DNA of 64,000 nucleotides from a virus. Within the stretch, counting starts at the first letter, position 1. Each line of letters opens with the position of its first letter. The position numbers were made by a program, and so were the translations under genes. Under the pieces are notes generated by a model. It saw only the letters and a list, made by a program, of their open reading frames with translations. It did no database searches and had not been told where the DNA came from. This document shows positions 1 through 64,000 of the stretch, one piece after another. The stretch is from positions 186,556 through 250,555 of IMG/VR virus record IMGVR_UViG_3300037042_006844; one strand, 5' to 3'.

Positions 1-29
1 ACATCAAACACTGGAACAATGCTTGGGAC

Positions 30-38
30 GATAAATAG
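30..38 (-). promoter_or_regulatory. CTATTTAT-type phage promoter motif
   Basis: On the minus strand this reads CTATTTATC, the motif that elsewhere in the window stands a few bases before start codons. It follows the thyA stop codon, so it probably serves the next minus-strand gene, which lies off the left edge; an ATG is visible at positions 4-2. No transcript evidence is available. Confidence 0.4.
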
Positions 39-41
39 CAG

Positions 42-1175
42 TTATACAGCAACGTCCATTTTGATTGTTGGATGCGAACCATAATCGATCAGTTTTATGT
101 CGTCATACTTGAAATCAAACAAAGATTTGATTTCGGGATTCAGCCGCAATTCTGGCAGCTTCATTGGCTCACGTAGCAGTTGCTCCTTAACACCATCCAT
201 ATGGTTAACATAGATATGCAAATCTCCATATGTGTGAGTGAACACACCTGGCACCATGTTGACAACGTGGGCAACCATAGCGGTCAGTAAACAATATGAT
301 GTTATGTTAAAAGGAACTCCGAGTCCCAAATCACAGCTGCGTTGGTAGAGCAAACAATTCAAACGGCGGTTTGGAATATCCATTACATCAAACAATTCAA
401 TCATTTTGGTCTCGGGTTCAGCAATCAAATCGCCACCCTTAGCCAAATATAATTGAAAACGTTCATCGTAGGTCAATTCTTCTGTATGAAACTGAAACAA
501 ACAATGACATGGCGGGAGAGCGCAATGATCAACCCAATAGGGATGCCATGACGACACAATCATTCTTCTGTCGTCGGGGTTAGTTTTGAGTTTGTCCACG
601 ACCTTTTTGAGTTGGTCAACTATCCCTTCCATTGGATGATAAAACTTTTGCTCGCCACCGTTTGGGTTTGGGACTTCCCGCTCATAGAAATAGGGAAATG
701 CTCTCCACATTCCTCCATAAGTTCCTTCACCAAGTTCGCCAAACTGTTTTGCGAAATTCACATCTTCTTTTATCTTTTGAACAAACTCGTCTTGAGTATA
801 CGGATTTGCACTACGACATCCAGATAGTCTGGTTCCATAAATACTTATCCTGCCGCCTGCGGTCTCAAACCACTTTTTGTATTTTGCATACGCCCATTCA
901 TCCCAGATTCGAACGTCGTTGTCCACAAAGTATTTGATGTTGGTGTTGCCGCTGATAAACCAAAGCAATTCGTGGACGATTGCCCGAAAATAAACCTTTT
1001 TTGTAGTTAAAATCGGAAATGCCTCCAAATTCACATCAAACTTGGCTTGAGCACCGAAGACCCCAAGGGTATCAATGCCAGTGCGATTTTTTTTGAGCCG
1101 CCCATTTGTTAATACGTTATTCAGCAGCTTAAAATATTCGGCATCTACGTTATTAATGTTGTTCATAGTTACCAT
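42..1175 (-). CDS. thyA: Thymidylate synthase (ThyA type)
   Basis: Folate-dependent methylation of dUMP to dTMP, supplying thymidylate for phage DNA synthesis. The family signature DDRRMIVSSWHP (residues 201-212) and the catalytic cysteine in LPPCHC (Cys223) are visible, as is QRSCDLGLGVPFNI, which holds the dUMP-binding residues. At 377 residues it is longer than the usual 264-316, with extra sequence around residues 100-180. Two starts are possible, ATG at 1175 or ATG at 1166 (fourth codon). No Shine-Dalgarno sequence precedes either. The gene begins directly beside the end of an IS607-type element, whose tnpB stop lies 2 nt upstream, so its native upstream region has been replaced. Certain as ThyA; the exact start is uncertain. 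Confidence 0.97.
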   Translation of the reverse strand: MVTMNNINNVDAEYFKLLNNVLTNGRLKKNRTGIDTLGVFGAQAKFDVNLEAFPILTTKKVYFRAIVHELLWFISGNTNIKYFVDNDVRIWDEWAYAKYKKWFETAGGRISIYGTRLSGCRSANPYTQDEFVQKIKEDVNFAKQFGELGEGTYGGMWRAFPYFYEREVPNPNGGEQKFYHPMEGIVDQLKKVVDKLKTNPDDRRMIVSSWHPYWVDHCALPPCHCLFQFHTEELTYDERFQLYLAKGGDLIAEPETKMIELFDVMDIPNRRLNCLLYQRSCDLGLGVPFNITSYCLLTAMVAHVVNMVPGVFTHTYGDLHIYVNHMDGVKEQLLREPMKLPELRLNPEIKSLFDFKYDDIKLIDYGSHPTIKMDVAV

Positions 1176-1177
1176 TT

Positions 1178-2404
1178 TTATTGTTTTTTATGACAATTGG
1201 TTTTTTGAACACTAGGAACTATAAATTCCTTGCTTGCAACATTCCAATAGAAACCATTTCTATTTCGTTGCTGCAATCGTTCTTGCTTCGTTATCGGCAC
1301 AAGATTGAAAGACAAATTCAAAGAAGCATTCAAATCTGCGTCAAGTTCACATTGACATTTCCCACATTTGAATCTCTTACTTTTACGGTTATCCTTCCGA
1401 GTCCAACCACATGACGAACATCTTTGACTTGTATATGTTGGATTTATCTTGTTGACAAGGACACCTTGTGCTTCAAGTTTAGAATCCAACACATCAAAGA
1501 GTTCTCCGTAATTCCAATGCTTCATGTGGCGAGAAGTATTGGTAAATTTTCTTAAATTTTTGATGTTTTCCCTATTTACAATTTTAACACCATCGAGATT
1601 AAGTTTATTAACAATATAACGTAAATAATTGCTTCTATGGTTAACAACTTTATTGAAATTTTTGCTATTCTTTTTCTTTTTTGCGAGTTTATTACATATG
1701 GAAGCATAGGTATGACCATGTGGACATTTATCCAACACTTGTCCGTTGCTTGTGCTTAATGTAGTTGTCTGACCAATGTCAATGCCCATCACCATTCCTT
1801 CACTTTTATTATTAACGTCATTGACATCAAACATAAATGTAGCATTATGTTTTGAAATTCTAATGCCTTTCTTGATCGACCCATTTTGCAACATTTTATT
1901 GAAATGTTTGTGTTTTTTGAAAGGAATATTTAATTTTATTTTATTTCCGAGACTGGTTAATAATATCCATCCATCAAAATTTGTATTTTTATCAAAATTG
2001 ATTTTTACAAATCTTTCGTCCAATTCACATTCAATATTATTAATGTTTGGTTTAGATATTTTATTTTTATTATAAATTTCTTGGAGTTTTCTTGATTTTT
2101 TGAATTTACCTTCTTTTTGTAGTTTCTCGATCATGAACAATCTACGTTTTTGTTTAAGTTGTGTTCCACGAACAATGCCACTTGCTTGTTTTCCAGCACA
2201 TTGTATGATCCTAGCACTCAACCAACTATTATTCTTAATTTGTGATGTTAATTCTTTTGGGAGAAGAGATGGGATTTTATCTAAATTCCAAATCAAATCA
2301 ATAAATTGAACAACGACACTGCGATATTCTCTAATAAAACGATGGAGAATATCTAATTTGCCTTTGTTTGCAAATTTAAGCGTTGTTTTTGTTGACCGTA
2401 TCAT
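1178..2404 (-). CDS. tnpB: TnpB, RNA-guided RuvC-like nuclease of IS607 element
   Basis: TnpB proteins are RNA-guided DNA nucleases that help IS605/IS607 elements persist; they are the ancestors of Cas12. The three RuvC acidic residues are present: Asp209 in MGIDIGQ, Glu279 in NREN and Asp357 in DADLNAS. A zinc ribbon between the last two motifs has Cys329, Cys332, Cys347 and Cys350. The length, 408 residues, is normal, so the nuclease looks intact. It overlaps tnpA by 29 nt, implying translational coupling. The stop codon falls in the terminal inverted repeat. Its guide RNA would be expected to overlap the 3' end of this gene and extend past the element end toward thyA; I could not define it. 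Confidence 0.93.
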   Translation of the reverse strand: MIRSTKTTLKFANKGKLDILHRFIREYRSVVVQFIDLIWNLDKIPSLLPKELTSQIKNNSWLSARIIQCAGKQASGIVRGTQLKQKRRLFMIEKLQKEGKFKKSRKLQEIYNKNKISKPNINNIECELDERFVKINFDKNTNFDGWILLTSLGNKIKLNIPFKKHKHFNKMLQNGSIKKGIRISKHNATFMFDVNDVNNKSEGMVMGIDIGQTTTLSTSNGQVLDKCPHGHTYASICNKLAKKKKNSKNFNKVVNHRSNYLRYIVNKLNLDGVKIVNRENIKNLRKFTNTSRHMKHWNYGELFDVLDSKLEAQGVLVNKINPTYTSQRCSSCGWTRKDNRKSKRFKCGKCQCELDADLNASLNLSFNLVPITKQERLQQRNRNGFYWNVASKEFIVPSVQKTNCHKKQ

Positions 2405-2966
2405 TTTGCAATTCTTTTATTAGTTGTTCTGTTTTTCGTTTACTTCTTCTCTGACCATAAATTCTAGCACAAAAAGACGTTATCACATTCACGAAATCTT
2501 GAATTAAATCTTCTTTTTCTTCTTTAATATTATTAATATAAATTACATCACAATTGAAATGTTTACATGCATATTCAATATATGTTGCACCAAATCTACT
2601 TAATCTATCTTTATGTTCAACGACCAATTTAGTTGCAGCACCATCTTTTAATAATTTGATTAGTTTGGGACGAGAATCATTTAATCCACTTCCTATTTCT
2701 TTAATATTTTCATGAGTTTTCCATCCTTTAGCGTTGCAGTAATCAATTAATCTATTAGATTGTGATTCTAAATTGTCTTTATTTTCGGATGAACTGACTC
2801 TGGCATATGTTATTACATGTTCTTTTTTATTATTTGTCAACTCATTTGGAACGATTATAGTTCCAGTTGGTAATTTGTATGCGCCGATGATTTGTCCACG
2901 ATTGAACATCATCCATGCGGTTCTATACAAAATGCCTTTTTCTTTTGCCCAGTGACTTAATTTCAT
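2376..2966 (-). CDS. tnpA: IS607-family serine transposase (TnpA)
   Basis: Serine-recombinase transposase. The N-terminal ~45 residues (HWAKEKGI..RTAWMMFNRGQI) form a MerR-like helix-turn-helix that IS607 transposases carry. The catalytic domain starts with TYARVSSSE, where Ser58 is the likely nucleophile, followed by EHKDRLSRFG with the conserved arginines. The length, 196 residues, is normal for the family, so the protein appears full-length. It precedes and overlaps tnpB. The upstream 160 bp on the minus strand is AT-rich, includes an ATATTTATTATATG stretch that may act as a promoter, and shows no clear Shine-Dalgarno site. Confidence 0.93.
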   Translation of the reverse strand: MKLSHWAKEKGILYRTAWMMFNRGQIIGAYKLPTGTIIVPNELTNNKKEHVITYARVSSSENKDNLESQSNRLIDYCNAKGWKTHENIKEIGSGLNDSRPKLIKLLKDGAATKLVVEHKDRLSRFGATYIEYACKHFNCDVIYINNIKEEKEDLIQDFVNVITSFCARIYGQRRSKRKTEQLIKELQNDTVNKNNA

Positions 2967-3129
2967 TTTTATTAATGGTTACTATTACATATAATAAATA
3001 TCAATGAGAAATAGAAAACAACAAAAAATAATAAAAAACAATAAAATTATTTATCTATAACTATACATCCTGCTTGATTCGTGATTGCCATACACGACAA
3101 CACATTTTGATAATAATAATCATTCATAT

Positions 3130-3996
3130 TTATTTTTTATAACTTTCACAAAATACCAATGCTCTATCCATCACATCACCACAACTCTCTCTGATCACCA
3201 TCTGAGCAGCACCATCGTAAACGGTTTCTGTGTTGTTGATGATTACGAATGTGCAATTTTTGTTGCGGCGATTTACCAATCCTGCTGCTGGCTGCACACT
3301 CAACGAACTACCAATTACAATGAGCAGATCAGCTTCATTGATGACTCTATATGCAGTGTCGTATGTTTCGTCATTCAAACTTTCATCAAACAAAACGGTT
3401 GTGGGTCGCACTTTTCCACCACAATCACATTTGGCGATGTCGGAGGAATTCAACATATCGTCAAACTGCTCGTATGTGTATTTACGATAGCAACTAATAC
3501 AATGTGCTTTTGATCCATTACCGTGTAGATCGAGCACGTTGACGCTTCCCGCTTTTTGATGTAAATTATCAATGTTTTGAGTCACCACCCATTTGATCTT
3601 GCCCATCTTTTCCAATTCAACCAAAGCCACATGCGCTTTGTTTGGTTGTTTGCGTGTTATCCCAGTCAATCTATGTTTATAGAAAGAGTAGAAAAGTTTG
3701 GGATTCTCCCTAAACATTTTTTTGCTAAGAATGTCTTGAGGGTTGTATCCTTGAAACTCTCCGCTTTGGTATATGCCATTATTTGATCGAAAATCTGGAA
3801 TGCCAGACTCAGTAGATATACCAGCACCGGTGAAGGTCACAATGTTTGTTGCTTCCAACACCAATTCGTTGAACGTAACGGATTTCAACTTATCTGGCAG
3901 AGGCCCGGATGACTCAATGGGATCAGGACGTTGGTTTTTCAACCTCTCGGCTTTCAATTCATTGAGCGCATTCAAAATGGCATTCTGATCGATCAT
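3130..3996 (-). CDS. Sirtuin (SIR2 family NAD+-dependent deacylase)
   Basis: Sirtuins use NAD+ to remove acyl groups from lysines; some relatives only cleave NAD+. Motifs in order: FTGAGISTESGIPDFR (55-70) for NAD+ binding, TQNIDNLH (139-146), catalytic His158 in DLHGN, and a structural zinc site at Cys166, Cys169, Cys190 and Cys192. GSSLSVQPA completes the Rossmann part. All catalytic features of a deacylase are present, so it is likely active. The first ~35 residues are an extra N-terminal region. The start codon overlaps the end of the upstream coiled-coil gene by 4 nt. A role in modifying host proteins or altering NAD+ levels during infection is inference. Confidence 0.95.
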   Translation of the reverse strand: MIDQNAILNALNELKAERLKNQRPDPIESSGPLPDKLKSVTFNELVLEATNIVTFTGAGISTESGIPDFRSNNGIYQSGEFQGYNPQDILSKKMFRENPKLFYSFYKHRLTGITRKQPNKAHVALVELEKMGKIKWVVTQNIDNLHQKAGSVNVLDLHGNGSKAHCISCYRKYTYEQFDDMLNSSDIAKCDCGGKVRPTTVLFDESLNDETYDTAYRVINEADLLIVIGSSLSVQPAAGLVNRRNKNCTFVIINNTETVYDGAAQMVIRESCGDVMDRALVFCESYKK

Positions 3997-4364
3997 AGTT
4001 TTTCCCAGGCCTGAATTTCTGTTTGGAGAATCGCGATTTCATTTTGAAGTGAGTCAATCCGACCCTTTTTGGATCGAATTTGATGTTCAACGTTTTTTCG
4101 CCGCTGAATGGCGGACATGCGCTGTATAACCTTGACAACCTCTTCGGCGTTTTGACAACCAAGAATATCATTGGTCCAATCTTCGGCACCATCTTCTGTT
4201 TTGTTAGCCATCTCCGGCCAGAGGCTCAATATGCTGGATTCGATTTGCTTGATTATAGGAGCTATTGTTGTGGTGTTGATGTCACGAATTGCTGCTGCGC
4301 AAATTTCGATCTTTTGATAATGATCCAATGTTGTGGGTTTCGTTTTAGTGTTTGTGTTGTTCAT
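3993..4364 (-). CDS. Small coiled-coil protein, unknown function
   Basis: A 123-residue soluble protein I do not recognise. The C-terminal ~45 residues (RRKNVEHQIRSKKGRIDSLQ onward to the end) have a heptad pattern typical of a coiled coil. The N-terminal half is predicted helical, with an acidic patch (KTEDGAEDW). It ends in a 4-nt overlap with the sirtuin start, so the two are probably translated together. Neighbouring minus-strand genes are small unknowns typical of phage accessory regions. Confidence 0.8.
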   Translation of the reverse strand: MNNTNTKTKPTTLDHYQKIEICAAAIRDINTTTIAPIIKQIESSILSLWPEMANKTEDGAEDWTNDILGCQNAEEVVKVIQRMSAIQRRKNVEHQIRSKKGRIDSLQNEIAILQTEIQAWEKL

Positions 4365-4384
4365 ATTATGTTGTTGTTATGTTA

Positions 4385-4705
4385 TTATTTGAGGCTGTCT
4401 AGGTATTCCATCACTCTGTTGCGCAGTTCATGGTCGTGGGCGAAGCACCGGGGCCAAACCTCGGTCATGTGAAGAAAATAAGGGTTTCTTTCGTCGCCGT
4501 GTGCATGGAATTTGATTTCTTGGCTCACTTCGTTGAACGACTTTTCTGCGATATAACCCGTTTGACCAAACTGTAAAAATGGATGATGTCGAGTAATAAC
4601 TGTTGCCGGAACCGTTCCGCCGAATGTAAGCTGCTCCCCTTGTGGTTTAGGACTGTATATGGCGGTTATCGTATCGAAAATTTGCTTGATAGTTTTTGAT
4701 GTCAT
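4385..4705 (-). CDS. Hypothetical protein
   Basis: A 106-residue protein of unknown function, with no signal peptide or membrane segment. It is rich in aromatic residues and histidine (RHHPFLQFGQTGY, FHAHGDERNPYF, WPRCFAHDHEL), which could bind metal but matches no motif I know. It lies in a minus-strand run with similar spacing to its neighbours (20 nt before the coiled-coil gene, 9 nt after the next). AAAATAGAAT immediately precedes the ATG, suggesting a short leader. Confidence 0.75.
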   Translation of the reverse strand: MTSKTIKQIFDTITAIYSPKPQGEQLTFGGTVPATVITRHHPFLQFGQTGYIAEKSFNEVSQEIKFHAHGDERNPYFLHMTEVWPRCFAHDHELRNRVMEYLDSLK

Positions 4706-4714
4706 ATTCTATTT

Positions 4715-4900
4715 TTATTCGCCTCTTTTGAAACTGCCTTTCAAACTATACAGCAGATTCTTGATTTCGTCAAGACTTCTAACACGATCTCTATATAGCA
4801 TCTCTGTTTTGATACACTCTTCGTCAACTCTGCGAAGAAGATCGTTGATCTTCTGCATCGTCACCGTTGGCTTAGTTCGTTCAAACTCATCTATGTTCAT
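4715..4900 (-). CDS. Small helical hypothetical protein
   Basis: A 61-residue highly charged helical protein, unknown function. It is supported as a gene by its own promoter: TTGACA and TAGCAT separated by 16 nt stand 6 nt before the ATG. It is the first gene of a minus-strand run reading through the 4385, 3993 and sirtuin genes. The upstream interval to the glycosyltransferase at 4931 is 30 nt and holds this promoter. Confidence 0.75.
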   Translation of the reverse strand: MNIDEFERTKPTVTMQKINDLLRRVDEECIKTEMLYRDRVRSLDEIKNLLYSLKGSFKRGE

Positions 4901-4906
4901 AGGAAT

Positions 4907-4934
4907 ATGCTATCATCCATTGTTGATCTGTCAA
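4907..4934 (-). promoter_or_regulatory. Sigma70-like promoter, predicted leaderless
   Basis: Minus strand: TTGACA (4934-4929), 16-nt spacer, TAGCAT (4912-4907), then 6 nt to ATG at 4900. A start about 6-7 nt after the -10 box would fall on the start codon. The same geometry recurs at 9128 and 61496. Confidence 0.7.
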
Positions 4935-5890
4935 GCTGCTAAAATTTCCATGCTTTTTGCCGCTCGACCCAAATCGGGATATGCCCAATCCCCCGCCATG
5001 TGATAATCGATTCTACAATGATTTTCTGTAAGATAATCAGTCGGTCCTCCGTAGTTTGTGGCGATAATTTTTTTGCCATAGTTCACAGCATCATACAAAC
5101 TCAACCCAAAACCTTCGCCTTTGTGTAAACTCACATAACAGTCACCCAAACTATGAATTTCGAGCAGTTCTTTGTTGCTCACATTTTTGCTGATAAGATA
5201 CACGTTATCGCCATATGGTTTGACCGCATTCTCCACATGCTTGATGCTTGCTTGTGAATAGTTACCGTAGTGCAGTTTCAACAACAGTTGAGTGTTTCTG
5301 TGAGTTTCGTTGAATCGGCTGTATGTGTCCAGCAGATCAAGTATTCCTTTTCTATCCACATATTCGGCTATGCAATAGAACGTGAATTTGTTGTTGGGTA
5401 TGGTTCTACCGCGATAATCACACAAACTCACAGCGTCTCGGGCTGGCAGTGTTTGTTCAAGAAATATGTGGGGAAAAACCACAATTGGTATTGTTACTCC
5501 GCTTGCGGCAAAATAGGTGTGGTTGAACGTGCTGGGAACCCACAATTCATCTAATTGGTTAATCTCAGTAACCCAATCGGCAGCAACTCGCTGTGTTTCC
5601 CAAGTGCAATAGCCTATCTGCTTGGTGTAATAGTTTTTTTTGACTTTAGGACGGATCATACTCCATAGGTTTGGGATGGTGTGATAGATTTGCGCATCAT
5701 ATTTGGATAGTGCCGTCATATTACCACAAACTCGTTGGTCAACCAACCATTCTCTATCAATTTGTGAATCATCAAACTTCAAAGGAGCAAAACACAGATT
5801 GTGACCTTGATTCAAAAAATATAGCATATTGCCTTTGGCGGCAGTTGCATAACCAGACGTTCCGTATTGGGCAATGTATTCGATGTTCAC
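4931..5890 (-). CDS. GT-B glycosyltransferase (GT4-like)
   Basis: A GT4-like glycosyltransferase of 319 residues. The N-terminal QYGTSGYATAAKG is a glycine-rich loop shared with the proteins at 44170-45588 (same GTSGYATAAKGY) and 52548-55178 (GSSGYANAAKGY), marking a local paralogous family. The C-terminal half has the nucleotide-sugar signature: LHSLGD-like EIHSLGDCYVSLHKGEGFGLS, with the E-x7-E pattern, then NYGGPTDYL. The start codon is GTG at 5890, preceded by AAGAA; ATG codons downstream would cut the conserved loop. The sugar and acceptor are unknown. It is separated from the main glycan locus by 20 kb. Confidence 0.9.
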   Translation of the reverse strand: MNIEYIAQYGTSGYATAAKGNMLYFLNQGHNLCFAPLKFDDSQIDREWLVDQRVCGNMTALSKYDAQIYHTIPNLWSMIRPKVKKNYYTKQIGYCTWETQRVAADWVTEINQLDELWVPSTFNHTYFAASGVTIPIVVFPHIFLEQTLPARDAVSLCDYRGRTIPNNKFTFYCIAEYVDRKGILDLLDTYSRFNETHRNTQLLLKLHYGNYSQASIKHVENAVKPYGDNVYLISKNVSNKELLEIHSLGDCYVSLHKGEGFGLSLYDAVNYGKKIIATNYGGPTDYLTENHCRIDYHMAGDWAYPDLGRAAKSMEILAA

Positions 5891-5962
5891 TTCTTTATAT
5901 AGCTAATTATAATAACGCAACCGAAATAATAAACCGATATGTATTGTTACACAACAACAATT

Positions 5963-6835
5963 ATGATTATTCTATTCGGATCAAACGGTTATATCGGCGG
6001 CGAATTTGCAAAGCAACTGGAAGACGCAAAAATTCCTGCATTTTTCTGGCCAAATACTCACAAAACAACGTTCCAAGATTTGGAAAAGTGGTATGAAGAT
6101 GTGGGATATCCATTGATTGGCGGCGTGATCAATGCTGCTGGTTACACTGGCAAACCCAACGTGGACGCTTGTGAAACAGATAGAGAATCCGCTGTTCATG
6201 GGAATATTGTTTGGCCCACAATATTGACTGATTGGTGCGCTCTCAACACCATTCCACTGGGACATGTCAGCAGTGGTTGTATTTACGCCGGTAAAAAGTC
6301 AGACGGTGGTGGGTTTACCGAAACCGACGAACCAAATTTCAGTTGGCAGCAAAACAATTGCAGTTTTTACAGCGGCACCAAAGCGTTGAGCGAGAAAATC
6401 GTGAGCAACTGGGATTCCCATTATATTTGGCGTTTGCGTATTCCGTTTGACGAGTTCGACGGTCCTCGCAACTATATCAGTAAAATGCTGCGATATCAAA
6501 AATTGTTGCAGGCCGAAAACAGCATCAGCCATCGTGCCGAATTTGTCAAAGCTTGCATCGAAACGATGACCAAAAAAGTGGACTATGGCACATACAATGT
6601 CACCAATACTGGTTATATCACCACAGATCGATTGGTAGAAAAGCTCAAAAAAACCATCGTCAAAAATCGCGATTTCACACTAATCGGTGAGGAAGAGCTT
6701 TACAAGAATTTTGCCAAAACACCTCGCAGTAATTGTGTGTTGGATAACAGCAAACTACTTGCCACGGGAATAAAAATGCGCACTGTGGATGCCGCGTTGG
6801 ATCATTGTTTGGCTAACTGGAAGTATTCGGCCTAA
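5963..6835 (+). CDS. RmlD-like NAD(P)-dependent sugar-nucleotide reductase
   Basis: A short-chain dehydrogenase of the extended SDR type, closest to dTDP-4-dehydrorhamnose reductases. The start at 5963 puts the Rossmann motif FGSNGYIGG at residue 4, as expected; an upstream ATG at 5939 would add eight residues with no support. NAAGYTGKPNVDACE is the RmlD-type cofactor loop, and the catalytic Tyr-x3-Lys is in FYSGTKALSEK, followed by WRLRIPF. It would reduce a 4-keto (or related) nucleotide sugar. It is divergent from the glycosyltransferase at 4931, with which it may cooperate. The substrate is not deducible. Confidence 0.88.
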   Translation: MIILFGSNGYIGGEFAKQLEDAKIPAFFWPNTHKTTFQDLEKWYEDVGYPLIGGVINAAGYTGKPNVDACETDRESAVHGNIVWPTILTDWCALNTIPLGHVSSGCIYAGKKSDGGGFTETDEPNFSWQQNNCSFYSGTKALSEKIVSNWDSHYIWRLRIPFDEFDGPRNYISKMLRYQKLLQAENSISHRAEFVKACIETMTKKVDYGTYNVTNTGYITTDRLVEKLKKTIVKNRDFTLIGEEELYKNFAKTPRSNCVLDNSKLLATGIKMRTVDAALDHCLANWKYSA

Positions 6836-7098
6836 AACCCGTTTTGTCGAAGGATACCCACACCAAAACCAAGAATTTGAATTTTGAAGCCCAAATGCAC
6901 TTTGCTTTTCACCAGACTGATAGTGGTGGGCGCATTGATTGAATAAATCGCGTTTTCTTCAATATCCATCTGCTCACGAAACTTGCCAGCTTCAACGAAC
7001 GGAAAAAAGAAGCTTAGACAGTAATAGTCATACCAGCTTTTTTCAAAGTTGATTTGCAAACAAGGATATCGAAAATACATTGCGGGTTTGTAACTCAT
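6832..7098 (-). CDS. Hypothetical protein
   Basis: An 88-residue protein without a recognisable family. It has an aromatic N-terminal half (MYFRYP, SWYDYYCLSFFFPF) and a hydrophobic glycine-rich C-terminus (LGFKIQILGFGVGILR). It converges on the reductase gene, overlapping it by 4 nt at the stop codons. I take the ATG at 7098; another lies two codons upstream at 7104, preceded by ATATTTAATGTAT, which resembles the phage promoter motif. It is likely real given the tight packing. Confidence 0.65.
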   Translation of the reverse strand: MSYKPAMYFRYPCLQINFEKSWYDYYCLSFFFPFVEAGKFREQMDIEENAIYSINAPTTISLVKSKVHLGFKIQILGFGVGILRQNGF

Positions 7099-7110
7099 AT
7101 ACATTAAATA

Positions 7111-7683
7111 TCAATCCCCCGACGAAAACAACGTGCGTTTAAGTGCAATTATGCGAGGCTCATGATTTTTGTAAGAAGTCATCGTTGCGGAAACAAATTT
7201 GGTGTCAAGCTGTTTGAACGGTTGTTTATGAGATTTGTTGTATCCATGCACATAACTTAGCAAACACAGCACTGTTTGTTTATCGGCGGCATGGCTGGTC
7301 CATTTTGCAGTTTTGTGCGCATATTTCCAAGCATCAATTTCGGTTTTCATTCGGTATTTACTCACAAACACACACGATTTGCTGCGACTTAGATTCCACA
7401 ATACCCGATTCATATTGTAGTAAATCATGGGATGCTCATTGACTATATGACCGATTTCGTGAAGTGCTCCAAAATATGTTTTAACCGTGCGGATTTCGGG
7501 GTTGATCCAAATCAATTTACTCAACATGTTTGCCGCATTGTCGGTTTTTCTGAAAACTATTTTGATGTCGTGCTCTTCGCATAACGCACGGATATGATCC
7601 ATGTATTTCGTTTTAGGGATGTAGCGAAGCCGTTTTTCATGGTCCCAAGTGTAGTCCGTCTCGATATCGTAGTAGGTCGTCAT
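7111..7683 (-). CDS. HExxH zinc metallopeptidase-like protein (ImmA/IrrE-like)
   Basis: The motif ALHEIGHIV (His75, Glu76, His79) is a gluzincin zinc site. Downstream TEIDAWKYA supplies the third acidic ligand in the arrangement used by ImmA/IrrE-type peptidases and SprT-like proteins. No signal peptide, so it acts in the cytoplasm. ImmA-type peptidases cleave repressors; whether this one does is unknown. There is no helix-turn-helix partner nearby. The gene has its own promoter (TTGACA-16-TATCTT) 8 nt upstream. The protein is 190 residues with a basic C-terminus. Confidence 0.8.
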   Translation of the reverse strand: MTTYYDIETDYTWDHEKRLRYIPKTKYMDHIRALCEEHDIKIVFRKTDNAANMLSKLIWINPEIRTVKTYFGALHEIGHIVNEHPMIYYNMNRVLWNLSRSKSCVFVSKYRMKTEIDAWKYAHKTAKWTSHAADKQTVLCLLSYVHGYNKSHKQPFKQLDTKFVSATMTSYKNHEPRIIALKRTLFSSGD

Positions 7684-7691
7684 TCAGACCC

Positions 7692-7719
7692 AAGATACCA
7701 TCAGTTGCGAGCTTGTCAA
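7692..7719 (-). promoter_or_regulatory. Sigma70-like promoter close to ATG
   Basis: Minus strand: TTGACA (7719-7714), 16 nt, TATCTT (7697-7692), then 8 nt to ATG at 7683. Predicted leader is zero to two nucleotides. Confidence 0.6.
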
Positions 7720-7722
7720 CAA

Positions 7723-8379
7723 CTAGACGCATTCTGTGGTGTGCGGATCGCCCTCGGCATCATCACCCCGACTTTCTACAATTACTTTGCCAATATAACC
7801 ACCGTCTCCATTACGCATGGCATCGGCACGAACTTTATAAACAACTCCGTCTTTACTCACAATACGAAACGTCGCGTGACTGTCACGTTTATCTTTAACC
7901 GCAGATTCCCATTCAACTGAAATACGCTCACGATCCGCTTCATGCAAAACGCTTTTCCAACCATTGTTGAGAAAATCATCCACAGAATATCCAGTTAGTT
8001 TGCAGTATTTGTCATTTACCCATGTGCAAGTGCCGTCGTCCCGAGACTCAAAAATGGGTTCGTCGCGATTATTATCCAGCAACCAGCGTTGCCGATGCAT
8101 GATGACAGACGTGGCTTGTGTATTCTCTTCCAATTTTCGTTCGATGGTGTTTACTTTGTCTTTGAGACTAGTTCCGTGGTTCGGAGTAATTTCTGAATAG
8201 ATAGTTTCAATCATGGTGTGTAGTTTGCACACTTTTCCGTATTCAGATTTGACAGTTTTGAAAATGAACATGAGCAATTTATAAAGAATGCCAATAACTG
8301 CACTTGCGGCGATTATTAGCTGGAGAATGGAATATATACTTTTCCAATCGAACGAACTTAGAATAATATCTGTAATCAT
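7723..8379 (-). CDS. Membrane-anchored PAS-domain protein
   Basis: Residues ~15-42 (YSILQLIIAASAVIGILYKL) form one transmembrane segment near the N-terminus. It is followed by a helical linker (~45-95) and a PAS fold at ~105-205: FESRDDGTCTWVNDKYCKLT, GYSVDDFLNNGWKSVLHEAD, then ATFRIVSKDGVVYKVRADA. PAS domains sense ligands or redox state, or mediate protein contacts. No kinase, GGDEF or other output domain is attached, so it could modulate a host sensor at the membrane or act as an adaptor. It is preceded by the CTATTTATT phage promoter motif 5 nt before ATG. PAS domains are rare in phages. Confidence 0.88.
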   Translation of the reverse strand: MITDIILSSFDWKSIYSILQLIIAASAVIGILYKLLMFIFKTVKSEYGKVCKLHTMIETIYSEITPNHGTSLKDKVNTIERKLEENTQATSVIMHRQRWLLDNNRDEPIFESRDDGTCTWVNDKYCKLTGYSVDDFLNNGWKSVLHEADRERISVEWESAVKDKRDSHATFRIVSKDGVVYKVRADAMRNGDGGYIGKVIVESRGDDAEGDPHTTECV

Positions 8380-8384
8380 GCTCT

Positions 8385-8393
8385 AATAAATAG
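8385..8393 (-). promoter_or_regulatory. CTATTTATT phage promoter motif
   Basis: Minus strand CTATTTATT followed by 5 nt and the ATG of the PAS gene (8379). Same spacing as at 61478 on the minus strand and 10729 and 12260 on the plus strand. Confidence 0.55.
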
Positions 8394-8411
8394 CACGATC
8401 GCCCTCATTAA

Positions 8412-8435
8412 TAAAAAAACTCTAATCGCTTAGAG
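8412..8435 (-). terminator. Rho-independent terminator
   Basis: On the minus strand CTCTAA-GCGA-TTAGAG (8435-8420) forms a 6-bp hairpin followed by seven T. It ends transcription of the 8471-9121 gene before the PAS gene, consistent with the PAS gene having its own promoter just downstream. The opposite strand has TCTTTT after the stem, so weak bidirectional action is possible. Confidence 0.8.
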
Positions 8436-8470
8436 TCTTTTCGTGGGTCGGGGGTGTGTTTATATGGTTT

Positions 8471-9121
8471 CTAGTCCCACAAACTATCAAAATGCTCTGC
8501 AAACAACAGTAGTCCTTTTCGTTTGCGATTTTCCAAATCGTCGCAACGTTCGATATATTGCTGCCATGCCAGCTTTTCTTCTTGGGTTTTTTCACGGTGC
8601 AGCCAACCAAGATAATCTCCATTGTTTTGATGATTTGCTGCTGGGATATCGGGTATGGGATTGATTTTTTCGGGATCGTCGATGTATTCAAACGTCCAAA
8701 TCAATTCATCCAGAATATCATTCCATTCTTTGATTACAGCATCATCGTATGAATCGCCGTTCATCGGATGGCATTTCAAATACATAGAATTGGGGATGCC
8801 ACACCTATCCATGCGGCGATAATGTTTGAGTCGGGGAAGAATGTATTTGGTCAATGTGCTATTAAGATTCCAACACTCTTCGTTGCTCACACCATAACGC
8901 ACCTTTTGATACGACGATTTTGCCCACAAACGAACAGACTCATAGCGATCTACGGCTCCCCAGCCCAAACAACGAGGAACTCGGTCGCACCACCAATCAA
9001 TGTATCTGTTGATACGATAATATTCGCTGACGCAGCAACAATTGTCTGGTGTGGCATCTTTTACAACAGCTGCTTTTTTTGATGGAGAAACAAAATTTAG
9101 TTCGAGTTGATGTGCTCTCAT
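8471..9121 (-). CDS. Hypothetical phage protein
   Basis: A 216-residue soluble protein of unknown function. It is rich in Trp, Tyr and Cys (CCCVSEYYRINRYIDWWC at 28-45). It contains LKHYRRMDRCGIPNSMYLKC and ends in charged helices. No catalytic motif is recognised. It has a strong, leaderless-type promoter 6 nt upstream and a terminator 36 nt downstream, so it is a single-gene transcription unit, probably expressed early by host RNA polymerase. Confidence 0.85.
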   Translation of the reverse strand: MRAHQLELNFVSPSKKAAVVKDATPDNCCCVSEYYRINRYIDWWCDRVPRCLGWGAVDRYESVRLWAKSSYQKVRYGVSNEECWNLNSTLTKYILPRLKHYRRMDRCGIPNSMYLKCHPMNGDSYDDAVIKEWNDILDELIWTFEYIDDPEKINPIPDIPAANHQNNGDYLGWLHREKTQEEKLAWQQYIERCDDLENRKRKGLLLFAEHFDSLWD

Positions 9122-9127
9122 GTTATT

Positions 9128-9155
9128 ATTCTAGCAGACATAAAAAAACTGTCAA
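9128..9155 (-). promoter_or_regulatory. Sigma70-like promoter, predicted leaderless
   Basis: Minus strand: TTGACA (9155-9150), 16-nt spacer, TAGAAT (9133-9128) with an upstream TGC (extended -10), then 6 nt to ATG at 9121. The clearest example of the leaderless promoter class in the window. Confidence 0.75.
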
Positions 9156-9193
9156 GCATAACTCTTGTTTTGCTTTTTGCAAAACCCATGCTA

Positions 9194-9202
9194 CTATTTA
9201 TA
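9194..9202 (+). promoter_or_regulatory. CTATTTATA phage promoter motif
   Basis: CTATTTATA followed by 7 nt and the ATG at 9210. A T-rich hairpin (TTTTGC..GCAAAA) lies just upstream. Confidence 0.5.
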
Positions 9203-9209
9203 CAGAGCT

Positions 9210-9398
9210 ATGGAATCATTCAGTGGCAAAATAAAAGGCATACGTTTCTTGATTAAAGATGCGAAAACAATTCGAATCTGGAAACCAGATAATATGTCGT
9301 TGGAAGAGTTTAGACCCCAATGCGATTTGGTGGTCAAGTATATCATTGACGAGGGCTTTTACACTAAAAAAACGTGCAAAGTCGAAATCGTGTTCTAG
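9210..9398 (+). CDS. Small hypothetical protein
   Basis: A 62-residue protein starting MESFSGKIKGIRF. The ATG at 9210 is chosen because a CTATTTATA motif stands 7 nt before it; the longer frame from 9165 would place that motif inside the gene. Mixed alpha/beta composition with many basic residues and no known motif. Its 3' end overlaps the convergent gene 9395-9877 by 4 nt. Confidence 0.7.
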   Translation: MESFSGKIKGIRFLIKDAKTIRIWKPDNMSLEEFRPQCDLVVKYIIDEGFYTKKTCKVEIVF

Positions 9399-9877
9399 AG
9401 ATTGTCTTTGCCCACATCTCCAAACTTAAACACTATCTTATTTTTCATAATCTCCGTCACCGTATTGTATAACTGGGGATTTTTCTTTTTGATGTCTGCT
9501 TCCAGTTCTGAAATCATCGGAATAGCTGTGTAGGCACTGGCGTTTTCCATTAGTATGCGAGTCCGAATAACATAATGGTTGTCTGTTTTGCTCACGTCTT
9601 TGGGTCTATAGATTTTTGTTAGTAGTCCAAACGAAGGATCGGGAGCTTCCATTTTACTGCTCTTTTTTGTTTTTGCGAAATAGTCTAGACCTTGACCATT
9701 TTTCAATTCGAAAATCTCCACGGTTTCGTCGTAACGACCTTCATCACTAAACAAATACTCCATACAACGCGTTGCTGCTTCTATTAAACGATAATCAGCA
9801 TCATTATCCGGGTTCGTTTCTAATGTAACTTTACATTTCCAATTCGCCCCTTCCACAATGTAGATTTCGTGTGCCAT
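9395..9877 (-). CDS. Hypothetical phage protein
   Basis: A 160-residue cytoplasmic protein of unknown function. The N-terminal part looks like a small alpha/beta domain (HEIYIVEGANWKCKVTLETN). The C-terminal part is helical (ISELEADIKKKNPQLYNTV). No metal or nucleotide-binding motif is seen. It lies 9 nt downstream of the glycosyltransferase gene 9887-10675 on the same strand and may be co-transcribed with it. Confidence 0.85.
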   Translation of the reverse strand: MAHEIYIVEGANWKCKVTLETNPDNDADYRLIEAATRCMEYLFSDEGRYDETVEIFELKNGQGLDYFAKTKKSSKMEAPDPSFGLLTKIYRPKDVSKTDNHYVIRTRILMENASAYTAIPMISELEADIKKKNPQLYNTVTEIMKNKIVFKFGDVGKDNL

Positions 9878-9886
9878 ATGTTATTA

Positions 9887-10675
9887 TTAGTATAGTTCAG
9901 CGGGTTTTTGGCCTGGATAGAAAATAATATCATTAGGCTCATCGGATGGCAATTTACCAGGTTTAGTCAAAAAGTCAAAACTATAGCTGTATTTACCTAT
10001 GTGCGCCAATCGAACCGTGGTGTCACAGAAAAGGGTGATGTCGCTTTCAGTGGCACGATGACAAAATGAAAAATCTTCGCCGACATAACAATCATCGATG
10101 ATCATTGGTAAAAACCAAGGATGCACGTTATATTGTCCACCCCAAATTTTAACTGGGCGCATGTTGTATTGCAGTTTGATGTTTTCATACACACTGACAT
10201 GAGTATACATGAAACCGGTTGCGCTATACTGAGCCTCATACAATGCTCCGTCTCTTCCAAATTTAATTTCGGAAAAATCTGAATGAAACTGTGTGGTGAG
10301 CGCAGGCCAACCTTTCACAGAATATGCTGCTGTGATGAACGGATATTTACCAGCACGATTGTGGTTAATCATGCGATAAACGTCTTGTGGACAAAACGCC
10401 ATATCGCTGTCGATCCAAAACAAATGTTCATATCCTTCATCGATGGCTTGCTGTGCCATCACACAACGTCCTTGATCAATAGCACTAAATCCATATTTTC
10501 TATACACTCGAATGCCGTCTGCTTCCAGCTGTCGCAACGCTTCATCACATGCTGGTTCGACAGTCGATCCTACGGGAACCAAAATGATCGTTTTAGTTTT
10601 GTCCTCTGGACTCAACTTCCAGTATTCACCTTCGTTGGCGATTTTTTCTAGTTTTGCTGGTTTATTGAAAATCAT
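9887..10675 (-). CDS. GT-A glycosyltransferase with DSD motif
   Basis: A GT-A type glycosyltransferase of ~262 residues. FWIDSDMAFCPQDV contains the metal-binding Asp-Ser-Asp (DXD) motif, and the preceding half binds the nucleotide (IILVPVGSTVEPACDEAL). The C-terminal half contains a second acidic motif, GEDFSFCHRA, typical of a catalytic base region. The start is placed at 10675 (MIFNKPAKLEK), reached by TATAAATATG; an in-frame ATG at 10696 would add seven residues. The substrate is unknown. Its promoter region is shared with the divergent glycosyltransferase at 10743. Confidence 0.88.
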   Translation of the reverse strand: MIFNKPAKLEKIANEGEYWKLSPEDKTKTIILVPVGSTVEPACDEALRQLEADGIRVYRKYGFSAIDQGRCVMAQQAIDEGYEHLFWIDSDMAFCPQDVYRMINHNRAGKYPFITAAYSVKGWPALTTQFHSDFSEIKFGRDGALYEAQYSATGFMYTHVSVYENIKLQYNMRPVKIWGGQYNVHPWFLPMIIDDCYVGEDFSFCHRATESDITLFCDTTVRLAHIGKYSYSFDFLTKPGKLPSDEPNDIIFYPGQKPAELY

Positions 10676-10728
10676 ATTTATACATATCCGGCCCACGAAT
10701 CTTTTGGGTTTTTTTAATTAAGCACACC

Positions 10729-10737
10729 CTATTTATA
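10729..10737 (+). promoter_or_regulatory. CTATTTATA phage promoter motif in divergent region
   Basis: CTATTTATA then 5 nt then ATG at 10743. It is part of the palindrome CTATTTATAG, whose complement reads TATAAATAG (T4-late-like) toward the divergent gene ending at 10675, so it may serve both directions. Confidence 0.55.
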
Positions 10738-10742
10738 GCCAT

Positions 10743-11498
10743 ATGATTGTTACAGCTTGCAATATTTTCGGTAGAGCAAAAGATTTATTGCCGCATTATT
10801 TCAAACACTATTCTGGGTTGGGAATTGACAGGTTTTACTTTGGTGTGCATGGCGAAGAAAATAGTCACATATGGGAAGAGCTTCGTCATTTTGGAAACGG
10901 TTTGGATGTGCGCATATCTAAAATGCCAACCGACAAACCGTTTGATTGTGGTCTTGATGCCGAATTCAAAACGCAGATTGGAAATTCCATTGATGGTTGG
11001 GTTGTGCCAACCGATTTAGATGAATTTCACACCATAGATGGATATTCAGATTTTCATCAACTCGCCAAAGATTGCGAATCGGAAAATGCCGACTATGTAT
11101 TTTCGCATTTTTTAGATCGCATCGCAGAAGATGGAAGTATTCCACCGATCATCAATCCAACGATTCCAATATGGGAGCAATTTCCCAGAACGGAGCATAT
11201 AACGGCGACGGTTTTGGGGGATCGAGTAAACACAAACAAATTGTGTCTGTCAAAAGCAGGAGTGCCGTTTAGAATTGGACATCATCACGTCGGTCTTGAA
11301 AATACAGAGGCGATGTATAAACAATTTTCGAAAGTCGGTGTAACACACCATTTCAAATGGTTTGGAGAACTAAAAACGCGCGAGCTTGACAAACTAGCTG
11401 CCAATACACCCTATAAATTTTACTATACCAACGATTGGACATTGGAACATTTGAAACTTATTAATTACGTAGAATCGCACGGAGGAAAATTGATATGA
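10743..11498 (+). CDS. GT-A glycosyltransferase, GT92/GT2-like, tandem copy 1
   Basis: A 251-residue glycosyltransferase of the kind annotated as glycosyl transferase family 2/92. It begins MIVTACNIFGRAKDLLPHYF, has the nucleotide-binding strand DRFYFGVHGEE, and the acidic metal motif PTDLDEFHTIDGY. The C-terminal THHFKWFGELKTREL carries conserved His and Trp. It is clearly paralogous to the next gene along its whole length, a tandem duplication. The last codons GGA GGA AAA TTG ATA TGA overlap the next ATG by 4 nt and supply a GGAGG sequence for it. Confidence 0.9.
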   Translation: MIVTACNIFGRAKDLLPHYFKHYSGLGIDRFYFGVHGEENSHIWEELRHFGNGLDVRISKMPTDKPFDCGLDAEFKTQIGNSIDGWVVPTDLDEFHTIDGYSDFHQLAKDCESENADYVFSHFLDRIAEDGSIPPIINPTIPIWEQFPRTEHITATVLGDRVNTNKLCLSKAGVPFRIGHHHVGLENTEAMYKQFSKVGVTHHFKWFGELKTRELDKLAANTPYKFYYTNDWTLEHLKLINYVESHGGKLI

Positions 11499-12253
11499 TT
11501 GCCACAATTTGTTGTATCTCGGACAGACCAGATGATTTACTTCCTCACTATTTCCAACACTATGCCAACATGGAAATCGATAGATTCTATTTTGGACTAT
11601 ATGGAGAAGAAAATGGAAAACTATGGGACATTGTTCGGCATTATGGTCGTGGTTTGGATTTGCAGCTATACAAAATATCAACAGCTTTGTTTTTTGATTC
11701 CCCGATGGAGTGCAATTTCAAAAACCAAATTATTAAAGATATTCATCAACAAAACCAAAATAATTGGTATGTGCCGACCGATCTAGACGAGTTTGTGACC
11801 GTAGATGGCTATTCAACGTTTCCACAATTATCAAATGCTTGTATTTCTGAAAATGCTGATTTTGTTGCATCGGAATTATTGGATCGTATAACCACAGATG
11901 GCACTTTACCGTCCAACATTCTGTCCGATAAAACTATTTGGGACCAATTCCCCAGAACGGGGAAAATTACCACCGACATTTTGGGCAACAATGTATACAT
12001 ATCCAAGGTTGCATTGGCTAAATCCAGCATCCCAATCAGAAACGGGCATCACTATCCTGGATATCATGGAACGGAAGGTTCCTACAAACCATTTTCGATG
12101 CGTGGCAACACACATCATTTCAAATGGTTTGGAGCACTCTCATCCAGAGAACTACTCAAATATGACTCTGCTGTGGCAAGCAAATTTGTGTGGGCATGGG
12201 AAAATTCCAAACTGAGTGAACATATTGAGGCTCATGGCGGAAAATTGTTCTAA
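11495..12253 (+). CDS. GT-A glycosyltransferase, GT92/GT2-like, tandem copy 2
   Basis: A 252-residue paralogue of the preceding protein: MIATICCISDRPDDLLPHYF, DRFYFGLYGEE, PTDLDEFVTVDGY, NTHHFKWFGALSSREL. All key motifs are kept in both copies, so both are probably active, perhaps with different acceptors. Translation is coupled to copy 1 by ATGA overlap, with GGAGG 10 nt upstream. It is followed 21 nt later by a separately promoted gene. Confidence 0.9.
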   Translation: MIATICCISDRPDDLLPHYFQHYANMEIDRFYFGLYGEENGKLWDIVRHYGRGLDLQLYKISTALFFDSPMECNFKNQIIKDIHQQNQNNWYVPTDLDEFVTVDGYSTFPQLSNACISENADFVASELLDRITTDGTLPSNILSDKTIWDQFPRTGKITTDILGNNVYISKVALAKSSIPIRNGHHYPGYHGTEGSYKPFSMRGNTHHFKWFGALSSRELLKYDSAVASKFVWAWENSKLSEHIEAHGGKLF

Positions 12254-12259
12254 ATTTTA

Positions 12260-12268
12260 CTATTTATA
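12260..12268 (+). promoter_or_regulatory. CTATTTATA phage promoter motif
   Basis: CTATTTATA, 5 nt, then ATG at 12274. Confidence 0.55.
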
Positions 12269-12273
12269 ACCAT

Positions 12274-12636
12274 ATGATAGTCACCAGCTTACTTACACTG
12301 CACAACCAGCTTAAAATTCATCACTGGCAAACCAAAAGCTATGCCCAGCATCAAGCATTCGGAGGAACCTATGGTGATCTCACTGATTTAATTGATGAAT
12401 TTGTGGAATTATTCATGGGCAAGTATGGTCGCATCAAAGCCAAAGGTGGGTTCACCATTAAACTGGAGAACTACGAAACTCTGGCACCAACCGATCTTGC
12501 TGATAAATACATTGCCTATTTAGTTGATGAACTGCCAAAAGAACTGGATGCTGAGAAAGATACCGATCTTCTCAACATTCGAGATGAAATGCTGGGGCTA
12601 CTAAACAAGTTGAAATATCTGTTGACTCTGGATTGA
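12274..12636 (+). CDS. DUF5856-like (ferritin-like fold) protein
   Basis: A 120-residue helical protein. The N-terminal segment LLTLHNQLKIHHWQTKSYAQ followed by HQAFGGTYGDLTDLIDEFVE resembles the DUF5856 family and the Dps/ferritin four-helix arrangement. His and Glu/Asp residues (HHWQT, DLIDEF) lie where Dps-like proteins bind metal, but a full ferroxidase site is not evident. Function unknown; such proteins are common in T4-like phages. Confidence 0.75.
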   Translation: MIVTSLLTLHNQLKIHHWQTKSYAQHQAFGGTYGDLTDLIDEFVELFMGKYGRIKAKGGFTIKLENYETLAPTDLADKYIAYLVDELPKELDAEKDTDLLNIRDEMLGLLNKLKYLLTLD

Positions 12637-12642
12637 TCGTTT

Positions 12643-12651
12643 ATATTTATA
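12643..12651 (+). promoter_or_regulatory. ATATTTATA phage promoter motif (variant)
   Basis: ATATTTATA, 5 nt, then ATG at 12657. Differs from the consensus only at the first base. Confidence 0.45.
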
Positions 12652-12656
12652 ATCAT

Positions 12657-13055
12657 ATGGAGCAAGACCAAAAATATTGTGTGGTGAAGTTTGTTAAGTT
12701 TATCAAAGATCAACTTGGCGTAAAACAACCATTCAAAGTGAAACTCACCGACACTCGTGACCAAGACCTTAAAACATATGCGTTTTACGACAAAACGAGT
12801 GGTGATATGAAAGTTTATACCCGGGGTCGCGGAATGGCAGACGTTCTGCGCAGTATTGCTCATGAAATGGTGCATCATTTGCAGAATCAGCGTCAACAAC
12901 TCAACGTGAACCATCCAGACGTGGGTGGAAAGATTGAAGACGAAGCAAATGCAGTTGCGGGACAGTTAGTAAAGAAATTTGGGTATCAGTTTCCAAAGTT
13001 GATTATATACGCCCAACAGTTTGATGTTGACAATACACCAGACGATGGTGTATAG
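12657..13055 (+). CDS. HExxH zinc metallopeptidase-like protein
   Basis: The motif SIAHEMVHHLQNQ (His69, Glu70, His73) is a zincin active site. IEDEANAVAGQLV about 25 residues later supplies the likely third ligand. The length is 132 residues, the minimal size of phage-encoded metallopeptidase domains. No signal peptide. The start at 12657 is favoured by the promoter motif 5 nt upstream; the in-frame ATG at 12633 lies inside the preceding gene. Substrate unknown. Its last codons overlap the promoter of the next gene. Confidence 0.82.
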   Translation: MEQDQKYCVVKFVKFIKDQLGVKQPFKVKLTDTRDQDLKTYAFYDKTSGDMKVYTRGRGMADVLRSIAHEMVHHLQNQRQQLNVNHPDVGGKIEDEANAVAGQLVKKFGYQFPKLIIYAQQFDVDNTPDDGV

Positions 13056-13056
13056 T
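13027..13056 (+). promoter_or_regulatory. Sigma70-like promoter with inverted repeat (operator-like)
   Basis: TTGACA (13027-13032), 18-nt spacer, TATAGT (13051-13056), then 7 nt to ATG at 13064. A perfect 7-bp inverted repeat, ATACACC (13033-13039) and GGTGTAT (13047-13053), fills the spacer and touches the -10 box, as an operator would. Confidence 0.55.
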
Positions 13057-13063
13057 ATCATCA

Positions 13064-13357
13064 ATGAATCCTGTTACGACCACAAAATATCAAGTCAGTG
13101 CCGAAAATTTGCAGCGTGTTTTTCAAAAACACAAACTCTGCCCAGAATACCCTATTGATGCGGAAACGTTTGTGAAAGACATTCACGAAATTACAAACGT
13201 GTGCATTATCAACACGCGTAACGTAAGTTTTGTCGAACCATTGGGTGTATCTGATGTCAATGCATTCGATCTTTTCTGTCCGAGCCACAACGACCCTTTT
13301 GCCGCCACATCAAATGAGACCAGAACTACAAGCATATCTACAGCAGAAATTTCCTAA
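13064..13357 (+). CDS. Hypothetical protein
   Basis: A 97-residue protein with no recognised family. It starts MNPVTTTKYQVSAENLQRV and contains a possible helical core (FVKDIHEITNVCIINT). Evidence that it is real is its own promoter ending 7 nt before the ATG. Its last 44 nt overlap the start of the next gene in another frame, an unusually long overlap for this genome, so the C-terminus (rich in Thr and Ser) may not be well conserved. Confidence 0.6.
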   Translation: MNPVTTTKYQVSAENLQRVFQKHKLCPEYPIDAETFVKDIHEITNVCIINTRNVSFVEPLGVSDVNAFDLFCPSHNDPFAATSNETRTTSISTAEIS

Positions 13358-13832
13358 ACTTTATACCACCACCCAAGACAAAAACGATTCATTTAGCCAG
13401 TGGGGATTTGAATGCGGAGATGGATGGTTTAGGTTATTGTTATGGTTAAGTCGATATTTGCAAAACTATCTTGATCGTCAAAACAAGATGGCGGAAAAGT
13501 ATCCAGATAACTATCCCAAAATTGATCAAGTTCGGGTTGAGCAAGTCAAAGAAAAATTTGGCACACTACGTTTCTACACACAAGGTGGTAACGACCGAAC
13601 CCAATCTGTAATATCGTTTGCTGAATATATTAGCGGATTTTGCTGCGAGTATACAGGTAAAACTGAAGATGTGGGTTACAACAAAAAAGGTTGGATCAAA
13701 ACTGCACATAAAAGTTTTGGCAAAAAAAACGATTTCTATTATGTCGATGATGAAGAACTTCGCAGCTTGTTAAAAGGGCAGCCAACTGATGTTCAACTAG
13801 AATTTAATTTCGCAGAAAATAAGAAGGATTGA
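13314..13832 (+). CDS. Hypothetical phage protein
   Basis: A 172-residue protein from ATG 13314 (MRPELQAYLQQKFPKLY). It contains FSQWGFECGDGWFRLLLWLS, VRVEQVKEKFGTLRFYTQGG and FCCEYTGKTEDVGYNKKGWI. This pattern is seen in uncharacterised proteins of many phages and bacteria that have a GDGW..L...L segment and a KEKFG.LR motif. Function unknown. Paired cysteines in the C-terminal part might bind metal. It ends 17 nt before clpP. Confidence 0.82.
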   Translation: MRPELQAYLQQKFPKLYTTTQDKNDSFSQWGFECGDGWFRLLLWLSRYLQNYLDRQNKMAEKYPDNYPKIDQVRVEQVKEKFGTLRFYTQGGNDRTQSVISFAEYISGFCCEYTGKTEDVGYNKKGWIKTAHKSFGKKNDFYYVDDEELRSLLKGQPTDVQLEFNFAENKKD

Positions 13833-13849
13833 TATGTATACTATAAGTT

Positions 13850-14470
13850 ATGTATACATACAAATCCCAACGCTCTCCACATGCTAACGGTGACGAATAC
13901 GACGAAGAGATTATCATAACAAAGCCTTCCAAAGGGCAAAGCCAGGTTAATGGTAACGACATCTATTTCTACAGCGATGTTTCTCTCGGAACCGTTTTTG
14001 GTCTAAACAAAACAATCAGTGATTTGGAAAAGCAAATGCTTATCACCCAAATCAGTTTGGGACTGTCCAAACCTCCACACATCAATCTTTATATCAACAG
14101 TGATGGAGGAGAAATTTTCAGTGCTTTCACCACAGTTGACCGCATAAAAGCATGTAAAGTGCCAATCCGAACATACGTTGAAGGTATTGCTGCCAGTGCA
14201 GCCACTTTGATCAGTGTATGTGGAACCAAACGTTATATTGGTAAAACGGGGGTCATGTTGGTGCATCAATTGCGGAGTTGGTGCGGTGGAACCCACGAAA
14301 ATTTCAAAGATGAAGCAAAAAACCTCGAAATGCTATCAGAAAAAATTCAGAGCATTTATTTGGAGCACACCAAATTCTCCAAAGCCGATCTTGAAGAACT
14401 TCTCAAACACGACATTTATTTAAGTTCTGACGAATGTCTCAAATACGGTTTGGTCGATGAGGTTTTGTAA
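13850..14470 (+). CDS. ClpP-like serine protease
   Basis: A ClpP/crotonase-fold protease of 206 residues, the usual ClpP length. INSDGGEIFSAFT forms the oxyanion/substrate strand. Ser116 in GIAASAATL and His139 in MLVHQLRSW are the catalytic pair, with Asp154 in FKDEAKNLE as the third member. The first ~35 residues are a polar extension. It could be a phage head-maturation protease or a partner for host Clp ATPases; the position next to pstS rather than capsid genes does not decide this. The start is ATG at 13850, after TACTATAAGTT. Confidence 0.92.
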   Translation: MYTYKSQRSPHANGDEYDEEIIITKPSKGQSQVNGNDIYFYSDVSLGTVFGLNKTISDLEKQMLITQISLGLSKPPHINLYINSDGGEIFSAFTTVDRIKACKVPIRTYVEGIAASAATLISVCGTKRYIGKTGVMLVHQLRSWCGGTHENFKDEAKNLEMLSEKIQSIYLEHTKFSKADLEELLKHDIYLSSDECLKYGLVDEVL

Positions 14471-14496
14471 CACACTTGTAACAATAGAAATCATAT

Positions 14497-15348
14497 ATGA
14501 AAAAACTATTATTATTATTATCAATCGCATTGTTGGGCATGGCAGCAGTTGGCATTGCTGCTGAAAACTCAATCAACGTCAAAGGCTCCGACACGATGGT
14601 TGTATTGGGACAAAAATGGGCAGAGGTGTATATGTCCACAAACCCGACAGTTAAAATTCAAATAACTGGCGGCGGGTCTGGAACTGGACTCGCAGCATTG
14701 CAAAACAATCAAGTGGACATCGCCAACTCATCGCGAAGCATTAAACCAAAAGAAGTCGAGCAGTGCATAAAGACTTTTCACAGAAAGCCTGTGCAATATG
14801 TCGTTGCGTTGGATGGTTTGTCCATCTACGTCAATGAAAACAATAAAATCGACACCATCACGTTTTCAGATTTGCGTGATATTTTCACCGGAAAAATCAC
14901 AAACTGGAAACAACTGGGCGGCAATGATTGTAATATCGTCGCATACAGCAGAGAAAACAGTTCTGGAACATATGAATTCTTCAAAGAGCATGTTCTCAAC
15001 GGCGCAGATTTTGCAGCCAATGTTCAAACACTAGCTGGCACTGCTCAAATCATTCAATCTGTGGCAATGGATAAAACCTCCATTGGATACGGTGGTGCCG
15101 CATACGCAAAAGGAGTTAAACAACTCAAAGTTGCAAAAACCAAAGAAGAAGGTTATTTTGCGCCAACGGAAGAAAACGTAATGACTGGCAAATATCCTAT
15201 TTGGAGGAATTTGTATATTTACGTCAACCCTGATCTGGATAAAGGTGACGTTCACAAATACATCGATTGGATTAAAAGCGATGCTGGTCAATCCGTCGTA
15301 AAAACCGTAGGATATTATCCAATTCCTGCAAATATTCGAACAAAATAA
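14497..15348 (+). CDS. pstS: PstS-like periplasmic phosphate-binding protein
   Basis: Phosphate-binding component of the Pst transporter. Residues 1-21 are a signal peptide (MKKLLLLLSIALLGMAAVGI, cleaved near AAA). The mature part has KGSDTM, ITGGGSGTGLAALQNNQVDI and AYSRENSSGTYEFFKEHVL, the loops that hold phosphate. Length, 283 residues, is typical. It is an auxiliary metabolic gene known from cyanophages and other aquatic phages, thought to boost phosphate uptake in infected cells. CTTGTAACA occurs upstream but I do not see a convincing Pho box. A strong terminator follows. Confidence 0.95.
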   Translation: MKKLLLLLSIALLGMAAVGIAAENSINVKGSDTMVVLGQKWAEVYMSTNPTVKIQITGGGSGTGLAALQNNQVDIANSSRSIKPKEVEQCIKTFHRKPVQYVVALDGLSIYVNENNKIDTITFSDLRDIFTGKITNWKQLGGNDCNIVAYSRENSSGTYEFFKEHVLNGADFAANVQTLAGTAQIIQSVAMDKTSIGYGGAAYAKGVKQLKVAKTKEEGYFAPTEENVMTGKYPIWRNLYIYVNPDLDKGDVHKYIDWIKSDAGQSVVKTVGYYPIPANIRTK

Positions 15349-15371
15349 CGTTTGTTACATTATTCCGTCGC

Positions 15372-15402
15372 GCCCGTGGATTTAGATGTCCACGGGCTTT
15401 TA
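15372..15402 (+). terminator. Rho-independent terminator after pstS
   Basis: Perfect 9-bp stem GCCCGTGGA / TCCACGGGC with an 8-nt loop, followed by TTTTATTT. It closes the plus-strand unit ending with pstS. Confidence 0.9.
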
Positions 15403-15473
15403 TTTATATAAAATCACGTTGCGTTCTGTGAATGGACTACTTATTAGCATGGCAAGTGTTTGAAAAAACCCAC

Positions 15474-15509
15474 TTGACACTCTATAAAAAGCATATACAC
15501 TTAAAGGAG
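15474..15509 (+). promoter_or_regulatory. Promoter-like sequence and Shine-Dalgarno site for HNH gene
   Basis: TTGACA at 15474-15479 lies 14 nt before TATACA (15494-15499), a short spacer. An AAGGAG sequence at 15504-15509 stands only 2 nt from the ATG at 15512. A clear Shine-Dalgarno site is rare in this window. The region 15403-15473 between terminator and promoter is otherwise featureless. Confidence 0.45.
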
Positions 15510-15511
15510 TT

Positions 15512-16162
15512 ATGGAACACAACAACATTGCAAATAAAGCTATCTGTTTGAACCTCAATGCCAACTGGCAGCCTGTGGGATTCAAAACCGTAAAGGACGC
15601 TATCATCGACCTTTGTGGTTGCGATGCCAACGGCACTCCGACCAGTTTGGCACTTGACATTGACTATGAGGTTGATGCGGATGGAGAACCCATCATGACC
15701 GAGCCAAAGACAATGAACCCTGTGGCTTGGAGCGATTGGATTAAATTACCAATTCGCAGTTGGGACTTGGTGATCCATAGCCAGACGCTCACGATCCGCG
15801 TGCCAACGGTTATCATTGCTACCAATTTTACCAAGATGCCCGTGAAGCATTTCAGAGGCAAGCCCAGCAAAGAAGGAATCTACAACCGTGATAATGGTAT
15901 GTGCCAATACACGGGAAAAAAGATTGACCGTCACAATGCTACGGTTGACCACGTTTTGCCTCGCAGCAGAGGTGGTGCTGATACATGGGAGAATCTTGTG
16001 TTGTGCAGCAAAGAAGTCAACGGTAAGAAAGGCAACAAACTCAACAGTGAGGCTGGTTTGAAGCCGCTCAAAAAGCCTATTGCTCCACAGCCAATTCCTG
16101 TGTATGCTCTGATCAAAGAGGCAAAGCATCTTGATTGGAAACATTTTTTGATCAAGACTTAG
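15512..16162 (+). CDS. HNH endonuclease
   Basis: A 216-residue HNH nuclease. The catalytic core lies at ~125-175: NRDNGMCQYTGKKIDRHNAT, VDHVLPRSRGGADTWENLVL, CSKEVNGKKGNK. It contains the DH, N and H/K positions of the HNH fold. The N-terminal half (NLNANWQPVGFKTVKDAI) is the domain found in related free-standing HNH proteins of phages and bacteria. It could be a homing endonuclease or a DNA-processing enzyme. Its own promoter and Shine-Dalgarno site, and the flanking terminator, suggest an independently acquired cassette. Confidence 0.9.
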   Translation: MEHNNIANKAICLNLNANWQPVGFKTVKDAIIDLCGCDANGTPTSLALDIDYEVDADGEPIMTEPKTMNPVAWSDWIKLPIRSWDLVIHSQTLTIRVPTVIIATNFTKMPVKHFRGKPSKEGIYNRDNGMCQYTGKKIDRHNATVDHVLPRSRGGADTWENLVLCSKEVNGKKGNKLNSEAGLKPLKKPIAPQPIPVYALIKEAKHLDWKHFLIKT

Positions 16163-16203
16163 TTTTTTGAAAGTTTCATAGTGGTGGGGGCATATGTAAA
16201 TAT

Positions 16204-16395
16204 ATGCCTTCACCACGCCACAAACTATTTCAAATTACCCTCGACGGAGAAACTGTCGAGCTTTCCCACGAACTCGTAAAATTCTATCTCAAAGAAACAC
16301 AACGACAGGTTCCTCGTCGTAGTTCTATGGAGAAATTTTTCAACAATATGATACGGCATTACGCCGACCGATCATCCTTCAATAAAACAGATTAA
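16204..16395 (+). CDS. Small basic hypothetical protein
   Basis: A 63-residue basic protein (MPSPRHKLFQITLDGETVEL...), predicted beta-hairpin then helices. CATATGTAAATAT precedes the ATG, a divergent form of the phage promoter motif. It may bind nucleic acid but has no recognised motif. Its end overlaps the convergent gene 16379-16762 by 17 nt. Confidence 0.65.
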   Translation: MPSPRHKLFQITLDGETVELSHELVKFYLKETQRQVPRRSSMEKFFNNMIRHYADRSSFNKTD

Positions 16396-16762
16396 ATGGA
16401 GCACGTTTCCATTTACCCGCCAGATGTAAATACAAAAAATTGTCGTCGGTTCGCAATTCTCCCTCAATACCGAACGTGTTGCTTGTTGCCGGAGGAATTG
16501 CGCCAGCATTGAAAATGATCGACGTAAACGAACCCGTATCGGCAGTCAATGGACCCACCAATGTTGTTGGACCTTGAACAAACAGAGCCGATGCACTAAC
16601 AGCACTTCCAGAGATGTTGAAAGGTGGCAAGTTCTGGCTACCAATCAACACACCCGCAGTATCAGTCTGCAAAATCAGCTTCGATCCAGAAATAACCCGC
16701 TCCACAAATTTTGTGTTTTGTGGTGTTCTTTGCGGGATTACAATGTCATATTTTCGTGGCAT
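16379..16762 (-). CDS. Putative virion/tail-fibre-like structural protein
   Basis: A 127-residue protein rich in Ser, Thr, Gly and Ala with short beta repeats (ISGSAVSASALFVQGPTTLV, GPLTADTGSFTSIIFNAG) typical of fibrous phage proteins. It ends in RTDDNFLYLHLAGKWKRAPF, a terminal segment like those closing fibre or decoration domains. The upstream minus-strand sequence is TATATTTATTAGATAAACT before the ATG, close to the phage promoter motif and consistent with late expression. It is isolated from the structural block at 23-27 kb. Role inferred from composition only. Confidence 0.65.
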   Translation of the reverse strand: MPRKYDIVIPQRTPQNTKFVERVISGSKLILQTDTAGVLIGSQNLPPFNISGSAVSASALFVQGPTTLVGPLTADTGSFTSIIFNAGAIPPATSNTFGIEGELRTDDNFLYLHLAGKWKRAPFNLFY

Positions 16763-16838
16763 AGTTTATCTAATAAATATAAATATCGTGCCATTGCAAC
16801 ATTCACCTGAAAATAAACACCATTGTTTGTGGGTTTTT

Positions 16839-16847
16839 CTATTTATA
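16839..16847 (+). promoter_or_regulatory. CTATTTATA phage promoter motif
   Basis: CTATTTATA, 7 nt, then ATG at 16855. Confidence 0.5.
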
Positions 16848-16854
16848 GTAGAAT

Positions 16855-17217
16855 ATGAACCCCTACAAACGATACGAACGGAATATCAACCGAATAAACC
16901 GTGGAACTCCACGCTTCAAAGGACTTCACGAAGCGGTCGTTAAATGGGTTCGCAGCAAAAGGCAATTAAACGAGATTTTTCAAATTGCTCACGCTGAAAC
17001 CCTTCGCAAAGATTTTGTTGCGTTTCTCATGCATGAATTCCAAACTGGAAACATTCGTCCCATTCATGCGGGTCCAAGCACCACCGAATTCAAGCCCCAA
17101 GATTGGATGCCAGATATTGCCGACGATCTCGTAAACAGACTCGTTCAATATTTTGAAACGACTCGTGGACAAACCGAGCGTGACATGTATTCTCCTGTTC
17201 CAATCGAACAAAACTAA
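16855..17217 (+). CDS. Hypothetical protein
   Basis: A 120-residue basic, mostly helical protein starting MNPYKRYERNINRINRG. It has no recognised domain. The N-terminal Arg/Lys-rich half could bind nucleic acid. It is the first gene of a plus-strand run that continues with another unknown and the SNF2 helicase, so a DNA-related role is possible but unproven. The 75-nt gap to the next gene holds ATATTTATA-like sequence at about 17264. Confidence 0.75.
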   Translation: MNPYKRYERNINRINRGTPRFKGLHEAVVKWVRSKRQLNEIFQIAHAETLRKDFVAFLMHEFQTGNIRPIHAGPSTTEFKPQDWMPDIADDLVNRLVQYFETTRGQTERDMYSPVPIEQN

Positions 17218-17291
17218 CAACATCATCTAAAATTATAATAGCAATACTTCTTGCTTGATGTATATTTATATGGTAATATACATACAACAAT

Positions 17292-17594
17292 ATGAGTAAC
17301 TATTATATCAAAGATGACGTAAATCACCAAATCGTTTACTGTTCAACTGTTCCAGAAGTGGTTTCGAAACTCGAAGCACTCTGCAAACGGATGATGCAGA
17401 AAAGTCGTAAAAACTTCATGATTGAAATGATTAGCCTGGGACATGGCTATGATGACACCGATGGTGTTAGTTTCACCGAACTAATGGCTGATAAGGTCGA
17501 AATCGGCGTGGTGGGCAAAGATGGTCGCCACAAACGCTGCAACATTCACGAACACGCTCGCAATGTGAAGTATCGTGATGTAATGGGTGACTAA
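17292..17594 (+). CDS. Hypothetical protein
   Basis: A 100-residue protein of unknown function starting MSNYYIKDDVNHQIVYCSTV. It contains a helical segment with FMIEMISLGHGYDDTDGVSF, and ends in RCNIHEHARNVKYRDVMGD. No signal or membrane segment. It is preceded by ATATACATACAACAAT and lies 16 nt before the helicase gene, so it is probably co-transcribed with it. Confidence 0.75.
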   Translation: MSNYYIKDDVNHQIVYCSTVPEVVSKLEALCKRMMQKSRKNFMIEMISLGHGYDDTDGVSFTELMADKVEIGVVGKDGRHKRCNIHEHARNVKYRDVMGD

Positions 17595-17610
17595 AATATA
17601 ACCGCTGCGT

Positions 17611-19242
17611 ATGGTAGATTTGGATATAAAGTGGTCTGCTCCAATTAAGCACGAAGTAGACGGCGAAACCTATTATATACGAGAGTGGAACATACCACTC
17701 CAATATAGACCACATTTTTTTGCATGGTGGAAAATCAACAAGTTCACCATGAAAGAACGGGGTTTCGCAATAACTAAACGTGAACAAGATTGGATATTGT
17801 TAGAATCCAAAACCGATCCCACCCTATTCCACAAAAAAACGTTTGGTAGCAGCAACGCCGATGGATCGGTCCAAGTAGAACCACTTCCAAACTACAATGT
17901 CAAAAATCCAAACGGTCTGCGTCCTTGGCAGGTCAACGCCGTGAGCAAACTGGTTGCCAGCATTCAAAAATGGGGTGCTGGTGTGGATGGTAGCGATGTG
18001 GGTGTGGGCAAGACATACACAGCTTGCGCAGTAGCTAGAGAGCTTGATATGGACATTCTGGTGGTGTGCCCCAAAGCTGTGAAAGAAAGTTGGAAGCGTG
18101 TCATACGAAACCACTTCAAAATGTGGGGTAAGTGCATAGCGATCATTAATTATGAAAGCCTCCGTGTTGGTAAAAGCGATAGTTTGATTGCCAGCTACGT
18201 CAAGCGGCGGGATACTCGCAGAAAAGAATTCGTTTGGAAAATACCCAAAACCACTCTGATTGTATGGGACGAAGCTCAAAAGCTAAAAAACGGCAAAACA
18301 AAAAATAGCGAGACCTGTTTGGCTGCGCTCAAAGCAGGCTACAAGATGCTTTTCTGCTCTGCCACTATGGCAACCAACCCTCTTGAGTTAAGAACCGTAG
18401 GACAAGGTATAAAGCTATTCAAGAACAGTCAGCAATACTACGAATGGGCTTACAGACACGGCGTTGTCAGAGGTAGATTCGGTATGGAATTTACTGGTGA
18501 CAAAAAGGCACTTAAAAAACTTCATGAGGATATTTTCATCAACCGTGGTGTTCGTTTGAGTCGTGACACCATTCCAAACTTCCCAGAAAGCGAAATCATA
18601 GCCGAATGCTATGAAGCCGATAAAGAAGATCAAGATAAAATCAATGCTGCATATGATGAGATGCGGCTCGAATTGCTGAAAATTGAAAAGCTCGTAAAAA
18701 AAGATCAAAAAAACTGCGCGATGGTTGCCATACTACGCGCTCGTCAACAAGTAGAAATGCTCAAAGTTCCTTTGCTCATCGAAATGGCAGAAGAAGGTAT
18801 TGAGAGCGGCATGAGTGTGGTGATATTCTGCAATTTTACCGAAACGATCAATGCCCTAAGTAATCGTCTCAACACCAAATGTATTGTCAATGGTGTTGTT
18901 AGCGATAAAAAGCGTCAGCAAGCCATTGATGATTTTCAAGCCGATAAGGAGCGCATCATATTGGTAAACATCGCTGCTGGTGGAGCAGGATTAAGTCTGC
19001 ATGATTTGAACGGAAACTTTCCACGATTGTCATTGATTAGTCCGTCCTACTCAGCAGTTTTAATGCGTCAAAGCACAGGTCGTGTTTGGCGTGACAGCGC
19101 AAAGACCAAAAGCATACAAAAAATTGTGTTTGCCGCAAATACAGTTGAAGAGAAAGTGTGCGAAACCGTGAACCAAAAACTAGAAAACTTAGATTTACTG
19201 AACGATGGTGATTTGAATTATGTCCAAGAAAACATCAATTAA
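17611..19242 (+). CDS. SNF2/UvsW-like superfamily 2 DNA helicase
   Basis: A 543-residue SF2 ATPase. Motifs in order: GLRPWQVNAV (Q-like), Walker A SDVGVGKTYTA (~128-138), Walker B IVWDEAQKLK, motif III LFCSATMATNPLEL. In the second RecA domain, FCNFTETINAL, then LVNIAAGGAGLSLHDLNG (motif V) and MRQSTGRVWRD (motif VI). This set is typical of phage SNF2-like helicases that, as with T4 UvsW, remodel replication and recombination intermediates. The N-terminal ~95 residues are a separate domain. It overlaps the next gene by 23 nt. Confidence 0.93.
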   Translation: MVDLDIKWSAPIKHEVDGETYYIREWNIPLQYRPHFFAWWKINKFTMKERGFAITKREQDWILLESKTDPTLFHKKTFGSSNADGSVQVEPLPNYNVKNPNGLRPWQVNAVSKLVASIQKWGAGVDGSDVGVGKTYTACAVARELDMDILVVCPKAVKESWKRVIRNHFKMWGKCIAIINYESLRVGKSDSLIASYVKRRDTRRKEFVWKIPKTTLIVWDEAQKLKNGKTKNSETCLAALKAGYKMLFCSATMATNPLELRTVGQGIKLFKNSQQYYEWAYRHGVVRGRFGMEFTGDKKALKKLHEDIFINRGVRLSRDTIPNFPESEIIAECYEADKEDQDKINAAYDEMRLELLKIEKLVKKDQKNCAMVAILRARQQVEMLKVPLLIEMAEEGIESGMSVVIFCNFTETINALSNRLNTKCIVNGVVSDKKRQQAIDDFQADKERIILVNIAAGGAGLSLHDLNGNFPRLSLISPSYSAVLMRQSTGRVWRDSAKTKSIQKIVFAANTVEEKVCETVNQKLENLDLLNDGDLNYVQENIN

Positions 19243-19576
19243 TACAGGTAATTATAAAGTGTCAACGGGGGATTGGTGGGGATTGGTCGTGGTGAACCAT
19301 GATATATTCGACGATCCGTATGTGGAAGCCTGCACTCAAGCTATCGAACGCAAAGTGCTTCGCATGGACTCCGATGATGATTTGAATGTAAACCCAGTTA
19401 TGGTGTGCCGAAATACAGATAACACTAGCGACAGAGAGCGTTACATCAACACCTATAAAATTCTGCTAAACGCTGGTATGCCTAGACGAGCCGAATTGCT
19501 ACGAAAAGTATTTATGGCAAACATTGAAGTGGATCTGGCAACAGAGCCACTATCAGCATCATTGAAAAAATTATAA
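19220..19576 (+). CDS. Hypothetical protein
   Basis: A 118-residue protein of unknown function, beginning inside the helicase gene. The N-terminal part is basic and aromatic (NYKVSTGDWWGLVVVNHDIF). The rest is predicted helical, with NTYKILLNAGMPRRAELLRK. It is placed between helicase and HNH genes with 1 nt to the next start, so it probably belongs to the same operon. Confidence 0.75.
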   Translation: MSKKTSINTGNYKVSTGDWWGLVVVNHDIFDDPYVEACTQAIERKVLRMDSDDDLNVNPVMVCRNTDNTSDRERYINTYKILLNAGMPRRAELLRKVFMANIEVDLATEPLSASLKKL

Positions 19577-19577
19577 T

Positions 19578-20339
19578 ATGTCTGACCCAATCCTACCATT
19601 CGACATTGCAGAAATCAACAAAAAACTCGCCGAGTTAGAAGCACTCAAAGCCAAAGTGGAAAAACTTTACACTTTGAGTGATATTGGTGACGAAGTTCGC
19701 AAAGAGCTTGATCAATATAAAATTCTCAAAGAACACGGTGTGGAGATTCCACATCTTGACCGAGAATTCCGAGAGCAGTTATATCCAAAGCGAGAGAACC
19801 ACGGACCCAAAACCAAACCATTGATGGCACATGAAGTGCAGGAAGCATTGGACAAAAGCACATCTGCTCTCAAAGCGGCACGAAGATTGGGTGTGTGTTA
19901 TCCCACGTTCAAAAAATATGCCAAATTATACGGCATACATGAAACTCCAGGATGGCCCATCAAGAAAATGCTCAAAAAAGATTTGAACCGTGGACCCATC
20001 GATCCGCACAAAGGAAAATATCCAGTCAGAGACATTGTCAAAGGAATGTATCCAGACTTTCCAATACACCGTCTAAAAGACAAATTGATTCGCTCAGGCA
20101 TCAAAGCTGCACAATGCGAACAATGTGGTTTTTCCGAGCGCAGACTGACCGATGGTAAAATTCCACTGTTGCTCAATTTTGAAGACGGCAACAACAAAAA
20201 CCACAAACTGGAAAACATGCGGTTGTTGTGTTTCAACTGCACATTTACATCTGGAAAAGGATATATCAACCGTGGACCGAAATTTTTTGATCCCGATACG
20301 TTACAAGACAGCAAAAAACTGCTTAGGCAAAGATTCTAG
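19578..20339 (+). CDS. HNH-type zinc-finger nuclease with HTH
   Basis: A 253-residue protein. Residues 1-60 are a coiled coil (LAELEALKAKVEKLYTLSDI). Residues ~90-125 form a helix-turn-helix (HEVQEALDKSTSALKAARRL, CYPTFKKYAKLYGI). The C-terminal region ~175-235 has a zinc-type HNH fold: CEQCGFSER, LLNFEDGNNKNHKLENMRLL, CFNCTF. The canonical Asp-His of HNH is replaced by NFEDGN, a variant frequent in phage HNH proteins. The HTH could give site specificity. Role: homing or DNA processing. Confidence 0.82.
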   Translation: MSDPILPFDIAEINKKLAELEALKAKVEKLYTLSDIGDEVRKELDQYKILKEHGVEIPHLDREFREQLYPKRENHGPKTKPLMAHEVQEALDKSTSALKAARRLGVCYPTFKKYAKLYGIHETPGWPIKKMLKKDLNRGPIDPHKGKYPVRDIVKGMYPDFPIHRLKDKLIRSGIKAAQCEQCGFSERRLTDGKIPLLLNFEDGNNKNHKLENMRLLCFNCTFTSGKGYINRGPKFFDPDTLQDSKKLLRQRF

Positions 20340-20346
20340 AAATTAT

Positions 20347-20859
20347 ATGGGCGATTTCAATCATATACTGGCAAAACACGGCGTATTGACAACATTCAAC
20401 ATCGCTAAAAAAGTTAAACAAAGCGATATCACCAAACTTCGCAAAGAACTCAAAAAAACTTGCAAAGACGGCGATACAATGACTGAGCAGTTGGAGCAAA
20501 TGATTTTGTTGCATGTCAACAATACGATTCAATCCGATGAAATACCAGGTTTGATTTTCGATGGTGCGTCAACGCAAAAAAACAGCAAACGACCCCCGCA
20601 CGATCCGTTCAAAAACATACCATTCAAGTTGAGACAGAAAATAGTTGGTCTCGCTTTAGTGGCGCACGAACTATTACGCAAAGAAAATTTCAACAAAGAG
20701 TTGATATTGATTTTTTTGCAAATATTGTTGATGGAGACCAAAATCACCAATGCCGATATAAAATCGTTCAACGAAAAATATAAATTAGACTCGTTCAACA
20801 ATGATAGCTATTTAGAAGAGGACGGTGGGGATGACGAGGGTGACGAACCAATAGTATAG
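20347..20859 (+). CDS. Hypothetical protein with acidic tail
   Basis: A 170-residue helical protein from ATG 20347 (MGDFNHILAKHGVLTTFNIA); the longer upstream frame would run deep into the HNH gene. The last 16 residues are very acidic (LEEDGGDDEGDEPIV), a feature of DNA-mimic or assembly-regulating proteins but not diagnostic. Contains a hydrophobic helix NKELILIFLQILLMETK. Function unknown. It lies 7 nt after the HNH gene and 10 nt before the dehydratase gene. Confidence 0.75.
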   Translation: MGDFNHILAKHGVLTTFNIAKKVKQSDITKLRKELKKTCKDGDTMTEQLEQMILLHVNNTIQSDEIPGLIFDGASTQKNSKRPPHDPFKNIPFKLRQKIVGLALVAHELLRKENFNKELILIFLQILLMETKITNADIKSFNEKYKLDSFNNDSYLEEDGGDDEGDEPIV

Positions 20860-20869
20860 AAAGTTTTTT

Positions 20870-22063
20870 ATGGAAATATTCAACATCTCAGACGCAAAAC
20901 AATTTATGACCGACAAAAAAACTGTATTTGTTACCGGTGTTACCGGACAAGACGGTAGTCATATGGTTGACTATCTACTCAAAAACACTGACCACATTAT
21001 TTTTGGTGGTGCCAGACGTTTGAGCATCAAAAATCATGAAAACATTCGCCACCTTGAAAATGAACCTCGGTTTCATTTGATCAATTTCGATCTCAGCGAT
21101 GCCCACAGCATTAGCAAGACAGTTGAGCAGCTTCAGCCCGACTATTTCATAAATCTTGCTGCTCAAACGTTTGTGGGATCAAGCTGGGACTTTCCAGCAC
21201 AAACATGGGAGTGTAATACCACTGGAATAATTCATATCCTTGAAGCAATTCGCCTACACAAGCCTGCATGTCGATTTTACAATGCTGGCAGCAGTGAAGA
21301 ATATGGCAACGTTGAGTATTTTCCACAAGACGAGAAGCACCCTGCCAAACCTCGCAGTCCATATGGAGCCAGCAAAAGTGCTGCCCGACAGTTGGTGAAG
21401 GTATATCGCGAAAGCTATAATTTGTATGCTGTGCAAGGGCTATTGTTCAACCACGAAGGCACTCGCAGAGGCGAAGAGTTTGTGACTCGCAAAATCACCA
21501 AAGGCGTTGCTCGTATCAGAGAAGCCATCAGCAAAAATCTCGCATTCACACCAATTGAATTGGGCAACGTTTATGCCAAACGAGATTGGAGCGATGCCGA
21601 AGATTTTGTGGACGGTATTTGGCGCATGATGAATCAGGAAATGTTTCGTAAAGACATTCAAAAACATGCGGGAATTGTTCCACCAGAGAACATTCCAAAC
21701 AAACATATTGTTCCCCATCTCAAAGAATATGTTCTTAGCAGCAATGAAACACATACCATCAAAGAGTTTGTTGAATTGGCATTTAGAAGTGCTGATATTG
21801 AAGGTGCGTGGCACGGAGATGGTATAAATGAAGAGTTTTCTATCACCGTAACCTATGCCAAAATAGAAAGACCGCTATCATCTGTGTTGATTCGTATCAA
21901 TCCCAAATTTTATCGTCCAGCAGAAGTGGATGTATTGCTGGGCAACAGCAATTTGGCTCGAACTGAGTTAGGATGGGCACCAAAAACAAGTTTTGATCAT
22001 CTTGTGAAAAAAATGGTGGGAACCGACTTGACACAAACAGGAATGGGAGTATCCTGGTGGTAG
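20870..22063 (+). CDS. gmd: GDP-mannose 4,6-dehydratase-like enzyme
   Basis: An extended SDR of 397 residues. TGVTGQDGSHMVDYLL is the dinucleotide loop. AGSSEEYGNV holds the catalytic Ser/Glu, and SPYGASKSAARQ holds Tyr-x3-Lys. NHEGTRRGEEFVTRKITKGV and KRDWSDAEDFVDG are signatures of GDP-mannose 4,6-dehydratase. It would make GDP-4-keto-6-deoxymannose, precursor of GDP-fucose, GDP-rhamnose and GDP-perosamine. A 12-residue extension precedes the usual start (an alternative ATG is codon 13). It carries an insertion near residues 275-330 relative to the ~350-residue family. A phage source of 6-deoxyhexose precursor for its glycosyltransferases is likely. Confidence 0.9.
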   Translation: MEIFNISDAKQFMTDKKTVFVTGVTGQDGSHMVDYLLKNTDHIIFGGARRLSIKNHENIRHLENEPRFHLINFDLSDAHSISKTVEQLQPDYFINLAAQTFVGSSWDFPAQTWECNTTGIIHILEAIRLHKPACRFYNAGSSEEYGNVEYFPQDEKHPAKPRSPYGASKSAARQLVKVYRESYNLYAVQGLLFNHEGTRRGEEFVTRKITKGVARIREAISKNLAFTPIELGNVYAKRDWSDAEDFVDGIWRMMNQEMFRKDIQKHAGIVPPENIPNKHIVPHLKEYVLSSNETHTIKEFVELAFRSADIEGAWHGDGINEEFSITVTYAKIERPLSSVLIRINPKFYRPAEVDVLLGNSNLARTELGWAPKTSFDHLVKKMVGTDLTQTGMGVSWW

Positions 22064-22099
22064 GGTATCGTTATCCAATTACAACAATAATAGTAAGTT

Positions 22100-22762
22100 A
22101 TGAAACAGAACTACACAAAAATCGTCTTCGTCATTGATCGAAGCGGCAGTATGGAGCGCATTAAAAACGACATGAACGGTGGGTTCAAAACGTTTATTGA
22201 TGCACAAAAATCAGCAAACCTTGGTAAATGTGATGTGAGCGTATATCAGTTTGACCACGAACTCGAACCTGTATTTGAACACAAAAACATTATGGACAGT
22301 CCTTCTTATGCTCTGGTTCCCCGTGGAGGAACTGCACTGTATGATGCAGTTGGAAAGACAATTCTGAAAGTTGGTGCTCAATTAGGTGCAATGGATGAAA
22401 ATGAACGACCAGACCGTGTGATGATGGTTATTACCACCGATGGAGAAGAAAACAGCAGCGTCGAGTTTAATGTTAAAAAAATCAAAGAGATGGTAACGCA
22501 TCAAACAGATGTATATCATTGGCAATTCACATATCTCGGCAGCAATCAAGATGCTTGGGAAGTTGGAAAGACCCTTGGTGTTGCATCAGCATCGACACTG
22601 ACATACGCCAATAATGCCCGTGGAGTAAATAGTAGTTGGACATCATTGTCTGAAGCAACTAAAGGTTATCGATCTACGGAGGTGGTATACACCGGATCGT
22701 TTGCATATACAAACTCTGATTTGGAAGAGCAATCAGAAGCTCTCAAAGAACCCCAAAAGTAA
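22100..22762 (+). CDS. Von Willebrand factor A (VWA) domain protein
   Basis: A 220-residue cytoplasmic VWA protein. The MIDAS metal site is VIDRSGSMERI (DxSxS at residues ~14-18), with Thr in PRGGTALYDAVG and Asp in MVITTDGEENSS. It occupies nearly the entire protein, and the C-terminal ~30 residues are polar. VWA domains mediate metal-dependent protein contacts; in bacteria and phages they often pair with MoxR-type AAA+ ATPases, but none is nearby. Function in this phage is unknown. It is followed 5 nt later by a zinc-ribbon protein. Confidence 0.92.
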   Translation: MKQNYTKIVFVIDRSGSMERIKNDMNGGFKTFIDAQKSANLGKCDVSVYQFDHELEPVFEHKNIMDSPSYALVPRGGTALYDAVGKTILKVGAQLGAMDENERPDRVMMVITTDGEENSSVEFNVKKIKEMVTHQTDVYHWQFTYLGSNQDAWEVGKTLGVASASTLTYANNARGVNSSWTSLSEATKGYRSTEVVYTGSFAYTNSDLEEQSEALKEPQK

Positions 22763-22767
22763 AAAAC

Positions 22768-23037
22768 ATGAATACATTCGAAGGAATAAATCAAACGCCG
22801 AAGCGCAATTTTGGAATTGCGGATACTACTGCTGTGGAATGCCCGGGATGCCAAAACACTGTGTTTCAAAACGGTGTTATATTTCGTAAAGTAAGCAAGC
22901 TGCTTGCTGGAACCGACAAAGACGCACTGGTGCCAATCACCATTCCGTATTGTGTAAATTGCCTGGAACCACTGCAAGAATTGCTTCCGTCCGAACTACG
23001 CAAACAAAGGTCAATCACGTTTGTCGATCCTGCGTAG
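22768..23037 (+). CDS. Zinc-ribbon hypothetical protein
   Basis: An 89-residue protein with two CxxC knuckles, ECPGCQNTVF (residues ~25-28) and YCVNCLEPL (~62-65), that should bind one zinc. Similar small proteins are frequent in large T4-like phage genomes; their role is not established. It is the last gene of a plus-strand unit, ended by tandem terminator hairpins immediately downstream. Confidence 0.8.
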   Translation: MNTFEGINQTPKRNFGIADTTAVECPGCQNTVFQNGVIFRKVSKLLAGTDKDALVPITIPYCVNCLEPLQELLPSELRKQRSITFVDPA

Positions 23038-23045
23038 AACGCAGC

Positions 23046-23072
23046 ATGTTGCTATCCATGCAACATTGTTTT
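23046..23072 (+). terminator. Terminator hairpin 1 (plus strand)
   Basis: TGTTGC and GCAACA pair around a 7-nt loop (TATCCAT), followed by TTGTTTTATTT. It lies at the very end of the convergent gene 23052-23420. Confidence 0.6.
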
Positions 23073-23420
23073 ATTTGATGCAACTGGGAGTTCTTCACGA
23101 ACTCCCATTTTTGTTTTTAGGAACTGCAAAGCTGCTCGGGGACTCATACGCCCACAATTAAACCCAATGATGCCATATTGCTGGCAAAACTCCTCCAAAG
23201 CTTGTATATCGGGGTGACTGTGTTGAATGACTGTTGGAGCTTCAGTCGATTCTGGTTCTTCCAAACGCTTCTTACGGTTAAGCATGGCTTGATAAGGATC
23301 AAAATCGGTAGCATTTTGATTTTTACGAATCGGCATTTGAGCAGATGTCATGGCACCCATTTGTGCCATCATTCCAAACGCCGAACTATCCATTGAGGGC
23401 CACTGTTCCATTCCGTTCAT
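23052..23420 (-). CDS. Hypothetical phage protein
   Basis: A 122-residue protein; start at ATG 23420 avoids overlap with the upstream gene (the in-frame ATG 23459 would overlap it by 35 nt). The N-terminus is Met-rich and flexible (MNGMEQWPSMDSSAFGMMAQ). The C-terminal part, LEEFCQQYGIIGFNCGRMSP followed by RAALQFLKTKMG, is a compact helical unit seen in uncharacterised phage proteins. It follows the lysozyme-domain gene in the minus-strand structural block, so a virion role is plausible. Two plus-strand terminators overlap its 3' end. Confidence 0.78.
   Translation of the reverse strand: MNGMEQWPSMDSSAFGMMAQMGAMTSAQMPIRKNQNATDFDPYQAMLNRKKRLEEPESTEAPTVIQHSHPDIQALEEFCQQYGIIGFNCGRMSPRAALQFLKTKMGVREELPVASNKTMLHG
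23085..23117 (+). terminator. Terminator hairpin 2 (plus strand), inside convergent gene
   Basis: Perfect 9-bp stem TGGGAGTTC / GAACTCCCA with a 5-nt loop, then ATTTTTGTTTTT. It terminates the plus-strand unit but lies within the last codons of the minus-strand gene 23052-23420. Confidence 0.75.
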
Positions 23421-23424
23421 ACAT

Positions 23425-25017
23425 TTATTCGACTGCGTAGTTGAATCCAAAAAATTCACTTTGGTTTTTTGCGAATTGCGCGAATGCCAGAGCGTTTGTT
23501 TTCATTCTACGTTGAATTTGTTCTGGACCGCTTTTTGCGTTTTGATGATTCAGATATTCTCTTGCCGCCGCGCCCCAATTGCCAGTGTTAATTAGTTTGA
23601 TGGTTTTTGGTCCCAAATCCCCTCTGTAGAGTGCGTTAATCACAGCATTTTTAACATATAGCGGCAATGACGAGAAATTGTCAATTTTATTGGCTGCCAG
23701 TTTTTCTTTGATTTTGACATCCACGTTGAACAGTTTTTCAACTTGTTCATCGGTCAGCGATTGCTTACCACTCAGCACAGCATCATAATCAGCCGATTTT
23801 CCAAACAAAGCAGCAAAAAGCTGACGATCTTGGCTGGTATCTGTTAAATAATGTCCTATTCCAATTGTTGGCAATCCACTGGAATCTTTATAGACTCGAT
23901 TTCTTTTGCCTTCCCAATGTCCAATGTAATCACTGGTTTTTTGACGCAGCAATGAGTCTCCACTGGTGTTGGCAGATCGGTTAGCCGTTCGCGGCACAGT
24001 ATATGACACACGTTTCAATGCATCTGCTGGTGCCGCATGAGATGGACTTTTCATCGTCTGCATTGCCAGGGCCCCTGTAGTGACCCAGTTTTTCCATCCT
24101 TCAACCAAATCATTTTCTCGCAAATGCTGCGTGGTCATTCCTGTGACTTGGGTGATCAAACTCCGAACGCATTCAAAATTTCCATTTTCCAAACAAGTTT
24201 CCATCTGCTTTTCTTGGTCGGATGTGGCTTTTTGATAAAATATGCTCATCTCATGGAAACCAATGGCACCTTCGTAATCCAATTCATTTAAGCCTCCAGT
24301 AGATAACTGAGACCATTCCAATTGGAGACGTAATGCTGTTGCCAATGTTTGATTCTCACGCAGCCCACGCAACCTTTGCAATTCCTTTGCATAGCCAGCT
24401 GGCAATTGCGACATTTTAACATGCGCCGTTTGAACAAACTCTTTTTCTTTGTCCGTTAGATCACTATCTTTTTTTGAGGTGAGTTTCGGCGAAAAACTCC
24501 CCATCAACGTGAATTTGCTTGAAGCTTCGCTGCCCAACATGCCCATTTGAATATAAGTGACATCTTTAGGAAACGTAGCAAGGTATTCTTTCAGTGCTGA
24601 ATACTGATCTGGAGTAATGGATGTATTCCAAATACCCACAAAATAGTATTTCTTGTTTTGCAAAGTGGCGATCCACGCACGACCACTCAAACAAGTTTTT
24701 CGCATAAAAGTCATGTTGTCTTGATCAGCATACTTTTCTTTGCGAATGGCTTGCAATTCTTTGCTTCTGGCGTAAACAGTTTCATTGTGATCGGAACCTT
24801 GACCACCTTTGAGTATCAACTTGTTGGTGCCATCAACATAAACCAAAAATGCGTATCCGTTTTCTTCTGTGGCTTTGAACACTCTGGCATATTCGCCAGT
24901 TCCACGTTCAAAGACTTTCAGCGAAAATCCCCGAGCAGACGGTGGTGTCCCCAGCATGTCGCCAGGGCCACCAACCGTATACTCAGTATTACCAATTTTT
25001 AACGGATATGCCTTCAA
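23425..25017 (-). CDS. Virion-type protein with C-terminal T4-lysozyme (GH24) domain
   Basis: A 530-residue protein. Residues ~360-530 form a T4-lysozyme-type muramidase: HWEGKRNRVYKDSS then GLPTIGIGHYLT. The catalytic triad Glu369, Asp378, Thr384 keeps the spacing of T4 lysozyme Glu11, Asp20, Thr26. NALYRGDLGPKTIKLINTG and PEQIQRRMKTNALAF are typical of the second lobe. The first ~350 residues are unrelated to lysozyme and unfamiliar. No signal peptide. A fused muramidase in a structural block suggests a tail or injected protein that opens peptidoglycan at entry, rather than the lysis enzyme. Confidence 0.88.
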   Translation of the reverse strand: MKAYPLKIGNTEYTVGGPGDMLGTPPSARGFSLKVFERGTGEYARVFKATEENGYAFLVYVDGTNKLILKGGQGSDHNETVYARSKELQAIRKEKYADQDNMTFMRKTCLSGRAWIATLQNKKYYFVGIWNTSITPDQYSALKEYLATFPKDVTYIQMGMLGSEASSKFTLMGSFSPKLTSKKDSDLTDKEKEFVQTAHVKMSQLPAGYAKELQRLRGLRENQTLATALRLQLEWSQLSTGGLNELDYEGAIGFHEMSIFYQKATSDQEKQMETCLENGNFECVRSLITQVTGMTTQHLRENDLVEGWKNWVTTGALAMQTMKSPSHAAPADALKRVSYTVPRTANRSANTSGDSLLRQKTSDYIGHWEGKRNRVYKDSSGLPTIGIGHYLTDTSQDRQLFAALFGKSADYDAVLSGKQSLTDEQVEKLFNVDVKIKEKLAANKIDNFSSLPLYVKNAVINALYRGDLGPKTIKLINTGNWGAAAREYLNHQNAKSGPEQIQRRMKTNALAFAQFAKNQSEFFGFNYAVE

Positions 25018-25029
25018 GAAATCGTTTGG

Positions 25030-26253
25030 TTACTTTTTCTTTTTGAACCTGTTAACAATCATGGCGAGCTTTGCTTGTTTTGCTGACTTGCCACCTTTTT
25101 TGCCACCTGAAGTTTTCTTTTCAGATTGCTTGTTAAGCTTGCCTTTGTTTTTAGGATCAAATGCTTTTTGCATCCACTTTTTCTTGGTCTTACCAATGGC
25201 TTCTGATTGCTCATAGGTGATTTCACCAATTGATTCTTCATCCGAACCTTCATCGCCACCGTTTGTTGGCATTGGCGCACCTGTGGTCGGCATTGTTTGG
25301 TCGCCGCCAGTTCCGATTTCGCTGTCGGCTGGAGGAAGTTGATCATCGGTTTCTGTTTCACCATCCGCTGGGAGTTCGCCACCTTGCAATTGTTGAGTCA
25401 AAAGGTCCATCAACTTTTGAGCGGTTTCACGGTCCAAAGTAAGAGTGACTTCACCTTCGCCCCCACCTTCAGGAGCTTCTTCTGGTTCTGGACCTTCTTC
25501 ACCCTCTGGACCCTCGGGGGTTTCTGGTGCTTCTCCAGCATCAGAATCTTCTGGGGTTTCTGGGGTTTCCATTTCTGGTGCTTGTTCGGCACCTTCTTGC
25601 TCTGCCAATTGTTGGCGAGCAAGTTTTTTGATAAGTTCTGTTAATCTTGCTTGTTTCATAGAGTATTCCTTGGTTTCTGCATATCCGACAAAATCGTATC
25701 CACTACCGAAAGTTCCCAGACCTTCTGGGCTTGCTTCGGTAGGAGATGGACCGTCGAAAACTTGTATTGGATTGCGATCCACACCGTTTCCGATGCTACC
25801 TTCCCGCATCCGTTTTAAGATATTTTCAATTCGCTTTTTGCGACGTTCTTGAAGCTCAATGTCAACAGTTTTGTTGATAATTGGATCACTGTTACGACCA
25901 TCTGTGTGTCCGTCTGGCGTATGCCCCATTGTTCCCACGATGTTGTTCCCAGGTGTGGCTGTCACACTGTGCCCCAAACGGGCTGGATCGTTAAAACCTT
26001 GATCTGGGTCGCCGAACCCACTGCTGCATGATGGTTGAAATTCTTTTGCCAATCCAGCTTTGATAAGCTTGGTGTAATATTCTGGGTCTTCGGTCAAATG
26101 ATCCATCGCGATTTCTTTGGCGATTTCTGGATCATTGGAATGTTCCATTTCAATTTGGACACCCAAACTCAACTGGTTTGGATTAACTTTATCTGAAGGG
26201 GTGTTGTCGCCAGAACCTCCTTTCAATTTGTTATTGGTTAAATTGTTGATCAT
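25030..26253 (-). CDS. DUF5661-like protein with acidic repeat region and basic tail
   Basis: A 407-residue protein. The N-terminal IEMEHSNDPEIAKEIAMDHL followed by TEDPEYYTKL matches DUF5661, a small phage/virus domain of unknown function. Residues ~220-275 are a Pro/Glu low-complexity stretch (TPETPEDSDAGEAPETPEGP...) and the last ~60 residues are Lys-rich. Strong acidic-then-basic polarity suggests an internal or scaffolding-like virion protein. Overlaps the next gene by 4 nt. A plus-strand frame across the acidic region is only a shadow. Confidence 0.78.
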   Translation of the reverse strand: MINNLTNNKLKGGSGDNTPSDKVNPNQLSLGVQIEMEHSNDPEIAKEIAMDHLTEDPEYYTKLIKAGLAKEFQPSCSSGFGDPDQGFNDPARLGHSVTATPGNNIVGTMGHTPDGHTDGRNSDPIINKTVDIELQERRKKRIENILKRMREGSIGNGVDRNPIQVFDGPSPTEASPEGLGTFGSGYDFVGYAETKEYSMKQARLTELIKKLARQQLAEQEGAEQAPEMETPETPEDSDAGEAPETPEGPEGEEGPEPEEAPEGGGEGEVTLTLDRETAQKLMDLLTQQLQGGELPADGETETDDQLPPADSEIGTGGDQTMPTTGAPMPTNGGDEGSDEESIGEITYEQSEAIGKTKKKWMQKAFDPKNKGKLNKQSEKKTSGGKKGGKSAKQAKLAMIVNRFKKKK

Positions 26254-26456
26254 GACTTTTTGAGTCCTTGCTGAAACTTCTCAAATCCTTTGCCGCTATT
26301 ATAACCATAATCGATCATCCAACGGCGACCATGCATTGCTGGATCGCCCACCGTTGGATCGTGCAGCTTTCCGTCTCCAACATAGCTCCATTGAGCAGGT
26401 AAGTTTGACGGCTTGCGATACTGTGGCTTTTGAGTGCTAACAAAATTGTTACTCAT
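26250..26456 (-). CDS. Small hypothetical protein
   Basis: A 68-residue basic protein (MSNNFVSTQKPQYRKPSNLP...) with no recognised family. It sits between the two DUF5661-like genes, overlapping both (4 nt and 8 nt), so it is translated with them. Probably a minor structural component. Confidence 0.7.
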   Translation of the reverse strand: MSNNFVSTQKPQYRKPSNLPAQWSYVGDGKLHDPTVGDPAMHGRRWMIDYGYNSGKGFEKFQQGLKKS

Positions 26457-26967
26457 ATGTGTTATAATACTCGTGGCGATTCATTGCGTATTTGCGAGCC
26501 TTGAGAGTCGCAAAAATTTCCATGAGATTTTCAGCCTTCTCGTCTGGGAGCACACCGAGCATATGTAGCTTGCTGTAATACTTGGGGTCTTTTTTGAGAT
26601 TTTTGACCACGTTGGTTCTTGCCACTTGACGATCTTTAAGCACCAATTTTTTCATTTCATAATCAATTCCCATGATAACTTCATCTGGCGTGACTTTGTT
26701 TTTGATCTGTTCAACGTCGCGAATATAGTTCCAAGGGTCTTGACCAGTATATGGTCCGAATGGAGCAATCGCTTGCATAGATTGCTTATCGGTAGCCGTA
26801 ATCTTACTTTTATCAGTAAGAGTTCCGAACTTATTTGGATCTTGCGAAACATCTGGGCTGCTAAAAGTGCCTAAACCGGATGCTCCTGACACAGCACCCC
26901 CTTGACCATAAGGAAGTCCTTGCATTATTCTATCGCCCATATCACCCAGTTCATTTAGCTTTGGCAT
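26449..26967 (-). CDS. DUF5661-like protein, second copy
   Basis: A 172-residue protein. The C-terminal half contains VIMGIDYEMKKLVLKDRQVA, NVVKNLKKDPKYYSKLHMLG, which aligns by eye with the DUF5661 segment of the 25030-26253 protein (the xDPxYYxKL motif is shared). The N-terminal half is Gly/Ser-rich and flexible. It is the first gene of the structural block; TTATATTTATATTT before its ATG resembles the CTATTTATA phage promoter. Role unknown, probably virion-associated. Confidence 0.72.
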   Translation of the reverse strand: MPKLNELGDMGDRIMQGLPYGQGGAVSGASGLGTFSSPDVSQDPNKFGTLTDKSKITATDKQSMQAIAPFGPYTGQDPWNYIRDVEQIKNKVTPDEVIMGIDYEMKKLVLKDRQVARTNVVKNLKKDPKYYSKLHMLGVLPDEKAENLMEIFATLKARKYAMNRHEYYNTYE

Positions 26968-27026
26968 AAATATAAATATAAGACGCAGATTGAAATTGTG
27001 TGTAAATCGTGCAGATTACAAACGAA

Positions 27027-27710
27027 TCATTTCTCACACGAATGCAAAATGGTGGTCTCGAAACGATATTTTTTATCAAAATGACCCAAATGATCATTTT
27101 TAGAAATCGCATCTGCAAAAAATTGGCTTGGACAGTAACATTTATGATGATCAAACAAACTGTAATATGCTATATCGGCTGCGCAGGTTATACGGTTTAA
27201 CGCTTCGATTGTAGCATCGTATGCGATATTGCGAATTGCAATACAGTGCGATCCGGTGCCCCATTTGAACCTATACACGTTTTGGTCCACAATATCTCGG
27301 CGCAGCCAGTGCGTTGACAAATAGTGATTTCCAAGCTGCAAAAACTCCCAATCGGTCGGAACCTTTGTGACAAACTCCGCCACTTTTTTTGTAAAATCGG
27401 GACAAAACTCGACATCATCTTCGCAGATGAGTATTTGATTAAACTTGTTCAGCCTAGCGTCTATGATGCAATGTAAATGTCCCAACAAAAGACTCAATTC
27501 GGAATCGGTGACACAAGTCATCTGAGTAAACAGAGCTTTGTTGATGGAACTGCGAAATTCAAAATCGATGTTATGATTTTTGAAATGCTCGGTGATATAC
27601 ATTTGCCGGTCAACAAAATTGCTACATGTTATAACATAAACTTTATCAAATATAGTATTAATCGATGTGAAATCGTTTGAGATCATATTGTAGAATAATT
27701 TTAATGTCAC
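27027..27710 (-). CDS. GT25-like glycosyltransferase (LPS-type), copy 1
   Basis: Resembles family GT25 (LPS/LOS biosynthesis glycosyltransferases). It has FDKVYVITCSNFVDRQMYIT at the N-terminus and LICEDDVEFCPDF as the acidic metal motif, then VPTDWEFLQLGNHYL. The reading frame begins at GTG 27710, overlapping the upstream stop; ATG at 27686 is equally plausible. Paralogues lie at 29115, 29864 and 62427. In bacteria such enzymes add galactose or related sugars to surface glycans. It is the last gene of the minus-strand glycan operon. Confidence 0.87.
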   Translation of the reverse strand: MTLKLFYNMISNDFTSINTIFDKVYVITCSNFVDRQMYITEHFKNHNIDFEFRSSINKALFTQMTCVTDSELSLLLGHLHCIIDARLNKFNQILICEDDVEFCPDFTKKVAEFVTKVPTDWEFLQLGNHYLSTHWLRRDIVDQNVYRFKWGTGSHCIAIRNIAYDATIEALNRITCAADIAYYSLFDHHKCYCPSQFFADAISKNDHLGHFDKKYRFETTILHSCEK

Positions 27711-29110
27711 ACATTGTGATGTTTTATAGCAATATGTTTTGCACCATAAACAGAATATCCCTGTTTGTTTGCTTCAATGGAAAACCAAGTTCCGTCTGAC
27801 CAGCAATTTTGTTTACCACCACATCCATCGAGATATTCCGCGTCAACGAATTTGTAACGCAATGTATCAAACACTCTGGTTTTAATCAAACAGTGCGTAT
27901 CGGCTCTATCAATTTTCACCAATCCGGTTTCTGACGGATAATATTGGAACCTTTTTTGACAATCGCCCTCAAAAACCACCGAGCCACAATCATGATATCC
28001 CCATTTTTCATGCGTCAACGCGGGAATTACAATATCTTTATCGCAAGCAATCAAAAAATTGAGTGTGTTTGTGGGAATGGTTTCGAAATCGGAATCCACC
28101 CACCAGACATAATCGTTATTTTTAGCATACCGATTAACAATGAAATTTCTGGTTTCTACCAGACCTTTGATCCTCCGGGGAAATTTATCAGTATCGTATC
28201 GATGTAAATCGTGACCCAAATGATATCCAAAATCCAGTTTTAGAACCTCGACGCTGGCAAATGGATGGTCAGATTTGGCAAACTGTTGGCAAACCGAATA
28301 TGTATTATCAATACTATCGCCCTCCGCCAATACAATCGTAATTAGTTTTTTATCATAATCCAATGACCATAGCTGATTGAACAGATTTGGTAAAAACTTC
28401 GCGGTGTTTTTTGCGGGAATTCCTATCAATATTTTATGTGATTGCGGGGGTGTGCAGTTCCATGTTTTATGCCATTTATGCACCGCATATGCGAGTGGGC
28501 ACGTTTGTTTGAAATTTTCCTGACTGCGATTCGGCTCATTCCAAGAATATGGATAAAAATATTCCGGTGTAAAAAACCAATGATCGGAGCGAGTGTAATA
28601 CTGTTTTGCAATATCACTGAAAAATTCAGGCCCACTTATTTTATGTATGTAATCTTGTCGATATTGCCCAGCCAGACGACGATACTCGATATTGATCGGC
28701 AAACGTTCGATAGCATCCGTTAGCAATTCGCACTCGGGACTAGCTGCAAAAAAACCAATAGCAACCTCGCCATTGTTTTGAATTCCGCCAAGAAATTCGA
28801 ACTCTAAAAAACTATCTGGCATTCGCTTCAAACATTCAAAATCGGCATCGATATATATTCCTCCGTAACGATGAATAATATTGTATCTGGCTAAATCAGC
28901 TTTGTATGTTGGATGAAGCTGATTACTATGATATTCTTCGAGCAGCTCATCGGGAATGATTTTGTGCTGATCGATCATGACATCGTCCCAAACGACGATT
29001 TTGTAATCCGAATACATTGCCGCCCATTCAGATATATTCCTCTGGTATTTTTCTGGCATTTTGGCATTCCCTACCCAAATAAAATTTATGCTTTTTGGAA
29101 TTTTTTGCAT
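27707..29110 (-). CDS. Two-domain glycosyltransferase: GT32-like + Anp1/GT62-like
   Basis: A 467-residue fusion. Residues 1-~225: GT32 type, IPKSINFIWVGNAKMPEKYQ, HPTYKADLARYNIIHRYGGI and YIDADFE containing the DXD motif. Residues ~230-467: resembles fungal Anp1/Van1 (GT62) and similar bacterial proteins, with ILIGIPAKNTAKFLPNLFNQ, KGLVETRNFIVNRYA and DYVWWVDSDFETIP holding a second acidic motif. Two active sites in one chain could add two sugars in sequence. Translation is coupled to the following GT25 gene by overlap. Confidence 0.88.
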   Translation of the reverse strand: MQKIPKSINFIWVGNAKMPEKYQRNISEWAAMYSDYKIVVWDDVMIDQHKIIPDELLEEYHSNQLHPTYKADLARYNIIHRYGGIYIDADFECLKRMPDSFLEFEFLGGIQNNGEVAIGFFAASPECELLTDAIERLPINIEYRRLAGQYRQDYIHKISGPEFFSDIAKQYYTRSDHWFFTPEYFYPYSWNEPNRSQENFKQTCPLAYAVHKWHKTWNCTPPQSHKILIGIPAKNTAKFLPNLFNQLWSLDYDKKLITIVLAEGDSIDNTYSVCQQFAKSDHPFASVEVLKLDFGYHLGHDLHRYDTDKFPRRIKGLVETRNFIVNRYAKNNDYVWWVDSDFETIPTNTLNFLIACDKDIVIPALTHEKWGYHDCGSVVFEGDCQKRFQYYPSETGLVKIDRADTHCLIKTRVFDTLRYKFVDAEYLDGCGGKQNCWSDGTWFSIEANKQGYSVYGAKHIAIKHHNV

Positions 29111-29114
29111 AAAT

Positions 29115-29834
29115 TCAACCGATTAAACTTTTGAACATCACATCTGGATTATCAACGCCGGATTTACAATCGTGTCGATACGACTGCTGCCGACAAATGA
29201 TTTCGTTGGGAATATAACTTTTCATGAAAGGCTCAGAGTCGGATTTGAACAAATCCAGTTTCAATGCGTGTGTAAAATATCCAAACACGAAATCGACTGG
29301 CGCCTGGTCGGTTCTAAATTTGTTTATCAACCGCGTTAACGTTTTCTTACCTTGAATCGCCACTATATGTGATGCATACGCGTATTCGCATAACGATACA
29401 TATTCATCAATCGGCTCAAATTTCCACGAACTTGTTTTGCTTCCGTGATGACCGATATTCAACAATTCCCATTCGTTTGGGACGTGCTTCATAAATACAT
29501 CAAATTTCGTTTCATAGTCGTTTTCAAATATAATGTCGTCTTCCAAAATTAATAGTTTATCAATTCCTCTGTAAACACACTCTGCAAAAATACTAAGATA
29601 GCATAATTTAAGACTTGTGGCACCAGGATGCAACCATGCGACAGGGTCCCAATACAGAATAAACCCTTCACATGGCTTTCCTTCAAAATACTCTTTTGGC
29701 GGAGCAATTCTCAGATTGTATTTAATCCCCAAACTATCAAGATAGTCAGTGATGCGTTTCTGGCGACCCGTATTCTCAACCGTGCTGATAACAAAGACGT
29801 GATCGAAATATTGATTGATGATGTTAGATTTCAT
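29115..29834 (-). CDS. GT25-like glycosyltransferase, copy 2
   Basis: A 239-residue GT25-like protein: FDHVFVISTVENTGRQKRIT, LLILEDDIIFENDYETKFDV (metal-binding acidic motif), VPNEWELLNIGHHG. Paralogous to the proteins at 27027, 29864 and 62427. Its ATG is preceded by the left end of a 45-bp TnpB-element remnant (5 nt away), replacing what was probably a direct operon junction with the 29864 gene. It ends 4 nt before the GT32-GT62 fusion gene. Confidence 0.87.
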   Translation of the reverse strand: MKSNIINQYFDHVFVISTVENTGRQKRITDYLDSLGIKYNLRIAPPKEYFEGKPCEGFILYWDPVAWLHPGATSLKLCYLSIFAECVYRGIDKLLILEDDIIFENDYETKFDVFMKHVPNEWELLNIGHHGSKTSSWKFEPIDEYVSLCEYAYASHIVAIQGKKTLTRLINKFRTDQAPVDFVFGYFTHALKLDLFKSDSEPFMKSYIPNEIICRQQSYRHDCKSGVDNPDVMFKSLIG

Positions 29835-29838
29835 ATTT

Positions 29839-29883
29839 TTGGAGGAAGGAAACCTCTTCGGCTTTAGCCTAGGGGTAGTTGAC
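29839..29883 (+). mobile_element. Minimal IS605/TnpB-type element remnant (element A)
   Basis: A 45-bp solo element: left-end sequence TTGGAGGAAGGAAACC joined within the shared GGCTTTAGCC hairpin loop to right-end sequence TAGGGGTAGTTGAC. The left half matches elements B, C and D; the right half matches the right end of C. It looks like recombination or slippage between the two ends of a full element. It separates genes 29864-30550 and 29115-29834 and provides the stop of the former. Preceded on the plus strand by TTTCAT. Confidence 0.7.
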
Positions 29884-30550
29884 TGTATAGATTGCTTTTG
29901 AAATTGACGTATGTATCTTTTACATAGGATAGCTCATCTGCGCATTTTCTATAACTCAATTGATATGCTATGTGTTCTTCTGGTATGTATGATGTCATTT
30001 CAGTTCGTTTGTATAACTCATTGAATGTATAGTCGATTGAAAGATGCCAATTCCAGTGGTTCAGCATGTGTTTGAAAGGAACATATGCTGTGTTTCTGAT
30101 CATCATGAAATGTGTGGTGTGATGCCAGTTCAAAGGTTTCGAAACCAAATCGCTGATTTTTTCTTTTATTGTGTCAGTGTCGTGCATCGGATGATACCCA
30201 AGATTTAATATGTCCCAATCAGATGGAACTTTATTGTAAAACCTCTTAAACTTCTCTTGCCAATCTCTCAACAAAAAACAATCATCTTCAATGATCCCAA
30301 CTCGTTTAATGCCACTGATTCGACACGATTCGGTTATGGACAGATATGCCGAAATCAGACTGATGGATGGCCTGGACTCTCGTTGTGGGGGGCTATGAAG
30401 AATTCGGTTTGGATCGATAATTTCAAAAAACGGCGCGATGTGGAACTCAAATTTGACACCACGAGAATCCAAATGGCTTCGGATATAATCCACTCTATTC
30501 GAGTCGATGGTTGTTATGACAAAAACTTTTTCACAAATATCGTTTAACAT
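29864..30550 (-). CDS. GT25-like glycosyltransferase, copy 3
   Basis: A 228-residue GT25-like protein: CEKVFVITTIDSNRVDYIRS, RVGIIEDDCFLLRDWQEKFK, VPSDWDILNLGYHPMHD. Closest by eye to the 62427-63092 protein (same order and wording of motifs, both near 225 residues). The last codons (SQLPLG, then TAA) are read from element A, so the native C-terminus has been replaced by a short tail. It is divergent from the glycosyltransferase at 30589. Confidence 0.87.
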   Translation of the reverse strand: MLNDICEKVFVITTIDSNRVDYIRSHLDSRGVKFEFHIAPFFEIIDPNRILHSPPQRESRPSISLISAYLSITESCRISGIKRVGIIEDDCFLLRDWQEKFKRFYNKVPSDWDILNLGYHPMHDTDTIKEKISDLVSKPLNWHHTTHFMMIRNTAYVPFKHMLNHWNWHLSIDYTFNELYKRTEMTSYIPEEHIAYQLSYRKCADELSYVKDTYVNFKSNLYSQLPLG

Positions 30551-30588
30551 AAATTCCGGCCACTATATATGTATATCGAAATAGTCGC

Positions 30589-31506
30589 ATGGAAGTCACA
30601 ATTTTCACTTATAATAATGGTTCTGGTATTGTAGCAGACATACTCCTTTTGCAAAACCTGTTTATCAATAATGTAACAAAAACCGCAAAAGTCATATTCA
30701 CCGATGCTTGTGGTTGGGAGGCTCAAAGCGGCGATCTCGGCGTTTGGGTCCAAAATCCCAGATATGACCAATTGTTCCGTTTCAAAAAAAATATCTGGTT
30801 CATCAATGAAGAGTGGGTCACCGACTATGATCTGAGCCATATCAACGATTTTGATTATGTGGTATGCAAAAGTAAATTTGGCAAAAATTTACTTACGCCA
30901 TATAGGCAGGATGTTTTATACATTCCATTTTTAAGTTATGATTGTTATGACCCCACTATAATCCGAACTGATAGGTTTCTACATCTGAATGGAAAAGCCA
31001 TTCAGAAAAATACAGAATTGGTTATGCAGCAAACGGTGCCATTAACAGTGTTGGACGTAACATCGAGGTTCGAGAAAATACCAAACAATATCAATTATAT
31101 CACGGCCTTTTTGAACCGCAACCAAGTTAAATCGTTGCTCAATACCCACGCCGTCCATCTATGCCCTAGTATGTATGAAAGCTGGGGGCACTATTTGTTT
31201 GAAGGGCTATCAACTGGTGCGGAAATCATATGCAGCGATATAGCAGCATTTTCAGAGCATTTGGACCCAAATTTGGTGCATATGCTTCCCGCAGTCGAAG
31301 GAAAAAATTTGGATTATTGGTTTGACTCCGACAACGCTACAAACCATTTTTCTTTGCGCAAAAGCTACTACATCGATCCACAACTGTTTGCAGATTATAT
31401 AAACAATTTCAAACCCAAAGGAAACCATCACGCTCGTCGCCAGTTATATTTGGATATCATGTCCCGAAGTGAAAAACTGTTGATTGAGTTTTTCCTTAAC
31501 TTGTAA
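30589..31506 (+). CDS. GT-B glycosyltransferase
   Basis: A 305-residue GT4-like enzyme: MEVTIFTYNNGSGIVADILL at the N-terminus. The C-terminal half contains HAVHLCPSMYESWGHYLFEG, with the E/G pattern of the GT4 donor site, and IICSDIAAFSEHL. One of few plus-strand genes in this part of the glycan locus. TATATG about 20 nt upstream may be its -10 region. Its 3' end overlaps the convergent gene at 31496 by 11 nt. Confidence 0.85.
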   Translation: MEVTIFTYNNGSGIVADILLLQNLFINNVTKTAKVIFTDACGWEAQSGDLGVWVQNPRYDQLFRFKKNIWFINEEWVTDYDLSHINDFDYVVCKSKFGKNLLTPYRQDVLYIPFLSYDCYDPTIIRTDRFLHLNGKAIQKNTELVMQQTVPLTVLDVTSRFEKIPNNINYITAFLNRNQVKSLLNTHAVHLCPSMYESWGHYLFEGLSTGAEIICSDIAAFSEHLDPNLVHMLPAVEGKNLDYWFDSDNATNHFSLRKSYYIDPQLFADYINNFKPKGNHHARRQLYLDIMSRSEKLLIEFFLNL

Positions 31507-32245
31507 CAAACCTGTAGTTCAATCTGTCGTTGAAATTCTGTGGTGTGTATTTTGCAAAATTGTGTGTATCATAGAGCGATTGATTGTAGGATGCCCCCTC
31601 AACGCCAATATGGTTCAGTCTCGACAATTTTGGCGTGACTGTTTTGAAATCGTTTTTGATGTAATCCATGATTGTGTCCCCAACACAACCTTGATGATTC
31701 CATTTGCTCACGCACTCCCTCCACATTTTTGCGGTGCATAAATAACCCCATGTGGCAAAATACGACATTTCTGGAAATGCAGCCGAACCATAATTGTTTT
31801 TGATTTCCAAAATTTCTTTTCCATCATCATTCGTAGGTGGCTCAATCAAATTGTCTTTGTTGAGATACGTGAAAATAGTTTTATTGTCATAATACGAAGA
31901 ATTGATATAGAATTGAGTAATGTCGTTTATGTCATTGCTGAATATGCAATCATCCTCTATATAAATGGCGTGATCCAACCGTAACCGCTCAAAACTGTAA
32001 TACATGGTTACATATTGGTTGAGTAACAATCCATATTTGAACTGGTTGATCAACACCCGAACGTTTGGATATTTACGCAGTGCTATGATCGGATCTAAAT
32101 CCACAAACTCTGGCTCCACCAAAAACACAAAATCGATTTTGTCAAAATCTCGCTGACCCAAACAAGATTTTACATACTGGTTGAAATACCCAACTCTGTG
32201 TGGTTGCCCAAGATAAACTGGTGTGACAATTGTTGTTCTGCTCAT
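31496..32245 (-). CDS. GT-A glycosyltransferase-like protein
   Basis: A 249-residue GT-A-fold protein. TIVTPVYLGQPHRVGYFNQY begins the fold and AIYIEDDCIFSNDINDITQF holds the acidic metal motif. FATWGYLCTAKMWRECV resembles the acceptor region of GT13/GT2-type enzymes. The family and sugar are not determined. It overlaps the upstream DUF3431 gene by 4 nt and terminates convergently against 30589-31506. Confidence 0.82.
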   Translation of the reverse strand: MSRTTIVTPVYLGQPHRVGYFNQYVKSCLGQRDFDKIDFVFLVEPEFVDLDPIIALRKYPNVRVLINQFKYGLLLNQYVTMYYSFERLRLDHAIYIEDDCIFSNDINDITQFYINSSYYDNKTIFTYLNKDNLIEPPTNDDGKEILEIKNNYGSAAFPEMSYFATWGYLCTAKMWRECVSKWNHQGCVGDTIMDYIKNDFKTVTPKLSRLNHIGVEGASYNQSLYDTHNFAKYTPQNFNDRLNYRFVTS

Positions 32246-32862
32246 AAATCATCGGGTGTGCTATAATTCCAAATCAAAGGCCAAAGTCGCTCAAACACGC
32301 AACATGCTGTAAGTGTCTCTCTGTTATCGACTATTTTGGTGTATTGATTAAATATTGTTTGTGCGTGTATCCACCAATCTAGGCTTTTACTGACGATAAA
32401 CTTTCGAGGAACAATATACTGAGAACCCGCACTGAACACGAACTGCGTTGTGGTATTGTAACCCCAATTACCAAACAGTTTATAGCAAACTTCAAGCATG
32501 GGGAGGGACTCTCCGGCACCAGGCCCGCCAGTAAAATCTTTTGTAACTGGTCCCCAATTACTTCCCAGCCACACCACTTGATCTGGGTCTGGGTTTTTTC
32601 TTATTAAATCCAAAACATCCCAACAATGATCGAACGGGTCTGCTTGTAAGAAGACGGTTTGTGTATCTAAAGAATTGTAATTGTTTACTATGTGATGCAG
32701 CACTGTGCCAGTGTCTCGTCCGAAATTGGGCACGGATGTAAACTTTTGTTTTATATCTGGTAGTCCTTTGTTGTATATCTGAACACCACATGGTAACGAA
32801 TCTACCCAATCAATATTTTCTCGGTATCTGGTTATGATCACCGTCATCACAATTTGACCCAT
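32242..32862 (-). CDS. DUF3431 protein
   Basis: A 206-residue protein matching the DUF3431 pattern: VIITRYRENIDWVDSL, FGRDTGTVLHHIVNNYNSLD, TVFLQADPFDHCWDVL, SAGSQYIVPRKFIV, and a C-terminal CCVFERLWPLIW. DUF3431 proteins are found in fungi, bacteria and viruses beside glycosyltransferases and are thought to be GT-like, with no known reaction. Overlaps both neighbouring genes, so it is part of the coupled glycan operon. Confidence 0.85.
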   Translation of the reverse strand: MGQIVMTVIITRYRENIDWVDSLPCGVQIYNKGLPDIKQKFTSVPNFGRDTGTVLHHIVNNYNSLDTQTVFLQADPFDHCWDVLDLIRKNPDPDQVVWLGSNWGPVTKDFTGGPGAGESLPMLEVCYKLFGNWGYNTTTQFVFSAGSQYIVPRKFIVSKSLDWWIHAQTIFNQYTKIVDNRETLTACCVFERLWPLIWNYSTPDDL

Positions 32863-34025
32863 CCTTTTTTGATAACATCTACCACATATTTGCGATCTTC
32901 TTCAGTGACCCACCAACCGACCGGTATGCACACCAACTTACCAACAATGTCGTCCAAACTCGGCAAATGCACACTATATTCAGCCACGCATGTATGTTTG
33001 TCGTTTCTTTCATGAACTTGACTCACCATAATATTGTGGGCTTTCATATGGTTCATAAATCCCAACTTGTCATGCACCAATATGCTGTAAATCCACGCTG
33101 CTGATTGGCAATTGCCGTTCTGATTTACCAAAGTAAGGTTTGGAATATTGGCGAGATGTGTGTCGTAAAATGCCGCATTCTTTTTGTGAATTGCAATACT
33201 GGCATCAATATTTTTAAGGTTCTCAATACCGATTGCGGCATTAACATCGTTCATGTGAAATTTGAATCCCCATTCTGAAATGTTGGTTTCACATCGAAAA
33301 TCTTTACGGTCACTGGAACGGTCAATACCATACCAACGTAGCAGCTTGCCTCGTTCGTGATACCAGTCTGTGGGGCATATCAAAGCACCACCGTCCACGC
33401 TCGTCAAATGCTTGATTGCTTGAAAACTGAACACATTAAAATTGTGATATTCTTTACCTCCGACTTTGAGACCATCGTGAAATTTGCTGCCGAAAGCGTG
33501 AGCGCAATCTTCAATAACCATCGGAACAAAGCCAAAACGGTTTTTTGTTTTGCGTTTGATTTCCTCAATTCGATCAAGGTCGATTGGATAACCGCCCCAA
33601 TGCACCACCAATATCACTTTTGTATTTTTGGTGATTTTACGTTCCAAATCATCCAAATCCATGTTAATGGTTTTTGGATCAACATCGACCCATTTGATTC
33701 GCAGTCCATTGGCTAGGATTGGCCAATTGGTTGCAGTGCAAGTCATGGGTGTGGACAGAATTTCGCTATTTTCATCCAGCCCAGGCCACTCCAAATTTGG
33801 TTTTTTCAACAAATGTAAAGCCAGATGCAATGCAGAAGTGGCACTATTGGTGGTCAGTAGATGCTTGCAGCCAATATATCGTTTGAGTTTTGTTTCAAAC
33901 TCATCGACTTTCGGACCCTGACCGATAAAACCTGAATGCAGGACTTCGTTGACTGCTGCACTTACGGTGCTAGCCATTCTAACTTTGAAAAGCGGCAACA
34001 TATCTTTGTGGGTAGCTTTCGACAT
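32847..34025 (-). CDS. DegT/DnrJ/EryC1-type PLP-dependent sugar aminotransferase
   Basis: A 392-residue aminotransferase converting 3- or 4-keto nucleotide sugars to amino sugars. Motifs: SGFIGQGPKVDEFE, TTNSATSALHLAL, IEDCAHAFGS (Asp173 contacts the PLP ring), and FQAIKHLTSVDGGAL, where Lys205 forms the PLP aldimine. Full length, with all catalytic residues. With the GDP-mannose 4,6-dehydratase at 20870 it could make GDP-perosamine (4-amino-4,6-dideoxymannose); that pairing is inference, since the two are 11 kb apart. It overlaps the DUF3431 gene by 16 nt. Confidence 0.93.
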   Translation of the reverse strand: MSKATHKDMLPLFKVRMASTVSAAVNEVLHSGFIGQGPKVDEFETKLKRYIGCKHLLTTNSATSALHLALHLLKKPNLEWPGLDENSEILSTPMTCTATNWPILANGLRIKWVDVDPKTINMDLDDLERKITKNTKVILVVHWGGYPIDLDRIEEIKRKTKNRFGFVPMVIEDCAHAFGSKFHDGLKVGGKEYHNFNVFSFQAIKHLTSVDGGALICPTDWYHERGKLLRWYGIDRSSDRKDFRCETNISEWGFKFHMNDVNAAIGIENLKNIDASIAIHKKNAAFYDTHLANIPNLTLVNQNGNCQSAAWIYSILVHDKLGFMNHMKAHNIMVSQVHERNDKHTCVAEYSVHLPSLDDIVGKLVCIPVGWWVTEEDRKYVVDVIKKGWVKL

Positions 34026-34028
34026 AGC

Positions 34029-34922
34029 TCAGTAAATGATAAAAGGTTGTTGCCTAATTCTATTCATAAAATCCAGTTTGTCAACACTCATCTTGACCGC
34101 ACTACAATCATTCAGACCGCCATAAATGTGTATTGATGAATCATCCACAGTCACACTCATGGGAAATATCACTTCGTATTTTACTGCTTTGCGATGAACA
34201 GTGTTACGCCAATTCCACAAACTATTCAATACATAATTGCTACTGTGATCACGATCCGCAACCAACAGTGGATTGGCACAATACCCCAACGGTGTAATAT
34301 CAGCATTGAGCCGCATCACGCCCACAAAATATTTGTATAACAACTGACCTTGCTGCACGTAGCTATGATACAACAAAAACTTTTCTCCGCAGACATCGAA
34401 TATGTTCGTGCTCAAACCCGGATTGCCGTATTTTTCAATCCACGGTTTCCAGTTGAGTTTCTTACTAAATATTTCTTGTTCATTCGAGTCAAAAATAATG
34501 TAGGGATCGATGTGATAAATGATGTGGTCTTTATGAAATTGCCAATGTTTTTCAAAATAGCTGCGTTGAGTAACAAAATGATAAAACTTTTTTTCCTCTA
34601 AATTGTATTTTTTATACACCACGCCACACAATTTGGCATAATCGTTTACATCCCATTTGCTGACACTGACGCTGATGGTGTTGTCATCAATCCAACGAGC
34701 GTCTTCGTAATTGTAATGGAACTCGTCATCGGCGTAATTTTGAAGAATGACGTTTCCGTTTTGATCCACGATGTCATTGACGTGAAAATCTGGTGTCAGT
34801 TTATATTCTTTACGGAATATGGTTTTGCCGTTTAGATGGGCGCAGTTGTAATAATTCGTGGTTCCATCGAATTGTTTTAACAACTCGACCCGTAGCTCTT
34901 TGAATTGAAAAATTGGGTTCAT
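34029..34922 (-). CDS. Five-bladed beta-propeller, GH130-like protein
   Basis: A 297-residue protein with the repeated beta-strand pattern of the GH43/GH130 propeller clan: NYEDARWIDDNTISVSVSKW (compare the EDPR motif), EKHWQFHKDHIIYHIDPY, FLLYHSYVQQGQLLYKY, and FPMSVTVDDSSIHIYGGLND. GH130 enzymes phosphorolyse or hydrolyse beta-mannosides; related proteins occur as domains beside glycosyltransferases. Catalytic status here is unclear. It ends 3 nt before the aminotransferase start. Confidence 0.75.
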   Translation of the reverse strand: MNPIFQFKELRVELLKQFDGTTNYYNCAHLNGKTIFRKEYKLTPDFHVNDIVDQNGNVILQNYADDEFHYNYEDARWIDDNTISVSVSKWDVNDYAKLCGVVYKKYNLEEKKFYHFVTQRSYFEKHWQFHKDHIIYHIDPYIIFDSNEQEIFSKKLNWKPWIEKYGNPGLSTNIFDVCGEKFLLYHSYVQQGQLLYKYFVGVMRLNADITPLGYCANPLLVADRDHSSNYVLNSLWNWRNTVHRKAVKYEVIFPMSVTVDDSSIHIYGGLNDCSAVKMSVDKLDFMNRIRQQPFIIY

Positions 34923-34925
34923 AAT

Positions 34926-35393
34926 CTACCGATATTCAAACAACGTTGCTTCAGAATCGGAGCACTCACGAATTATGGTTTGGTCGGGGTTTTTGATTTT
35001 GTGGGACGAAAAACCAAGGTCCGCCGATGAATAAAATCGTCGTCCGTCAAGTTGAAACGATTCTTCGCCAATAAGCTGATTGATATGCACCCAAAACCCT
35101 GCTTTGCTGCTGATGAGAAAATACTGAATCCCGTGCTGTCTCTTTTCGAGGTTCATTGCTTTGACTATATTGCCCACGTTTGAAAAATCGTCGAGGTTCA
35201 GATAGCAAAAATCAAATGGATATTGGGATAGTTTAGTAATATCACTTTCAACGTTGATTGTGCCAAACAACTGTTTCCACATTTGAGACGAAATGGTTCC
35301 TGTTGTATTGACCTCCAACATCGACATGTTGGCTATTTGCGGCAGGTTCACAAACCGCTTGTAAACATCAAAATAAAATCTAGGGCTGTTCAT
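34926..35393 (-). CDS. Hypothetical protein in glycan operon
   Basis: A 155-residue protein of unknown function. Strand-helix pattern with MSMLEVNTTGTISSQMWKQL, then PFDFCYLNLDDFSNVGNIVK and IQYFLISSKAGFWVHINQLI, which loosely resembles a small Rossmann-like methyltransferase without a clear SAM-binding Gly motif. It overlaps the upstream methyltransferase gene by 14 nt and is followed by the propeller gene 3 nt later, so it is co-expressed with the glycan genes. Confidence 0.75.
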   Translation of the reverse strand: MNSPRFYFDVYKRFVNLPQIANMSMLEVNTTGTISSQMWKQLFGTINVESDITKLSQYPFDFCYLNLDDFSNVGNIVKAMNLEKRQHGIQYFLISSKAGFWVHINQLIGEESFQLDGRRFYSSADLGFSSHKIKNPDQTIIRECSDSEATLFEYR

Positions 35394-36060
35394 GGTTTTT
35401 GTAACACATTGTTAATGACGGATAGTTTTCGATAACGAAAAAATTGTATAGCTTTTTCAGTTCCGGGGTTTCCAGAACTGGCGCAATCGGCTTGCAGTTG
35501 TAGTTGATCATCCAAGGAATATTGTCACGGCTTTTGCTACCACCCTCAAACAAAATGACTCCGTCGTCTTTGAGTTTCGAGTGATATTTTTTCAACAGAT
35601 ACTCTATCTTATCACCAGTATTGCTGATGTCAATATGCAATATATCGATGCTTTTATCGACGAATTCAATATTAAGATTCATGACATCGCCTCTGTGTAG
35701 ATAGACATGTTTCTCCATGCCAAATCGTTCTAATTTTTCTCGGATATCTTCATAACTGGCACGAGCATATGGATATTCTTCAAACATGTCAATTGCGATT
35801 ATTTTGCCTTTTTTGTTTTCTACACATCCTTTTGCAAAACTAAGCAACGAATACCCATCTAAAATACCCATTTCAACGATCAAATCGGGCTTTTTATTGA
35901 GCACCCAATTGTAAAACTTTACCCAATAATTATGTTTTTTGTATGACGAGCGCAATCCTCCCAGAAATAAAACGAATGATGCGCCAAACACTTGGGCGGC
36001 AGATTGTGCAAATTCTTTGTAGTCAAAAATTAAATCTAAAATTTTTTGTGCGTCCAGCAT
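35380..36060 (-). CDS. Class I SAM-dependent methyltransferase
   Basis: A 226-residue Rossmann methyltransferase. LIVEMGILDGYSLLSFAKG (motif I, with E-x-G-x-x-x-G), KIIAIDMFEEYPYA (motif II acidic residue binding the ribose), IDILHIDISNTGD, and LKDDGVILFEGGSK. Similar to Methyltransf_24-type enzymes in polysaccharide loci that methylate sugars. The upstream region carries a 20-bp tandem duplication containing TATAAT twice. Confidence 0.86.
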   Translation of the reverse strand: MLDAQKILDLIFDYKEFAQSAAQVFGASFVLFLGGLRSSYKKHNYWVKFYNWVLNKKPDLIVEMGILDGYSLLSFAKGCVENKKGKIIAIDMFEEYPYARASYEDIREKLERFGMEKHVYLHRGDVMNLNIEFVDKSIDILHIDISNTGDKIEYLLKKYHSKLKDDGVILFEGGSKSRDNIPWMINYNCKPIAPVLETPELKKLYNFFVIENYPSLTMCYKNHEQP

Positions 36061-36072
36061 AGTCTACTGAAT

Positions 36073-36112
36073 ACATAGTTATTATATAGGTTACATAGTT
36101 ATTATATAGGTT
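36073..36112. repeat. Perfect 20-bp tandem repeat (two units) carrying TATAAT
   Basis: ACATAGTTATTATATAGGTT occurs twice without a gap. On the minus strand each unit contains TATAAT, so the repeat duplicates a -10 box upstream of the methyltransferase gene at 36060. It lies in the short gap after the 36111-37229 gene, touching its stop codon. Confidence 0.85.
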
Positions 36113-37229
36113 ACTCAGTAACCATATGATACCGCTTCGTAAATTTTCCAGTAAACTTGATGAAGCGTCCGTAGTTATACTTATGCCGCATATAAAAATA
36201 CCCGAAGTAACTAAAGCAGACGCGCATTGCATTTTTCAGCGATTTTCTATGCTTTTCGTATTCTTCTCTGCCCAATAGTGCAATATATTTGCTTTTTACG
36301 GCTCGCAGCATACCAAAATGAATAGTATGGGTTGACATGTGATACATATACTGACCAAAATGTGGTGCGTTCTGCATTTCCTCGTTGTATGTCTGTTTAT
36401 TTTCATCGTGATGATAATCAATGTTCGAAAAAAGCGATCCGTTGAAATAATGCATATATTTCAACTCGCCACTCATATTTCTATAAAAACTGTTTATTTC
36501 ACCACTGCCCTCTGGACCCCAATAATCATAGTTTTGCTCATCATAGGTGGAAAATTTGATGCTTGGATTCATCCAGCAATTGAAACTGAAAAATTCGAAT
36601 GTGTCGAATCCTATTGGTTCCTGAAATCGCAATTTAGTTCCTTCGGGTCGGGTGTAAACAATATCACGATTCCAATTCACATAATCGAATCCGATCCAAT
36701 CATATTTTGATAATATTGATTTGCGGATGAAAAACACACTTTCTTTTCCTGGCATGTTGATCGATCCCACAAAAATGCTTAATTTACCAAACAACTGAGC
36801 AAAATTATTGGGATTGCGAGGTGCCACCACACATACTAAATCCTCAGTCTGTAGTCTATTAAACATTTCGTCGAACATCGATTGTGCGAATATATATGCA
36901 TCTTCTTCATATATGACCATTTCAGGTTCTTGTATTGTGTGAAACAGCAAATCAATGCACTGTCCATGTGCCAACCACACGTTCGATGTGTTTTCAATCA
37001 CAACGATTTTTGCGAAATATTTTTCATAATCGGCTATGATTTTGTATGTGTTGTTGGTCAACTTTTGGAAATTTTCGTCACTGATATACTCTCTCGAAAT
37101 ATTGAGGCATACATAGATATTGTAACCGGGGCACAATGTTTTGAATTTATCAAACGAGGCAATCAATGTTATGGGATTGCCGATTGAAACAAGTCCTACT
37201 GCTCTATTAGATGGTGTTGAGTTACTCAT
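36111..37229 (-). CDS. GT-A-like glycosyltransferase
   Basis: A 372-residue protein with a GT-A-type N-terminal half: GLVSIGNPITLIASFDKF, VWLAHGQCIDLLFH, and MVIYEEDAYIFAQSMFDEMF, where Glu-Glu-Asp occupies the DXD position. The C-terminal ~130 residues are aromatic, His-rich and basic (YHHDENKQTY, HFGQYMYHMSTHTIHFG), perhaps for acceptor binding. No family can be named with confidence. The start overlaps the stop of 37226-38248 by 4 nt. Confidence 0.78.
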   Translation of the reverse strand: MSNSTPSNRAVGLVSIGNPITLIASFDKFKTLCPGYNIYVCLNISREYISDENFQKLTNNTYKIIADYEKYFAKIVVIENTSNVWLAHGQCIDLLFHTIQEPEMVIYEEDAYIFAQSMFDEMFNRLQTEDLVCVVAPRNPNNFAQLFGKLSIFVGSINMPGKESVFFIRKSILSKYDWIGFDYVNWNRDIVYTRPEGTKLRFQEPIGFDTFEFFSFNCWMNPSIKFSTYDEQNYDYWGPEGSGEINSFYRNMSGELKYMHYFNGSLFSNIDYHHDENKQTYNEEMQNAPHFGQYMYHMSTHTIHFGMLRAVKSKYIALLGREEYEKHRKSLKNAMRVCFSYFGYFYMRHKYNYGRFIKFTGKFTKRYHMVTE

Positions 37230-38248
37230 AATAAATGTGTTCGGTGATATTGTTTTGTCAATGCAAGGTGCGATTGATAAAATTTAACATCGATGTTATG
37301 CTCCGTCAATACCTCATCAATGTTGTTCATAAACACCGAATATTCTGGGTGTTTTGCACAGACTTTCTCTAAAATTATTTGGAACCACGATAGCAATCTA
37401 AGTCCTTCAGACGGATTGGTTTGCAATTGCGATATGTATGGATACTGCGGGGATTTATCGATCATTTTGATCGTGTCTCCGAAATTGCGCATATGATAGT
37501 ATTTCGCCCCATTGAACATTTCATCATCGACCCGCGTGTCGTTTGAATTATTATAACAATACAACATATTCCGCTCGTTGACCAGAACGCTGCGACGATA
37601 GTCATACATTTCTTTGACCCTCACGCTCGGCAATAACGATGCTACATTACGAGAAAACAACTCCATACTTTCCACTGTCGCAACATCACAATTTTTATCT
37701 GGCGCGGCACTGTATTTCGTATAAAAATCATAGCTGCATCCAAATAATGTCGCCGCAAAACGAGTTTTTGCCCCTCGATTGGAGATTGGTCGCATGATCG
37801 GAATTCGATACATCAAATTCTTCGAATCAGTCATGTCCGCGTTTTGCCAATTCACAAACAAAACGTGGGTGGGGTGAACACGGGTTCCCGAATCCAAATT
37901 ACCCACGATATCGTAATTGTTCAAATCAGAAAAAATGTCTGTGAAAACGGAACGATCATAGATTACACAATCGCTATCCATTACAACAAACTTGTCCCCA
38001 GGTGACAACGTGGCTATACCACGCTCAATATTTTCTTGATGAATGATACTGCCACAGTCTTTCAAAATCCGAACAGTTTTTCCGTCGATCACAAACTCGC
38101 ACTCATCCAAACCCATTCGAGTTGGGCAGATGAGCACTTGATCGGCATCTATTCTATGAATATTATCCATCACGTATTCAAACAACAGCCTACCCAGCAA
38201 TTTGTTGGTGCGGTTATATTTGATGAATGGAATAATAACTGTGTTCAT
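37226..38248 (-). CDS. GT-A-like glycosyltransferase with DSD motif
   Basis: A 340-residue protein from ATG 38248, which overlaps the upstream stop as ATGA; a longer frame from 38287 is less likely. It begins MNTVIIPFIKYNRTNKLLG. KFVVMDSDCVIYDRSVF contains Asp-Ser-Asp for metal and nucleotide-sugar binding. A hydrophilic helical C-terminus follows. Belongs to the run of diverse GT-A proteins between 36 and 40.6 kb. Substrate unknown. Confidence 0.8.
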   Translation of the reverse strand: MNTVIIPFIKYNRTNKLLGRLLFEYVMDNIHRIDADQVLICPTRMGLDECEFVIDGKTVRILKDCGSIIHQENIERGIATLSPGDKFVVMDSDCVIYDRSVFTDIFSDLNNYDIVGNLDSGTRVHPTHVLFVNWQNADMTDSKNLMYRIPIMRPISNRGAKTRFAATLFGCSYDFYTKYSAAPDKNCDVATVESMELFSRNVASLLPSVRVKEMYDYRRSVLVNERNMLYCYNNSNDTRVDDEMFNGAKYYHMRNFGDTIKMIDKSPQYPYISQLQTNPSEGLRLLSWFQIILEKVCAKHPEYSVFMNNIDEVLTEHNIDVKFYQSHLALTKQYHRTHLL

Positions 38249-39147
38249 AACGTGGCGGCTAAAATTTTGCTTGAAGCATCTAGCCATTTATCATAAAATG
38301 CAACGTTGCAATTACGGCACAACTCGTAGAACCGAGTGTATGCCGTGTTTTGTCTTGCCAGTTTGTTGTGCAACGCCATAGTTAGATAGTCATAAGTGAT
38401 ACCCGTCATATGCTCCCACCATATATCGGGCATACGATTCAGCAACAATAACTGTTTGCCGTCATCAACCACATGCTCCATGATTTGCGTGGAAACGTAA
38501 TCAAAATGATCATACACCACATCTTCAATGCCGTCAATTACACAAATTGTTTTTTTGTTGGCAATCGTCATTGGAGCACTAAGCGCAAAATCTTTGGTGC
38601 CGTCAAACGGAGGAAAAAACTTCACTGCTTTATTATATGACACCCCGCAAGATTGTCGCGTCGCAAGATTTGGCATGGCTGAAAAATTTCGATCTGTTTT
38701 TTTCAAATTCGACATTCGACATCCCCAAAAACTAGGCCATAGTCGCACATCCATGATGCGCTGCCCAGCAGTATAATTTCCAAACAGCACATATTCTTGG
38801 TTTAACATGATGTCCACAATTCGGTCCCAGTCACCTATGAAATCTGGCTCGAAACTGAAAATGTAATCCGCATTGCTATTATCTATGGCGAGGTTCATTG
38901 CTATGCTTCGCCAGTCATGAATTCCGTTACTTTCATGGCGGCAGATCGTAATGTCACATTTACCAACAAGATCGTTCGTGATAAAATCGATGTGGCTGTT
39001 TTCACTCTGAGTCAACACATGATATCGAGCGACATCGAAAATGTAATGGATTTTATTGAATCTGGAATGATACCGATGAATAAAATCCCGTATCATGGGA
39101 CTATCAAATTCGGCAGCAGCAATTATAACAACATCTACTTTATTCAT
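38245..39147 (-). CDS. GT-A-like glycosyltransferase
   Basis: A 300-residue protein: VDVVIIAAAEFDSPMIRDFI at the N-terminus and DYIFSFEPDFIGDWDRIVDI with an acidic motif (EPD) at the DXD position. SFWGCRMSNLKKT and WWEHMTGITYDYL are further conserved-looking segments. The ATG at 39147 stands 5 nt from the left end of TnpB element B, which has pushed away its original operon junction with 39394-40557. Substrate unknown. Confidence 0.78.
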   Translation of the reverse strand: MNKVDVVIIAAAEFDSPMIRDFIHRYHSRFNKIHYIFDVARYHVLTQSENSHIDFITNDLVGKCDITICRHESNGIHDWRSIAMNLAIDNSNADYIFSFEPDFIGDWDRIVDIMLNQEYVLFGNYTAGQRIMDVRLWPSFWGCRMSNLKKTDRNFSAMPNLATRQSCGVSYNKAVKFFPPFDGTKDFALSAPMTIANKKTICVIDGIEDVVYDHFDYVSTQIMEHVVDDGKQLLLLNRMPDIWWEHMTGITYDYLTMALHNKLARQNTAYTRFYELCRNCNVAFYDKWLDASSKILAATL

Positions 39148-39152
39148 AATCT

Positions 39153-39421
39153 TTGGAGGAAGGAAACCACGACGGCTTTAGCCTCGTGGAGGAATTCCGA
39201 CCAATATAATAAGTTTTTTGACATCTTCAGTATTCTGTGATATAGTTATGTTTGAAGATTGATTTCTTCAAACATCTGCCTCACGTTAGAAATAATGTCT
39301 GGACAGCAGGCCACAGTCAATTGGCCAAACGGAAACCTCACGGTTTCCAATGAATGTAAATCTTTGAACATAAGTTTGGAGTCTTTCAAGCACCTATCCC
39401 TTTAGGGTAGGTGTGGTTGAC
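39153..39421 (+). mobile_element. Decayed IS605/TnpB-type element (element B)
   Basis: A 269-bp element. Left end 39153-39203: TTGGAGGAAGGAAACC, hairpin CCACGA..TCGTGG around CGGCTTTAGCC-type loop, then GGAGGAATTCCGACC. Right end 39391-39421: hairpin CACCTATCCC / GGGTAGGTG then TGGTTGAC. Compared with elements C and D, the left stem bases differ but pair, so structure is conserved. The interior has a possible TnpB C-terminal relic and no intact gene. It is preceded by TTCAT (the complement of the 39147 start codon). Confidence 0.75.
39256..39405 (+). pseudogene. Possible tnpB 3'-end relic in element B
   Basis: An open stretch ending at TAG 39405 inside the right-end hairpin, as the intact tnpB at 50955 does. 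Its translation includes SGQQATVNWPNGN, comparable by eye to DGQVTVNSPI near the end of that TnpB. No RuvC or zinc-ribbon sequence remains. The match is short, so this is tentative. Confidence 0.3.
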
Positions 39422-40557
39422 ACCAACCGTTTACAAACCGTTCCATAGATATCCTCATCCAATCCCTTTGTCAACGACCAAATTCCAAATTTGTCCAGCA
39501 CAGCCTGCATGTCATTTTCAGCCTCAAAAATGCCAATGATCTCGTCCAATCTTCCTTCGTAGTTGCCGAAAAATTCAAACTCCTCTGGTTTTTTAAGAGC
39601 ATACAACATTTGTCGCATTAGCAACAAACGGCGATACATTTCAACTATTTCCCGATATCCGTAATCGAATTGTCGGACGTGCCGCATATACGCAACATAG
39701 CTGGAATTTTCATCCCACACGCCATCGGTTGGTTTCCACAGTCTGTTGCCCAACATGCTGGACAACGATCCAACGTGGAAATCCAGAGACGTATCCAAAA
39801 TTTGTGGTATAAGCGCGTTATCTTCCAGTCTGCTATGATACAACTCATGTAGCATTTTAACACGTTTCACTTCTGGATTTTGATACAACTCCATAGAAAA
39901 TCCAACCATTGTATCACCATTACAATCCTCTGTCAATACAGTCTCGGAATCTCCCAGTTTCAACGTCGTTCCCACAGGCCATGCTCTGGCACAAAAATTA
40001 CGGCTTGAATTGAAAAAATGCTTTTTCTTGGTCAATAAAAGCGTGGGCCAGAAATTGAGTGTATATTCCTCTTTTCTCAGTTTGGCATTAAGATAAAAAT
40101 CAGGCTTACTATAAACATATTGTCGAATGAGTTCTGCCATATATGGAGTGCAAGAGCCTCTTGGGCACCCCAAAACGTCATAGTTCTCATCAAAATACTC
40201 TTTGATTTCGATTTCAAGCAATGCGGGATTCAGCACATAGTCGTCCTCCTCCATCAACAAAATATTTTCTTTGATGTCGGGTTCAAACCTAGTTAACAAA
40301 CTGTCAATATTATGACCATGCTGTCCAAGCGCATAGTTGTAATGGTTCTGCACATTTGGTAGTCGATTTAGCTGCCGCCCAATGTAATTTTTAATAAACA
40401 AAAACTCCATTGGATTAAGCTTGCCCATGCAGTCAATCGCAATATAGGTGTTGTTGACCAGATGGCTATATTTGCTATAGTTTTGTAGCCAGAACTGCAT
40501 TATCAATGGCTCACCGGTTGCAGGAAGCAATAGTGAAATTTCTCTGTTGGTGCTCAT
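39394..40557 (-). CDS. GT-A-like glycosyltransferase
   Basis: A 387-residue protein. EISLLLPATGEPLIMQFWLQ starts the nucleotide-binding half, and ENILLMEEDDYVLNPALLEI carries the acidic motif. NFWPTLLLTKKKHFF and DNALIPQILDTSLDFHVGSL lie in the acceptor half. The last ~9 residues (VSTTPTLKG) and the stop are encoded by the right end of element B, so the native C-terminus has been altered. Start overlaps the upstream stop by 4 nt. Confidence 0.8.
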   Translation of the reverse strand: MSTNREISLLLPATGEPLIMQFWLQNYSKYSHLVNNTYIAIDCMGKLNPMEFLFIKNYIGRQLNRLPNVQNHYNYALGQHGHNIDSLLTRFEPDIKENILLMEEDDYVLNPALLEIEIKEYFDENYDVLGCPRGSCTPYMAELIRQYVYSKPDFYLNAKLRKEEYTLNFWPTLLLTKKKHFFNSSRNFCARAWPVGTTLKLGDSETVLTEDCNGDTMVGFSMELYQNPEVKRVKMLHELYHSRLEDNALIPQILDTSLDFHVGSLSSMLGNRLWKPTDGVWDENSSYVAYMRHVRQFDYGYREIVEMYRRLLLMRQMLYALKKPEEFEFFGNYEGRLDEIIGIFEAENDMQAVLDKFGIWSLTKGLDEDIYGTVCKRLVSTTPTLKG

Positions 40558-41549
40558 ATAAGATTTGCTAGAAATGATTTTATCGACATAAACTCATCGT
40601 CGAAATTACTAATGGTGTTAAACTTTTTTACAACGTAATTACTAATTTCGTCGTAATTTTCCGTCATATCTCGGATCATACCCTCTACTTCGGTAATGGT
40701 TTTCCCATTTACATCAATGATGGTTTTGCCGTCCTCAAACATCAAAGATGCTGTATTTCCAATCCACCCATTCCAATCCACTCCCATATGACTGCTATCA
40801 GTGATAACAGGTTTGCCACAAGCAAAAGCGTTGTGCATGTTGTGTCCGTAACCTTCGTCCACGATTTTGCAATGAAACAAAAATCCTAAATTGGTGATAT
40901 GCTGGCTCATTTCATCCTCGCCGTTTGGAATGAACCCGTCGCGGTTTCCCGCGCCATGAGCATAGAACTTGTAATCTGGCATGTTTTTTTCAAGTCCAAA
41001 AAACAATTCTGGCATCTGCATAAAATGTTGTAAATTCCCAATACTTTTACGATCACAGTCCAATTTTTGTTTGAATTTGGTGGTGTCAAACTCCTGATGA
41101 TAAAACACTTTGTTTTTGCATGGATACTGCACATAGCAGGGCCATGAGCTTGACAATATATTTTCGAACTTAACGGGCTGTGCCCAAAGAGGAATATTAT
41201 TACCAATTTGAAAAATTAACTTGGCTTTGAGATTGTATTGCTTGATCAGAGTTTGCCACGAAATATAGTTCTCCAACAATGTGCATACTATGATGTCATA
41301 ATGATTGTTTTTTAGTTTCTCATACGTCCCCGGTTTTAGATCAGGAAGGTATTTGTGAAAATATGCATTATTGAACTCTGGAATGACTGTGTATGTGCCT
41401 ACCATTGGTGCATAAGAACTATACACCGACCCATCGTAATACCAATCCCAACCAAACGGTATGTCGAGGTTATGCCCCAATCGCTCTCTAAACAGCATAT
41501 AGATGGATCGGAGCAATGAGATATGGTGGTAATCTGCTAAAACATTCAT
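40554..41549 (-). CDS. GT-B glycosyltransferase, paralogue of 41546 gene
   Basis: A 331-residue GT-B-like protein. N-terminus MNVLADYHHISLLRSIYMLF parallels MKIFCDFHHRDLVNSMCHLF of the next upstream gene. Further shared features: HQEFDTTKF / HPEFDLNIF, YAHGAGNRDG / YGVANRDGEL, and GYGHNMHNAFACGKPVITDS / GYGYNVHQTYAVGSILITDS in the donor-binding region. A tandem duplication that has diverged widely, suggesting different sugars or acceptors. Overlap of 4 nt on both sides. Confidence 0.87.
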   Translation of the reverse strand: MNVLADYHHISLLRSIYMLFRERLGHNLDIPFGWDWYYDGSVYSSYAPMVGTYTVIPEFNNAYFHKYLPDLKPGTYEKLKNNHYDIIVCTLLENYISWQTLIKQYNLKAKLIFQIGNNIPLWAQPVKFENILSSSWPCYVQYPCKNKVFYHQEFDTTKFKQKLDCDRKSIGNLQHFMQMPELFFGLEKNMPDYKFYAHGAGNRDGFIPNGEDEMSQHITNLGFLFHCKIVDEGYGHNMHNAFACGKPVITDSSHMGVDWNGWIGNTASLMFEDGKTIIDVNGKTITEVEGMIRDMTENYDEISNYVVKKFNTISNFDDEFMSIKSFLANLI

Positions 41550-42703
41550 ATTAGTCTTTCAATAAATACACGAACCTTTTGGTATTCGGCATCAAAATCA
41601 ACAACTTCTTTGAATTTATTCCGCGCGTTTTCCTGTAACACAGGATAGTTATCGGCGCACCATTTGAGTCGATCCACGAGCGCATCGTAGTTATATCGGC
41701 TCCAATCCACGAATGCGGGCTTGTCATGATAGTTCTCAGTGTCCAACAGCAATTGTGATGTGAACCATTCTTCTGGATTACCGCCACTGCACATGTGGGT
41801 GCTGTCTGTGATTAAAATTGACCCCACAGCATACGTTTGATGCACATTGTAGCCATAACCATCCCCAACAGGTTTAACGTGGTATATGAACCCAGATTCA
41901 TTCATAACTCTGGCTATATCATAATCCGTTTTCAATTCACCATCTCGGTTGGCAACGCCATATGCTTTAACCGTCCAATCTGGCAATCTGCGTTCAAGCT
42001 CATATAAACCGCCAAGAGTATTGCAACCATGCCGAATGTTGCTGATACTTTTGATGTCTTTGATACTATTGTCATTTTTGAAAATGTTTAGATCAAACTC
42101 GGGGTGGAAAAACACCATGTTACATTTTTTGCCACTGCGGCGATTCTGAAACACTTTGTGCATTCCTTTATACAAATCTCGCTTGGAAAACTTTTTGTAA
42201 AGAGAATTCATTGTCCAGCCATGCATATCTTCCCCAGAAATGAACGTGTATGTGGTCGAATTCAAAAAATTGGGAACATTGATAGGAATGTGTCCCCAGT
42301 TGTTTCCTGCCTCAAAAATGAATTTGGCTTGCGGCTGATGATCTTTCAACAGCTTCATATACACCGGAATGTGTGCTGGAACCGTTGAAATGATGATGTC
42401 AAACTTGGTCTTGCAAAACGTATTGAAATCGATGCCCTTGTATGGAAGTTTGCCGTCATTGGTGTCCACCAAAATCGTTCCGTCTTGACGATCAGTTATC
42501 TTTTGTAAACTATCGTCAACAAACATGTTGATCAAAAATTGCTGTGCCACAGCATCTTTGTTGGCATCCACAACGCCCCAATAACCTTGTTTGTAATAAT
42601 CAAGTCCCCAAGGAACATACAATTCGCCACCCATTCGTCGTTCGAACAGATGGCACATTGAATTTACTAGGTCTCGATGATGAAAATCACAAAATATTTT
42701 CAT
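41546..42703 (-). CDS. GT-B glycosyltransferase, paralogue of 40554 gene
   Basis: A 385-residue protein from ATG 42703 (MKIFCDFHHRDLVNSMCHLF); a longer frame from 42727 would overlap the upstream gene. See the 40554 gene for shared motifs. It has a longer middle region than its paralogue. The C-terminus carries TQLLLDTENYHDKPAFVDWS and a helical end (FDAEYQKVRVFIERLI). Part of the coupled minus-strand glycan operon. Confidence 0.87.
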   Translation of the reverse strand: MKIFCDFHHRDLVNSMCHLFERRMGGELYVPWGLDYYKQGYWGVVDANKDAVAQQFLINMFVDDSLQKITDRQDGTILVDTNDGKLPYKGIDFNTFCKTKFDIIISTVPAHIPVYMKLLKDHQPQAKFIFEAGNNWGHIPINVPNFLNSTTYTFISGEDMHGWTMNSLYKKFSKRDLYKGMHKVFQNRRSGKKCNMVFFHPEFDLNIFKNDNSIKDIKSISNIRHGCNTLGGLYELERRLPDWTVKAYGVANRDGELKTDYDIARVMNESGFIYHVKPVGDGYGYNVHQTYAVGSILITDSTHMCSGGNPEEWFTSQLLLDTENYHDKPAFVDWSRYNYDALVDRLKWCADNYPVLQENARNKFKEVVDFDAEYQKVRVFIERLI

Positions 42704-43737
42704 AGAGTATCCAAAAACGATTTCCATTGGGGTTTGATAACATCTACCCCAAAAAGCTCGACCGCCGCTTTCTTTCCATTTTCACTGATGCGCTTGCGCA
42801 AAGGCACATTGACCATAACTTCGCGAATGCACTCTTTGAGTTCTTTGATGTTGTTGCAGCAAAACCCAGTTTCTCCGTGCTTAATGAGACTATTCACTTC
42901 GTATGGAAATTTGCCAACTTTGCCCGCCAACTCATCCCCCAACGCGATTACTGGAATGCCGCTCATCCACGCCTCAATGAAATTGAGAGTGTAGGATGCA
43001 GGCCATGTTCCGCTGTAAAAATACGCTTTGTTTTTACTCAACTCAATCAATTGTGATGCGTAATCAATTTCACCATAACTCATCGGTGCTTCAGCGTTTC
43101 CCGGTCCAAACAATTTGAAATTGTAATCCTTGGCAACATTGCGAATCAAATCATAACGGCAATGATCTCCTCTACCAATAACGTTTTGCCCAAACGACAT
43201 CACATAGTTTTGATCTCCGACATATGGTAGATAATCGGATTCATACTTGGCAAAACGAATGATGGTATCCTCGCCGACATAATGCGCAAGACTGCGTTCT
43301 TTTGGACTATACCGAATGATTTTCAAGCCTTGCTCTCGATATCGCAACATTTTTGCTTCGACATCTGGGGTTGACTGACCAATCGTTCTCCAAATAACAG
43401 TTTTGTGTTTGATCCGTTCCCAGTTTTGCTCAATGAAACGTGGCAAATGCATGATCATGATAATATCAAACGCATCAATCATGGCATCTGTGAGCAGATT
43501 GTTGTATTGCTCGGGCTTTACATCTGGATTATTACTATTGACATGACACATCTCATAGAACTTCTGAAGATAGTCAGACTTGTCGGGAATGTCTAGTGGT
43601 GGTCTACGATTCACCACAGGAGTTCTTGGACGATGATATGCGTCATTTGTAAACACATCATAACCCAATTCGTTGAGAACACGAAGTTCGTCGTATTCCA
43701 AAACACAGTGACATGACAGATATAGGAGTTTTTTCAT
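42700..43737 (-). CDS. GT-B glycosyltransferase (GT4-like)
   Basis: A 345-residue enzyme from ATG 43737 (MKKLLYLSCHCVLEYDELRV), 1 nt after the upstream stop; the longer frame from 43833 lies inside that gene. IMIMHLPRFIEQNWERIKHK and TVIWRTIGQS belong to the acceptor half. YTLNFIEAWMSGIPVIALGD is the donor-binding helix (GT4 EAxxxGxPVI pattern), followed by HGETGFCCNN. A classical GT4 domain order. Substrate unknown. Confidence 0.9.
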   Translation of the reverse strand: MKKLLYLSCHCVLEYDELRVLNELGYDVFTNDAYHRPRTPVVNRRPPLDIPDKSDYLQKFYEMCHVNSNNPDVKPEQYNNLLTDAMIDAFDIIMIMHLPRFIEQNWERIKHKTVIWRTIGQSTPDVEAKMLRYREQGLKIIRYSPKERSLAHYVGEDTIIRFAKYESDYLPYVGDQNYVMSFGQNVIGRGDHCRYDLIRNVAKDYNFKLFGPGNAEAPMSYGEIDYASQLIELSKNKAYFYSGTWPASYTLNFIEAWMSGIPVIALGDELAGKVGKFPYEVNSLIKHGETGFCCNNIKELKECIREVMVNVPLRKRISENGKKAAVELFGVDVIKPQWKSFLDTL

Positions 43738-43738
43738 T

Positions 43739-44164
43739 TTATAAACAAGAAAGGCTGGGATGTTCACACACTTGGAAAAAGCACAGTCCCAATTGGCGGG
43801 TGTCGTTTTCTGGCATGTATGCATCCGTTTCAACCGTCAGTGAAGTTGTAGCGTTGCAATTAACAATAAAAGTGTATGGTTTGTTTGGTGTCAATTTTTG
43901 TTTGAAGTCAACTTTTCCATTATATATATGCACCTCACGACCAATGGGACACACAACTCTGAATCGAATCGCAGAAATGTTTTCGAATTCGATCACCGTC
44001 TTTGGATGCGCCCATCGAAACTTGTTTCCGTCGATATCTTTCTCAACTTCGTGCCAATTGCCGCCGATCAACGTCAGTGTGCTGGCACTATTAAAAGCTT
44101 TCATCGAGAATATGCCCTTGATTCGATTCCAAAACGATTGATTGATTATAATTGCGTCATCCAT
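43739..44164 (-). CDS. Small beta-sandwich protein, glycosyltransferase accessory (copy 1)
   Basis: A 141-residue beta-rich protein. Shared by eye with the 45603-46046 protein: GNWHEVEKD..KFRWAHPKTVIEFEN versus DTWFGLEQ..PFRWSHPVAKLNIQN; PIGREVHIYNGKV versus PLGREVNITTKEV; and ENDTRQLGLCFF versus ESDTRSLGLQFV. The same fold seems to occur as the middle domain of the 52548-55178 enzyme. Such domains may bind carbohydrate or act as accessory modules to the GT-B enzymes next to them (42700, 44170). Confidence 0.78.
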   Translation of the reverse strand: MDDAIIINQSFWNRIKGIFSMKAFNSASTLTLIGGNWHEVEKDIDGNKFRWAHPKTVIEFENISAIRFRVVCPIGREVHIYNGKVDFKQKLTPNKPYTFIVNCNATTSLTVETDAYMPENDTRQLGLCFFQVCEHPSLSCL

Positions 44165-44169
44165 AAAAT

Positions 44170-45588
44170 TTATTTAACTTTTTGTTCCATCAACATATAT
44201 GCGTGTTCCAAATCAGGATATGCCCATTCTTGGTCACTGGTATAATTCGAACTGAACGATTCCATACCTTGAATACTACCCAAAGTATATTTCACCAAAC
44301 CAGGATGGCTGATTCCAAGAAAATCGATCTGCCCACTATATCCAGTGGCAATCACGTCTTTTTTCAGTTTATACGCTTCAAAAATCGTCAAACCGAATCC
44401 TTCACTTTTTGTCAAACTAACATAACAATCGCCAAAACCGTGCAAGCTCAACATTTCACGTTCGTTTAGATTCATCAACAATAGATGAATACTCTTTCCC
44501 AGCTTGTTTGTCAATAGTTTAATTTTATTGACGATGTAGTTGATGTTCGTTATTGTATAATCTTTGTAATGCACTTTAAGCAACAATTGAGTATTTGGAT
44601 ACTTGTCGTTTAGTTTATCAAATACTTTGACCAATTCTTCGATACTCTTGCGTGCAGTCAACTCTCCAATGCTGTAAAACGTGTATTTTGTTTTGCTTAT
44701 TTCTGTTCCGAAACAATCGGTGATGTTGATCGATCTTTTGTCGGGCAGTCGTTGATCAAACCATACGTGCGGCACCACTCGAATGTTGTTTTTGATTCCG
44801 CAGTTTTTGAACACCGTTTTGTTGTAAGTTGAAGGAACCCATACTTCTGGTAAAAGGTTGATGTAGTCCGCCCATTTAGCAGGTAATTTGCTGCTTTCCC
44901 AAGCACAATACCCCACCACACGTTTGTATTTGCTGCATTCATAGGTCCGAATGTATTCTGGCCACAGATCGGGTGTAGAATGAATAGTGATTTGGTCTTT
45001 ACCTGGCAACAAACGATTGATTGCGCTCTCTGCAAGTGCGTTGATATAGTTAGTGGTATCAAGTTTGCTGCTGTCAAATTTCAGCGGATGCCAACTAACG
45101 GGAACACCCTTGGTGACATATTCGGCAACATAGCCTTTTGCAGCGGTTGCATAGCCGGAGGTTCCATATTGCCCAACATAATACACGCTGTCAATCGTAT
45201 CCAATTCGATGCTGGATCGATTGAACAGCTTGATCATCGATATCTTTTTGAGCGTTTCTTTACGTGGAAAATCGTATTTTGGATAGACAACGATATTGCA
45301 AAATATTTTCTCTTTTTCAAAAACATTGAGTGTGCGATTTACAATGAATTTGAGAAACTTACTTTCTTCAAAACTGCTATTGACGAACACAAACGTTTTA
45401 CCCAGCTTTTTGATAAGTTCATTGTAAATGCCGATACCATTTAACGCCTCCATGTCATCAATCAAATAAATCTCGACATCTTTTTCAGATTGCAGATTCT
45501 CAAGCAAATTTTTGTCTTTGGAGATCAATACCAAAGAAGTCATTCGCTCTCTAAGAAAATCAATTTGATTTTGATTGAAACGTTCCAT
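44170..45588 (-). CDS. GT-B glycosyltransferase with N-terminal extension
   Basis: A 472-residue protein. Residues 1-~135 are an extra helical domain (RFNQNQIDFLRERMTSLVLI...). Residues ~137-472 form a GT4-like enzyme: YYVGQYGTSGYATAAKGYVA, IHSTPDLWPEYIRTYECSKY, VPSTYNKTVFKNCGIK, and LHGFGDCYVSLTKSEGFGLT with the donor-site Glu. Paralogue of 4931-5890 (319 residues, no extension) and of the N-terminal half of 52548-55178. Lies between the two small beta-sandwich genes. Confidence 0.9.
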   Translation of the reverse strand: MERFNQNQIDFLRERMTSLVLISKDKNLLENLQSEKDVEIYLIDDMEALNGIGIYNELIKKLGKTFVFVNSSFEESKFLKFIVNRTLNVFEKEKIFCNIVVYPKYDFPRKETLKKISMIKLFNRSSIELDTIDSVYYVGQYGTSGYATAAKGYVAEYVTKGVPVSWHPLKFDSSKLDTTNYINALAESAINRLLPGKDQITIHSTPDLWPEYIRTYECSKYKRVVGYCAWESSKLPAKWADYINLLPEVWVPSTYNKTVFKNCGIKNNIRVVPHVWFDQRLPDKRSINITDCFGTEISKTKYTFYSIGELTARKSIEELVKVFDKLNDKYPNTQLLLKVHYKDYTITNINYIVNKIKLLTNKLGKSIHLLLMNLNEREMLSLHGFGDCYVSLTKSEGFGLTIFEAYKLKKDVIATGYSGQIDFLGISHPGLVKYTLGSIQGMESFSSNYTSDQEWAYPDLEHAYMLMEQKVK

Positions 45589-45602
45589 TGCGTATTGTTA
45601 TA

Positions 45603-46046
45603 CTAGTTCAAAACCATGCACGGTGTTGTGGTGATATAAACGAACTGCAATCCAAGGGAGCGAGTGTCACTCTCTGGGTTGAAAGGTTCGGTTCGAAATA
45701 CCACTTCTTCAGCATCATTCACACTCAACACAATATCATAGAACTCACCCGGTTCCAATTTAACAGTATGGTTTACTTCCTTGGTGGTGATGTTGACCTC
45801 TCTTCCCAGAGGGTCCATGATGCGCACCGCCAGTGTTTCCAAATTTTGAATGTTTAACTTGGCTACAGGATGTGACCAACGAAATGGAGCATCAACAGCT
45901 TGTTCCAAACCAAACCAAGTATCGGGGTTGCGTTCCAGCTTTCGTTCATTTTTAATGAACGAGATTTTACGAAAAAGCCGCTTCACTTGTGCCATAGGCT
46001 TGAGGTAGAACGGTTGTCTAATTATAATAGTTTTGGTGTTCTGCAT
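45603..46046 (-). CDS. Small beta-sandwich protein, glycosyltransferase accessory (copy 2)
   Basis: A 147-residue paralogue of 43739-44164 (see that entry for shared motifs). The N-terminal 40 residues are basic and may be a linker. It has a host-type promoter (TTGCAT-16-TAGGAT) 14 nt upstream and is the first gene of the long minus-strand glycan operon running down to 27 kb. Confidence 0.78.
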   Translation of the reverse strand: MQNTKTIIIRQPFYLKPMAQVKRLFRKISFIKNERKLERNPDTWFGLEQAVDAPFRWSHPVAKLNIQNLETLAVRIMDPLGREVNITTKEVNHTVKLEPGEFYDIVLSVNDAEEVVFRTEPFNPESDTRSLGLQFVYITTTPCMVLN

Positions 46047-46060
46047 AGCAAATATCTTCT

Positions 46061-46088
46061 ATCCTACCATAACTAGGCGACAATGCAA
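46061..46088 (-). promoter_or_regulatory. Sigma70-like promoter of the minus-strand glycan operon
   Basis: Minus strand: TTGCAT (46088-46083), 16 nt, TAGGAT (46066-46061), then 14 nt to ATG at 46046, giving a leader of about 7 nt. The divergent gene starts at 46144. Confidence 0.55.
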
Positions 46089-46143
46089 GAGTGTTGTTAA
46101 TTATATTTTAGTCGAACGCAGTTCTGTTGATATTTAAGATTAT

Positions 46144-47520
46144 ATGGTAAAACTGATTGTTTTCGATTTGGATGGTGTGCTGGTGTCCACTAAAAAGTTA
46201 CATTACGATGCTTTCAACAAAGCATTGGCTGAGATCGACCCCAAATACGTTATTACAGTCGAGGAGCATTTGTCTAAATATGATGGTCTGAGCACACGAA
46301 AAAAGCTGGATCTTCTTTCCAAAGAAAAAGGATTGAGCTATATGCTGCATCAAAACGTGTGGCTCATGAAGCAATCATATACTACTCAACTGCTGACAGA
46401 GCTTAAACCAGACAGTCGTATCATAGAGGTTCTTCAACTGCTTAAAAAACACAGATACACCATTGCAGTGGCAAGCAATAGCATCCGTGAGACCGTCAAA
46501 ATCACATTGTTGCGACTTGGGTTTTTGGAATACATCGATTTCTTTCTCAGCAATGAGGATGTGAAATATCCAAAACCAAGTCCAGAGATTTATCTTCGGT
46601 CCATGATTCAAGCGGGGTCCAGCCCAAAAGAGACCCTCATTATAGAAGATAGTGTTATTGGTCGTAACGCTGCCAATGATAGCGGAGGACATCTAATGGG
46701 AGTGAACGATCCGTCCGAAGTGACATATGATGCCATCAAAAACTTTATAGAAAGTATCGATACTAGTAATAGTAAACAACCAAAATGGCAAGGAGGAAAA
46801 ATGAATGTTTTGATACCAATGGCAGGAGCAGGAAGCAGATTTGAAAAAGCGGGATATACATTTCCAAAACCGTTAATTGACGTTCGGGGCAAGCCAATGA
46901 TTCAGTTGGTCGTGGAAAATCTGAACGTTGATGCTCGATACATTTTTATAGTTAGAAAAGACCACTATGAAAAATACAATCTCCAAGAAACGTTGTCCAA
47001 TTTCTGTCCCAACAACACAATCATTCAAGTCGATCATCTCACAGAAGGAGCGGCTTGCACTACGCTGCTCGCCAAACAGTTTATTGATAATGAAGAGCCA
47101 TTGATTATCGCCAATAGTGATCAATTTGTTGAATGGAACAGCGACGAGTTTATGTATGCTTGTGGTGCCGGTGATTTGGACGGCAATATACTTTCGTTTG
47201 AGTCCACACATCCAAAGTGGAGTTATGCGCGGCTTAACGACTGCGGGTATGTAACCGAAATTGCCGAAAAGAAACCCATAAGCAATGTCGCCACAGTAGG
47301 TATTTATTATTGGCGACGGGGCAGTGATTATGTAAAATATGCCGAGCAAATGATATCAAAAAACGTTCGTGTCGACAATGAGTTCTATGTGGCACCCGTC
47401 TACAATGAAGCCATTGAAGCTGGCAAAAAAATCAAAGTGTTCAACATTGAAAAAATGTGGGGACTTGGAACTCCAGAAGACCTCTCTCATTTTTTAGAAA
47501 ATTACAAAAATAGTTATTGA
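46144..47520 (+). CDS. HAD phosphatase-nucleotidyltransferase fusion
   Basis: A 458-residue bifunctional protein. Residues 1-~205 are a HAD-family phosphatase of the beta-phosphoglucomutase type: VFDLDGVLVS (Asp8/Asp10), ASNS, then KYPKPSPEIYL and IIEDSVIGRNAA. Residues 220-458 are a sugar-nucleotidyltransferase: NVLIPMAGAGSRFEKAG, FPKPLIDVRGKPMIQ, IIANSDQFVEW. It could dephosphorylate a sugar bisphosphate and then activate the monophosphate, as in heptose pathways, but the substrate is not known. An internal Shine-Dalgarno site at 46790 precedes ATG 46801 (residue 220), so the second domain may also be made alone. TAAGAT lies 3 nt before the start. Confidence 0.9.
   Translation: MVKLIVFDLDGVLVSTKKLHYDAFNKALAEIDPKYVITVEEHLSKYDGLSTRKKLDLLSKEKGLSYMLHQNVWLMKQSYTTQLLTELKPDSRIIEVLQLLKKHRYTIAVASNSIRETVKITLLRLGFLEYIDFFLSNEDVKYPKPSPEIYLRSMIQAGSSPKETLIIEDSVIGRNAANDSGGHLMGVNDPSEVTYDAIKNFIESIDTSNSKQPKWQGGKMNVLIPMAGAGSRFEKAGYTFPKPLIDVRGKPMIQLVVENLNVDARYIFIVRKDHYEKYNLQETLSNFCPNNTIIQVDHLTEGAACTTLLAKQFIDNEEPLIIANSDQFVEWNSDEFMYACGAGDLDGNILSFESTHPKWSYARLNDCGYVTEIAEKKPISNVATVGIYYWRRGSDYVKYAEQMISKNVRVDNEFYVAPVYNEAIEAGKKIKVFNIEKMWGLGTPEDLSHFLENYKNSY
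46790..46803 (+). promoter_or_regulatory. Internal ribosome binding site before the nucleotidyltransferase domain
   Basis: AAGGAGG followed by AAAA and an in-frame ATG at 46801. It is one of the strongest Shine-Dalgarno sequences in the window and sits exactly at the domain boundary (residue 220). Confidence 0.6.
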
Positions 47521-47521
47521 T

Positions 47522-47845
47522 ATGCATGTTTTCGATCTCAAAAGTTTTGTGGGCGGATGGTTTGTTGGAAATTTCGATCCGTCCATAATTAACACTAAAA
47601 ATGTTGAAATCGCCATTAAACACTATGTGGCGGGGCAAAATGAAACGTCACATTATCATGCAATCGCAGACGAAATTACTGTGATTGTTAGTGGTGCCGC
47701 CAAAATGAACGGACTAACATATCATACTGGCGATGTGATTCATATTCAACCAGGAGAGTCTACAGATTTTGTTCCGTTGACAGATACAACCACATGTGTA
47801 GTAAAAATGCCGTCGGTAATAGGTGATAAATATACAAAGAACTGA
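47522..47845 (+). CDS. Cupin-fold protein
   Basis: A 107-residue single cupin: IAIKHYVAGQNETSHYHAIA, DEITVIVSGAAKMNGLTYHT, GDVIHIQPGES. His residues in ETSHYH and Glu in DEIT match the metal-binding cupin motif 1; motif 2 is partial. In glycan loci single cupins may be sugar isomerases or epimerases, or regulators. It begins 1 nt after the HAD-nucleotidyltransferase stop and is surely co-translated, suggesting action on the same sugar. Confidence 0.85.
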   Translation: MHVFDLKSFVGGWFVGNFDPSIINTKNVEIAIKHYVAGQNETSHYHAIADEITVIVSGAAKMNGLTYHTGDVIHIQPGESTDFVPLTDTTTCVVKMPSVIGDKYTKN

Positions 47846-47847
47846 TT

Positions 47848-48522
47848 ATGTTTATTATACCATGCAAATATGCTGCGGGAAATTCACATCACAAACATCC
47901 CGTGTCACGCATCGTTCCATTGGTTGAATCCATTGCCAAATTTCATCCCAATGAAAAAGTAATGGTGGCGGATTCAAACTCACCAGACCTGTCATATGTT
48001 GAAACAATACAGCACAGCAATCCGAATGTAGTAATGCGTTACAACAACAACCATTTTATAGACTCGGCGGTGTGGACTGGATTTTTTGATTTTCCAGATG
48101 AAAAGTTTTTCTATGTCATACACGACAACGTCGAAATACATAAAAGCTTGGAGCCGTTCAGACAATTTGAATTCACATCGTTTATGACGTTTCCCCTTCA
48201 TTACGGAGACGAAAGTTTGCGGCTCCACGCACAGAGTGTAATTGCAAAAACCAAATTCAAATACAATGAGCAGGTTCCTGGTTTAGCCGGGATACAGTTT
48301 TTATGCAATCGCTCAGTTTTGCAAAAACTATATGAAAGAGGTTTGCACTTAAACACACCCGACAACAAAATAGAAAGCGATAATAGCGAACGCATATGGG
48401 CAATATGTCTGGCGGACATTGGGATCGACATCACCAAATCGTCTATCTACGGTCCAATGACTGCGTTCAATCCTCCTTTCAAATCTGAATACCTCACAAA
48501 ATATTTATCATCCAGGCCATGA
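47848..48522 (+). CDS. Putative glycosyltransferase-like protein
   Basis: A 224-residue protein. The N-terminal half resembles the GT-A nucleotide-binding fold (FIIPCKYAAGNSHHKHPVSR, VMVADSNSPDLSYVETIQHS) with FFYVIHDNVEIHKSL at the position of the acidic motif (His-Asp-Asn instead of DXD). This could mean a metal-independent or inactive enzyme. Overlaps the next gene by 4 nt in the plus-strand sub-operon 46144-49789. Confidence 0.7.
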   Translation: MFIIPCKYAAGNSHHKHPVSRIVPLVESIAKFHPNEKVMVADSNSPDLSYVETIQHSNPNVVMRYNNNHFIDSAVWTGFFDFPDEKFFYVIHDNVEIHKSLEPFRQFEFTSFMTFPLHYGDESLRLHAQSVIAKTKFKYNEQVPGLAGIQFLCNRSVLQKLYERGLHLNTPDNKIESDNSERIWAICLADIGIDITKSSIYGPMTAFNPPFKSEYLTKYLSSRP

Positions 48523-49337
48523 AAATAAGATTTTACATCGTCACTTACAAAAATCCAACGGTTTTGAACGATTGGATTTTGGCATCACTATACAATTCGG
48601 AGTATGACCGAGAGAACGTTGAAATTTATATCATAAATAACCATAGCCAATTTTTCATTGAGGACAAATATAAGCCTATGGTCACAGTGCTGCACAACAC
48701 GTTGCGACCAGATTTCTCAACTGGGCATTTAGCTAGAAACCATAATCACGCCATCATCAATGGGTTTGAAACTCTACAACCAGGCCATGAAAAATGTGAC
48801 GCAGTGATTTCGTGCCAAAACGACACCAAAGTTTTGCCAAACTGGGAAGAAACTGTCAAAACACTGCTAAAAACATACACATACGCTTCGTTTGGCACTG
48901 GGGATCAATTTCAAATCTTTACGCCAGAAGGCATACGAACCACTGGGATATATGATGAACGATTCTGTAACATTGGGTATCAAGAAGCAGATTACTTCTT
49001 GCGAAGCTATATCTACAATCGAGACAAATCCAGTATAAATGATCACGCTCATGCCAGATTGTGGAACACGTCTGATCTATGTCCAATCGAAAATACTGTG
49101 GCGGGTTGGTGGAGAGAAGGGGAATCGAGGGACATTCATGGCGCGTCATATCATTTTCATGAATATTCTCGCACAGTATTTATACGTAAATGGGGGATTC
49201 CATCTGAAGGGTGGATCATCGACGAACTTGACAAGGCTCCAAACCCATCTCTTATACCAAATTTCGTTACGTATCCATACTTTGAACAATACGTAGACAA
49301 ACTTCGTGAGAAAAACTATGTATACGGACCAGCATGA
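48519..49337 (+). CDS. GT2-like glycosyltransferase
   Basis: A 272-residue GT-A protein. IRFYIVTYKNPTVLNDWILA, VEIYIINNHSQFFIEDKY and GHLARNHNHAIINGFE are GT2-like, and DAVISCQNDTKVLPNWEETV holds the metal motif (QND). GWWREGESRDIHGASYHFHE resembles the GxW(R/G)E acceptor segment. Coupled by 4-nt overlaps to the genes on both sides. Confidence 0.85.
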   Translation: MKIRFYIVTYKNPTVLNDWILASLYNSEYDRENVEIYIINNHSQFFIEDKYKPMVTVLHNTLRPDFSTGHLARNHNHAIINGFETLQPGHEKCDAVISCQNDTKVLPNWEETVKTLLKTYTYASFGTGDQFQIFTPEGIRTTGIYDERFCNIGYQEADYFLRSYIYNRDKSSINDHAHARLWNTSDLCPIENTVAGWWREGESRDIHGASYHFHEYSRTVFIRKWGIPSEGWIIDELDKAPNPSLIPNFVTYPYFEQYVDKLREKNYVYGPA

Positions 49338-49789
49338 AATTCATTAGTCATAGAGGTAATATCGACGGTAGAAACAAACAAACTGAGAATCACCCAGATC
49401 AGATTCTCAAAGCAATTTCGCTTGGCTATGATGTTGAAATCGATATTTGGGATGTTGACTGTAAACTGTGGTTGGGGCATGATGGTCCAGAATACGAAAC
49501 TAACGTGACATTTTTATTAGAACATCATCAAAAGTTGTTGATCCATTGCAAAAATGATGCTGCGTTGTTCAAACTGCATAGTGTTTCGGAACTAAACATT
49601 TTTACTCATGCCGACGATCCATTTACAATTTCCAGCAAAAACAACCTTTTAATTCACCCGCACACAAAAACAGCACGTAGATGCGGAATTTTGATCATGC
49701 CTGAGATGTCCACCTATACTGTGGATGAAATTTTGCAATTTGATGGAATAGTCAGTGATAACATAGATTTTTATGAAAATCATTTATGA
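49334..49789 (+). CDS. Glycerophosphodiester phosphodiesterase-like protein
   Basis: A 151-residue protein with the GDPD TIM-barrel start: FISHRGNIDGRNKQTENHPD (His-Arg-Gly and Glu-Asn motif), YDVEIDIWDVDCKLWLGHDG (Glu-x-Asp, His-Asp). Full GDPDs have ~240 residues, so this is a short form as found in some polysaccharide gene clusters. Metal ligands are present; activity is uncertain. Last gene of the plus-strand sub-operon; a 52-nt AT-rich gap separates it from the convergent gene 49842. Confidence 0.82.
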   Translation: MKFISHRGNIDGRNKQTENHPDQILKAISLGYDVEIDIWDVDCKLWLGHDGPEYETNVTFLLEHHQKLLIHCKNDAALFKLHSVSELNIFTHADDPFTISSKNNLLIHPHTKTARRCGILIMPEMSTYTVDEILQFDGIVSDNIDFYENHL

Positions 49790-49841
49790 CTTAAAAATTG
49801 CCTATAGCACATCGATGAATTAACTGGTTTTAATGACATGT

Positions 49842-50801
49842 TCATGGTTTAATAAAAGTGTCGTGAATGTTATGGTAATTTATTCTACCAGAAAAAACTT
49901 GATCAAACGGAACATATATATACAATAACGCGTGTCTAACATAGACTGTATTTTGATCCATCGCGTGCAGTGCGCAATTCAAATTAAGCTTTCTTTCTGC
50001 ATTGGAGTCATTTACAAAATTTTTCATGAACGCATATACTATAGGATGGTCATTTTTGTTTAATCTATCAAACTCTTTATATAGATCATAATTGTGTTTG
50101 AGACAATTTTCAAAAAATAATTTCATCGTTGTTGGTGATCCAATGTGATAATAATCACCGCCGTAGAGATGCCCCGTGCGTGCAAGAAAAAAATTTAGGT
50201 GTATGATTCGTTTTTGTATTTGTTTTAGCGGCGAAATTATAAAATTGTTTATGTCCCTGAATTCATGTTCGTTTATTTCGGTCCCATAGCACATCAATAA
50301 ATCTGGCCGGGTGTGGATCACCAAATCAGCATCATCATTTACCAAGTCCACCATTTTTTCATACTTCACAAGCTGTCGGCTGGTCCAATAATCAAAATCA
50401 ATAACTCTATCTTTTAATTCGACATTTTTAATATTGCGCAGACAGTCTTCGTATTGATCAAACTGCTCTTTTTTTAATGCATCTACATCGGCCAATACTA
50501 TTTTTTTGAAATCGATGTGCCGTTTGAACTCATCGAGCCATTCGTTGAAATCATCCAGTGTATATTCTTTGTATAATTCTGGAAAGTATGTTTTGCCATA
50601 CTTCAAAATGGCTGGCTTAAAATTAATCTCTGGGTATGTGTATAAAACATGTTCAAATTCTATTTTGTCGTAGTTGGTGTTTGCCTCCTTATTTATATAG
50701 TCAATGTCCATTTTATCAAAAAAATTTTTGAAATACGTGGCAGTGGCACTGCCACGCAAATGACCTTTATATATAACTTGAATCTTTAATACGTTTTTCA
50801 T
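49842..50801 (-). CDS. Putative GT-A-like glycosyltransferase
   Basis: A 319-residue protein, likely glycosyltransferase. LKIQVIYKGHLRGSATATYF starts the fold, and DADLVIHTRPDLLMCYGTEI has the RPD motif seen in some uncharacterised GT-A proteins in the usual metal-site position. LNFFLARTGHLYGGDYYHIG and ENCLKHNYDLYKEFDRLNKN follow. The ATG (50801) lies 4 nt from the left end of TnpB element C; a TTGACA-17-TAAGAT promoter inside the element points at this gene. Confidence 0.72.
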   Translation of the reverse strand: MKNVLKIQVIYKGHLRGSATATYFKNFFDKMDIDYINKEANTNYDKIEFEHVLYTYPEINFKPAILKYGKTYFPELYKEYTLDDFNEWLDEFKRHIDFKKIVLADVDALKKEQFDQYEDCLRNIKNVELKDRVIDFDYWTSRQLVKYEKMVDLVNDDADLVIHTRPDLLMCYGTEINEHEFRDINNFIISPLKQIQKRIIHLNFFLARTGHLYGGDYYHIGSPTTMKLFFENCLKHNYDLYKEFDRLNKNDHPIVYAFMKNFVNDSNAERKLNLNCALHAMDQNTVYVRHALLYIYVPFDQVFSGRINYHNIHDTFIKP

Positions 50802-50863
50802 AATCTTGGAGGAAGGAAACCCCTTCGGCTTTAGCCAAGGGGAGGAATTCCGACCATTTAACT

Positions 50864-50892
50864 ATCTTAACACAACCACCTCAATTTGTCAA
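50864..50892 (-). promoter_or_regulatory. Outward-facing promoter in element C
   Basis: Minus strand: TTGACA (50892-50887), 17-nt spacer, TAAGAT (50869-50864), directed through the left-end hairpin into gene 49842-50801. The transcript would have a ~55-nt leader containing the hairpin. Confidence 0.6.
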
Positions 50893-50937
50893 CCACAAAA
50901 ATATTTTAACTTTTTTGATGTTTTGTTATTTTCATTA

Positions 50938-50946
50938 CTATTTATA
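50938..50946 (+). promoter_or_regulatory. CTATTTATA motif before tnpB
   Basis: CTATTTATA, 8 nt, then ATG of tnpB at 50955. A mobile element carrying the phage-type motif suggests adaptation to, or long residence in, this phage group. Confidence 0.5.
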
Positions 50947-50954
50947 TCGTAGTA

Positions 50955-52115
50955 ATGATAACATACAATGTCAAATTAAAGTTTGCTAAACAAGATGATT
51001 ACAATAATCTTCTTGAATCGCTCAAACTAAATCAATTGGCTTGGAATATCATAAGTGAAGAACGATTCTCAATGACGGGTGGAAGATTGAAGCTTCTTCA
51101 CGACAAGTGTTATTATAAAGTAAAAGAAGCAATTCCTACAATTCCTTCTCAATTTATCATTAAAGCAGAACAAGATGTAATTGCTACATATAAAACTATC
51201 AAGTCAAATAAACATAAACTTGATTCTCCTGCAATAAAAAAGAATCTATCAATACAACTAGATAAACGCATATACAAGTGGATAGATAAAACTAATATCA
51301 AAATAACAACATTAGATAAACAAGCAATCGCTTCGTTTGATGTGTATGATAAATTAAACCAATTTGACTTCAATAAGTTAAAAGATCCAAAACTATTTTT
51401 CAAAAATGGAGATTTTTACCTAAGTCTAATATTTGATACGAATGTTCCTTTTGTAGATAACAATAAAATCATAGGAATTGATGTTGGATTAAAAAGACTT
51501 GTATCAACAAGTGAAGGTATCATAATTAAAGGCAATGAATTCAATGGACATAAACGTAAAATTCGTTGGAACAAAAGAAAACTTCAATCCAAGAAAAAAT
51601 CACATTCCGCAAGAACAAAACATAAAAAACTTAAAAGGCGTGAATCAAACTTTAGCAGAAATTATATACACAATGTTACAAAGAATGTAATTGTAAATAC
51701 AAGTGCAAATACACTCGTAGTAGAAGATTTGAGCAAAATCAAAAGCAAAAATAAAGGTAGAAGATTTAATAATAGATTGAGTCAACTTCCATTTTTTGCG
51801 TTTAGATCCATATTAACATACAAGGCACAACTTTATGGGAAAAAAGTTGAAACAGTTAACCCTGCCTATACAAGCCAAATAGACCATAGAGGTTTAGCTG
51901 GTGGAAAAAGAAAGGGATGTAGATATTATGGATTGGATAAAGTAATATTAGATTCGGATGTAAATGCCGCAATCAATATTGCAAATAGATATGTAAACAA
52001 TTTAAGTTTGCATAAACACTCTGTTTCGTGCTGCAAAGCACTTGATGGACAGGTGACTGTCAACTCACCAATCGTCGGAAGTTTCTTCCGGCAAGCCCCT
52101 ATGGCTTTAGCCTAG
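50955..52115 (+). CDS. tnpB: TnpB, RNA-guided RuvC-like nuclease of element C
   Basis: A 386-residue TnpB. RuvC residues are intact: Asp176 (IIGIDVGLKRL), Glu257 (LVVEDLSKIK), Asp335 (LDSDVNAAINI). The zinc-ribbon position reads TSQIDHRGLAGGKRKGCRYY, without the four cysteines; a subfamily of bacterial TnpBs naturally has this form, so it is not a defect. A basic region at 195-235 (KRKIRWNKRKLQSKKKS) binds RNA/DNA in this family. The stop codon lies in the right-end hairpin, as usual when the guide RNA overlaps the 3' end. Different subfamily from the IS607 TnpB at 1178. Confidence 0.92.
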   Translation: MITYNVKLKFAKQDDYNNLLESLKLNQLAWNIISEERFSMTGGRLKLLHDKCYYKVKEAIPTIPSQFIIKAEQDVIATYKTIKSNKHKLDSPAIKKNLSIQLDKRIYKWIDKTNIKITTLDKQAIASFDVYDKLNQFDFNKLKDPKLFFKNGDFYLSLIFDTNVPFVDNNKIIGIDVGLKRLVSTSEGIIIKGNEFNGHKRKIRWNKRKLQSKKKSHSARTKHKKLKRRESNFSRNYIHNVTKNVIVNTSANTLVVEDLSKIKSKNKGRRFNNRLSQLPFFAFRSILTYKAQLYGKKVETVNPAYTSQIDHRGLAGGKRKGCRYYGLDKVILDSDVNAAINIANRYVNNLSLHKHSVSCCKALDGQVTVNSPIVGSFFRQAPMALA

Positions 52116-52126
52116 GGGTTGTTGAC
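52060..52126 (+). ncRNA. Predicted omega-RNA 3' scaffold of element C
   Basis: In IS605-type elements the guide RNA covers the 3' end of tnpB and the right end, and its guide begins right after the element. Here the stretch has two hairpins: GTCGGAAG..CTTCCGGC and CCCCTA-TGGCTTTAGCC-TAGGGG, then TTGTTGAC. The guide would start at 52127 with AACGATTTCGCCAGAA, antisense to the end of gene 52099-52551. The 5' end of the RNA cannot be placed from sequence. Inferred by analogy, not observed. Confidence 0.5.
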
Positions 52127-52551
52127 AACGATTTCGCCAGAACATTAGTTTCCGCATTCATTCTTCCTTTGTTTTGATCGAACATCGTAAACAACTTATG
52201 AAATTGGTCGTCTTTGTTGATAACTACCCAAGTATTGGTTTGCTCATCCATGCACATGACCACGGCATCCAGTTTGATTTTGGCAAGCTTTTTGTCCAAA
52301 ATTTCAATAATAGTATCAGAAGCGACTTTCAATGGAATCGTTTCAGTCTCGGTTTTGACGTTTATCACAACCAAATTTTCGTATAGAGTTTCGAGGTCAA
52401 TATTGGCGCGTTGCCATTGTTGTTCTGTATCTGAATAAAACACCACTGTATTATCATCAATCCTCACAACATCGGTTTTATTGATATGCCGCAATGTGCT
52501 CATTGGCACGGAATACATTTTGTTGTTGTAGTATATCTCTTTCATGCTCAT
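52099..52551 (-). CDS. Hypothetical protein with C-terminus altered by element C
   Basis: A 150-residue protein of unknown function. Predicted beta-rich start (KEIYYNNKMYSVPMSTLRHI), then helix/strand region with IPLKVASDTIIEILDKKLAK and AVVMCMDEQTNTWVVINKDD. The last 10 residues (LSTTPRLKP with preceding S) and the stop codon are encoded by the right end of element C, so the original C-terminus is lost. It overlaps the start region of nothing else downstream but is coupled by 4 nt to the upstream 876-residue glycosyltransferase. Confidence 0.75.
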   Translation of the reverse strand: MSMKEIYYNNKMYSVPMSTLRHINKTDVVRIDDNTVVFYSDTEQQWQRANIDLETLYENLVVINVKTETETIPLKVASDTIIEILDKKLAKIKLDAVVMCMDEQTNTWVVINKDDQFHKLFTMFDQNKGRMNAETNVLAKSLSTTPRLKP

Positions 52552-55178
52552 AGGCTTTTGTAGATTTTCGAATTGACCAGACTTTCTAGGAAATACTCAA
52601 TCTCGACTTTGTAACGAATTGTTTTGAGATACAAATGCGCAGACCGAATCAACTCCAAATTTTGGATTTTTTGCTCTAAATCATTTTGATTTTCAATGTA
52701 AAGTGGATATGACTCTCCCAAATATTCTTCCACGGCTGGAAGCCGGTTGATAAACAATGGGGTGCCACGGGCAATGCACTCGATGATGCCGTTGTTGGCA
52801 CTGCTGTCATACAAATCGAGATACACCAAATTCTCGGACAAAATCTGGTCGTATTCTTCATTTGGCAAAAAATCCAGCACTTGCACAGAGTTTCGTTGCT
52901 CAATCGAAACCGTTTGATTGTTCACGACCTCTTCGATCTTCTCCAACCGCATGATCGTTTCTTTGCATTTATTGTTGGGAAGCAATCGAATTTTTTGATA
53001 ACCTTGGGGTTGCACAGTATATAGTGCATTTAGCTTTCGCAGCCACCAGCCGATTGATATCAATTTTTTGTTCGGGTTGCTGGCAAATTTATCAAAATCA
53101 AACTGCACCGCTGGTATTTCAGTTGGATGCAATAAAGATTCAACTTGAACAAACGGCAAATATTGTCTTATGAATCGGGCATGATATTCGCTTAGTGTGA
53201 ACAGCCCTTTGCATTTGCGCAGACTATCCAGAAAATAAGGGTCGTGTAGGATAATATTGCAAAACGCACTATTGTCACTGAACCAGGGAGACATGTTCGG
53301 TGGGTTGTGGAGAAAACCCACCCAGCTTTTGTTGTATGGAATCAATTTTTGAAGAACAGATTCGTTCTTTCTCCAACTAAAATTGTTCTCTAAAAACCCG
53401 TCACAATATACACCATTGTCGGAATTTAATGCCGACATCTCATTCAACACATAATTCCAACCTGAACGATGTGAGTAGAAACTGAGTTGGCGACCCAGAT
53501 TGAGTTTTTTTGGATATTTTTGAAGTGCTACTGTTTCTTTGAACTTCAAAACTACATCGCCGTATTCGCCTTTGGTCAACACGTTGCTTTTCTCGACGAT
53601 GAATCCGGTTTCATTCAACACGTCCGCTTCGAAATTTCTGTCTTTGAGAATTAGTTTGCTGGTATTATTACGAATGCCATTGACAAACAAATCAACTATT
53701 TTGATGCCATACAAACTGGTTGGGGCACGATTGATCAGATCCCCACTGAACACATCTGTTTGAAACTGTATATTTTTAGTGTGTTTGCCGATGATTTTGA
53801 TGGAATACTGACCTCGTTTCAACTCAAAATTATGAACCGTGCCATCGACTGTGAATTTCAAATCACAATCTTTCATCGACTCGATCAACATTTCTAGTTT
53901 GTAAACTTCTCCTCCGACGATTAGTTCGGATGTGCCATTACTCCAAACCCCCGAACTGAGGTTTTCTTGGTGCCATCCATTTTTGAAATAGATGGGAAAC
54001 AACGAGCTTTCTTCGGTGAGATCGGTATGGGGCTGATAACTGTCGAGATGTGTGAAATACACGCTGCTGCGAATACTGTCATAATATGCTGCTTTGAAAA
54101 CATTGCTTAAATCGTCATATGATGGATCAATACCTTTGGTGCGGGGATCGCAAACGGCATCTGTTACAATGTTGTCTGTGATTTTGATTACACTATAATC
54201 TACCTCGTATAATTTTTTATATCCAGTGAGATAGTCCACCATACCACCGTGAAGTGGAGTGATGATTCCTTTGTTTTTCTCTTTTGCGGTATAACACGGA
54301 ATGCTGAAGCCTTCTCCTCGACTGACGTTTACATACACGTCGCAATTGTCATATAAACTCTGCATCCGATCAAAACTCAATGCATCCGTTATCAACGCTA
54401 TCGGAGCGTATGCAAAATTGGCGTGCTTGTTTTTGATTTTATTGACGATCAGGTTTTGAATCGTTTTGTCAAAACCCTTCAAATTAAATTTGTTGTCCGT
54501 CAGTTTGAGAACCAACAACGTTTCATCATCAAACTCGAACGTGCTCAAATAATTGTCGATCAAAAAAGATGTGTTTTTTCGACCAGCCAACGTGGTTACG
54601 TTCAGAAATTTGATGCGTTTTTCAAAACGACGATAATTTACGGCAACAGGTGAGAAAATTTTGGCACAATTCAGCGTGTCGATTAAATTGATGCTTTCGT
54701 ATGGAATGCTGGGCACCGTATGGGGGTCAACCACAATTTCTTTTTTGACACCTGATTTAATAAATACTTCTTTGGTCCATTGAGACGGAACACTAACAAT
54801 ATTCACAATACTATCATTAATAGCTTTTACCCATTTTTCTGGCAATGGATCAAAATCCCACACGGTTCTGCCAATGATTTTTCGGTCTCCAAACAGATCG
54901 GAGTAGTTTTCAAAAATTTTACCCCACATATTGGGGGTGATATGAACTACTATTTCCGCATCTTTTAGTTTTTCGGATCGCCCAAAAAGGGGAAGTTTGC
55001 GTAGGTTGCTATGGAAATACTTTGCGAACTCCGTGTTGTTTTTGGTGGTAGCGCCGGATACTGGAACAAAATAAACATCTACACCTTGCTGCAAAAGGCT
55101 ATACATATAACCCTTTGCAGCATTGGCATATCCGCTAGAACCGTCTGCACCAAAATATACAACTTGTTTAGAACTCAT
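52548..55178 (-). CDS. Large three-part glycosyltransferase (GT-B + beta-sandwich + GT-B)
   Basis: An 876-residue protein. N-terminal ~380 residues: GT4-like, VVYFGADGSSGYANAAKGYM, HITPNMWGKIFENYSD, VPSQWTKEVFIKSGVKKEIV, YVNVSRGEGFSIP, LHGGMVDYL. Middle ~395-530: beta-sandwich module like the small proteins at 43739 and 45603 (GWHQENLSSGVWS, ELKRGQYSIKI). C-terminal ~570-876: a second GT-B-like unit, LSFYSHRSGWNYVLNEMSAL, FLHNPPNMSPWFSD, YLDLYDSSANNGIIECIARG, where IIECIARGTPLF is the donor-site motif. Two catalytic units suggest it builds a disaccharide or a repeat. The leader carries a hairpin and a CTATTTAT motif. Confidence 0.9.
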   Translation of the reverse strand: MSSKQVVYFGADGSSGYANAAKGYMYSLLQQGVDVYFVPVSGATTKNNTEFAKYFHSNLRKLPLFGRSEKLKDAEIVVHITPNMWGKIFENYSDLFGDRKIIGRTVWDFDPLPEKWVKAINDSIVNIVSVPSQWTKEVFIKSGVKKEIVVDPHTVPSIPYESINLIDTLNCAKIFSPVAVNYRRFEKRIKFLNVTTLAGRKNTSFLIDNYLSTFEFDDETLLVLKLTDNKFNLKGFDKTIQNLIVNKIKNKHANFAYAPIALITDALSFDRMQSLYDNCDVYVNVSRGEGFSIPCYTAKEKNKGIITPLHGGMVDYLTGYKKLYEVDYSVIKITDNIVTDAVCDPRTKGIDPSYDDLSNVFKAAYYDSIRSSVYFTHLDSYQPHTDLTEESSLFPIYFKNGWHQENLSSGVWSNGTSELIVGGEVYKLEMLIESMKDCDLKFTVDGTVHNFELKRGQYSIKIIGKHTKNIQFQTDVFSGDLINRAPTSLYGIKIVDLFVNGIRNNTSKLILKDRNFEADVLNETGFIVEKSNVLTKGEYGDVVLKFKETVALQKYPKKLNLGRQLSFYSHRSGWNYVLNEMSALNSDNGVYCDGFLENNFSWRKNESVLQKLIPYNKSWVGFLHNPPNMSPWFSDNSAFCNIILHDPYFLDSLRKCKGLFTLSEYHARFIRQYLPFVQVESLLHPTEIPAVQFDFDKFASNPNKKLISIGWWLRKLNALYTVQPQGYQKIRLLPNNKCKETIMRLEKIEEVVNNQTVSIEQRNSVQVLDFLPNEEYDQILSENLVYLDLYDSSANNGIIECIARGTPLFINRLPAVEEYLGESYPLYIENQNDLEQKIQNLELIRSAHLYLKTIRYKVEIEYFLESLVNSKIYKSL

Positions 55179-55191
55179 TTGTGAATGAATT

Positions 55192-55215
55192 ACCCACCCG
55201 CTAAAGCAGGTGGGT
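55192..55215. repeat. Hairpin in the leader of the 876-residue glycosyltransferase gene
   Basis: ACCCACC..GGTGGGT with inner GC pairs and a TAAA loop, followed on the plus strand by TTTTCT. The loop resembles the CTTTAG loops of the TnpB element ends, but flanking left- or right-end sequence is absent. It could be a terminator for plus-strand transcripts, a leader structure on the minus strand, or an old element end. Confidence 0.55.
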
Positions 55216-55232
55216 TTTCTGCTCCCTAAAAG

Positions 55233-55240
55233 ATAAATAG
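55233..55240 (-). promoter_or_regulatory. CTATTTAT motif upstream of glycosyltransferase gene
   Basis: Minus strand CTATTTAT, about 55 nt before ATG 55178, unlike the other copies, which are 3-8 nt from the start. The hairpin at 55192 lies between, so this transcript would have a structured leader. Confidence 0.4.
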
Positions 55241-55272
55241 TGCTGTAACCAGTTTAGTGATTTATTATACAA

Positions 55273-56232
55273 TCACTTCGATGTGGTTTTGATGATTTTG
55301 GCTATACAAGCCATGAATGTGATTTCTTTGTCAACCACCATCGAATTTTGATATAAACTTTCAGATATGTCGATGATCACACTAATGTCATTTCCGTTGC
55401 TGTATTCAGATACCTTGTTGTAGAGTTCAGAATACAACTCATCAAACATTTTGATTCCCGCATCGTTAACCAGTTGGCGAACTTCATTGAAAACTTTTTT
55501 ATTGGTTTTTGCTTCCCGCAACAACTGCACCAATTTTTGTTTTAGATCATGCCCAGCACTTTGGGTCTTGATCAACTCCAAAACTCCATTCGTAGAGCTT
55601 TGCTGCATGAAATTTACAATCTTTCGAATATCTGGATAGAAATCTTTGACAACAGTTGCCACGGTTGGCATGTCGTATTTGATCTTTTCTGCATCTAGGA
55701 TTTTGATTGCGTATTTCGCCACATCTTTCATTGTGGGAGGCTCCAGCTTAAACACTTGGAGACGACTCCGCAATGGGTCAATCATCTTTTCATAATAATT
55801 GCAGGTTAGAATAAACCGTGTGGTTTTGCTGTATGTTTCCGTCAGATTACGCAACGATGCCTGAGATGCTGCCGACATATAATCAGCCTCATCCAAAATC
55901 ACAATCTTCAAATCGTGAAACCCCATCGATGCAGCGAATGGCTTGATTCTATCGCGAACAAAATCCACGCCCGTATTGTCGGATGCGTTTACATACATCG
56001 TATCACACGGAATATTTTTGGCCAGAATTTTTGCCAGAGTGGTCTTGCCTGTGCCAGGGGAGCCATGAAACAAAAGGTGTGGAACCTCTTTTTTAGAGAT
56101 GAAACTCGTGATAATCGTCCGAAGTTGGTCATTGCAAATGTAATTATCTGTCGTCTCTGGGCGGTATTTCTCGACCCAAAGACCATGATCGTTCACAACC
56201 GTCCGAGTGATGGTTTGTTCAAAAAAACTCAT
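55273..56232 (-). CDS. Sliding clamp loader subunit (T4 gp44-like, RFC small-subunit type AAA+)
   Basis: AAA+ ATPase that opens the clamp and loads it on primed DNA. VEKYRPETTDNYICND is the RFC box II-like start; Walker A is FHGSPGTGKTTLA (~55-67), Walker B VILDEADYMS, sensor 1 FILTCNYYEKMIDPLRSRLQ, where SR-L holds the arginine-finger region. The length, 319 residues, equals T4 gp44. A gp62-like small partner was not recognised nearby. Lies 5 nt downstream of the sliding clamp gene on the same strand. Confidence 0.95.
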   Translation of the reverse strand: MSFFEQTITRTVVNDHGLWVEKYRPETTDNYICNDQLRTIITSFISKKEVPHLLFHGSPGTGKTTLAKILAKNIPCDTMYVNASDNTGVDFVRDRIKPFAASMGFHDLKIVILDEADYMSAASQASLRNLTETYSKTTRFILTCNYYEKMIDPLRSRLQVFKLEPPTMKDVAKYAIKILDAEKIKYDMPTVATVVKDFYPDIRKIVNFMQQSSTNGVLELIKTQSAGHDLKQKLVQLLREAKTNKKVFNEVRQLVNDAGIKMFDELYSELYNKVSEYSNGNDISVIIDISESLYQNSMVVDKEITFMACIAKIIKTTSK

Positions 56233-56237
56233 AAATA

Positions 56238-57014
56238 TTAGTCGATGTTTTTGATTTCAACCAAGAAATAGCTTCCACTGAACGTGTCAGTATCTACTTC
56301 GATGTTTGACAACCCAGCATCGCTGACTTTCCAAACTGCATTATCACACTCACTGTTGCTGGTGATGATTTCTTTCAAATACTTTGCATTGAAATGCATC
56401 GTCTTGCCCAGCTTATCCTTGCCACCAGTTGGTTTGATTTCGACGTTGATTCGATTGCTGTTGACACTGCTGTATCCCAGCGTCATTTTGATCTTTCCTT
56501 TTTTATCGGTTGTGAGAGTCAAAACATCATTGTCGCTCAAAGCATTTTTTGCCTTGATAAATGTTGCTGTAAACTCTTTGGTCAACGGAATTTCCAAATT
56601 GAAATTGGGAAGCTTTTTGAGAGGAGGAACGACTGGAATGACGCTAAGATCGGCGGTGCAATACTGAACATCTGTTTCGCCACTCACAACTGTCATGGAT
56701 GTGATTTTCTCGACACTTTCCGTATTGCCGTCCAAATCTTGTGTTTCAACTTTAATTTTGTTTGGAGTAATTTCAACATCGTCGCCAAGAACCGTGAGCA
56801 TTTTCTTGAGCTTGCTGGTATCATTGACACCAATTTCCAAATCTTCAAGACCAGCGTTGTCTTTCAGAGTAACAAAACTAAGAACACCACGATCATCGCT
56901 CATAGAGCTTGTTTTGATGTTTTTATCTTTTGCTGAAACGGTCCATTTGACGCTTTCAATGGTGCCGTTGAGGGAGTATTTATCGATAAACGAATTGAGT
57001 GTAGCTTTCTTCAT
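56238..57014 (-). CDS. DNA polymerase sliding clamp (T4 gp45-like)
   Basis: A 258-residue protein close to T4 gp45 (228), recognised by the beta/alpha repeat layout: KKATLNSFIDKYSLNGTIES, SFVTLKDNAGLEDLEIGVND, FTATFIKAKNALSDNDVLTL and MHFNAKYLKEIITSNSECDN. It would form a trimeric ring tethering the polymerase and, in T4, activating late transcription. The assignment is strengthened by its position directly upstream of the clamp loader gene and near the DNA polymerase. It has a strong host-type promoter 8 nt before ATG, indicating early expression. Confidence 0.88.
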   Translation of the reverse strand: MKKATLNSFIDKYSLNGTIESVKWTVSAKDKNIKTSSMSDDRGVLSFVTLKDNAGLEDLEIGVNDTSKLKKMLTVLGDDVEITPNKIKVETQDLDGNTESVEKITSMTVVSGETDVQYCTADLSVIPVVPPLKKLPNFNLEIPLTKEFTATFIKAKNALSDNDVLTLTTDKKGKIKMTLGYSSVNSNRINVEIKPTGGKDKLGKTMHFNAKYLKEIITSNSECDNAVWKVSDAGLSNIEVDTDTFSGSYFLVEIKNID

Positions 57015-57022
57015 ATTTGACT

Positions 57023-57051
57023 ATTCTACCGTATTGTTGTGTGGATGTCAA
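57023..57051 (-). promoter_or_regulatory. Sigma70-like promoter of the sliding clamp gene
   Basis: Minus strand: TTGACA (57051-57046), 17-nt spacer, TAGAAT (57028-57023), then 8 nt to ATG at 57014. The -35 box lies in the last codons of gene 57048-57455. Confidence 0.75.
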
Positions 57052-57455
57052 CTGAATTGAAAAAATTCAGATGTGTGTGTATTTATTGTGACTTTCTCGC
57101 TGATACATGGTGTGCCGTCCGATAGGAACAGATCAGTGGGAGAGATATAAAAATTGTTGATGGCATAATCTGCATATGCCACAGTGCGCATTTGATAGTA
57201 AACCATGACGTTGCTTTCGTCATTGGTGCGAAACTCAATGTAATACACTTTCGGATCGCTCAATCGAAACAGTTGCGAACGGGGGATGTAAAGGTTTTGT
57301 TGGTTAAGTTGAGTTTTTGTGAATTCAACGTATGGTCCACGTTGCCCAATTACGACGCGTTCGTATTTGTCCGCTATAAGGGTGCCAGATTTTGTGTATA
57401 GATTGATTTTACACCCATCTTCAAAAATATTCAATAACTCGCTATCTTTTTTCAT
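57048..57455 (-). CDS. Hypothetical protein
   Basis: A 135-residue beta-rich protein of unknown function: INLYTKSGTLIADKYERVVI, YVEFTKTQLNQQNLYIPRSQ, YIEFRTNDESNVMVYYQMRT. No catalytic motif. It stood between the DNA polymerase and clamp genes before element D was inserted in front of its ATG (4 nt away). A promoter-like TTGACT-17-TAGGAT within the element points to it. Position suggests a replication-linked role, but there is no direct evidence. Confidence 0.75.
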   Translation of the reverse strand: MKKDSELLNIFEDGCKINLYTKSGTLIADKYERVVIGQRGPYVEFTKTQLNQQNLYIPRSQLFRLSDPKVYYIEFRTNDESNVMVYYQMRTVAYADYAINNFYISPTDLFLSDGTPCISEKVTINTHTSEFFQFS

Positions 57456-57519
57456 AGTTTTGGAGGAAGGAAACCTCTTCGGCTTTAGCCAAGAGGAGGA
57501 ATTCCGACCACTTCTTAAT

Positions 57520-57548
57520 ATCCTATACTAGGGTCAACCGAAAGTCAA
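57520..57548 (-). promoter_or_regulatory. Outward-facing promoter-like sequence in element D
   Basis: Minus strand: TTGACT (57548-57543), 17-nt spacer, TAGGAT (57525-57520), directed at gene 57048-57455 through the left-end hairpin. Same arrangement as in element C. Confidence 0.5.
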
Positions 57549-57594
57549 TACGAAAGTGAATGCTCCCAAGGTCTAAAGACCTTGGGCGTCTGTG

Positions 57595-57732
57595 TTAAGT
57601 TGCCTTAACAAAAGAGTCCATTCCGACTCTCAAAATGTTTCGTGCTGCGTTAAGGTCTCGTCCAATGTTAAGATTACAAATAGGACATTTGTGCTGTCTC
57701 TCCGACAACTCCTTCTTAACTATGGTTCCGCA
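57595..57732 (-). pseudogene. tnpB 3' fragment (zinc ribbon and C-terminus)
   Basis: Translation on the minus strand gives CGTIVKKELSERQHKCPI then CNLNIGRDLNAARNILRVGM and DSFVKAT-stop: the second half of a TnpB zinc ribbon plus the RuvC III motif (RDLNAARN) and C-terminus. Everything upstream, including RuvC I and II, is missing; the fragment runs straight into a right-end hairpin of the other orientation. It belongs to a TnpB subfamily different from both intact ones in the window. Confidence 0.85.
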
Positions 57733-57768
57733 CCCCTACGTCTTTAGCGTAGGTGTGGTTGACATATG

Positions 57769-60486
57769 TTAAAATCCGAAAAATTCATTCACTGTATTTT
57801 GATTCGCCGTAGGGAATTGCCATTTCAAAATTGAATAGAAATCTAAAAGTTTATTTTCTAATTCGGCCTCAAACATATGATGTCTATCCACATTTTTAGT
57901 AATAAAATCAAGAATTTGATCTGGATCAGTTCCATCTGCTTTGAGTGCGATACACTCAATTCCAAACTGGTTTTGTTTCAAATAGACATATTTGATTTTC
58001 TGTCCATGAAAAATTGGATGCACCATTTTGCCGATACCCGAATGTTGCAACAAATCGTTGTATGCTAATGCCGCTTTGGCTTGTGCTGTTGCTCCTTTGA
58101 TAAATTTGAAACAATGGCGAGTTTTTGGATTGAAATCCGTTTTCTTGTCTTTGCTTTTGAACTTAACACTGGTATTCTTGGCAATATCAATAATACTCGC
58201 ATTTGGAAGGTCGTTCAGCAATGCCAGAATTTTGACATCAATCTCTTCCTTGGGAGTTTTGCGAAGAATATCTTGCAGAAACGTTTCCATGAATTTGCGG
58301 AAATAAATTGGGAATGAGCTTTTAACTACGTCAATACCTTTGACTTCCAGTTTAGCAATATGATTTCCATTTTCATCAAAAACGAATTCTGAACGATTGT
58401 CGTTTGTGACTTCCATCGTTTTGACATCGATGCCGCCCACGTTAATGATGAATTGTGCGTAACGCTTTTTGCTCAACCAAAAACTGGTCTTGGCAATAAC
58501 TTCTTGCTTGGCATCGAAACGGTGTTTTTCAATATTGAACATCCGCACTGCCATAACATCATAAAACTTGTTCACGAACGTCTGGACTTCTGTGGTGACT
58601 TTGAGAATTGCCTCGGTCATCAACTTTTCATCGCTCTCATCGATTTCTGGCATGTTTTTCCGAATGATCGGCAGAGCACTGGCGAAACAAGAATCCGTGT
58701 CAGTATAGATCACCCAATTACCCTCGGTTTCGTTCAACGATTTTTTGAAATACTCGTTGATCGCTTTACCAGTTGTTTTGATAATATCCTGACCAGTTAT
58801 TGTTACAGCACTCGCATTATCCTTGTCATAAAAACGAAAGATAGCCAGACCCAATACACCATATATGGAATTGAGAAGCACTTTCTGCACCTTTTGGCGT
58901 TGTTCATAAAATTCATACTGCTCCCAATCTTTTGCCTTCGCATACTTCTTGGCAAGTGATCGCATTTCTTTACGCTCATCGAACCATTTTACAAGAATGC
59001 TTGGCAGCACACCCGGAACATCTTTTTGATACAAAACACCGTTGCTGGAAATACTCAACTTACTTTGGTCCAACAGTTCTTTCATTTGTGCATGTGAATA
59101 GAACGTCGAACCCATATGATATGTGGAAATTTTGTTTTGAGCAAACATGCGAGCATTGTAACTATACAATTTCTGCTCAATATAACGATCAAGTGTAGTT
59201 TCCGTCTTGGCTTTATCACTAAGATTTTCCCAATCGTCGGTTAACTCTTGCTTGCGTTCTGGAACGTGAATATCGTCGTATTCAACACGGTCAATTACTG
59301 CTACTTTTGTTTCAGGACTGAGGTTAAGACTAATGACGATATTCGGATACATTGATGTGAGGTCCAAATCAAACACCCATTCATAACGACCAGGAACAGG
59401 TTCTTTTACATAAGCTCCCTCAAATCCTTCTTCATCAGAATTCTTCTGGTTTTCATATTCTTCTCGCCCATCCACGGGTTTGTTTTTGGCGACTTGATTG
59501 TTCCTTCGCAGATACATCAATATTGCGCCCTCAATGAACCGTGAGCTACGATCATAGCACTCGTATGGAACGTGCCCTTTATGACAAATAGCTCGGACTA
59601 GATCGATAAACTTGAGTTTTTTATCGATTGCTACCATGATCTCTACGTCATTCAAATTGTATTCAACATATTTTTTGATGTCCTCTTTGTAAAGAGTATC
59701 GAGACTGCCACGATAAGTAATCTTTTCCATGCCCACTTGTTTTTTACCAATCGCGTTCAACGAATAGCTCGCCTCTTTTTTGATATTGAGCTTTTCGTAA
59801 ACCTTCATGTAGTCCAAATGGGTAACGCCAGCAATTACCAATTTCTGGCTCCAATCGTTGATATAAACAATGCCGATTGGACTCAATCGTTTGGCATTCT
59901 CATACCCCACCACAGATTTGAGGCGACGATAGATGTAAGGCATGTCGAATTGATCGCTGTTCCATCCAGTTACAATCGTGGGCTGAATTTCTTCCCATTT
60001 GGATAGAAAGTGCATCAACATACTTTCTTCATTGCGAAAGCTTTTGATTTCTTTGTCGGGGCTGTCAAAGTCCGCCATCAAACCATTGCGGTCCAAAATG
60101 AATGCGGTATATTTCTTGGCAGCACTATCATATACAGCCAAAGCTGTGATTGTTTTGTCAGCCTCTCCGTCCGCAGCGATTCCACCTTCGATGTCGATTT
60201 CGATGTCCAAAAATAATACGCGATGACCTTCAGAAAGTTCGTCGCTATCTTCATAAGCATCAATCAGAATACGAGTATCAATTGGAACGTCACTTTCAAA
60301 CAAAGAAGGATCGCGAGGATTGAAACTGAACACTTTCTCCAGATCGTCCCCGAACATACTTTTGTATTTACCGCCCGAACGCTTTCTATAAGCGTATGGG
60401 CGAAAAACAAAATTGGTATATCCAAGTTTGTCGTCCCACAGATGGCAGGTGTTTGTTTTACGCTCGAAGTAGATGTTTTGAAACAT
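57769..60486 (-). CDS. DNA polymerase, family B (T4 gp43-like)
   Basis: Replicative polymerase with proofreading. 905 residues, close to T4/RB69 gp43 (~900). Exonuclease motifs: RVLFLDIEIDIEG (Exo I), VTGWNSDQFDMPYIYRRL (Exo II), VEYNLNDVEIMVAID (Exo III). Polymerase motifs: DLDLTSMYPNIVISLNLSPE (A), QKVLLNSIYGVLGLAIFRFY (B), WVIYTDTDSCFASALP (C). All catalytic acids are present. The stop codon is 6 nt from the right end of element D, so the gene is complete. It lies upstream of the clamp and clamp loader on the same strand, forming a replication cluster. Confidence 0.98.
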   Translation of the reverse strand: MFQNIYFERKTNTCHLWDDKLGYTNFVFRPYAYRKRSGGKYKSMFGDDLEKVFSFNPRDPSLFESDVPIDTRILIDAYEDSDELSEGHRVLFLDIEIDIEGGIAADGEADKTITALAVYDSAAKKYTAFILDRNGLMADFDSPDKEIKSFRNEESMLMHFLSKWEEIQPTIVTGWNSDQFDMPYIYRRLKSVVGYENAKRLSPIGIVYINDWSQKLVIAGVTHLDYMKVYEKLNIKKEASYSLNAIGKKQVGMEKITYRGSLDTLYKEDIKKYVEYNLNDVEIMVAIDKKLKFIDLVRAICHKGHVPYECYDRSSRFIEGAILMYLRRNNQVAKNKPVDGREEYENQKNSDEEGFEGAYVKEPVPGRYEWVFDLDLTSMYPNIVISLNLSPETKVAVIDRVEYDDIHVPERKQELTDDWENLSDKAKTETTLDRYIEQKLYSYNARMFAQNKISTYHMGSTFYSHAQMKELLDQSKLSISSNGVLYQKDVPGVLPSILVKWFDERKEMRSLAKKYAKAKDWEQYEFYEQRQKVQKVLLNSIYGVLGLAIFRFYDKDNASAVTITGQDIIKTTGKAINEYFKKSLNETEGNWVIYTDTDSCFASALPIIRKNMPEIDESDEKLMTEAILKVTTEVQTFVNKFYDVMAVRMFNIEKHRFDAKQEVIAKTSFWLSKKRYAQFIINVGGIDVKTMEVTNDNRSEFVFDENGNHIAKLEVKGIDVVKSSFPIYFRKFMETFLQDILRKTPKEEIDVKILALLNDLPNASIIDIAKNTSVKFKSKDKKTDFNPKTRHCFKFIKGATAQAKAALAYNDLLQHSGIGKMVHPIFHGQKIKYVYLKQNQFGIECIALKADGTDPDQILDFITKNVDRHHMFEAELENKLLDFYSILKWQFPTANQNTVNEFFGF

Positions 60487-60495
60487 AGGCTGTCA

Positions 60496-60726
60496 TTAGG
60501 ATACACCCAACTTGGCAACAAGTCCATCGAAAAGTGGAAGATGTTCTTCTATTACTTTAGGTCGAGCATTTGCTAACCGTTCCATCAACTTTTTATGATT
60601 AATGGAAGGAAACACAGACGGGTCTAGTTCGACTCCAACCAATACAGGAGGTTCGATTTTATTGATACAATACCACAATATCGCTAGTTCGTCTTCGTTT
60701 AATTCGTTTAATTGCTCTCGTCTCAT
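60496..60726 (-). CDS. Small hypothetical protein
   Basis: A 76-residue helical protein starting MRREQLNELNEDELAILWYC. Acidic and Leu-rich, no recognised domain. It lies 9 nt upstream of the DNA polymerase gene and overlaps the 60723 gene by 4 nt, so it is co-expressed with the polymerase. Confidence 0.75.
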   Translation of the reverse strand: MRREQLNELNEDELAILWYCINKIEPPVLVGVELDPSVFPSINHKKLMERLANARPKVIEEHLPLFDGLVAKLGVS

Positions 60727-61472
60727 TGGTGTAACTTGAGACCAAAAATGTTGGTCCCGTAGTTCACAAATAATACATTAGAGAGCTTGGTTTGTAAAGC
60801 TTTAATTTCAGCAACGTGCGCTTCTCTTTCTACGTCTTCAACTTCTTTGATGCTAAAACTATTACCTAAATTGCGAACCATGGAGTCTTTTGGACTAAGA
60901 GTAGCTTGCGGTGTGATGACCAGATAGTCATTTGGTTTGAGTTCTTTTTTCTTTTTGCTTTTATTGTCAAGAACTGTCACTTTACCATCCACCAAATATA
61001 CATGCGTGAACTTATCTCCTGCTTTGATAAATAGTGTAGCCTTATCAAATACAATTGTGCTCATACTGGTTGCGATGACTGACTGTTTGGTAGACTCACT
61101 GGCACAGTATAGTTCACCTTGAAACGAAAAATTGAATTGCGAGTCTTTGATTTTCAACACCTCTGGTAGTTTGAAATCGTTGGCGTATTCTGTTGGAGTG
61201 ACGTTGAAAAACGCAGAACTGTTTTCTTTTTGATACACAACTATTTTATAAGGCAGTGCGTATGTAGCTGTGGAGTTGGTCGTTGTGACCACCGACAGAT
61301 TGTTGTTGAGCGTATATGTATTTCCAATAATAGTAGGCACCACCACCAATTTGTTGCTTACAACGTCACCAAGCTCAATTTTCTCGGTGGTGTCGTAAAG
61401 GAACAGATCGTTCGCGGTAACAGTGTTTACCAGCACAAACATTGATATCAATAATGCGGTTAATTTTTTCAT
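60723..61472 (-). CDS. Secreted FecR-like protein
   Basis: A 249-residue exported protein. Residues 1-20 are a signal peptide (MKKLTALLISMFVLVNTVTA, cleavage after TANA-type site). The core is beta-rich, with FNFSFQGELYCASESTKQSV, ATLFIKAGDKFTHVYLVDGK and VTVLDNKSKKKKELKPNDYL, which resembles the FecR beta-helix-like domain (VxxGxVxV..). The C-terminus is a coiled helix (VEREAHVAEIKALQTKLSNV). A secreted FecR-like protein upstream of replication genes is unexpected. A CTATTTATT motif stands 5 nt before ATG. Confidence 0.75.
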   Translation of the reverse strand: MKKLTALLISMFVLVNTVTANDLFLYDTTEKIELGDVVSNKLVVVPTIIGNTYTLNNNLSVVTTTNSTATYALPYKIVVYQKENSSAFFNVTPTEYANDFKLPEVLKIKDSQFNFSFQGELYCASESTKQSVIATSMSTIVFDKATLFIKAGDKFTHVYLVDGKVTVLDNKSKKKKELKPNDYLVITPQATLSPKDSMVRNLGNSFSIKEVEDVEREAHVAEIKALQTKLSNVLFVNYGTNIFGLKLHQ

Positions 61473-61477
61473 ATACT

Positions 61478-61486
61478 AATAAATAG
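61478..61486 (-). promoter_or_regulatory. CTATTTATT phage promoter motif
   Basis: Minus strand CTATTTATT, 5 nt, then ATG at 61472. Back-to-back with the host-type promoter for the plus-strand nuclease gene, so the two divergent genes may be expressed at different times. Confidence 0.55.
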
Positions 61487-61495
61487 TTCTTTTAA

Positions 61496-61523
61496 TTGAC
61501 AGTTGCTGTTTATACTGTAGCAT
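61496..61523 (+). promoter_or_regulatory. Sigma70-like promoter, predicted leaderless
   Basis: TTGACA (61496-61501), 16-nt spacer, TAGCAT (61518-61523), then 6 nt to ATG at 61530. Box sequences and both spacings are identical to the promoter at 4907. Confidence 0.75.
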
Positions 61524-61529
61524 GATGCT

Positions 61530-62450
61530 ATGTCGGATCAAGAACAAAAAATACAAAAGCGGGGTCGAGTGAGTTTCAGTCAATATTCAACTTTTCTGAA
61601 ATGCCCCCATAAATGGTATTTGGATTACGTCAAAAACTTACGAGTTCGTGATGATAATGTAAATACTGCGTTTGGCACTGCGATGCACCATGTATTTCAA
61701 ACTTATCTGACCGCTTTATACAAAGAGAATGCGGTCACAGCCGATGCTTTGGATTTGAAAGCCATGTTCATGACCAAATTCAAAGAAGAAGTTGCAAAAA
61801 TTCGTGCAGCAGGAGTTGTTTTAAGTGAAGACGAGTTCACCGAATTTTGCTATGATGGCGATGATATTATTACTACATTCAGCAAAACCAGCAATCGTAT
61901 CAAACATTTTCCTTCCAAAAAATATGAACTGGTTGGTATAGAATTGCCATTGGAAATTCCAATCAAAAACAACGTCAATTTCATTGGTTTTGTCGATGTG
62001 GTTCTGAAAGAAATCAACAAAGAGCAATATCGTATTATCGACATCAAAACCAGCAGCAATGGTTGGAATAAATACCAGAAGGCAGATGAAAGTAAATATT
62101 CTCAACTACATCTCTACAAAAGCGTTTATAGCAAAAAATTCGGTGTTCCTTTGAGCGCAATCGATGTGGAGTTTTTTATTGTTAAGCGCAAACTATATGA
62201 ATCTGCCACTTATCCACAAAGCAGAATTGATGTATTTGTTCCTGCGCATGGACCTGCTGCCATTAAAGAAAGCATCAACAATTTCATTGAATTTTTGGAT
62301 CACGGATTTCATCCAGACGGCACTTACAATGAGACCAGCGACTATCCGAAAATCCCAGGCAACGCAAAAAAGAATTGCAAGTATTGCGCCCACTACAAAA
62401 AAGCGTGTGATGCTAAAGCAACGAAACTACAACCCGTATTGAAAAAGTAA
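61530..62450 (+). CDS. PD-(D/E)XK nuclease with Fe-S cluster cysteines (Cas4/RecB-like)
   Basis: A 306-residue nuclease of the PDDEXK_1 group. Motifs: His53/54 in TAMHHVF, Glu138, Asp156 in FIGFVDVV, Asp171-x-Lys173 in RIIDIKTSS, and a QLHLY motif. Four cysteines, Cys25 (LKCPHKWYL) and Cys283, Cys286, Cys293 (CKYCAHYKKAC), match the arrangement of the Fe-S clasp in Cas4 and AddB nucleases. Probably a 5'-3' exonuclease for recombination or host DNA degradation. A host-type promoter sits at its start. Its end overlaps the convergent GT25 gene by 24 nt. Confidence 0.93.
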   Translation: MSDQEQKIQKRGRVSFSQYSTFLKCPHKWYLDYVKNLRVRDDNVNTAFGTAMHHVFQTYLTALYKENAVTADALDLKAMFMTKFKEEVAKIRAAGVVLSEDEFTEFCYDGDDIITTFSKTSNRIKHFPSKKYELVGIELPLEIPIKNNVNFIGFVDVVLKEINKEQYRIIDIKTSSNGWNKYQKADESKYSQLHLYKSVYSKKFGVPLSAIDVEFFIVKRKLYESATYPQSRIDVFVPAHGPAAIKESINNFIEFLDHGFHPDGTYNETSDYPKIPGNAKKNCKYCAHYKKACDAKATKLQPVLKK

Positions 62451-63092
62451 ACTGGGGAATCTACTGGGGTCTTCAGGAATCTCGTAGTATGGCGATTGTC
62501 TCACCGACAGTTGATACGCAAAATGTTTGACTGGCGCAAAACAATTGAACTCTGGATTTTGATAGAGTTCAATTGTTATATGATCTATTGCTTTGTTATA
62601 GACCGAGTTATGCACCGCATCAATGATGGGCTGAAAACTTCTTTTTTTGAAAACCATGCAGTGTGTTGTGAAATAATCGGTTGACGGTCTTATTACATAT
62701 TCATTGACAGGTATTCGGACTCCCGTGGCAAGTTGACTTGGATGATATCCTAAATTAAGAATATCCCATTCATTTGGTAGATTTGCTAAAAACAGACTTA
62801 ACGATTCCTCCCAGTTCTTCGCAAAAAAACAATCGTCTTCGATCACAGCAACACTTTCATAACCACTAATTCGTGCGTTTTCTAAAATTGATACATACGC
62901 CGACACAAGGCTGATGTTTGGTTTATGAAATCCTCCTGACACAGAAATGCTTGAATCTATGAATGAGGTCTCTGGTGCAATGACGTATTCAAATTTGATT
63001 CCATTACTTTTGAGATGATTATCGATATACCCAAACCGTTTCGAAGCAACAGTGGTAATAACGAATATTTTGTCTACAATATTGTGCAACAC
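62427..63092 (-). CDS. GT25-like glycosyltransferase, copy 4
   Basis: A 221-residue protein starting at GTG 63092: VDKIFVITTVASKRFGYIDN, VAVIEDDCFFAKNWEESLSL, LPNEWDILNLGYHPSQ. Nearest by eye to the 29864-30550 protein, 32 kb away, so a dispersed duplicate. Its C-terminal residues are encoded in DNA that is shared, antisense, with the end of the nuclease gene. Confidence 0.87.
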   Translation of the reverse strand: MLHNIVDKIFVITTVASKRFGYIDNHLKSNGIKFEYVIAPETSFIDSSISVSGGFHKPNISLVSAYVSILENARISGYESVAVIEDDCFFAKNWEESLSLFLANLPNEWDILNLGYHPSQLATGVRIPVNEYVIRPSTDYFTTHCMVFKKRSFQPIIDAVHNSVYNKAIDHITIELYQNPEFNCFAPVKHFAYQLSVRQSPYYEIPEDPSRFPSLLFQYGL

Positions 63093-63165
63093 ATTAATAC
63101 ATATGGTGCCAAAATAAAAATAAGCGGTCGCAGCATATTCGCATATGTATATATGTTAATATGTT

Positions 63166-63396
63166 ATGGAACCATTTGTTACAACAGTAAAATTAGACGA
63201 CGAACTTTACACACAGTTCAAAGAAATCAACGTAAGAGGCAAAATCTCTTTTCAGGATTTTGTCAACAAGTGCCTTCAGAAATATATTGACGACGTTGAA
63301 TTTCGCAACGAAATCAGCGAAGGTGTGTGTCACAAGCTGAGTCACAATCAGCCTTTCCAACTTTCAAATCCACATAAAGACAAAAATGAGCGATAA
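63166..63396 (+). CDS. Small hypothetical protein, possibly RHH-like
   Basis: A 76-residue protein: MEPFVTTVKLDDELYTQFKE, then INVRGKISFQDFVNKCLQKY. The strand-helix-helix layout (TVKLDDELYTQFKE) is like a ribbon-helix-helix DNA-binding protein but I cannot confirm it. The 73-nt upstream gap is AT-rich with overlapping ATATGTATATATG sequences. Overlaps the next gene by 11 nt. Confidence 0.65.
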   Translation: MEPFVTTVKLDDELYTQFKEINVRGKISFQDFVNKCLQKYIDDVEFRNEISEGVCHKLSHNQPFQLSNPHKDKNER

Positions 63397-63895
63397 ACGT
63401 AAAATTCTATTAGCGTCGGACGATCTGCGAATGCACAGTGGCATTTCTACCATGAGCCGAGAACTTATTTTCGGAACAATACATCATTTCGACTGGGTTC
63501 AAATGGGAGGTGCAATTAACCACCCAGATACGAACATCGCAGACATGAGCGATGTTGCCAATAAACTGACCGGGCGCAATGATTGTTATTTGAAAGTCTA
63601 TCCAGTCAAAGACTATGGCAACGAGGACGTATTGTTTCAAATTTTGGCAATGGAGAAGCCTCATGCCATTATGCATTTCACAGATCCGCGTTGGTGGCTT
63701 TGGTTGTATGCGATTGAGCACCAAATTCGCAGCAAAATTCCATTGACCTACCTTACAATTTGGGATGATTTGCCATACCCTATGTGGAATAAGCCTTACT
63801 ATAAAAGTTGCGACGCATTGTTTGGGATAAGCCGACAAACGGACAATATTGTCGAACAAGTTTTAGGCTCGGAAAATTGTATACGGATGAAATAG
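63386..63895 (+). CDS. GT-B glycosyltransferase, N-terminal part only (interrupted?)
   Basis: A 169-residue open frame that matches only the N-terminal half of a GT4-like enzyme: RKILLASDDLRMHSGISTMS, HAIMHFTDPRWWLWLYAIEH, PLTYLTIWDDLPYPMWNKPY and LFGISRQTDNIVEQVLG, the last being where the acceptor domain normally leads into the donor domain. No donor-binding half follows before the stop at 63895. A new small gene with its own promoter motif begins 46 nt later. Insertion of an intron or a free-standing endonuclease gene is likely; the rest may continue beyond the window. Confidence 0.8.
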   Translation: MSDKRKILLASDDLRMHSGISTMSRELIFGTIHHFDWVQMGGAINHPDTNIADMSDVANKLTGRNDCYLKVYPVKDYGNEDVLFQILAMEKPHAIMHFTDPRWWLWLYAIEHQIRSKIPLTYLTIWDDLPYPMWNKPYYKSCDALFGISRQTDNIVEQVLGSENCIRMK

Positions 63896-63928
63896 TGAAT
63901 AAATTTTATTCATTTGAATAACACACCA

Positions 63929-63937
63929 CTATTTATT
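63929..63937 (+). promoter_or_regulatory. CTATTTATT phage promoter motif
   Basis: CTATTTATT, 3 nt, then ATG at 63941. Just upstream is the palindrome-like TGAATAAA..TTTATTCA. Confidence 0.45.
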
Positions 63938-63940
63938 AAT

Positions 63941-64000
63941 ATGAATACAAAATATTTCAAAACGTGCATAGTTTGTGGGTCACAAATTTTCTATAAGTCA
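63941..64000 (+). CDS. Partial zinc-knuckle protein (possible homing endonuclease)
   Basis: Twenty codons at the right edge: MNTKYFKTCIVCGSQIFYKS. The CxxC knuckle right at the N-terminus is typical of phage HNH homing endonucleases carried by introns or inserted between genes, but too little is visible for a firm call. It is placed directly after the interrupted glycosyltransferase gene. Confidence 0.5.
   Translation, partial: MNTKYFKTCIVCGSQIFYKS

Follow-up and report, generated by a model that had tools for sequence, protein, structure and literature searches.

A phage-borne IS200/IS605-type family with a TTCAT target, probably mobilised in trans and located largely at operon junctions

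The window analysed here, a stretch of 64,000 nucleotides, corresponds to positions 186556-250555 of a phage record of 303,564 bp (G000) and contains four related elements, A to D, in the same orientation. In a scan of the window, TTGGAGGAAGGAAACC was found exactly at 29839, 39153, 50806 and 57460, all on the plus strand and as the sequence-only reading had described, with TTCATANT directly 5' of each (4/4); the chance level in shuffled sequence was 0.57 matches with up to three mismatches, and no shuffle reached five. Element A (29835-29883, 49 bp) carries no genes and is a hybrid in which the left end, up to its hairpin loop, is joined to the right arm of the right hairpin and GTTGAC. Element B (39148-39421, 274 bp) comprises a left end, an internal remnant resembling the tail of tnpB and a right end with the guide CAAG. 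Element C (50802-52126, 1325 bp) has intact ends and tnpB (50955-52115, plus strand, 386 aa) and lacks tnpA, with part of its right hairpin and the GTTGAC end at 52099-52126. Element D (57456-57763, 308 bp) combines the common left end with material from another TnpB family in reverse orientation (a C-terminal fragment and a right end, like those at 257873-259027 of the record), and its right hairpin is altered. The right ends follow GGTNGTTGAC (GGGGTNGTTGAC or GGTGTGGTTGAC) and finish at 29883, 39421, 52126 and 57763, closing with GTTGAC. Immediately left of the elements lie the plus-strand TTCAT targets (29830-29834, 39143-39147, 50797-50801 and 57451-57455 for A to D), the complement of which is the ATGAA start of minus-strand genes at 29115-29834, 38245-39147, 49842-50801 and 57048-57455; the ATG within TTCAT opens reading frames of 239, 300, 319 and 135 aa, respectively.

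The association with TTCAT extends beyond the window. Four further exact copies of the left end are present in the rest of the record, two of them on the opposite strand, and a survey of the whole record found TTCATANT, and hence TTCAT, before all eight exact left ends on both strands. Since TTCAT is kept with elements on the opposite strand, a local strand bias is not its source. A ninth element after TTCAT, near 148.7 kb of the record, carries a different left end. The right ends of the copies show no target duplication, and the left boundary is set by analogy, as the bases following TTCAT differ among copies. No close phage records were matched by megablast against the public set, no match to the left end in the genome contigs scanned was judged real after inspection of hairpin and spacer, and a literature search found no paper joining TTCAT with TnpB or IS200 as a target, although such an absence is not proven.

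The proposed IS605-type nature of the ends is borne out by subterminal hairpins with guide bases at the hairpin foot, folds having been obtained for the left end of B and the right ends of C and D. These bases can be read with the code of IS608, in which guide base 4 pairs with position -1, as follows from its GL (AAAG) and CL (TTAC) sequences together with its structure. In IS608, each hairpin has at its 5' foot a guide of four bases that pairs with the cleavage site, base 1 pairing with position -3 and base 2 with position -4 (PMC5934647). For TTCAT the code requires G A x A, and GAAA is what the elements carry; in C, for example, the foot of the left hairpin reads GGAAA (50815-50819, plus strand), of which the last four bases suit TTCAT. 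The chance that one random guide suits one target is 1/64. Natural variants follow the same rule: in a related phage (G001), two GAAG left ends lie after TTCAC and one AAAA left end lies after TTTAT, so that the left ends read give the target/guide pairs TTCAT/GAAA, TTCAC/GAAG and TTTAT/AAAA, the guide readout leaving out the left end of the family at 183411-184613. In another TnpB family (257873-259027 of the record, minus strand), the left guide AAAG follows TTAC and the right guide GAAG precedes TTCAC, and the right ends of the main family carry CAAG, which pairs with TTGAC. The code does not hold for A and D at the right, where the end is damaged and the guide has been lost. A further exception is the nested right end of the copy at 164209 of the record, where one position mismatches depending on the chosen start of the stem. 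The left hairpin also covaries, with 97.6% of cells paired, double changes in six of nine pairs and none of 500 shuffles as high. Taken together, the guide code and the covariation identify TTCAT as the transposition target without recourse to the flanks, and the earlier proposal of TTCAT as the insertion target thus agrees with the flanks, the guide bases and two empty sites described below.

Several copies appear to be defective, and each in its own way. The left and right hairpins share the 10-bp sequence GGCTTTAGCC, which is the likely deletion junction of A. Hybrids of the same type were also found in other phage contigs (L062/L136/L140, L087 and L306), with looser forms elsewhere, and this left/right hybrid hairpin is a recurrent type of scar. 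A has a single guide, which is unable to match its two ends at once, and the copy should no longer be able to move; more generally, the guides of A and D mismatch their own right ends, so that both copies look immobile now. B, which retains a tnpB-like tail and a right end, could still give a guide RNA. Outside the window, the copy at 164209 appears to consist of a left end of the main family in which a solo from another family is nested, and that at 142984 has no recognisable right end. Other TnpB families with their own ends, at 183411-184613 and 257873-259027 (minus strand) of the record and with right ends closing in GTTCAT and ATTCAC, indicate that the record holds several IS605-type families. 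In unrelated phage contigs (L298, L304, L307, L308, L311, L313 and L316), solo hairpins with varied stems, each about 50 bp long, lie between TTCAT and GTTGAC and may be deletion scars or mobile units.

Related phages provided two empty sites whose junctions could be read, one of D and one of the copy at 267004 of the record. In L034 and L035, whose DNA polymerase is 68-70% identical, the polymerase gene is followed directly by a homologue of the 135-aa gene next to D, which starts with ATGAAA and bears no element. Likewise, L345 and L346 hold the two genes flanking the 267004 copy adjacent to each other, with ATGAAA starts and no element. A third site is alternately occupied: the 368-aa gene beside the ninth element has an orthologue in L062 (61% identity over 366 aa) whose start is also occupied, by a main-family left end there and by the other left end in this record. 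The relatives examined yielded no empty site of A, B or C. Specifically, no relatives of the 39394-40557 protein in related records and none of the 49842-50801 protein in viral contigs were found, hence no direct empty site for B or C, and a search with the 876-aa protein encoded at 52548-55178 returned only distant matches (at most 34% identity) that were of no use for C. For the 164209 copy, relatives of the NAMPT-like gene end at roughly the same codon but provide no precise empty site. The suggestion that the elements split operon junctions is therefore confirmed through relatives for D and the 267004 copy, and for A, B and C by joining of the flanks only.

Joining the flanks of B and C places the TGA stop of the upstream gene within ATGAA, that is, an ATGA stop/start overlap, and in the joined flanks of the G001 copy at 245420 and of the 164209 copy, the upstream TGA lies within ATGAA in the same way, as a stop only. 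Of the 52 same-strand neighbours in the window, eight share an overlap of exactly 4 nt. It had been proposed that entry into such junctions does little damage, which is roughly right, except that the upstream genes of A, B and C lose their own stop and end within the element with an altered tail. At B and C, the upstream frames enter the antisense right end for eight codons and then stop, adding STTPTLKG and TAG at B (approximately 39394-39417, minus strand) and STTPRLKP to the gene at 52099-52551 at C, and at A the upstream gene ends in SQLPLG with its own last residues replaced. At D, the upstream gene is unchanged because its stop lies outside the element. On the downstream side, the antisense left end offers start contexts that are within the native range and not especially good. 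Window genes show no excess of Shine-Dalgarno sequences (4/68 vs 4/68 in the control). Among the 64-68 genes predicted in the window, leaders are A/T-rich, with T at position -1 of the start codon in 66%. These features suggest a host with initiation independent of Shine-Dalgarno pairing. Insertion at such junctions would seem to be tolerated. An adaptive role for three-frame stops in the antisense right end was considered and rejected: one frame was stopped in seven of seven variants and all three in two of seven, and given so few three-frame stops and the fact that the same bases encode the TnpB tail, no adaptive stop is claimed. It is doubtful that these elements have been adjusted, in their target, ends and stops, to the ATGA overlaps of phage operons, making insertion nearly silent; if they had, the target code would pick the overlap, the right end would close the upstream protein following a few added residues and the left end would give a new start context.

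No Y1 transposase was found in the window, as noted earlier, or anywhere in the record as it stands. Among A to D only C keeps tnpB (plus strand), although other TnpB genes exist in both the window and the record, a point that the sequence-only reading had passed over. Y1 transposases occur in relatives. G001 carries an N-terminally truncated tnpA within a TTCAT element, and intact TnpA is present in L323 (a 353.8-kb contig) and in the related phage contig L327. The L327 element is complete, with main-family left and right ends and divergent tnpA (135 aa) and tnpB (387 aa), and is located both at TTCAT and at a gene start; its TnpA matches Y1_Tnp (9e-36) and transpos_IS200 (2.5e-38), the IS200 model scoring far above the REP model. 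In the TTCAT IS605 elements of L321 (G001:318500-325500) and L323, extra open reading frames lie between tnpA and tnpB, one of them cysteine-rich, HNH-like by eye and with no Pfam match; they are possible passenger genes. Because the record holds only tnpB-bearing, deleted or hybrid copies, the transposase was probably supplied in trans, and a same-ended transposase such as that of L327 probably moved them. Trans mobilisation, as first proposed from the four copies, is thus the natural inference. No serine recombinase gene of the IS607 family was found inside A-D or the L327 parent element. At 1178-2966 of the window (minus strand), next to a thymidylate synthase gene (42-1175), a TnpB gene (PF07282) and an overlapping upstream frame matching the N-terminal domain of serine resolvases form an IS607-like pair.

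The TnpB of C retains the acidic RuvC motifs GIDVG, VVEDL and DVNAA and scores 140 bits against the guided_TnpB model (cut-off 100), and ISDra2 TnpB is among its best solved relatives; neither it nor the 13 aligned relatives have the CxxC pairs of a zinc ribbon. In ISDra2, the transposition target and the TnpB TAM coincide (PMC8612924), and by this analogy TTCAT is a candidate TAM of the C protein. TnpB acting at this putative TAM would cut empty alleles and thereby keep or home the element. TnpB-driven homing between co-infecting phages, in place of Y1 transposition, is unlikely to have been the main route by which the family spread. Such an origin would fit the presence of TnpB and absence of Y1 in the record, as well as the sharing of ends between lineages: the TnpB proteins of C and of the copies at 267004 and 270543, all in the same phage, are 42-53% identical, whereas that of C is 85% identical to the TnpB of the G001 copy at 328730 and that of the 270543 copy is 84% identical to L108 TnpB, so that one set of ends is common to at least three lineages of TnpB. 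However, homing fills only an allelic site, which leaves nine unrelated sites that share TTCAT beyond its reach, and the guide code is a feature of Y1 transposition; homing may still maintain copies.

The placement of the copies can be explained by the target together with the survival of harmless insertions. All four window copies lie at gene starts, but the expectation that every copy does so fails for the 164209 copy (minus strand), which lies at the stop codon, TGA, of a NAMPT-like gene. By a simple ORF-based gene set and for the window only, its 265 TTCAT sites fall into 232 inside genes, 18 at gene starts (the four occupied sites included), three at stops only and 12 others, so that ATGAA starts make up 18 of the 33 sites at which no gene would be broken. 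Four of four copies at starts is improbable against random TTCAT (p = 2e-5) but not against harmless TTCAT (p about 0.09). Active steering to starts or ATGA overlaps, beyond the TTCAT target itself, gains some support from the record, where eight of nine TTCAT copies are at starts (p about 0.036 vs harmless sites). Yet over all phages read, about 21 of 35 copies are at starts by hand count, matching the share of starts among harmless sites (p 0.37-0.52 for 20/34 or 20/36 copies under a survival background); moreover, some copies lie at TGA stops or intergenic sites, and both TTCAC copies are off starts. Since the two shares agree, survival of harmless insertions explains the placement; the steering to gene starts put forward earlier is not needed and is quite improbable, and the target together with survival sets where the copies lie, leaving room for no more than a slight additional preference.

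We therefore consider it very likely that A-D belong to a phage-borne IS200/IS605-type family that is moved by a Y1 transposase, has a GAAA-coded TTCAT target, is probably mobilised in trans and occupies operon junctions by survival. The target, ends, guide code, two empty sites, parent element and split overlaps are established at the level of sequence, from which the mechanism may be outlined. The family would move as single-stranded DNA through a Y1 (HUH) transposase, supplied in trans by, for example, complete same-ended elements of related phages, and would insert directly 3' of TTCAT without target duplication. The choice of target would be encoded by the element, GAAA at the 5' foot of the left hairpin pairing with the target and CAAG likewise with the TTGAC right cleavage site. 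TTCAT reads on the other strand as ATGAA, a frequent gene start in these gene-dense genomes and at times part of an ATGA overlap, and this commonness at starts would leave most non-destructive insertions at the junctions of an operon and antisense to it. That the repeats are instead non-mobile regulatory hairpins (terminators or leaders) before genes, which their short hairpin form at operon junctions might suggest, is hardly credible, as full-length members bear tnpB or tnpA and tnpB, relatives have the junction without the hairpin, and copies also lie away from starts. The natural series TTCAT, TTCAC, TTTAT and TTAC, in which guide and target covary as in IS608, makes the code readable in wild elements, and the family provides a TAM candidate, TTCAT, together with a TnpB clade without zinc ribbon. 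It also illustrates how a five-base target plus selection can put phage transposons at gene junctions without gene-sensing machinery.

Among known systems, IS608 of Helicobacter pylori resembles this family in the divergent tnpA/tnpB of the parent element, the subterminal hairpins and the hairpin-foot guide with the same pairing positions, but uses TTAC with AAAG where TTCAT is used with GAAA here, and the window copies lack tnpA. ISDra2 of Deinococcus radiodurans shares a TTNAT pentanucleotide target and a TnpB related to that of C; its target is TTGAT rather than TTCAT, while the C protein lacks a zinc ribbon and its TAM is only a candidate. Mobilisation in trans of tnpB-only (IS1341-type) and IS605 elements has been argued for Halanaerobium (PMC7290912), where tnpB-only elements likewise have intact ends, tnpB and no tnpA of their own; the present family differs in its phage genome, its solo hybrid hairpins and its placement at operon junctions. 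Element A, a solo hairpin about 50 bp long that carries a 5' guide, is similar in this to REP sequences (TnpA-REP), but its left guide is combined with a right cleavage site with which that guide is unable to pair. Compared with these systems, the family represents a standard IS605 mechanism whose setting is unusual; support for its target is good, and the position of copies at gene starts is clearly accounted for.
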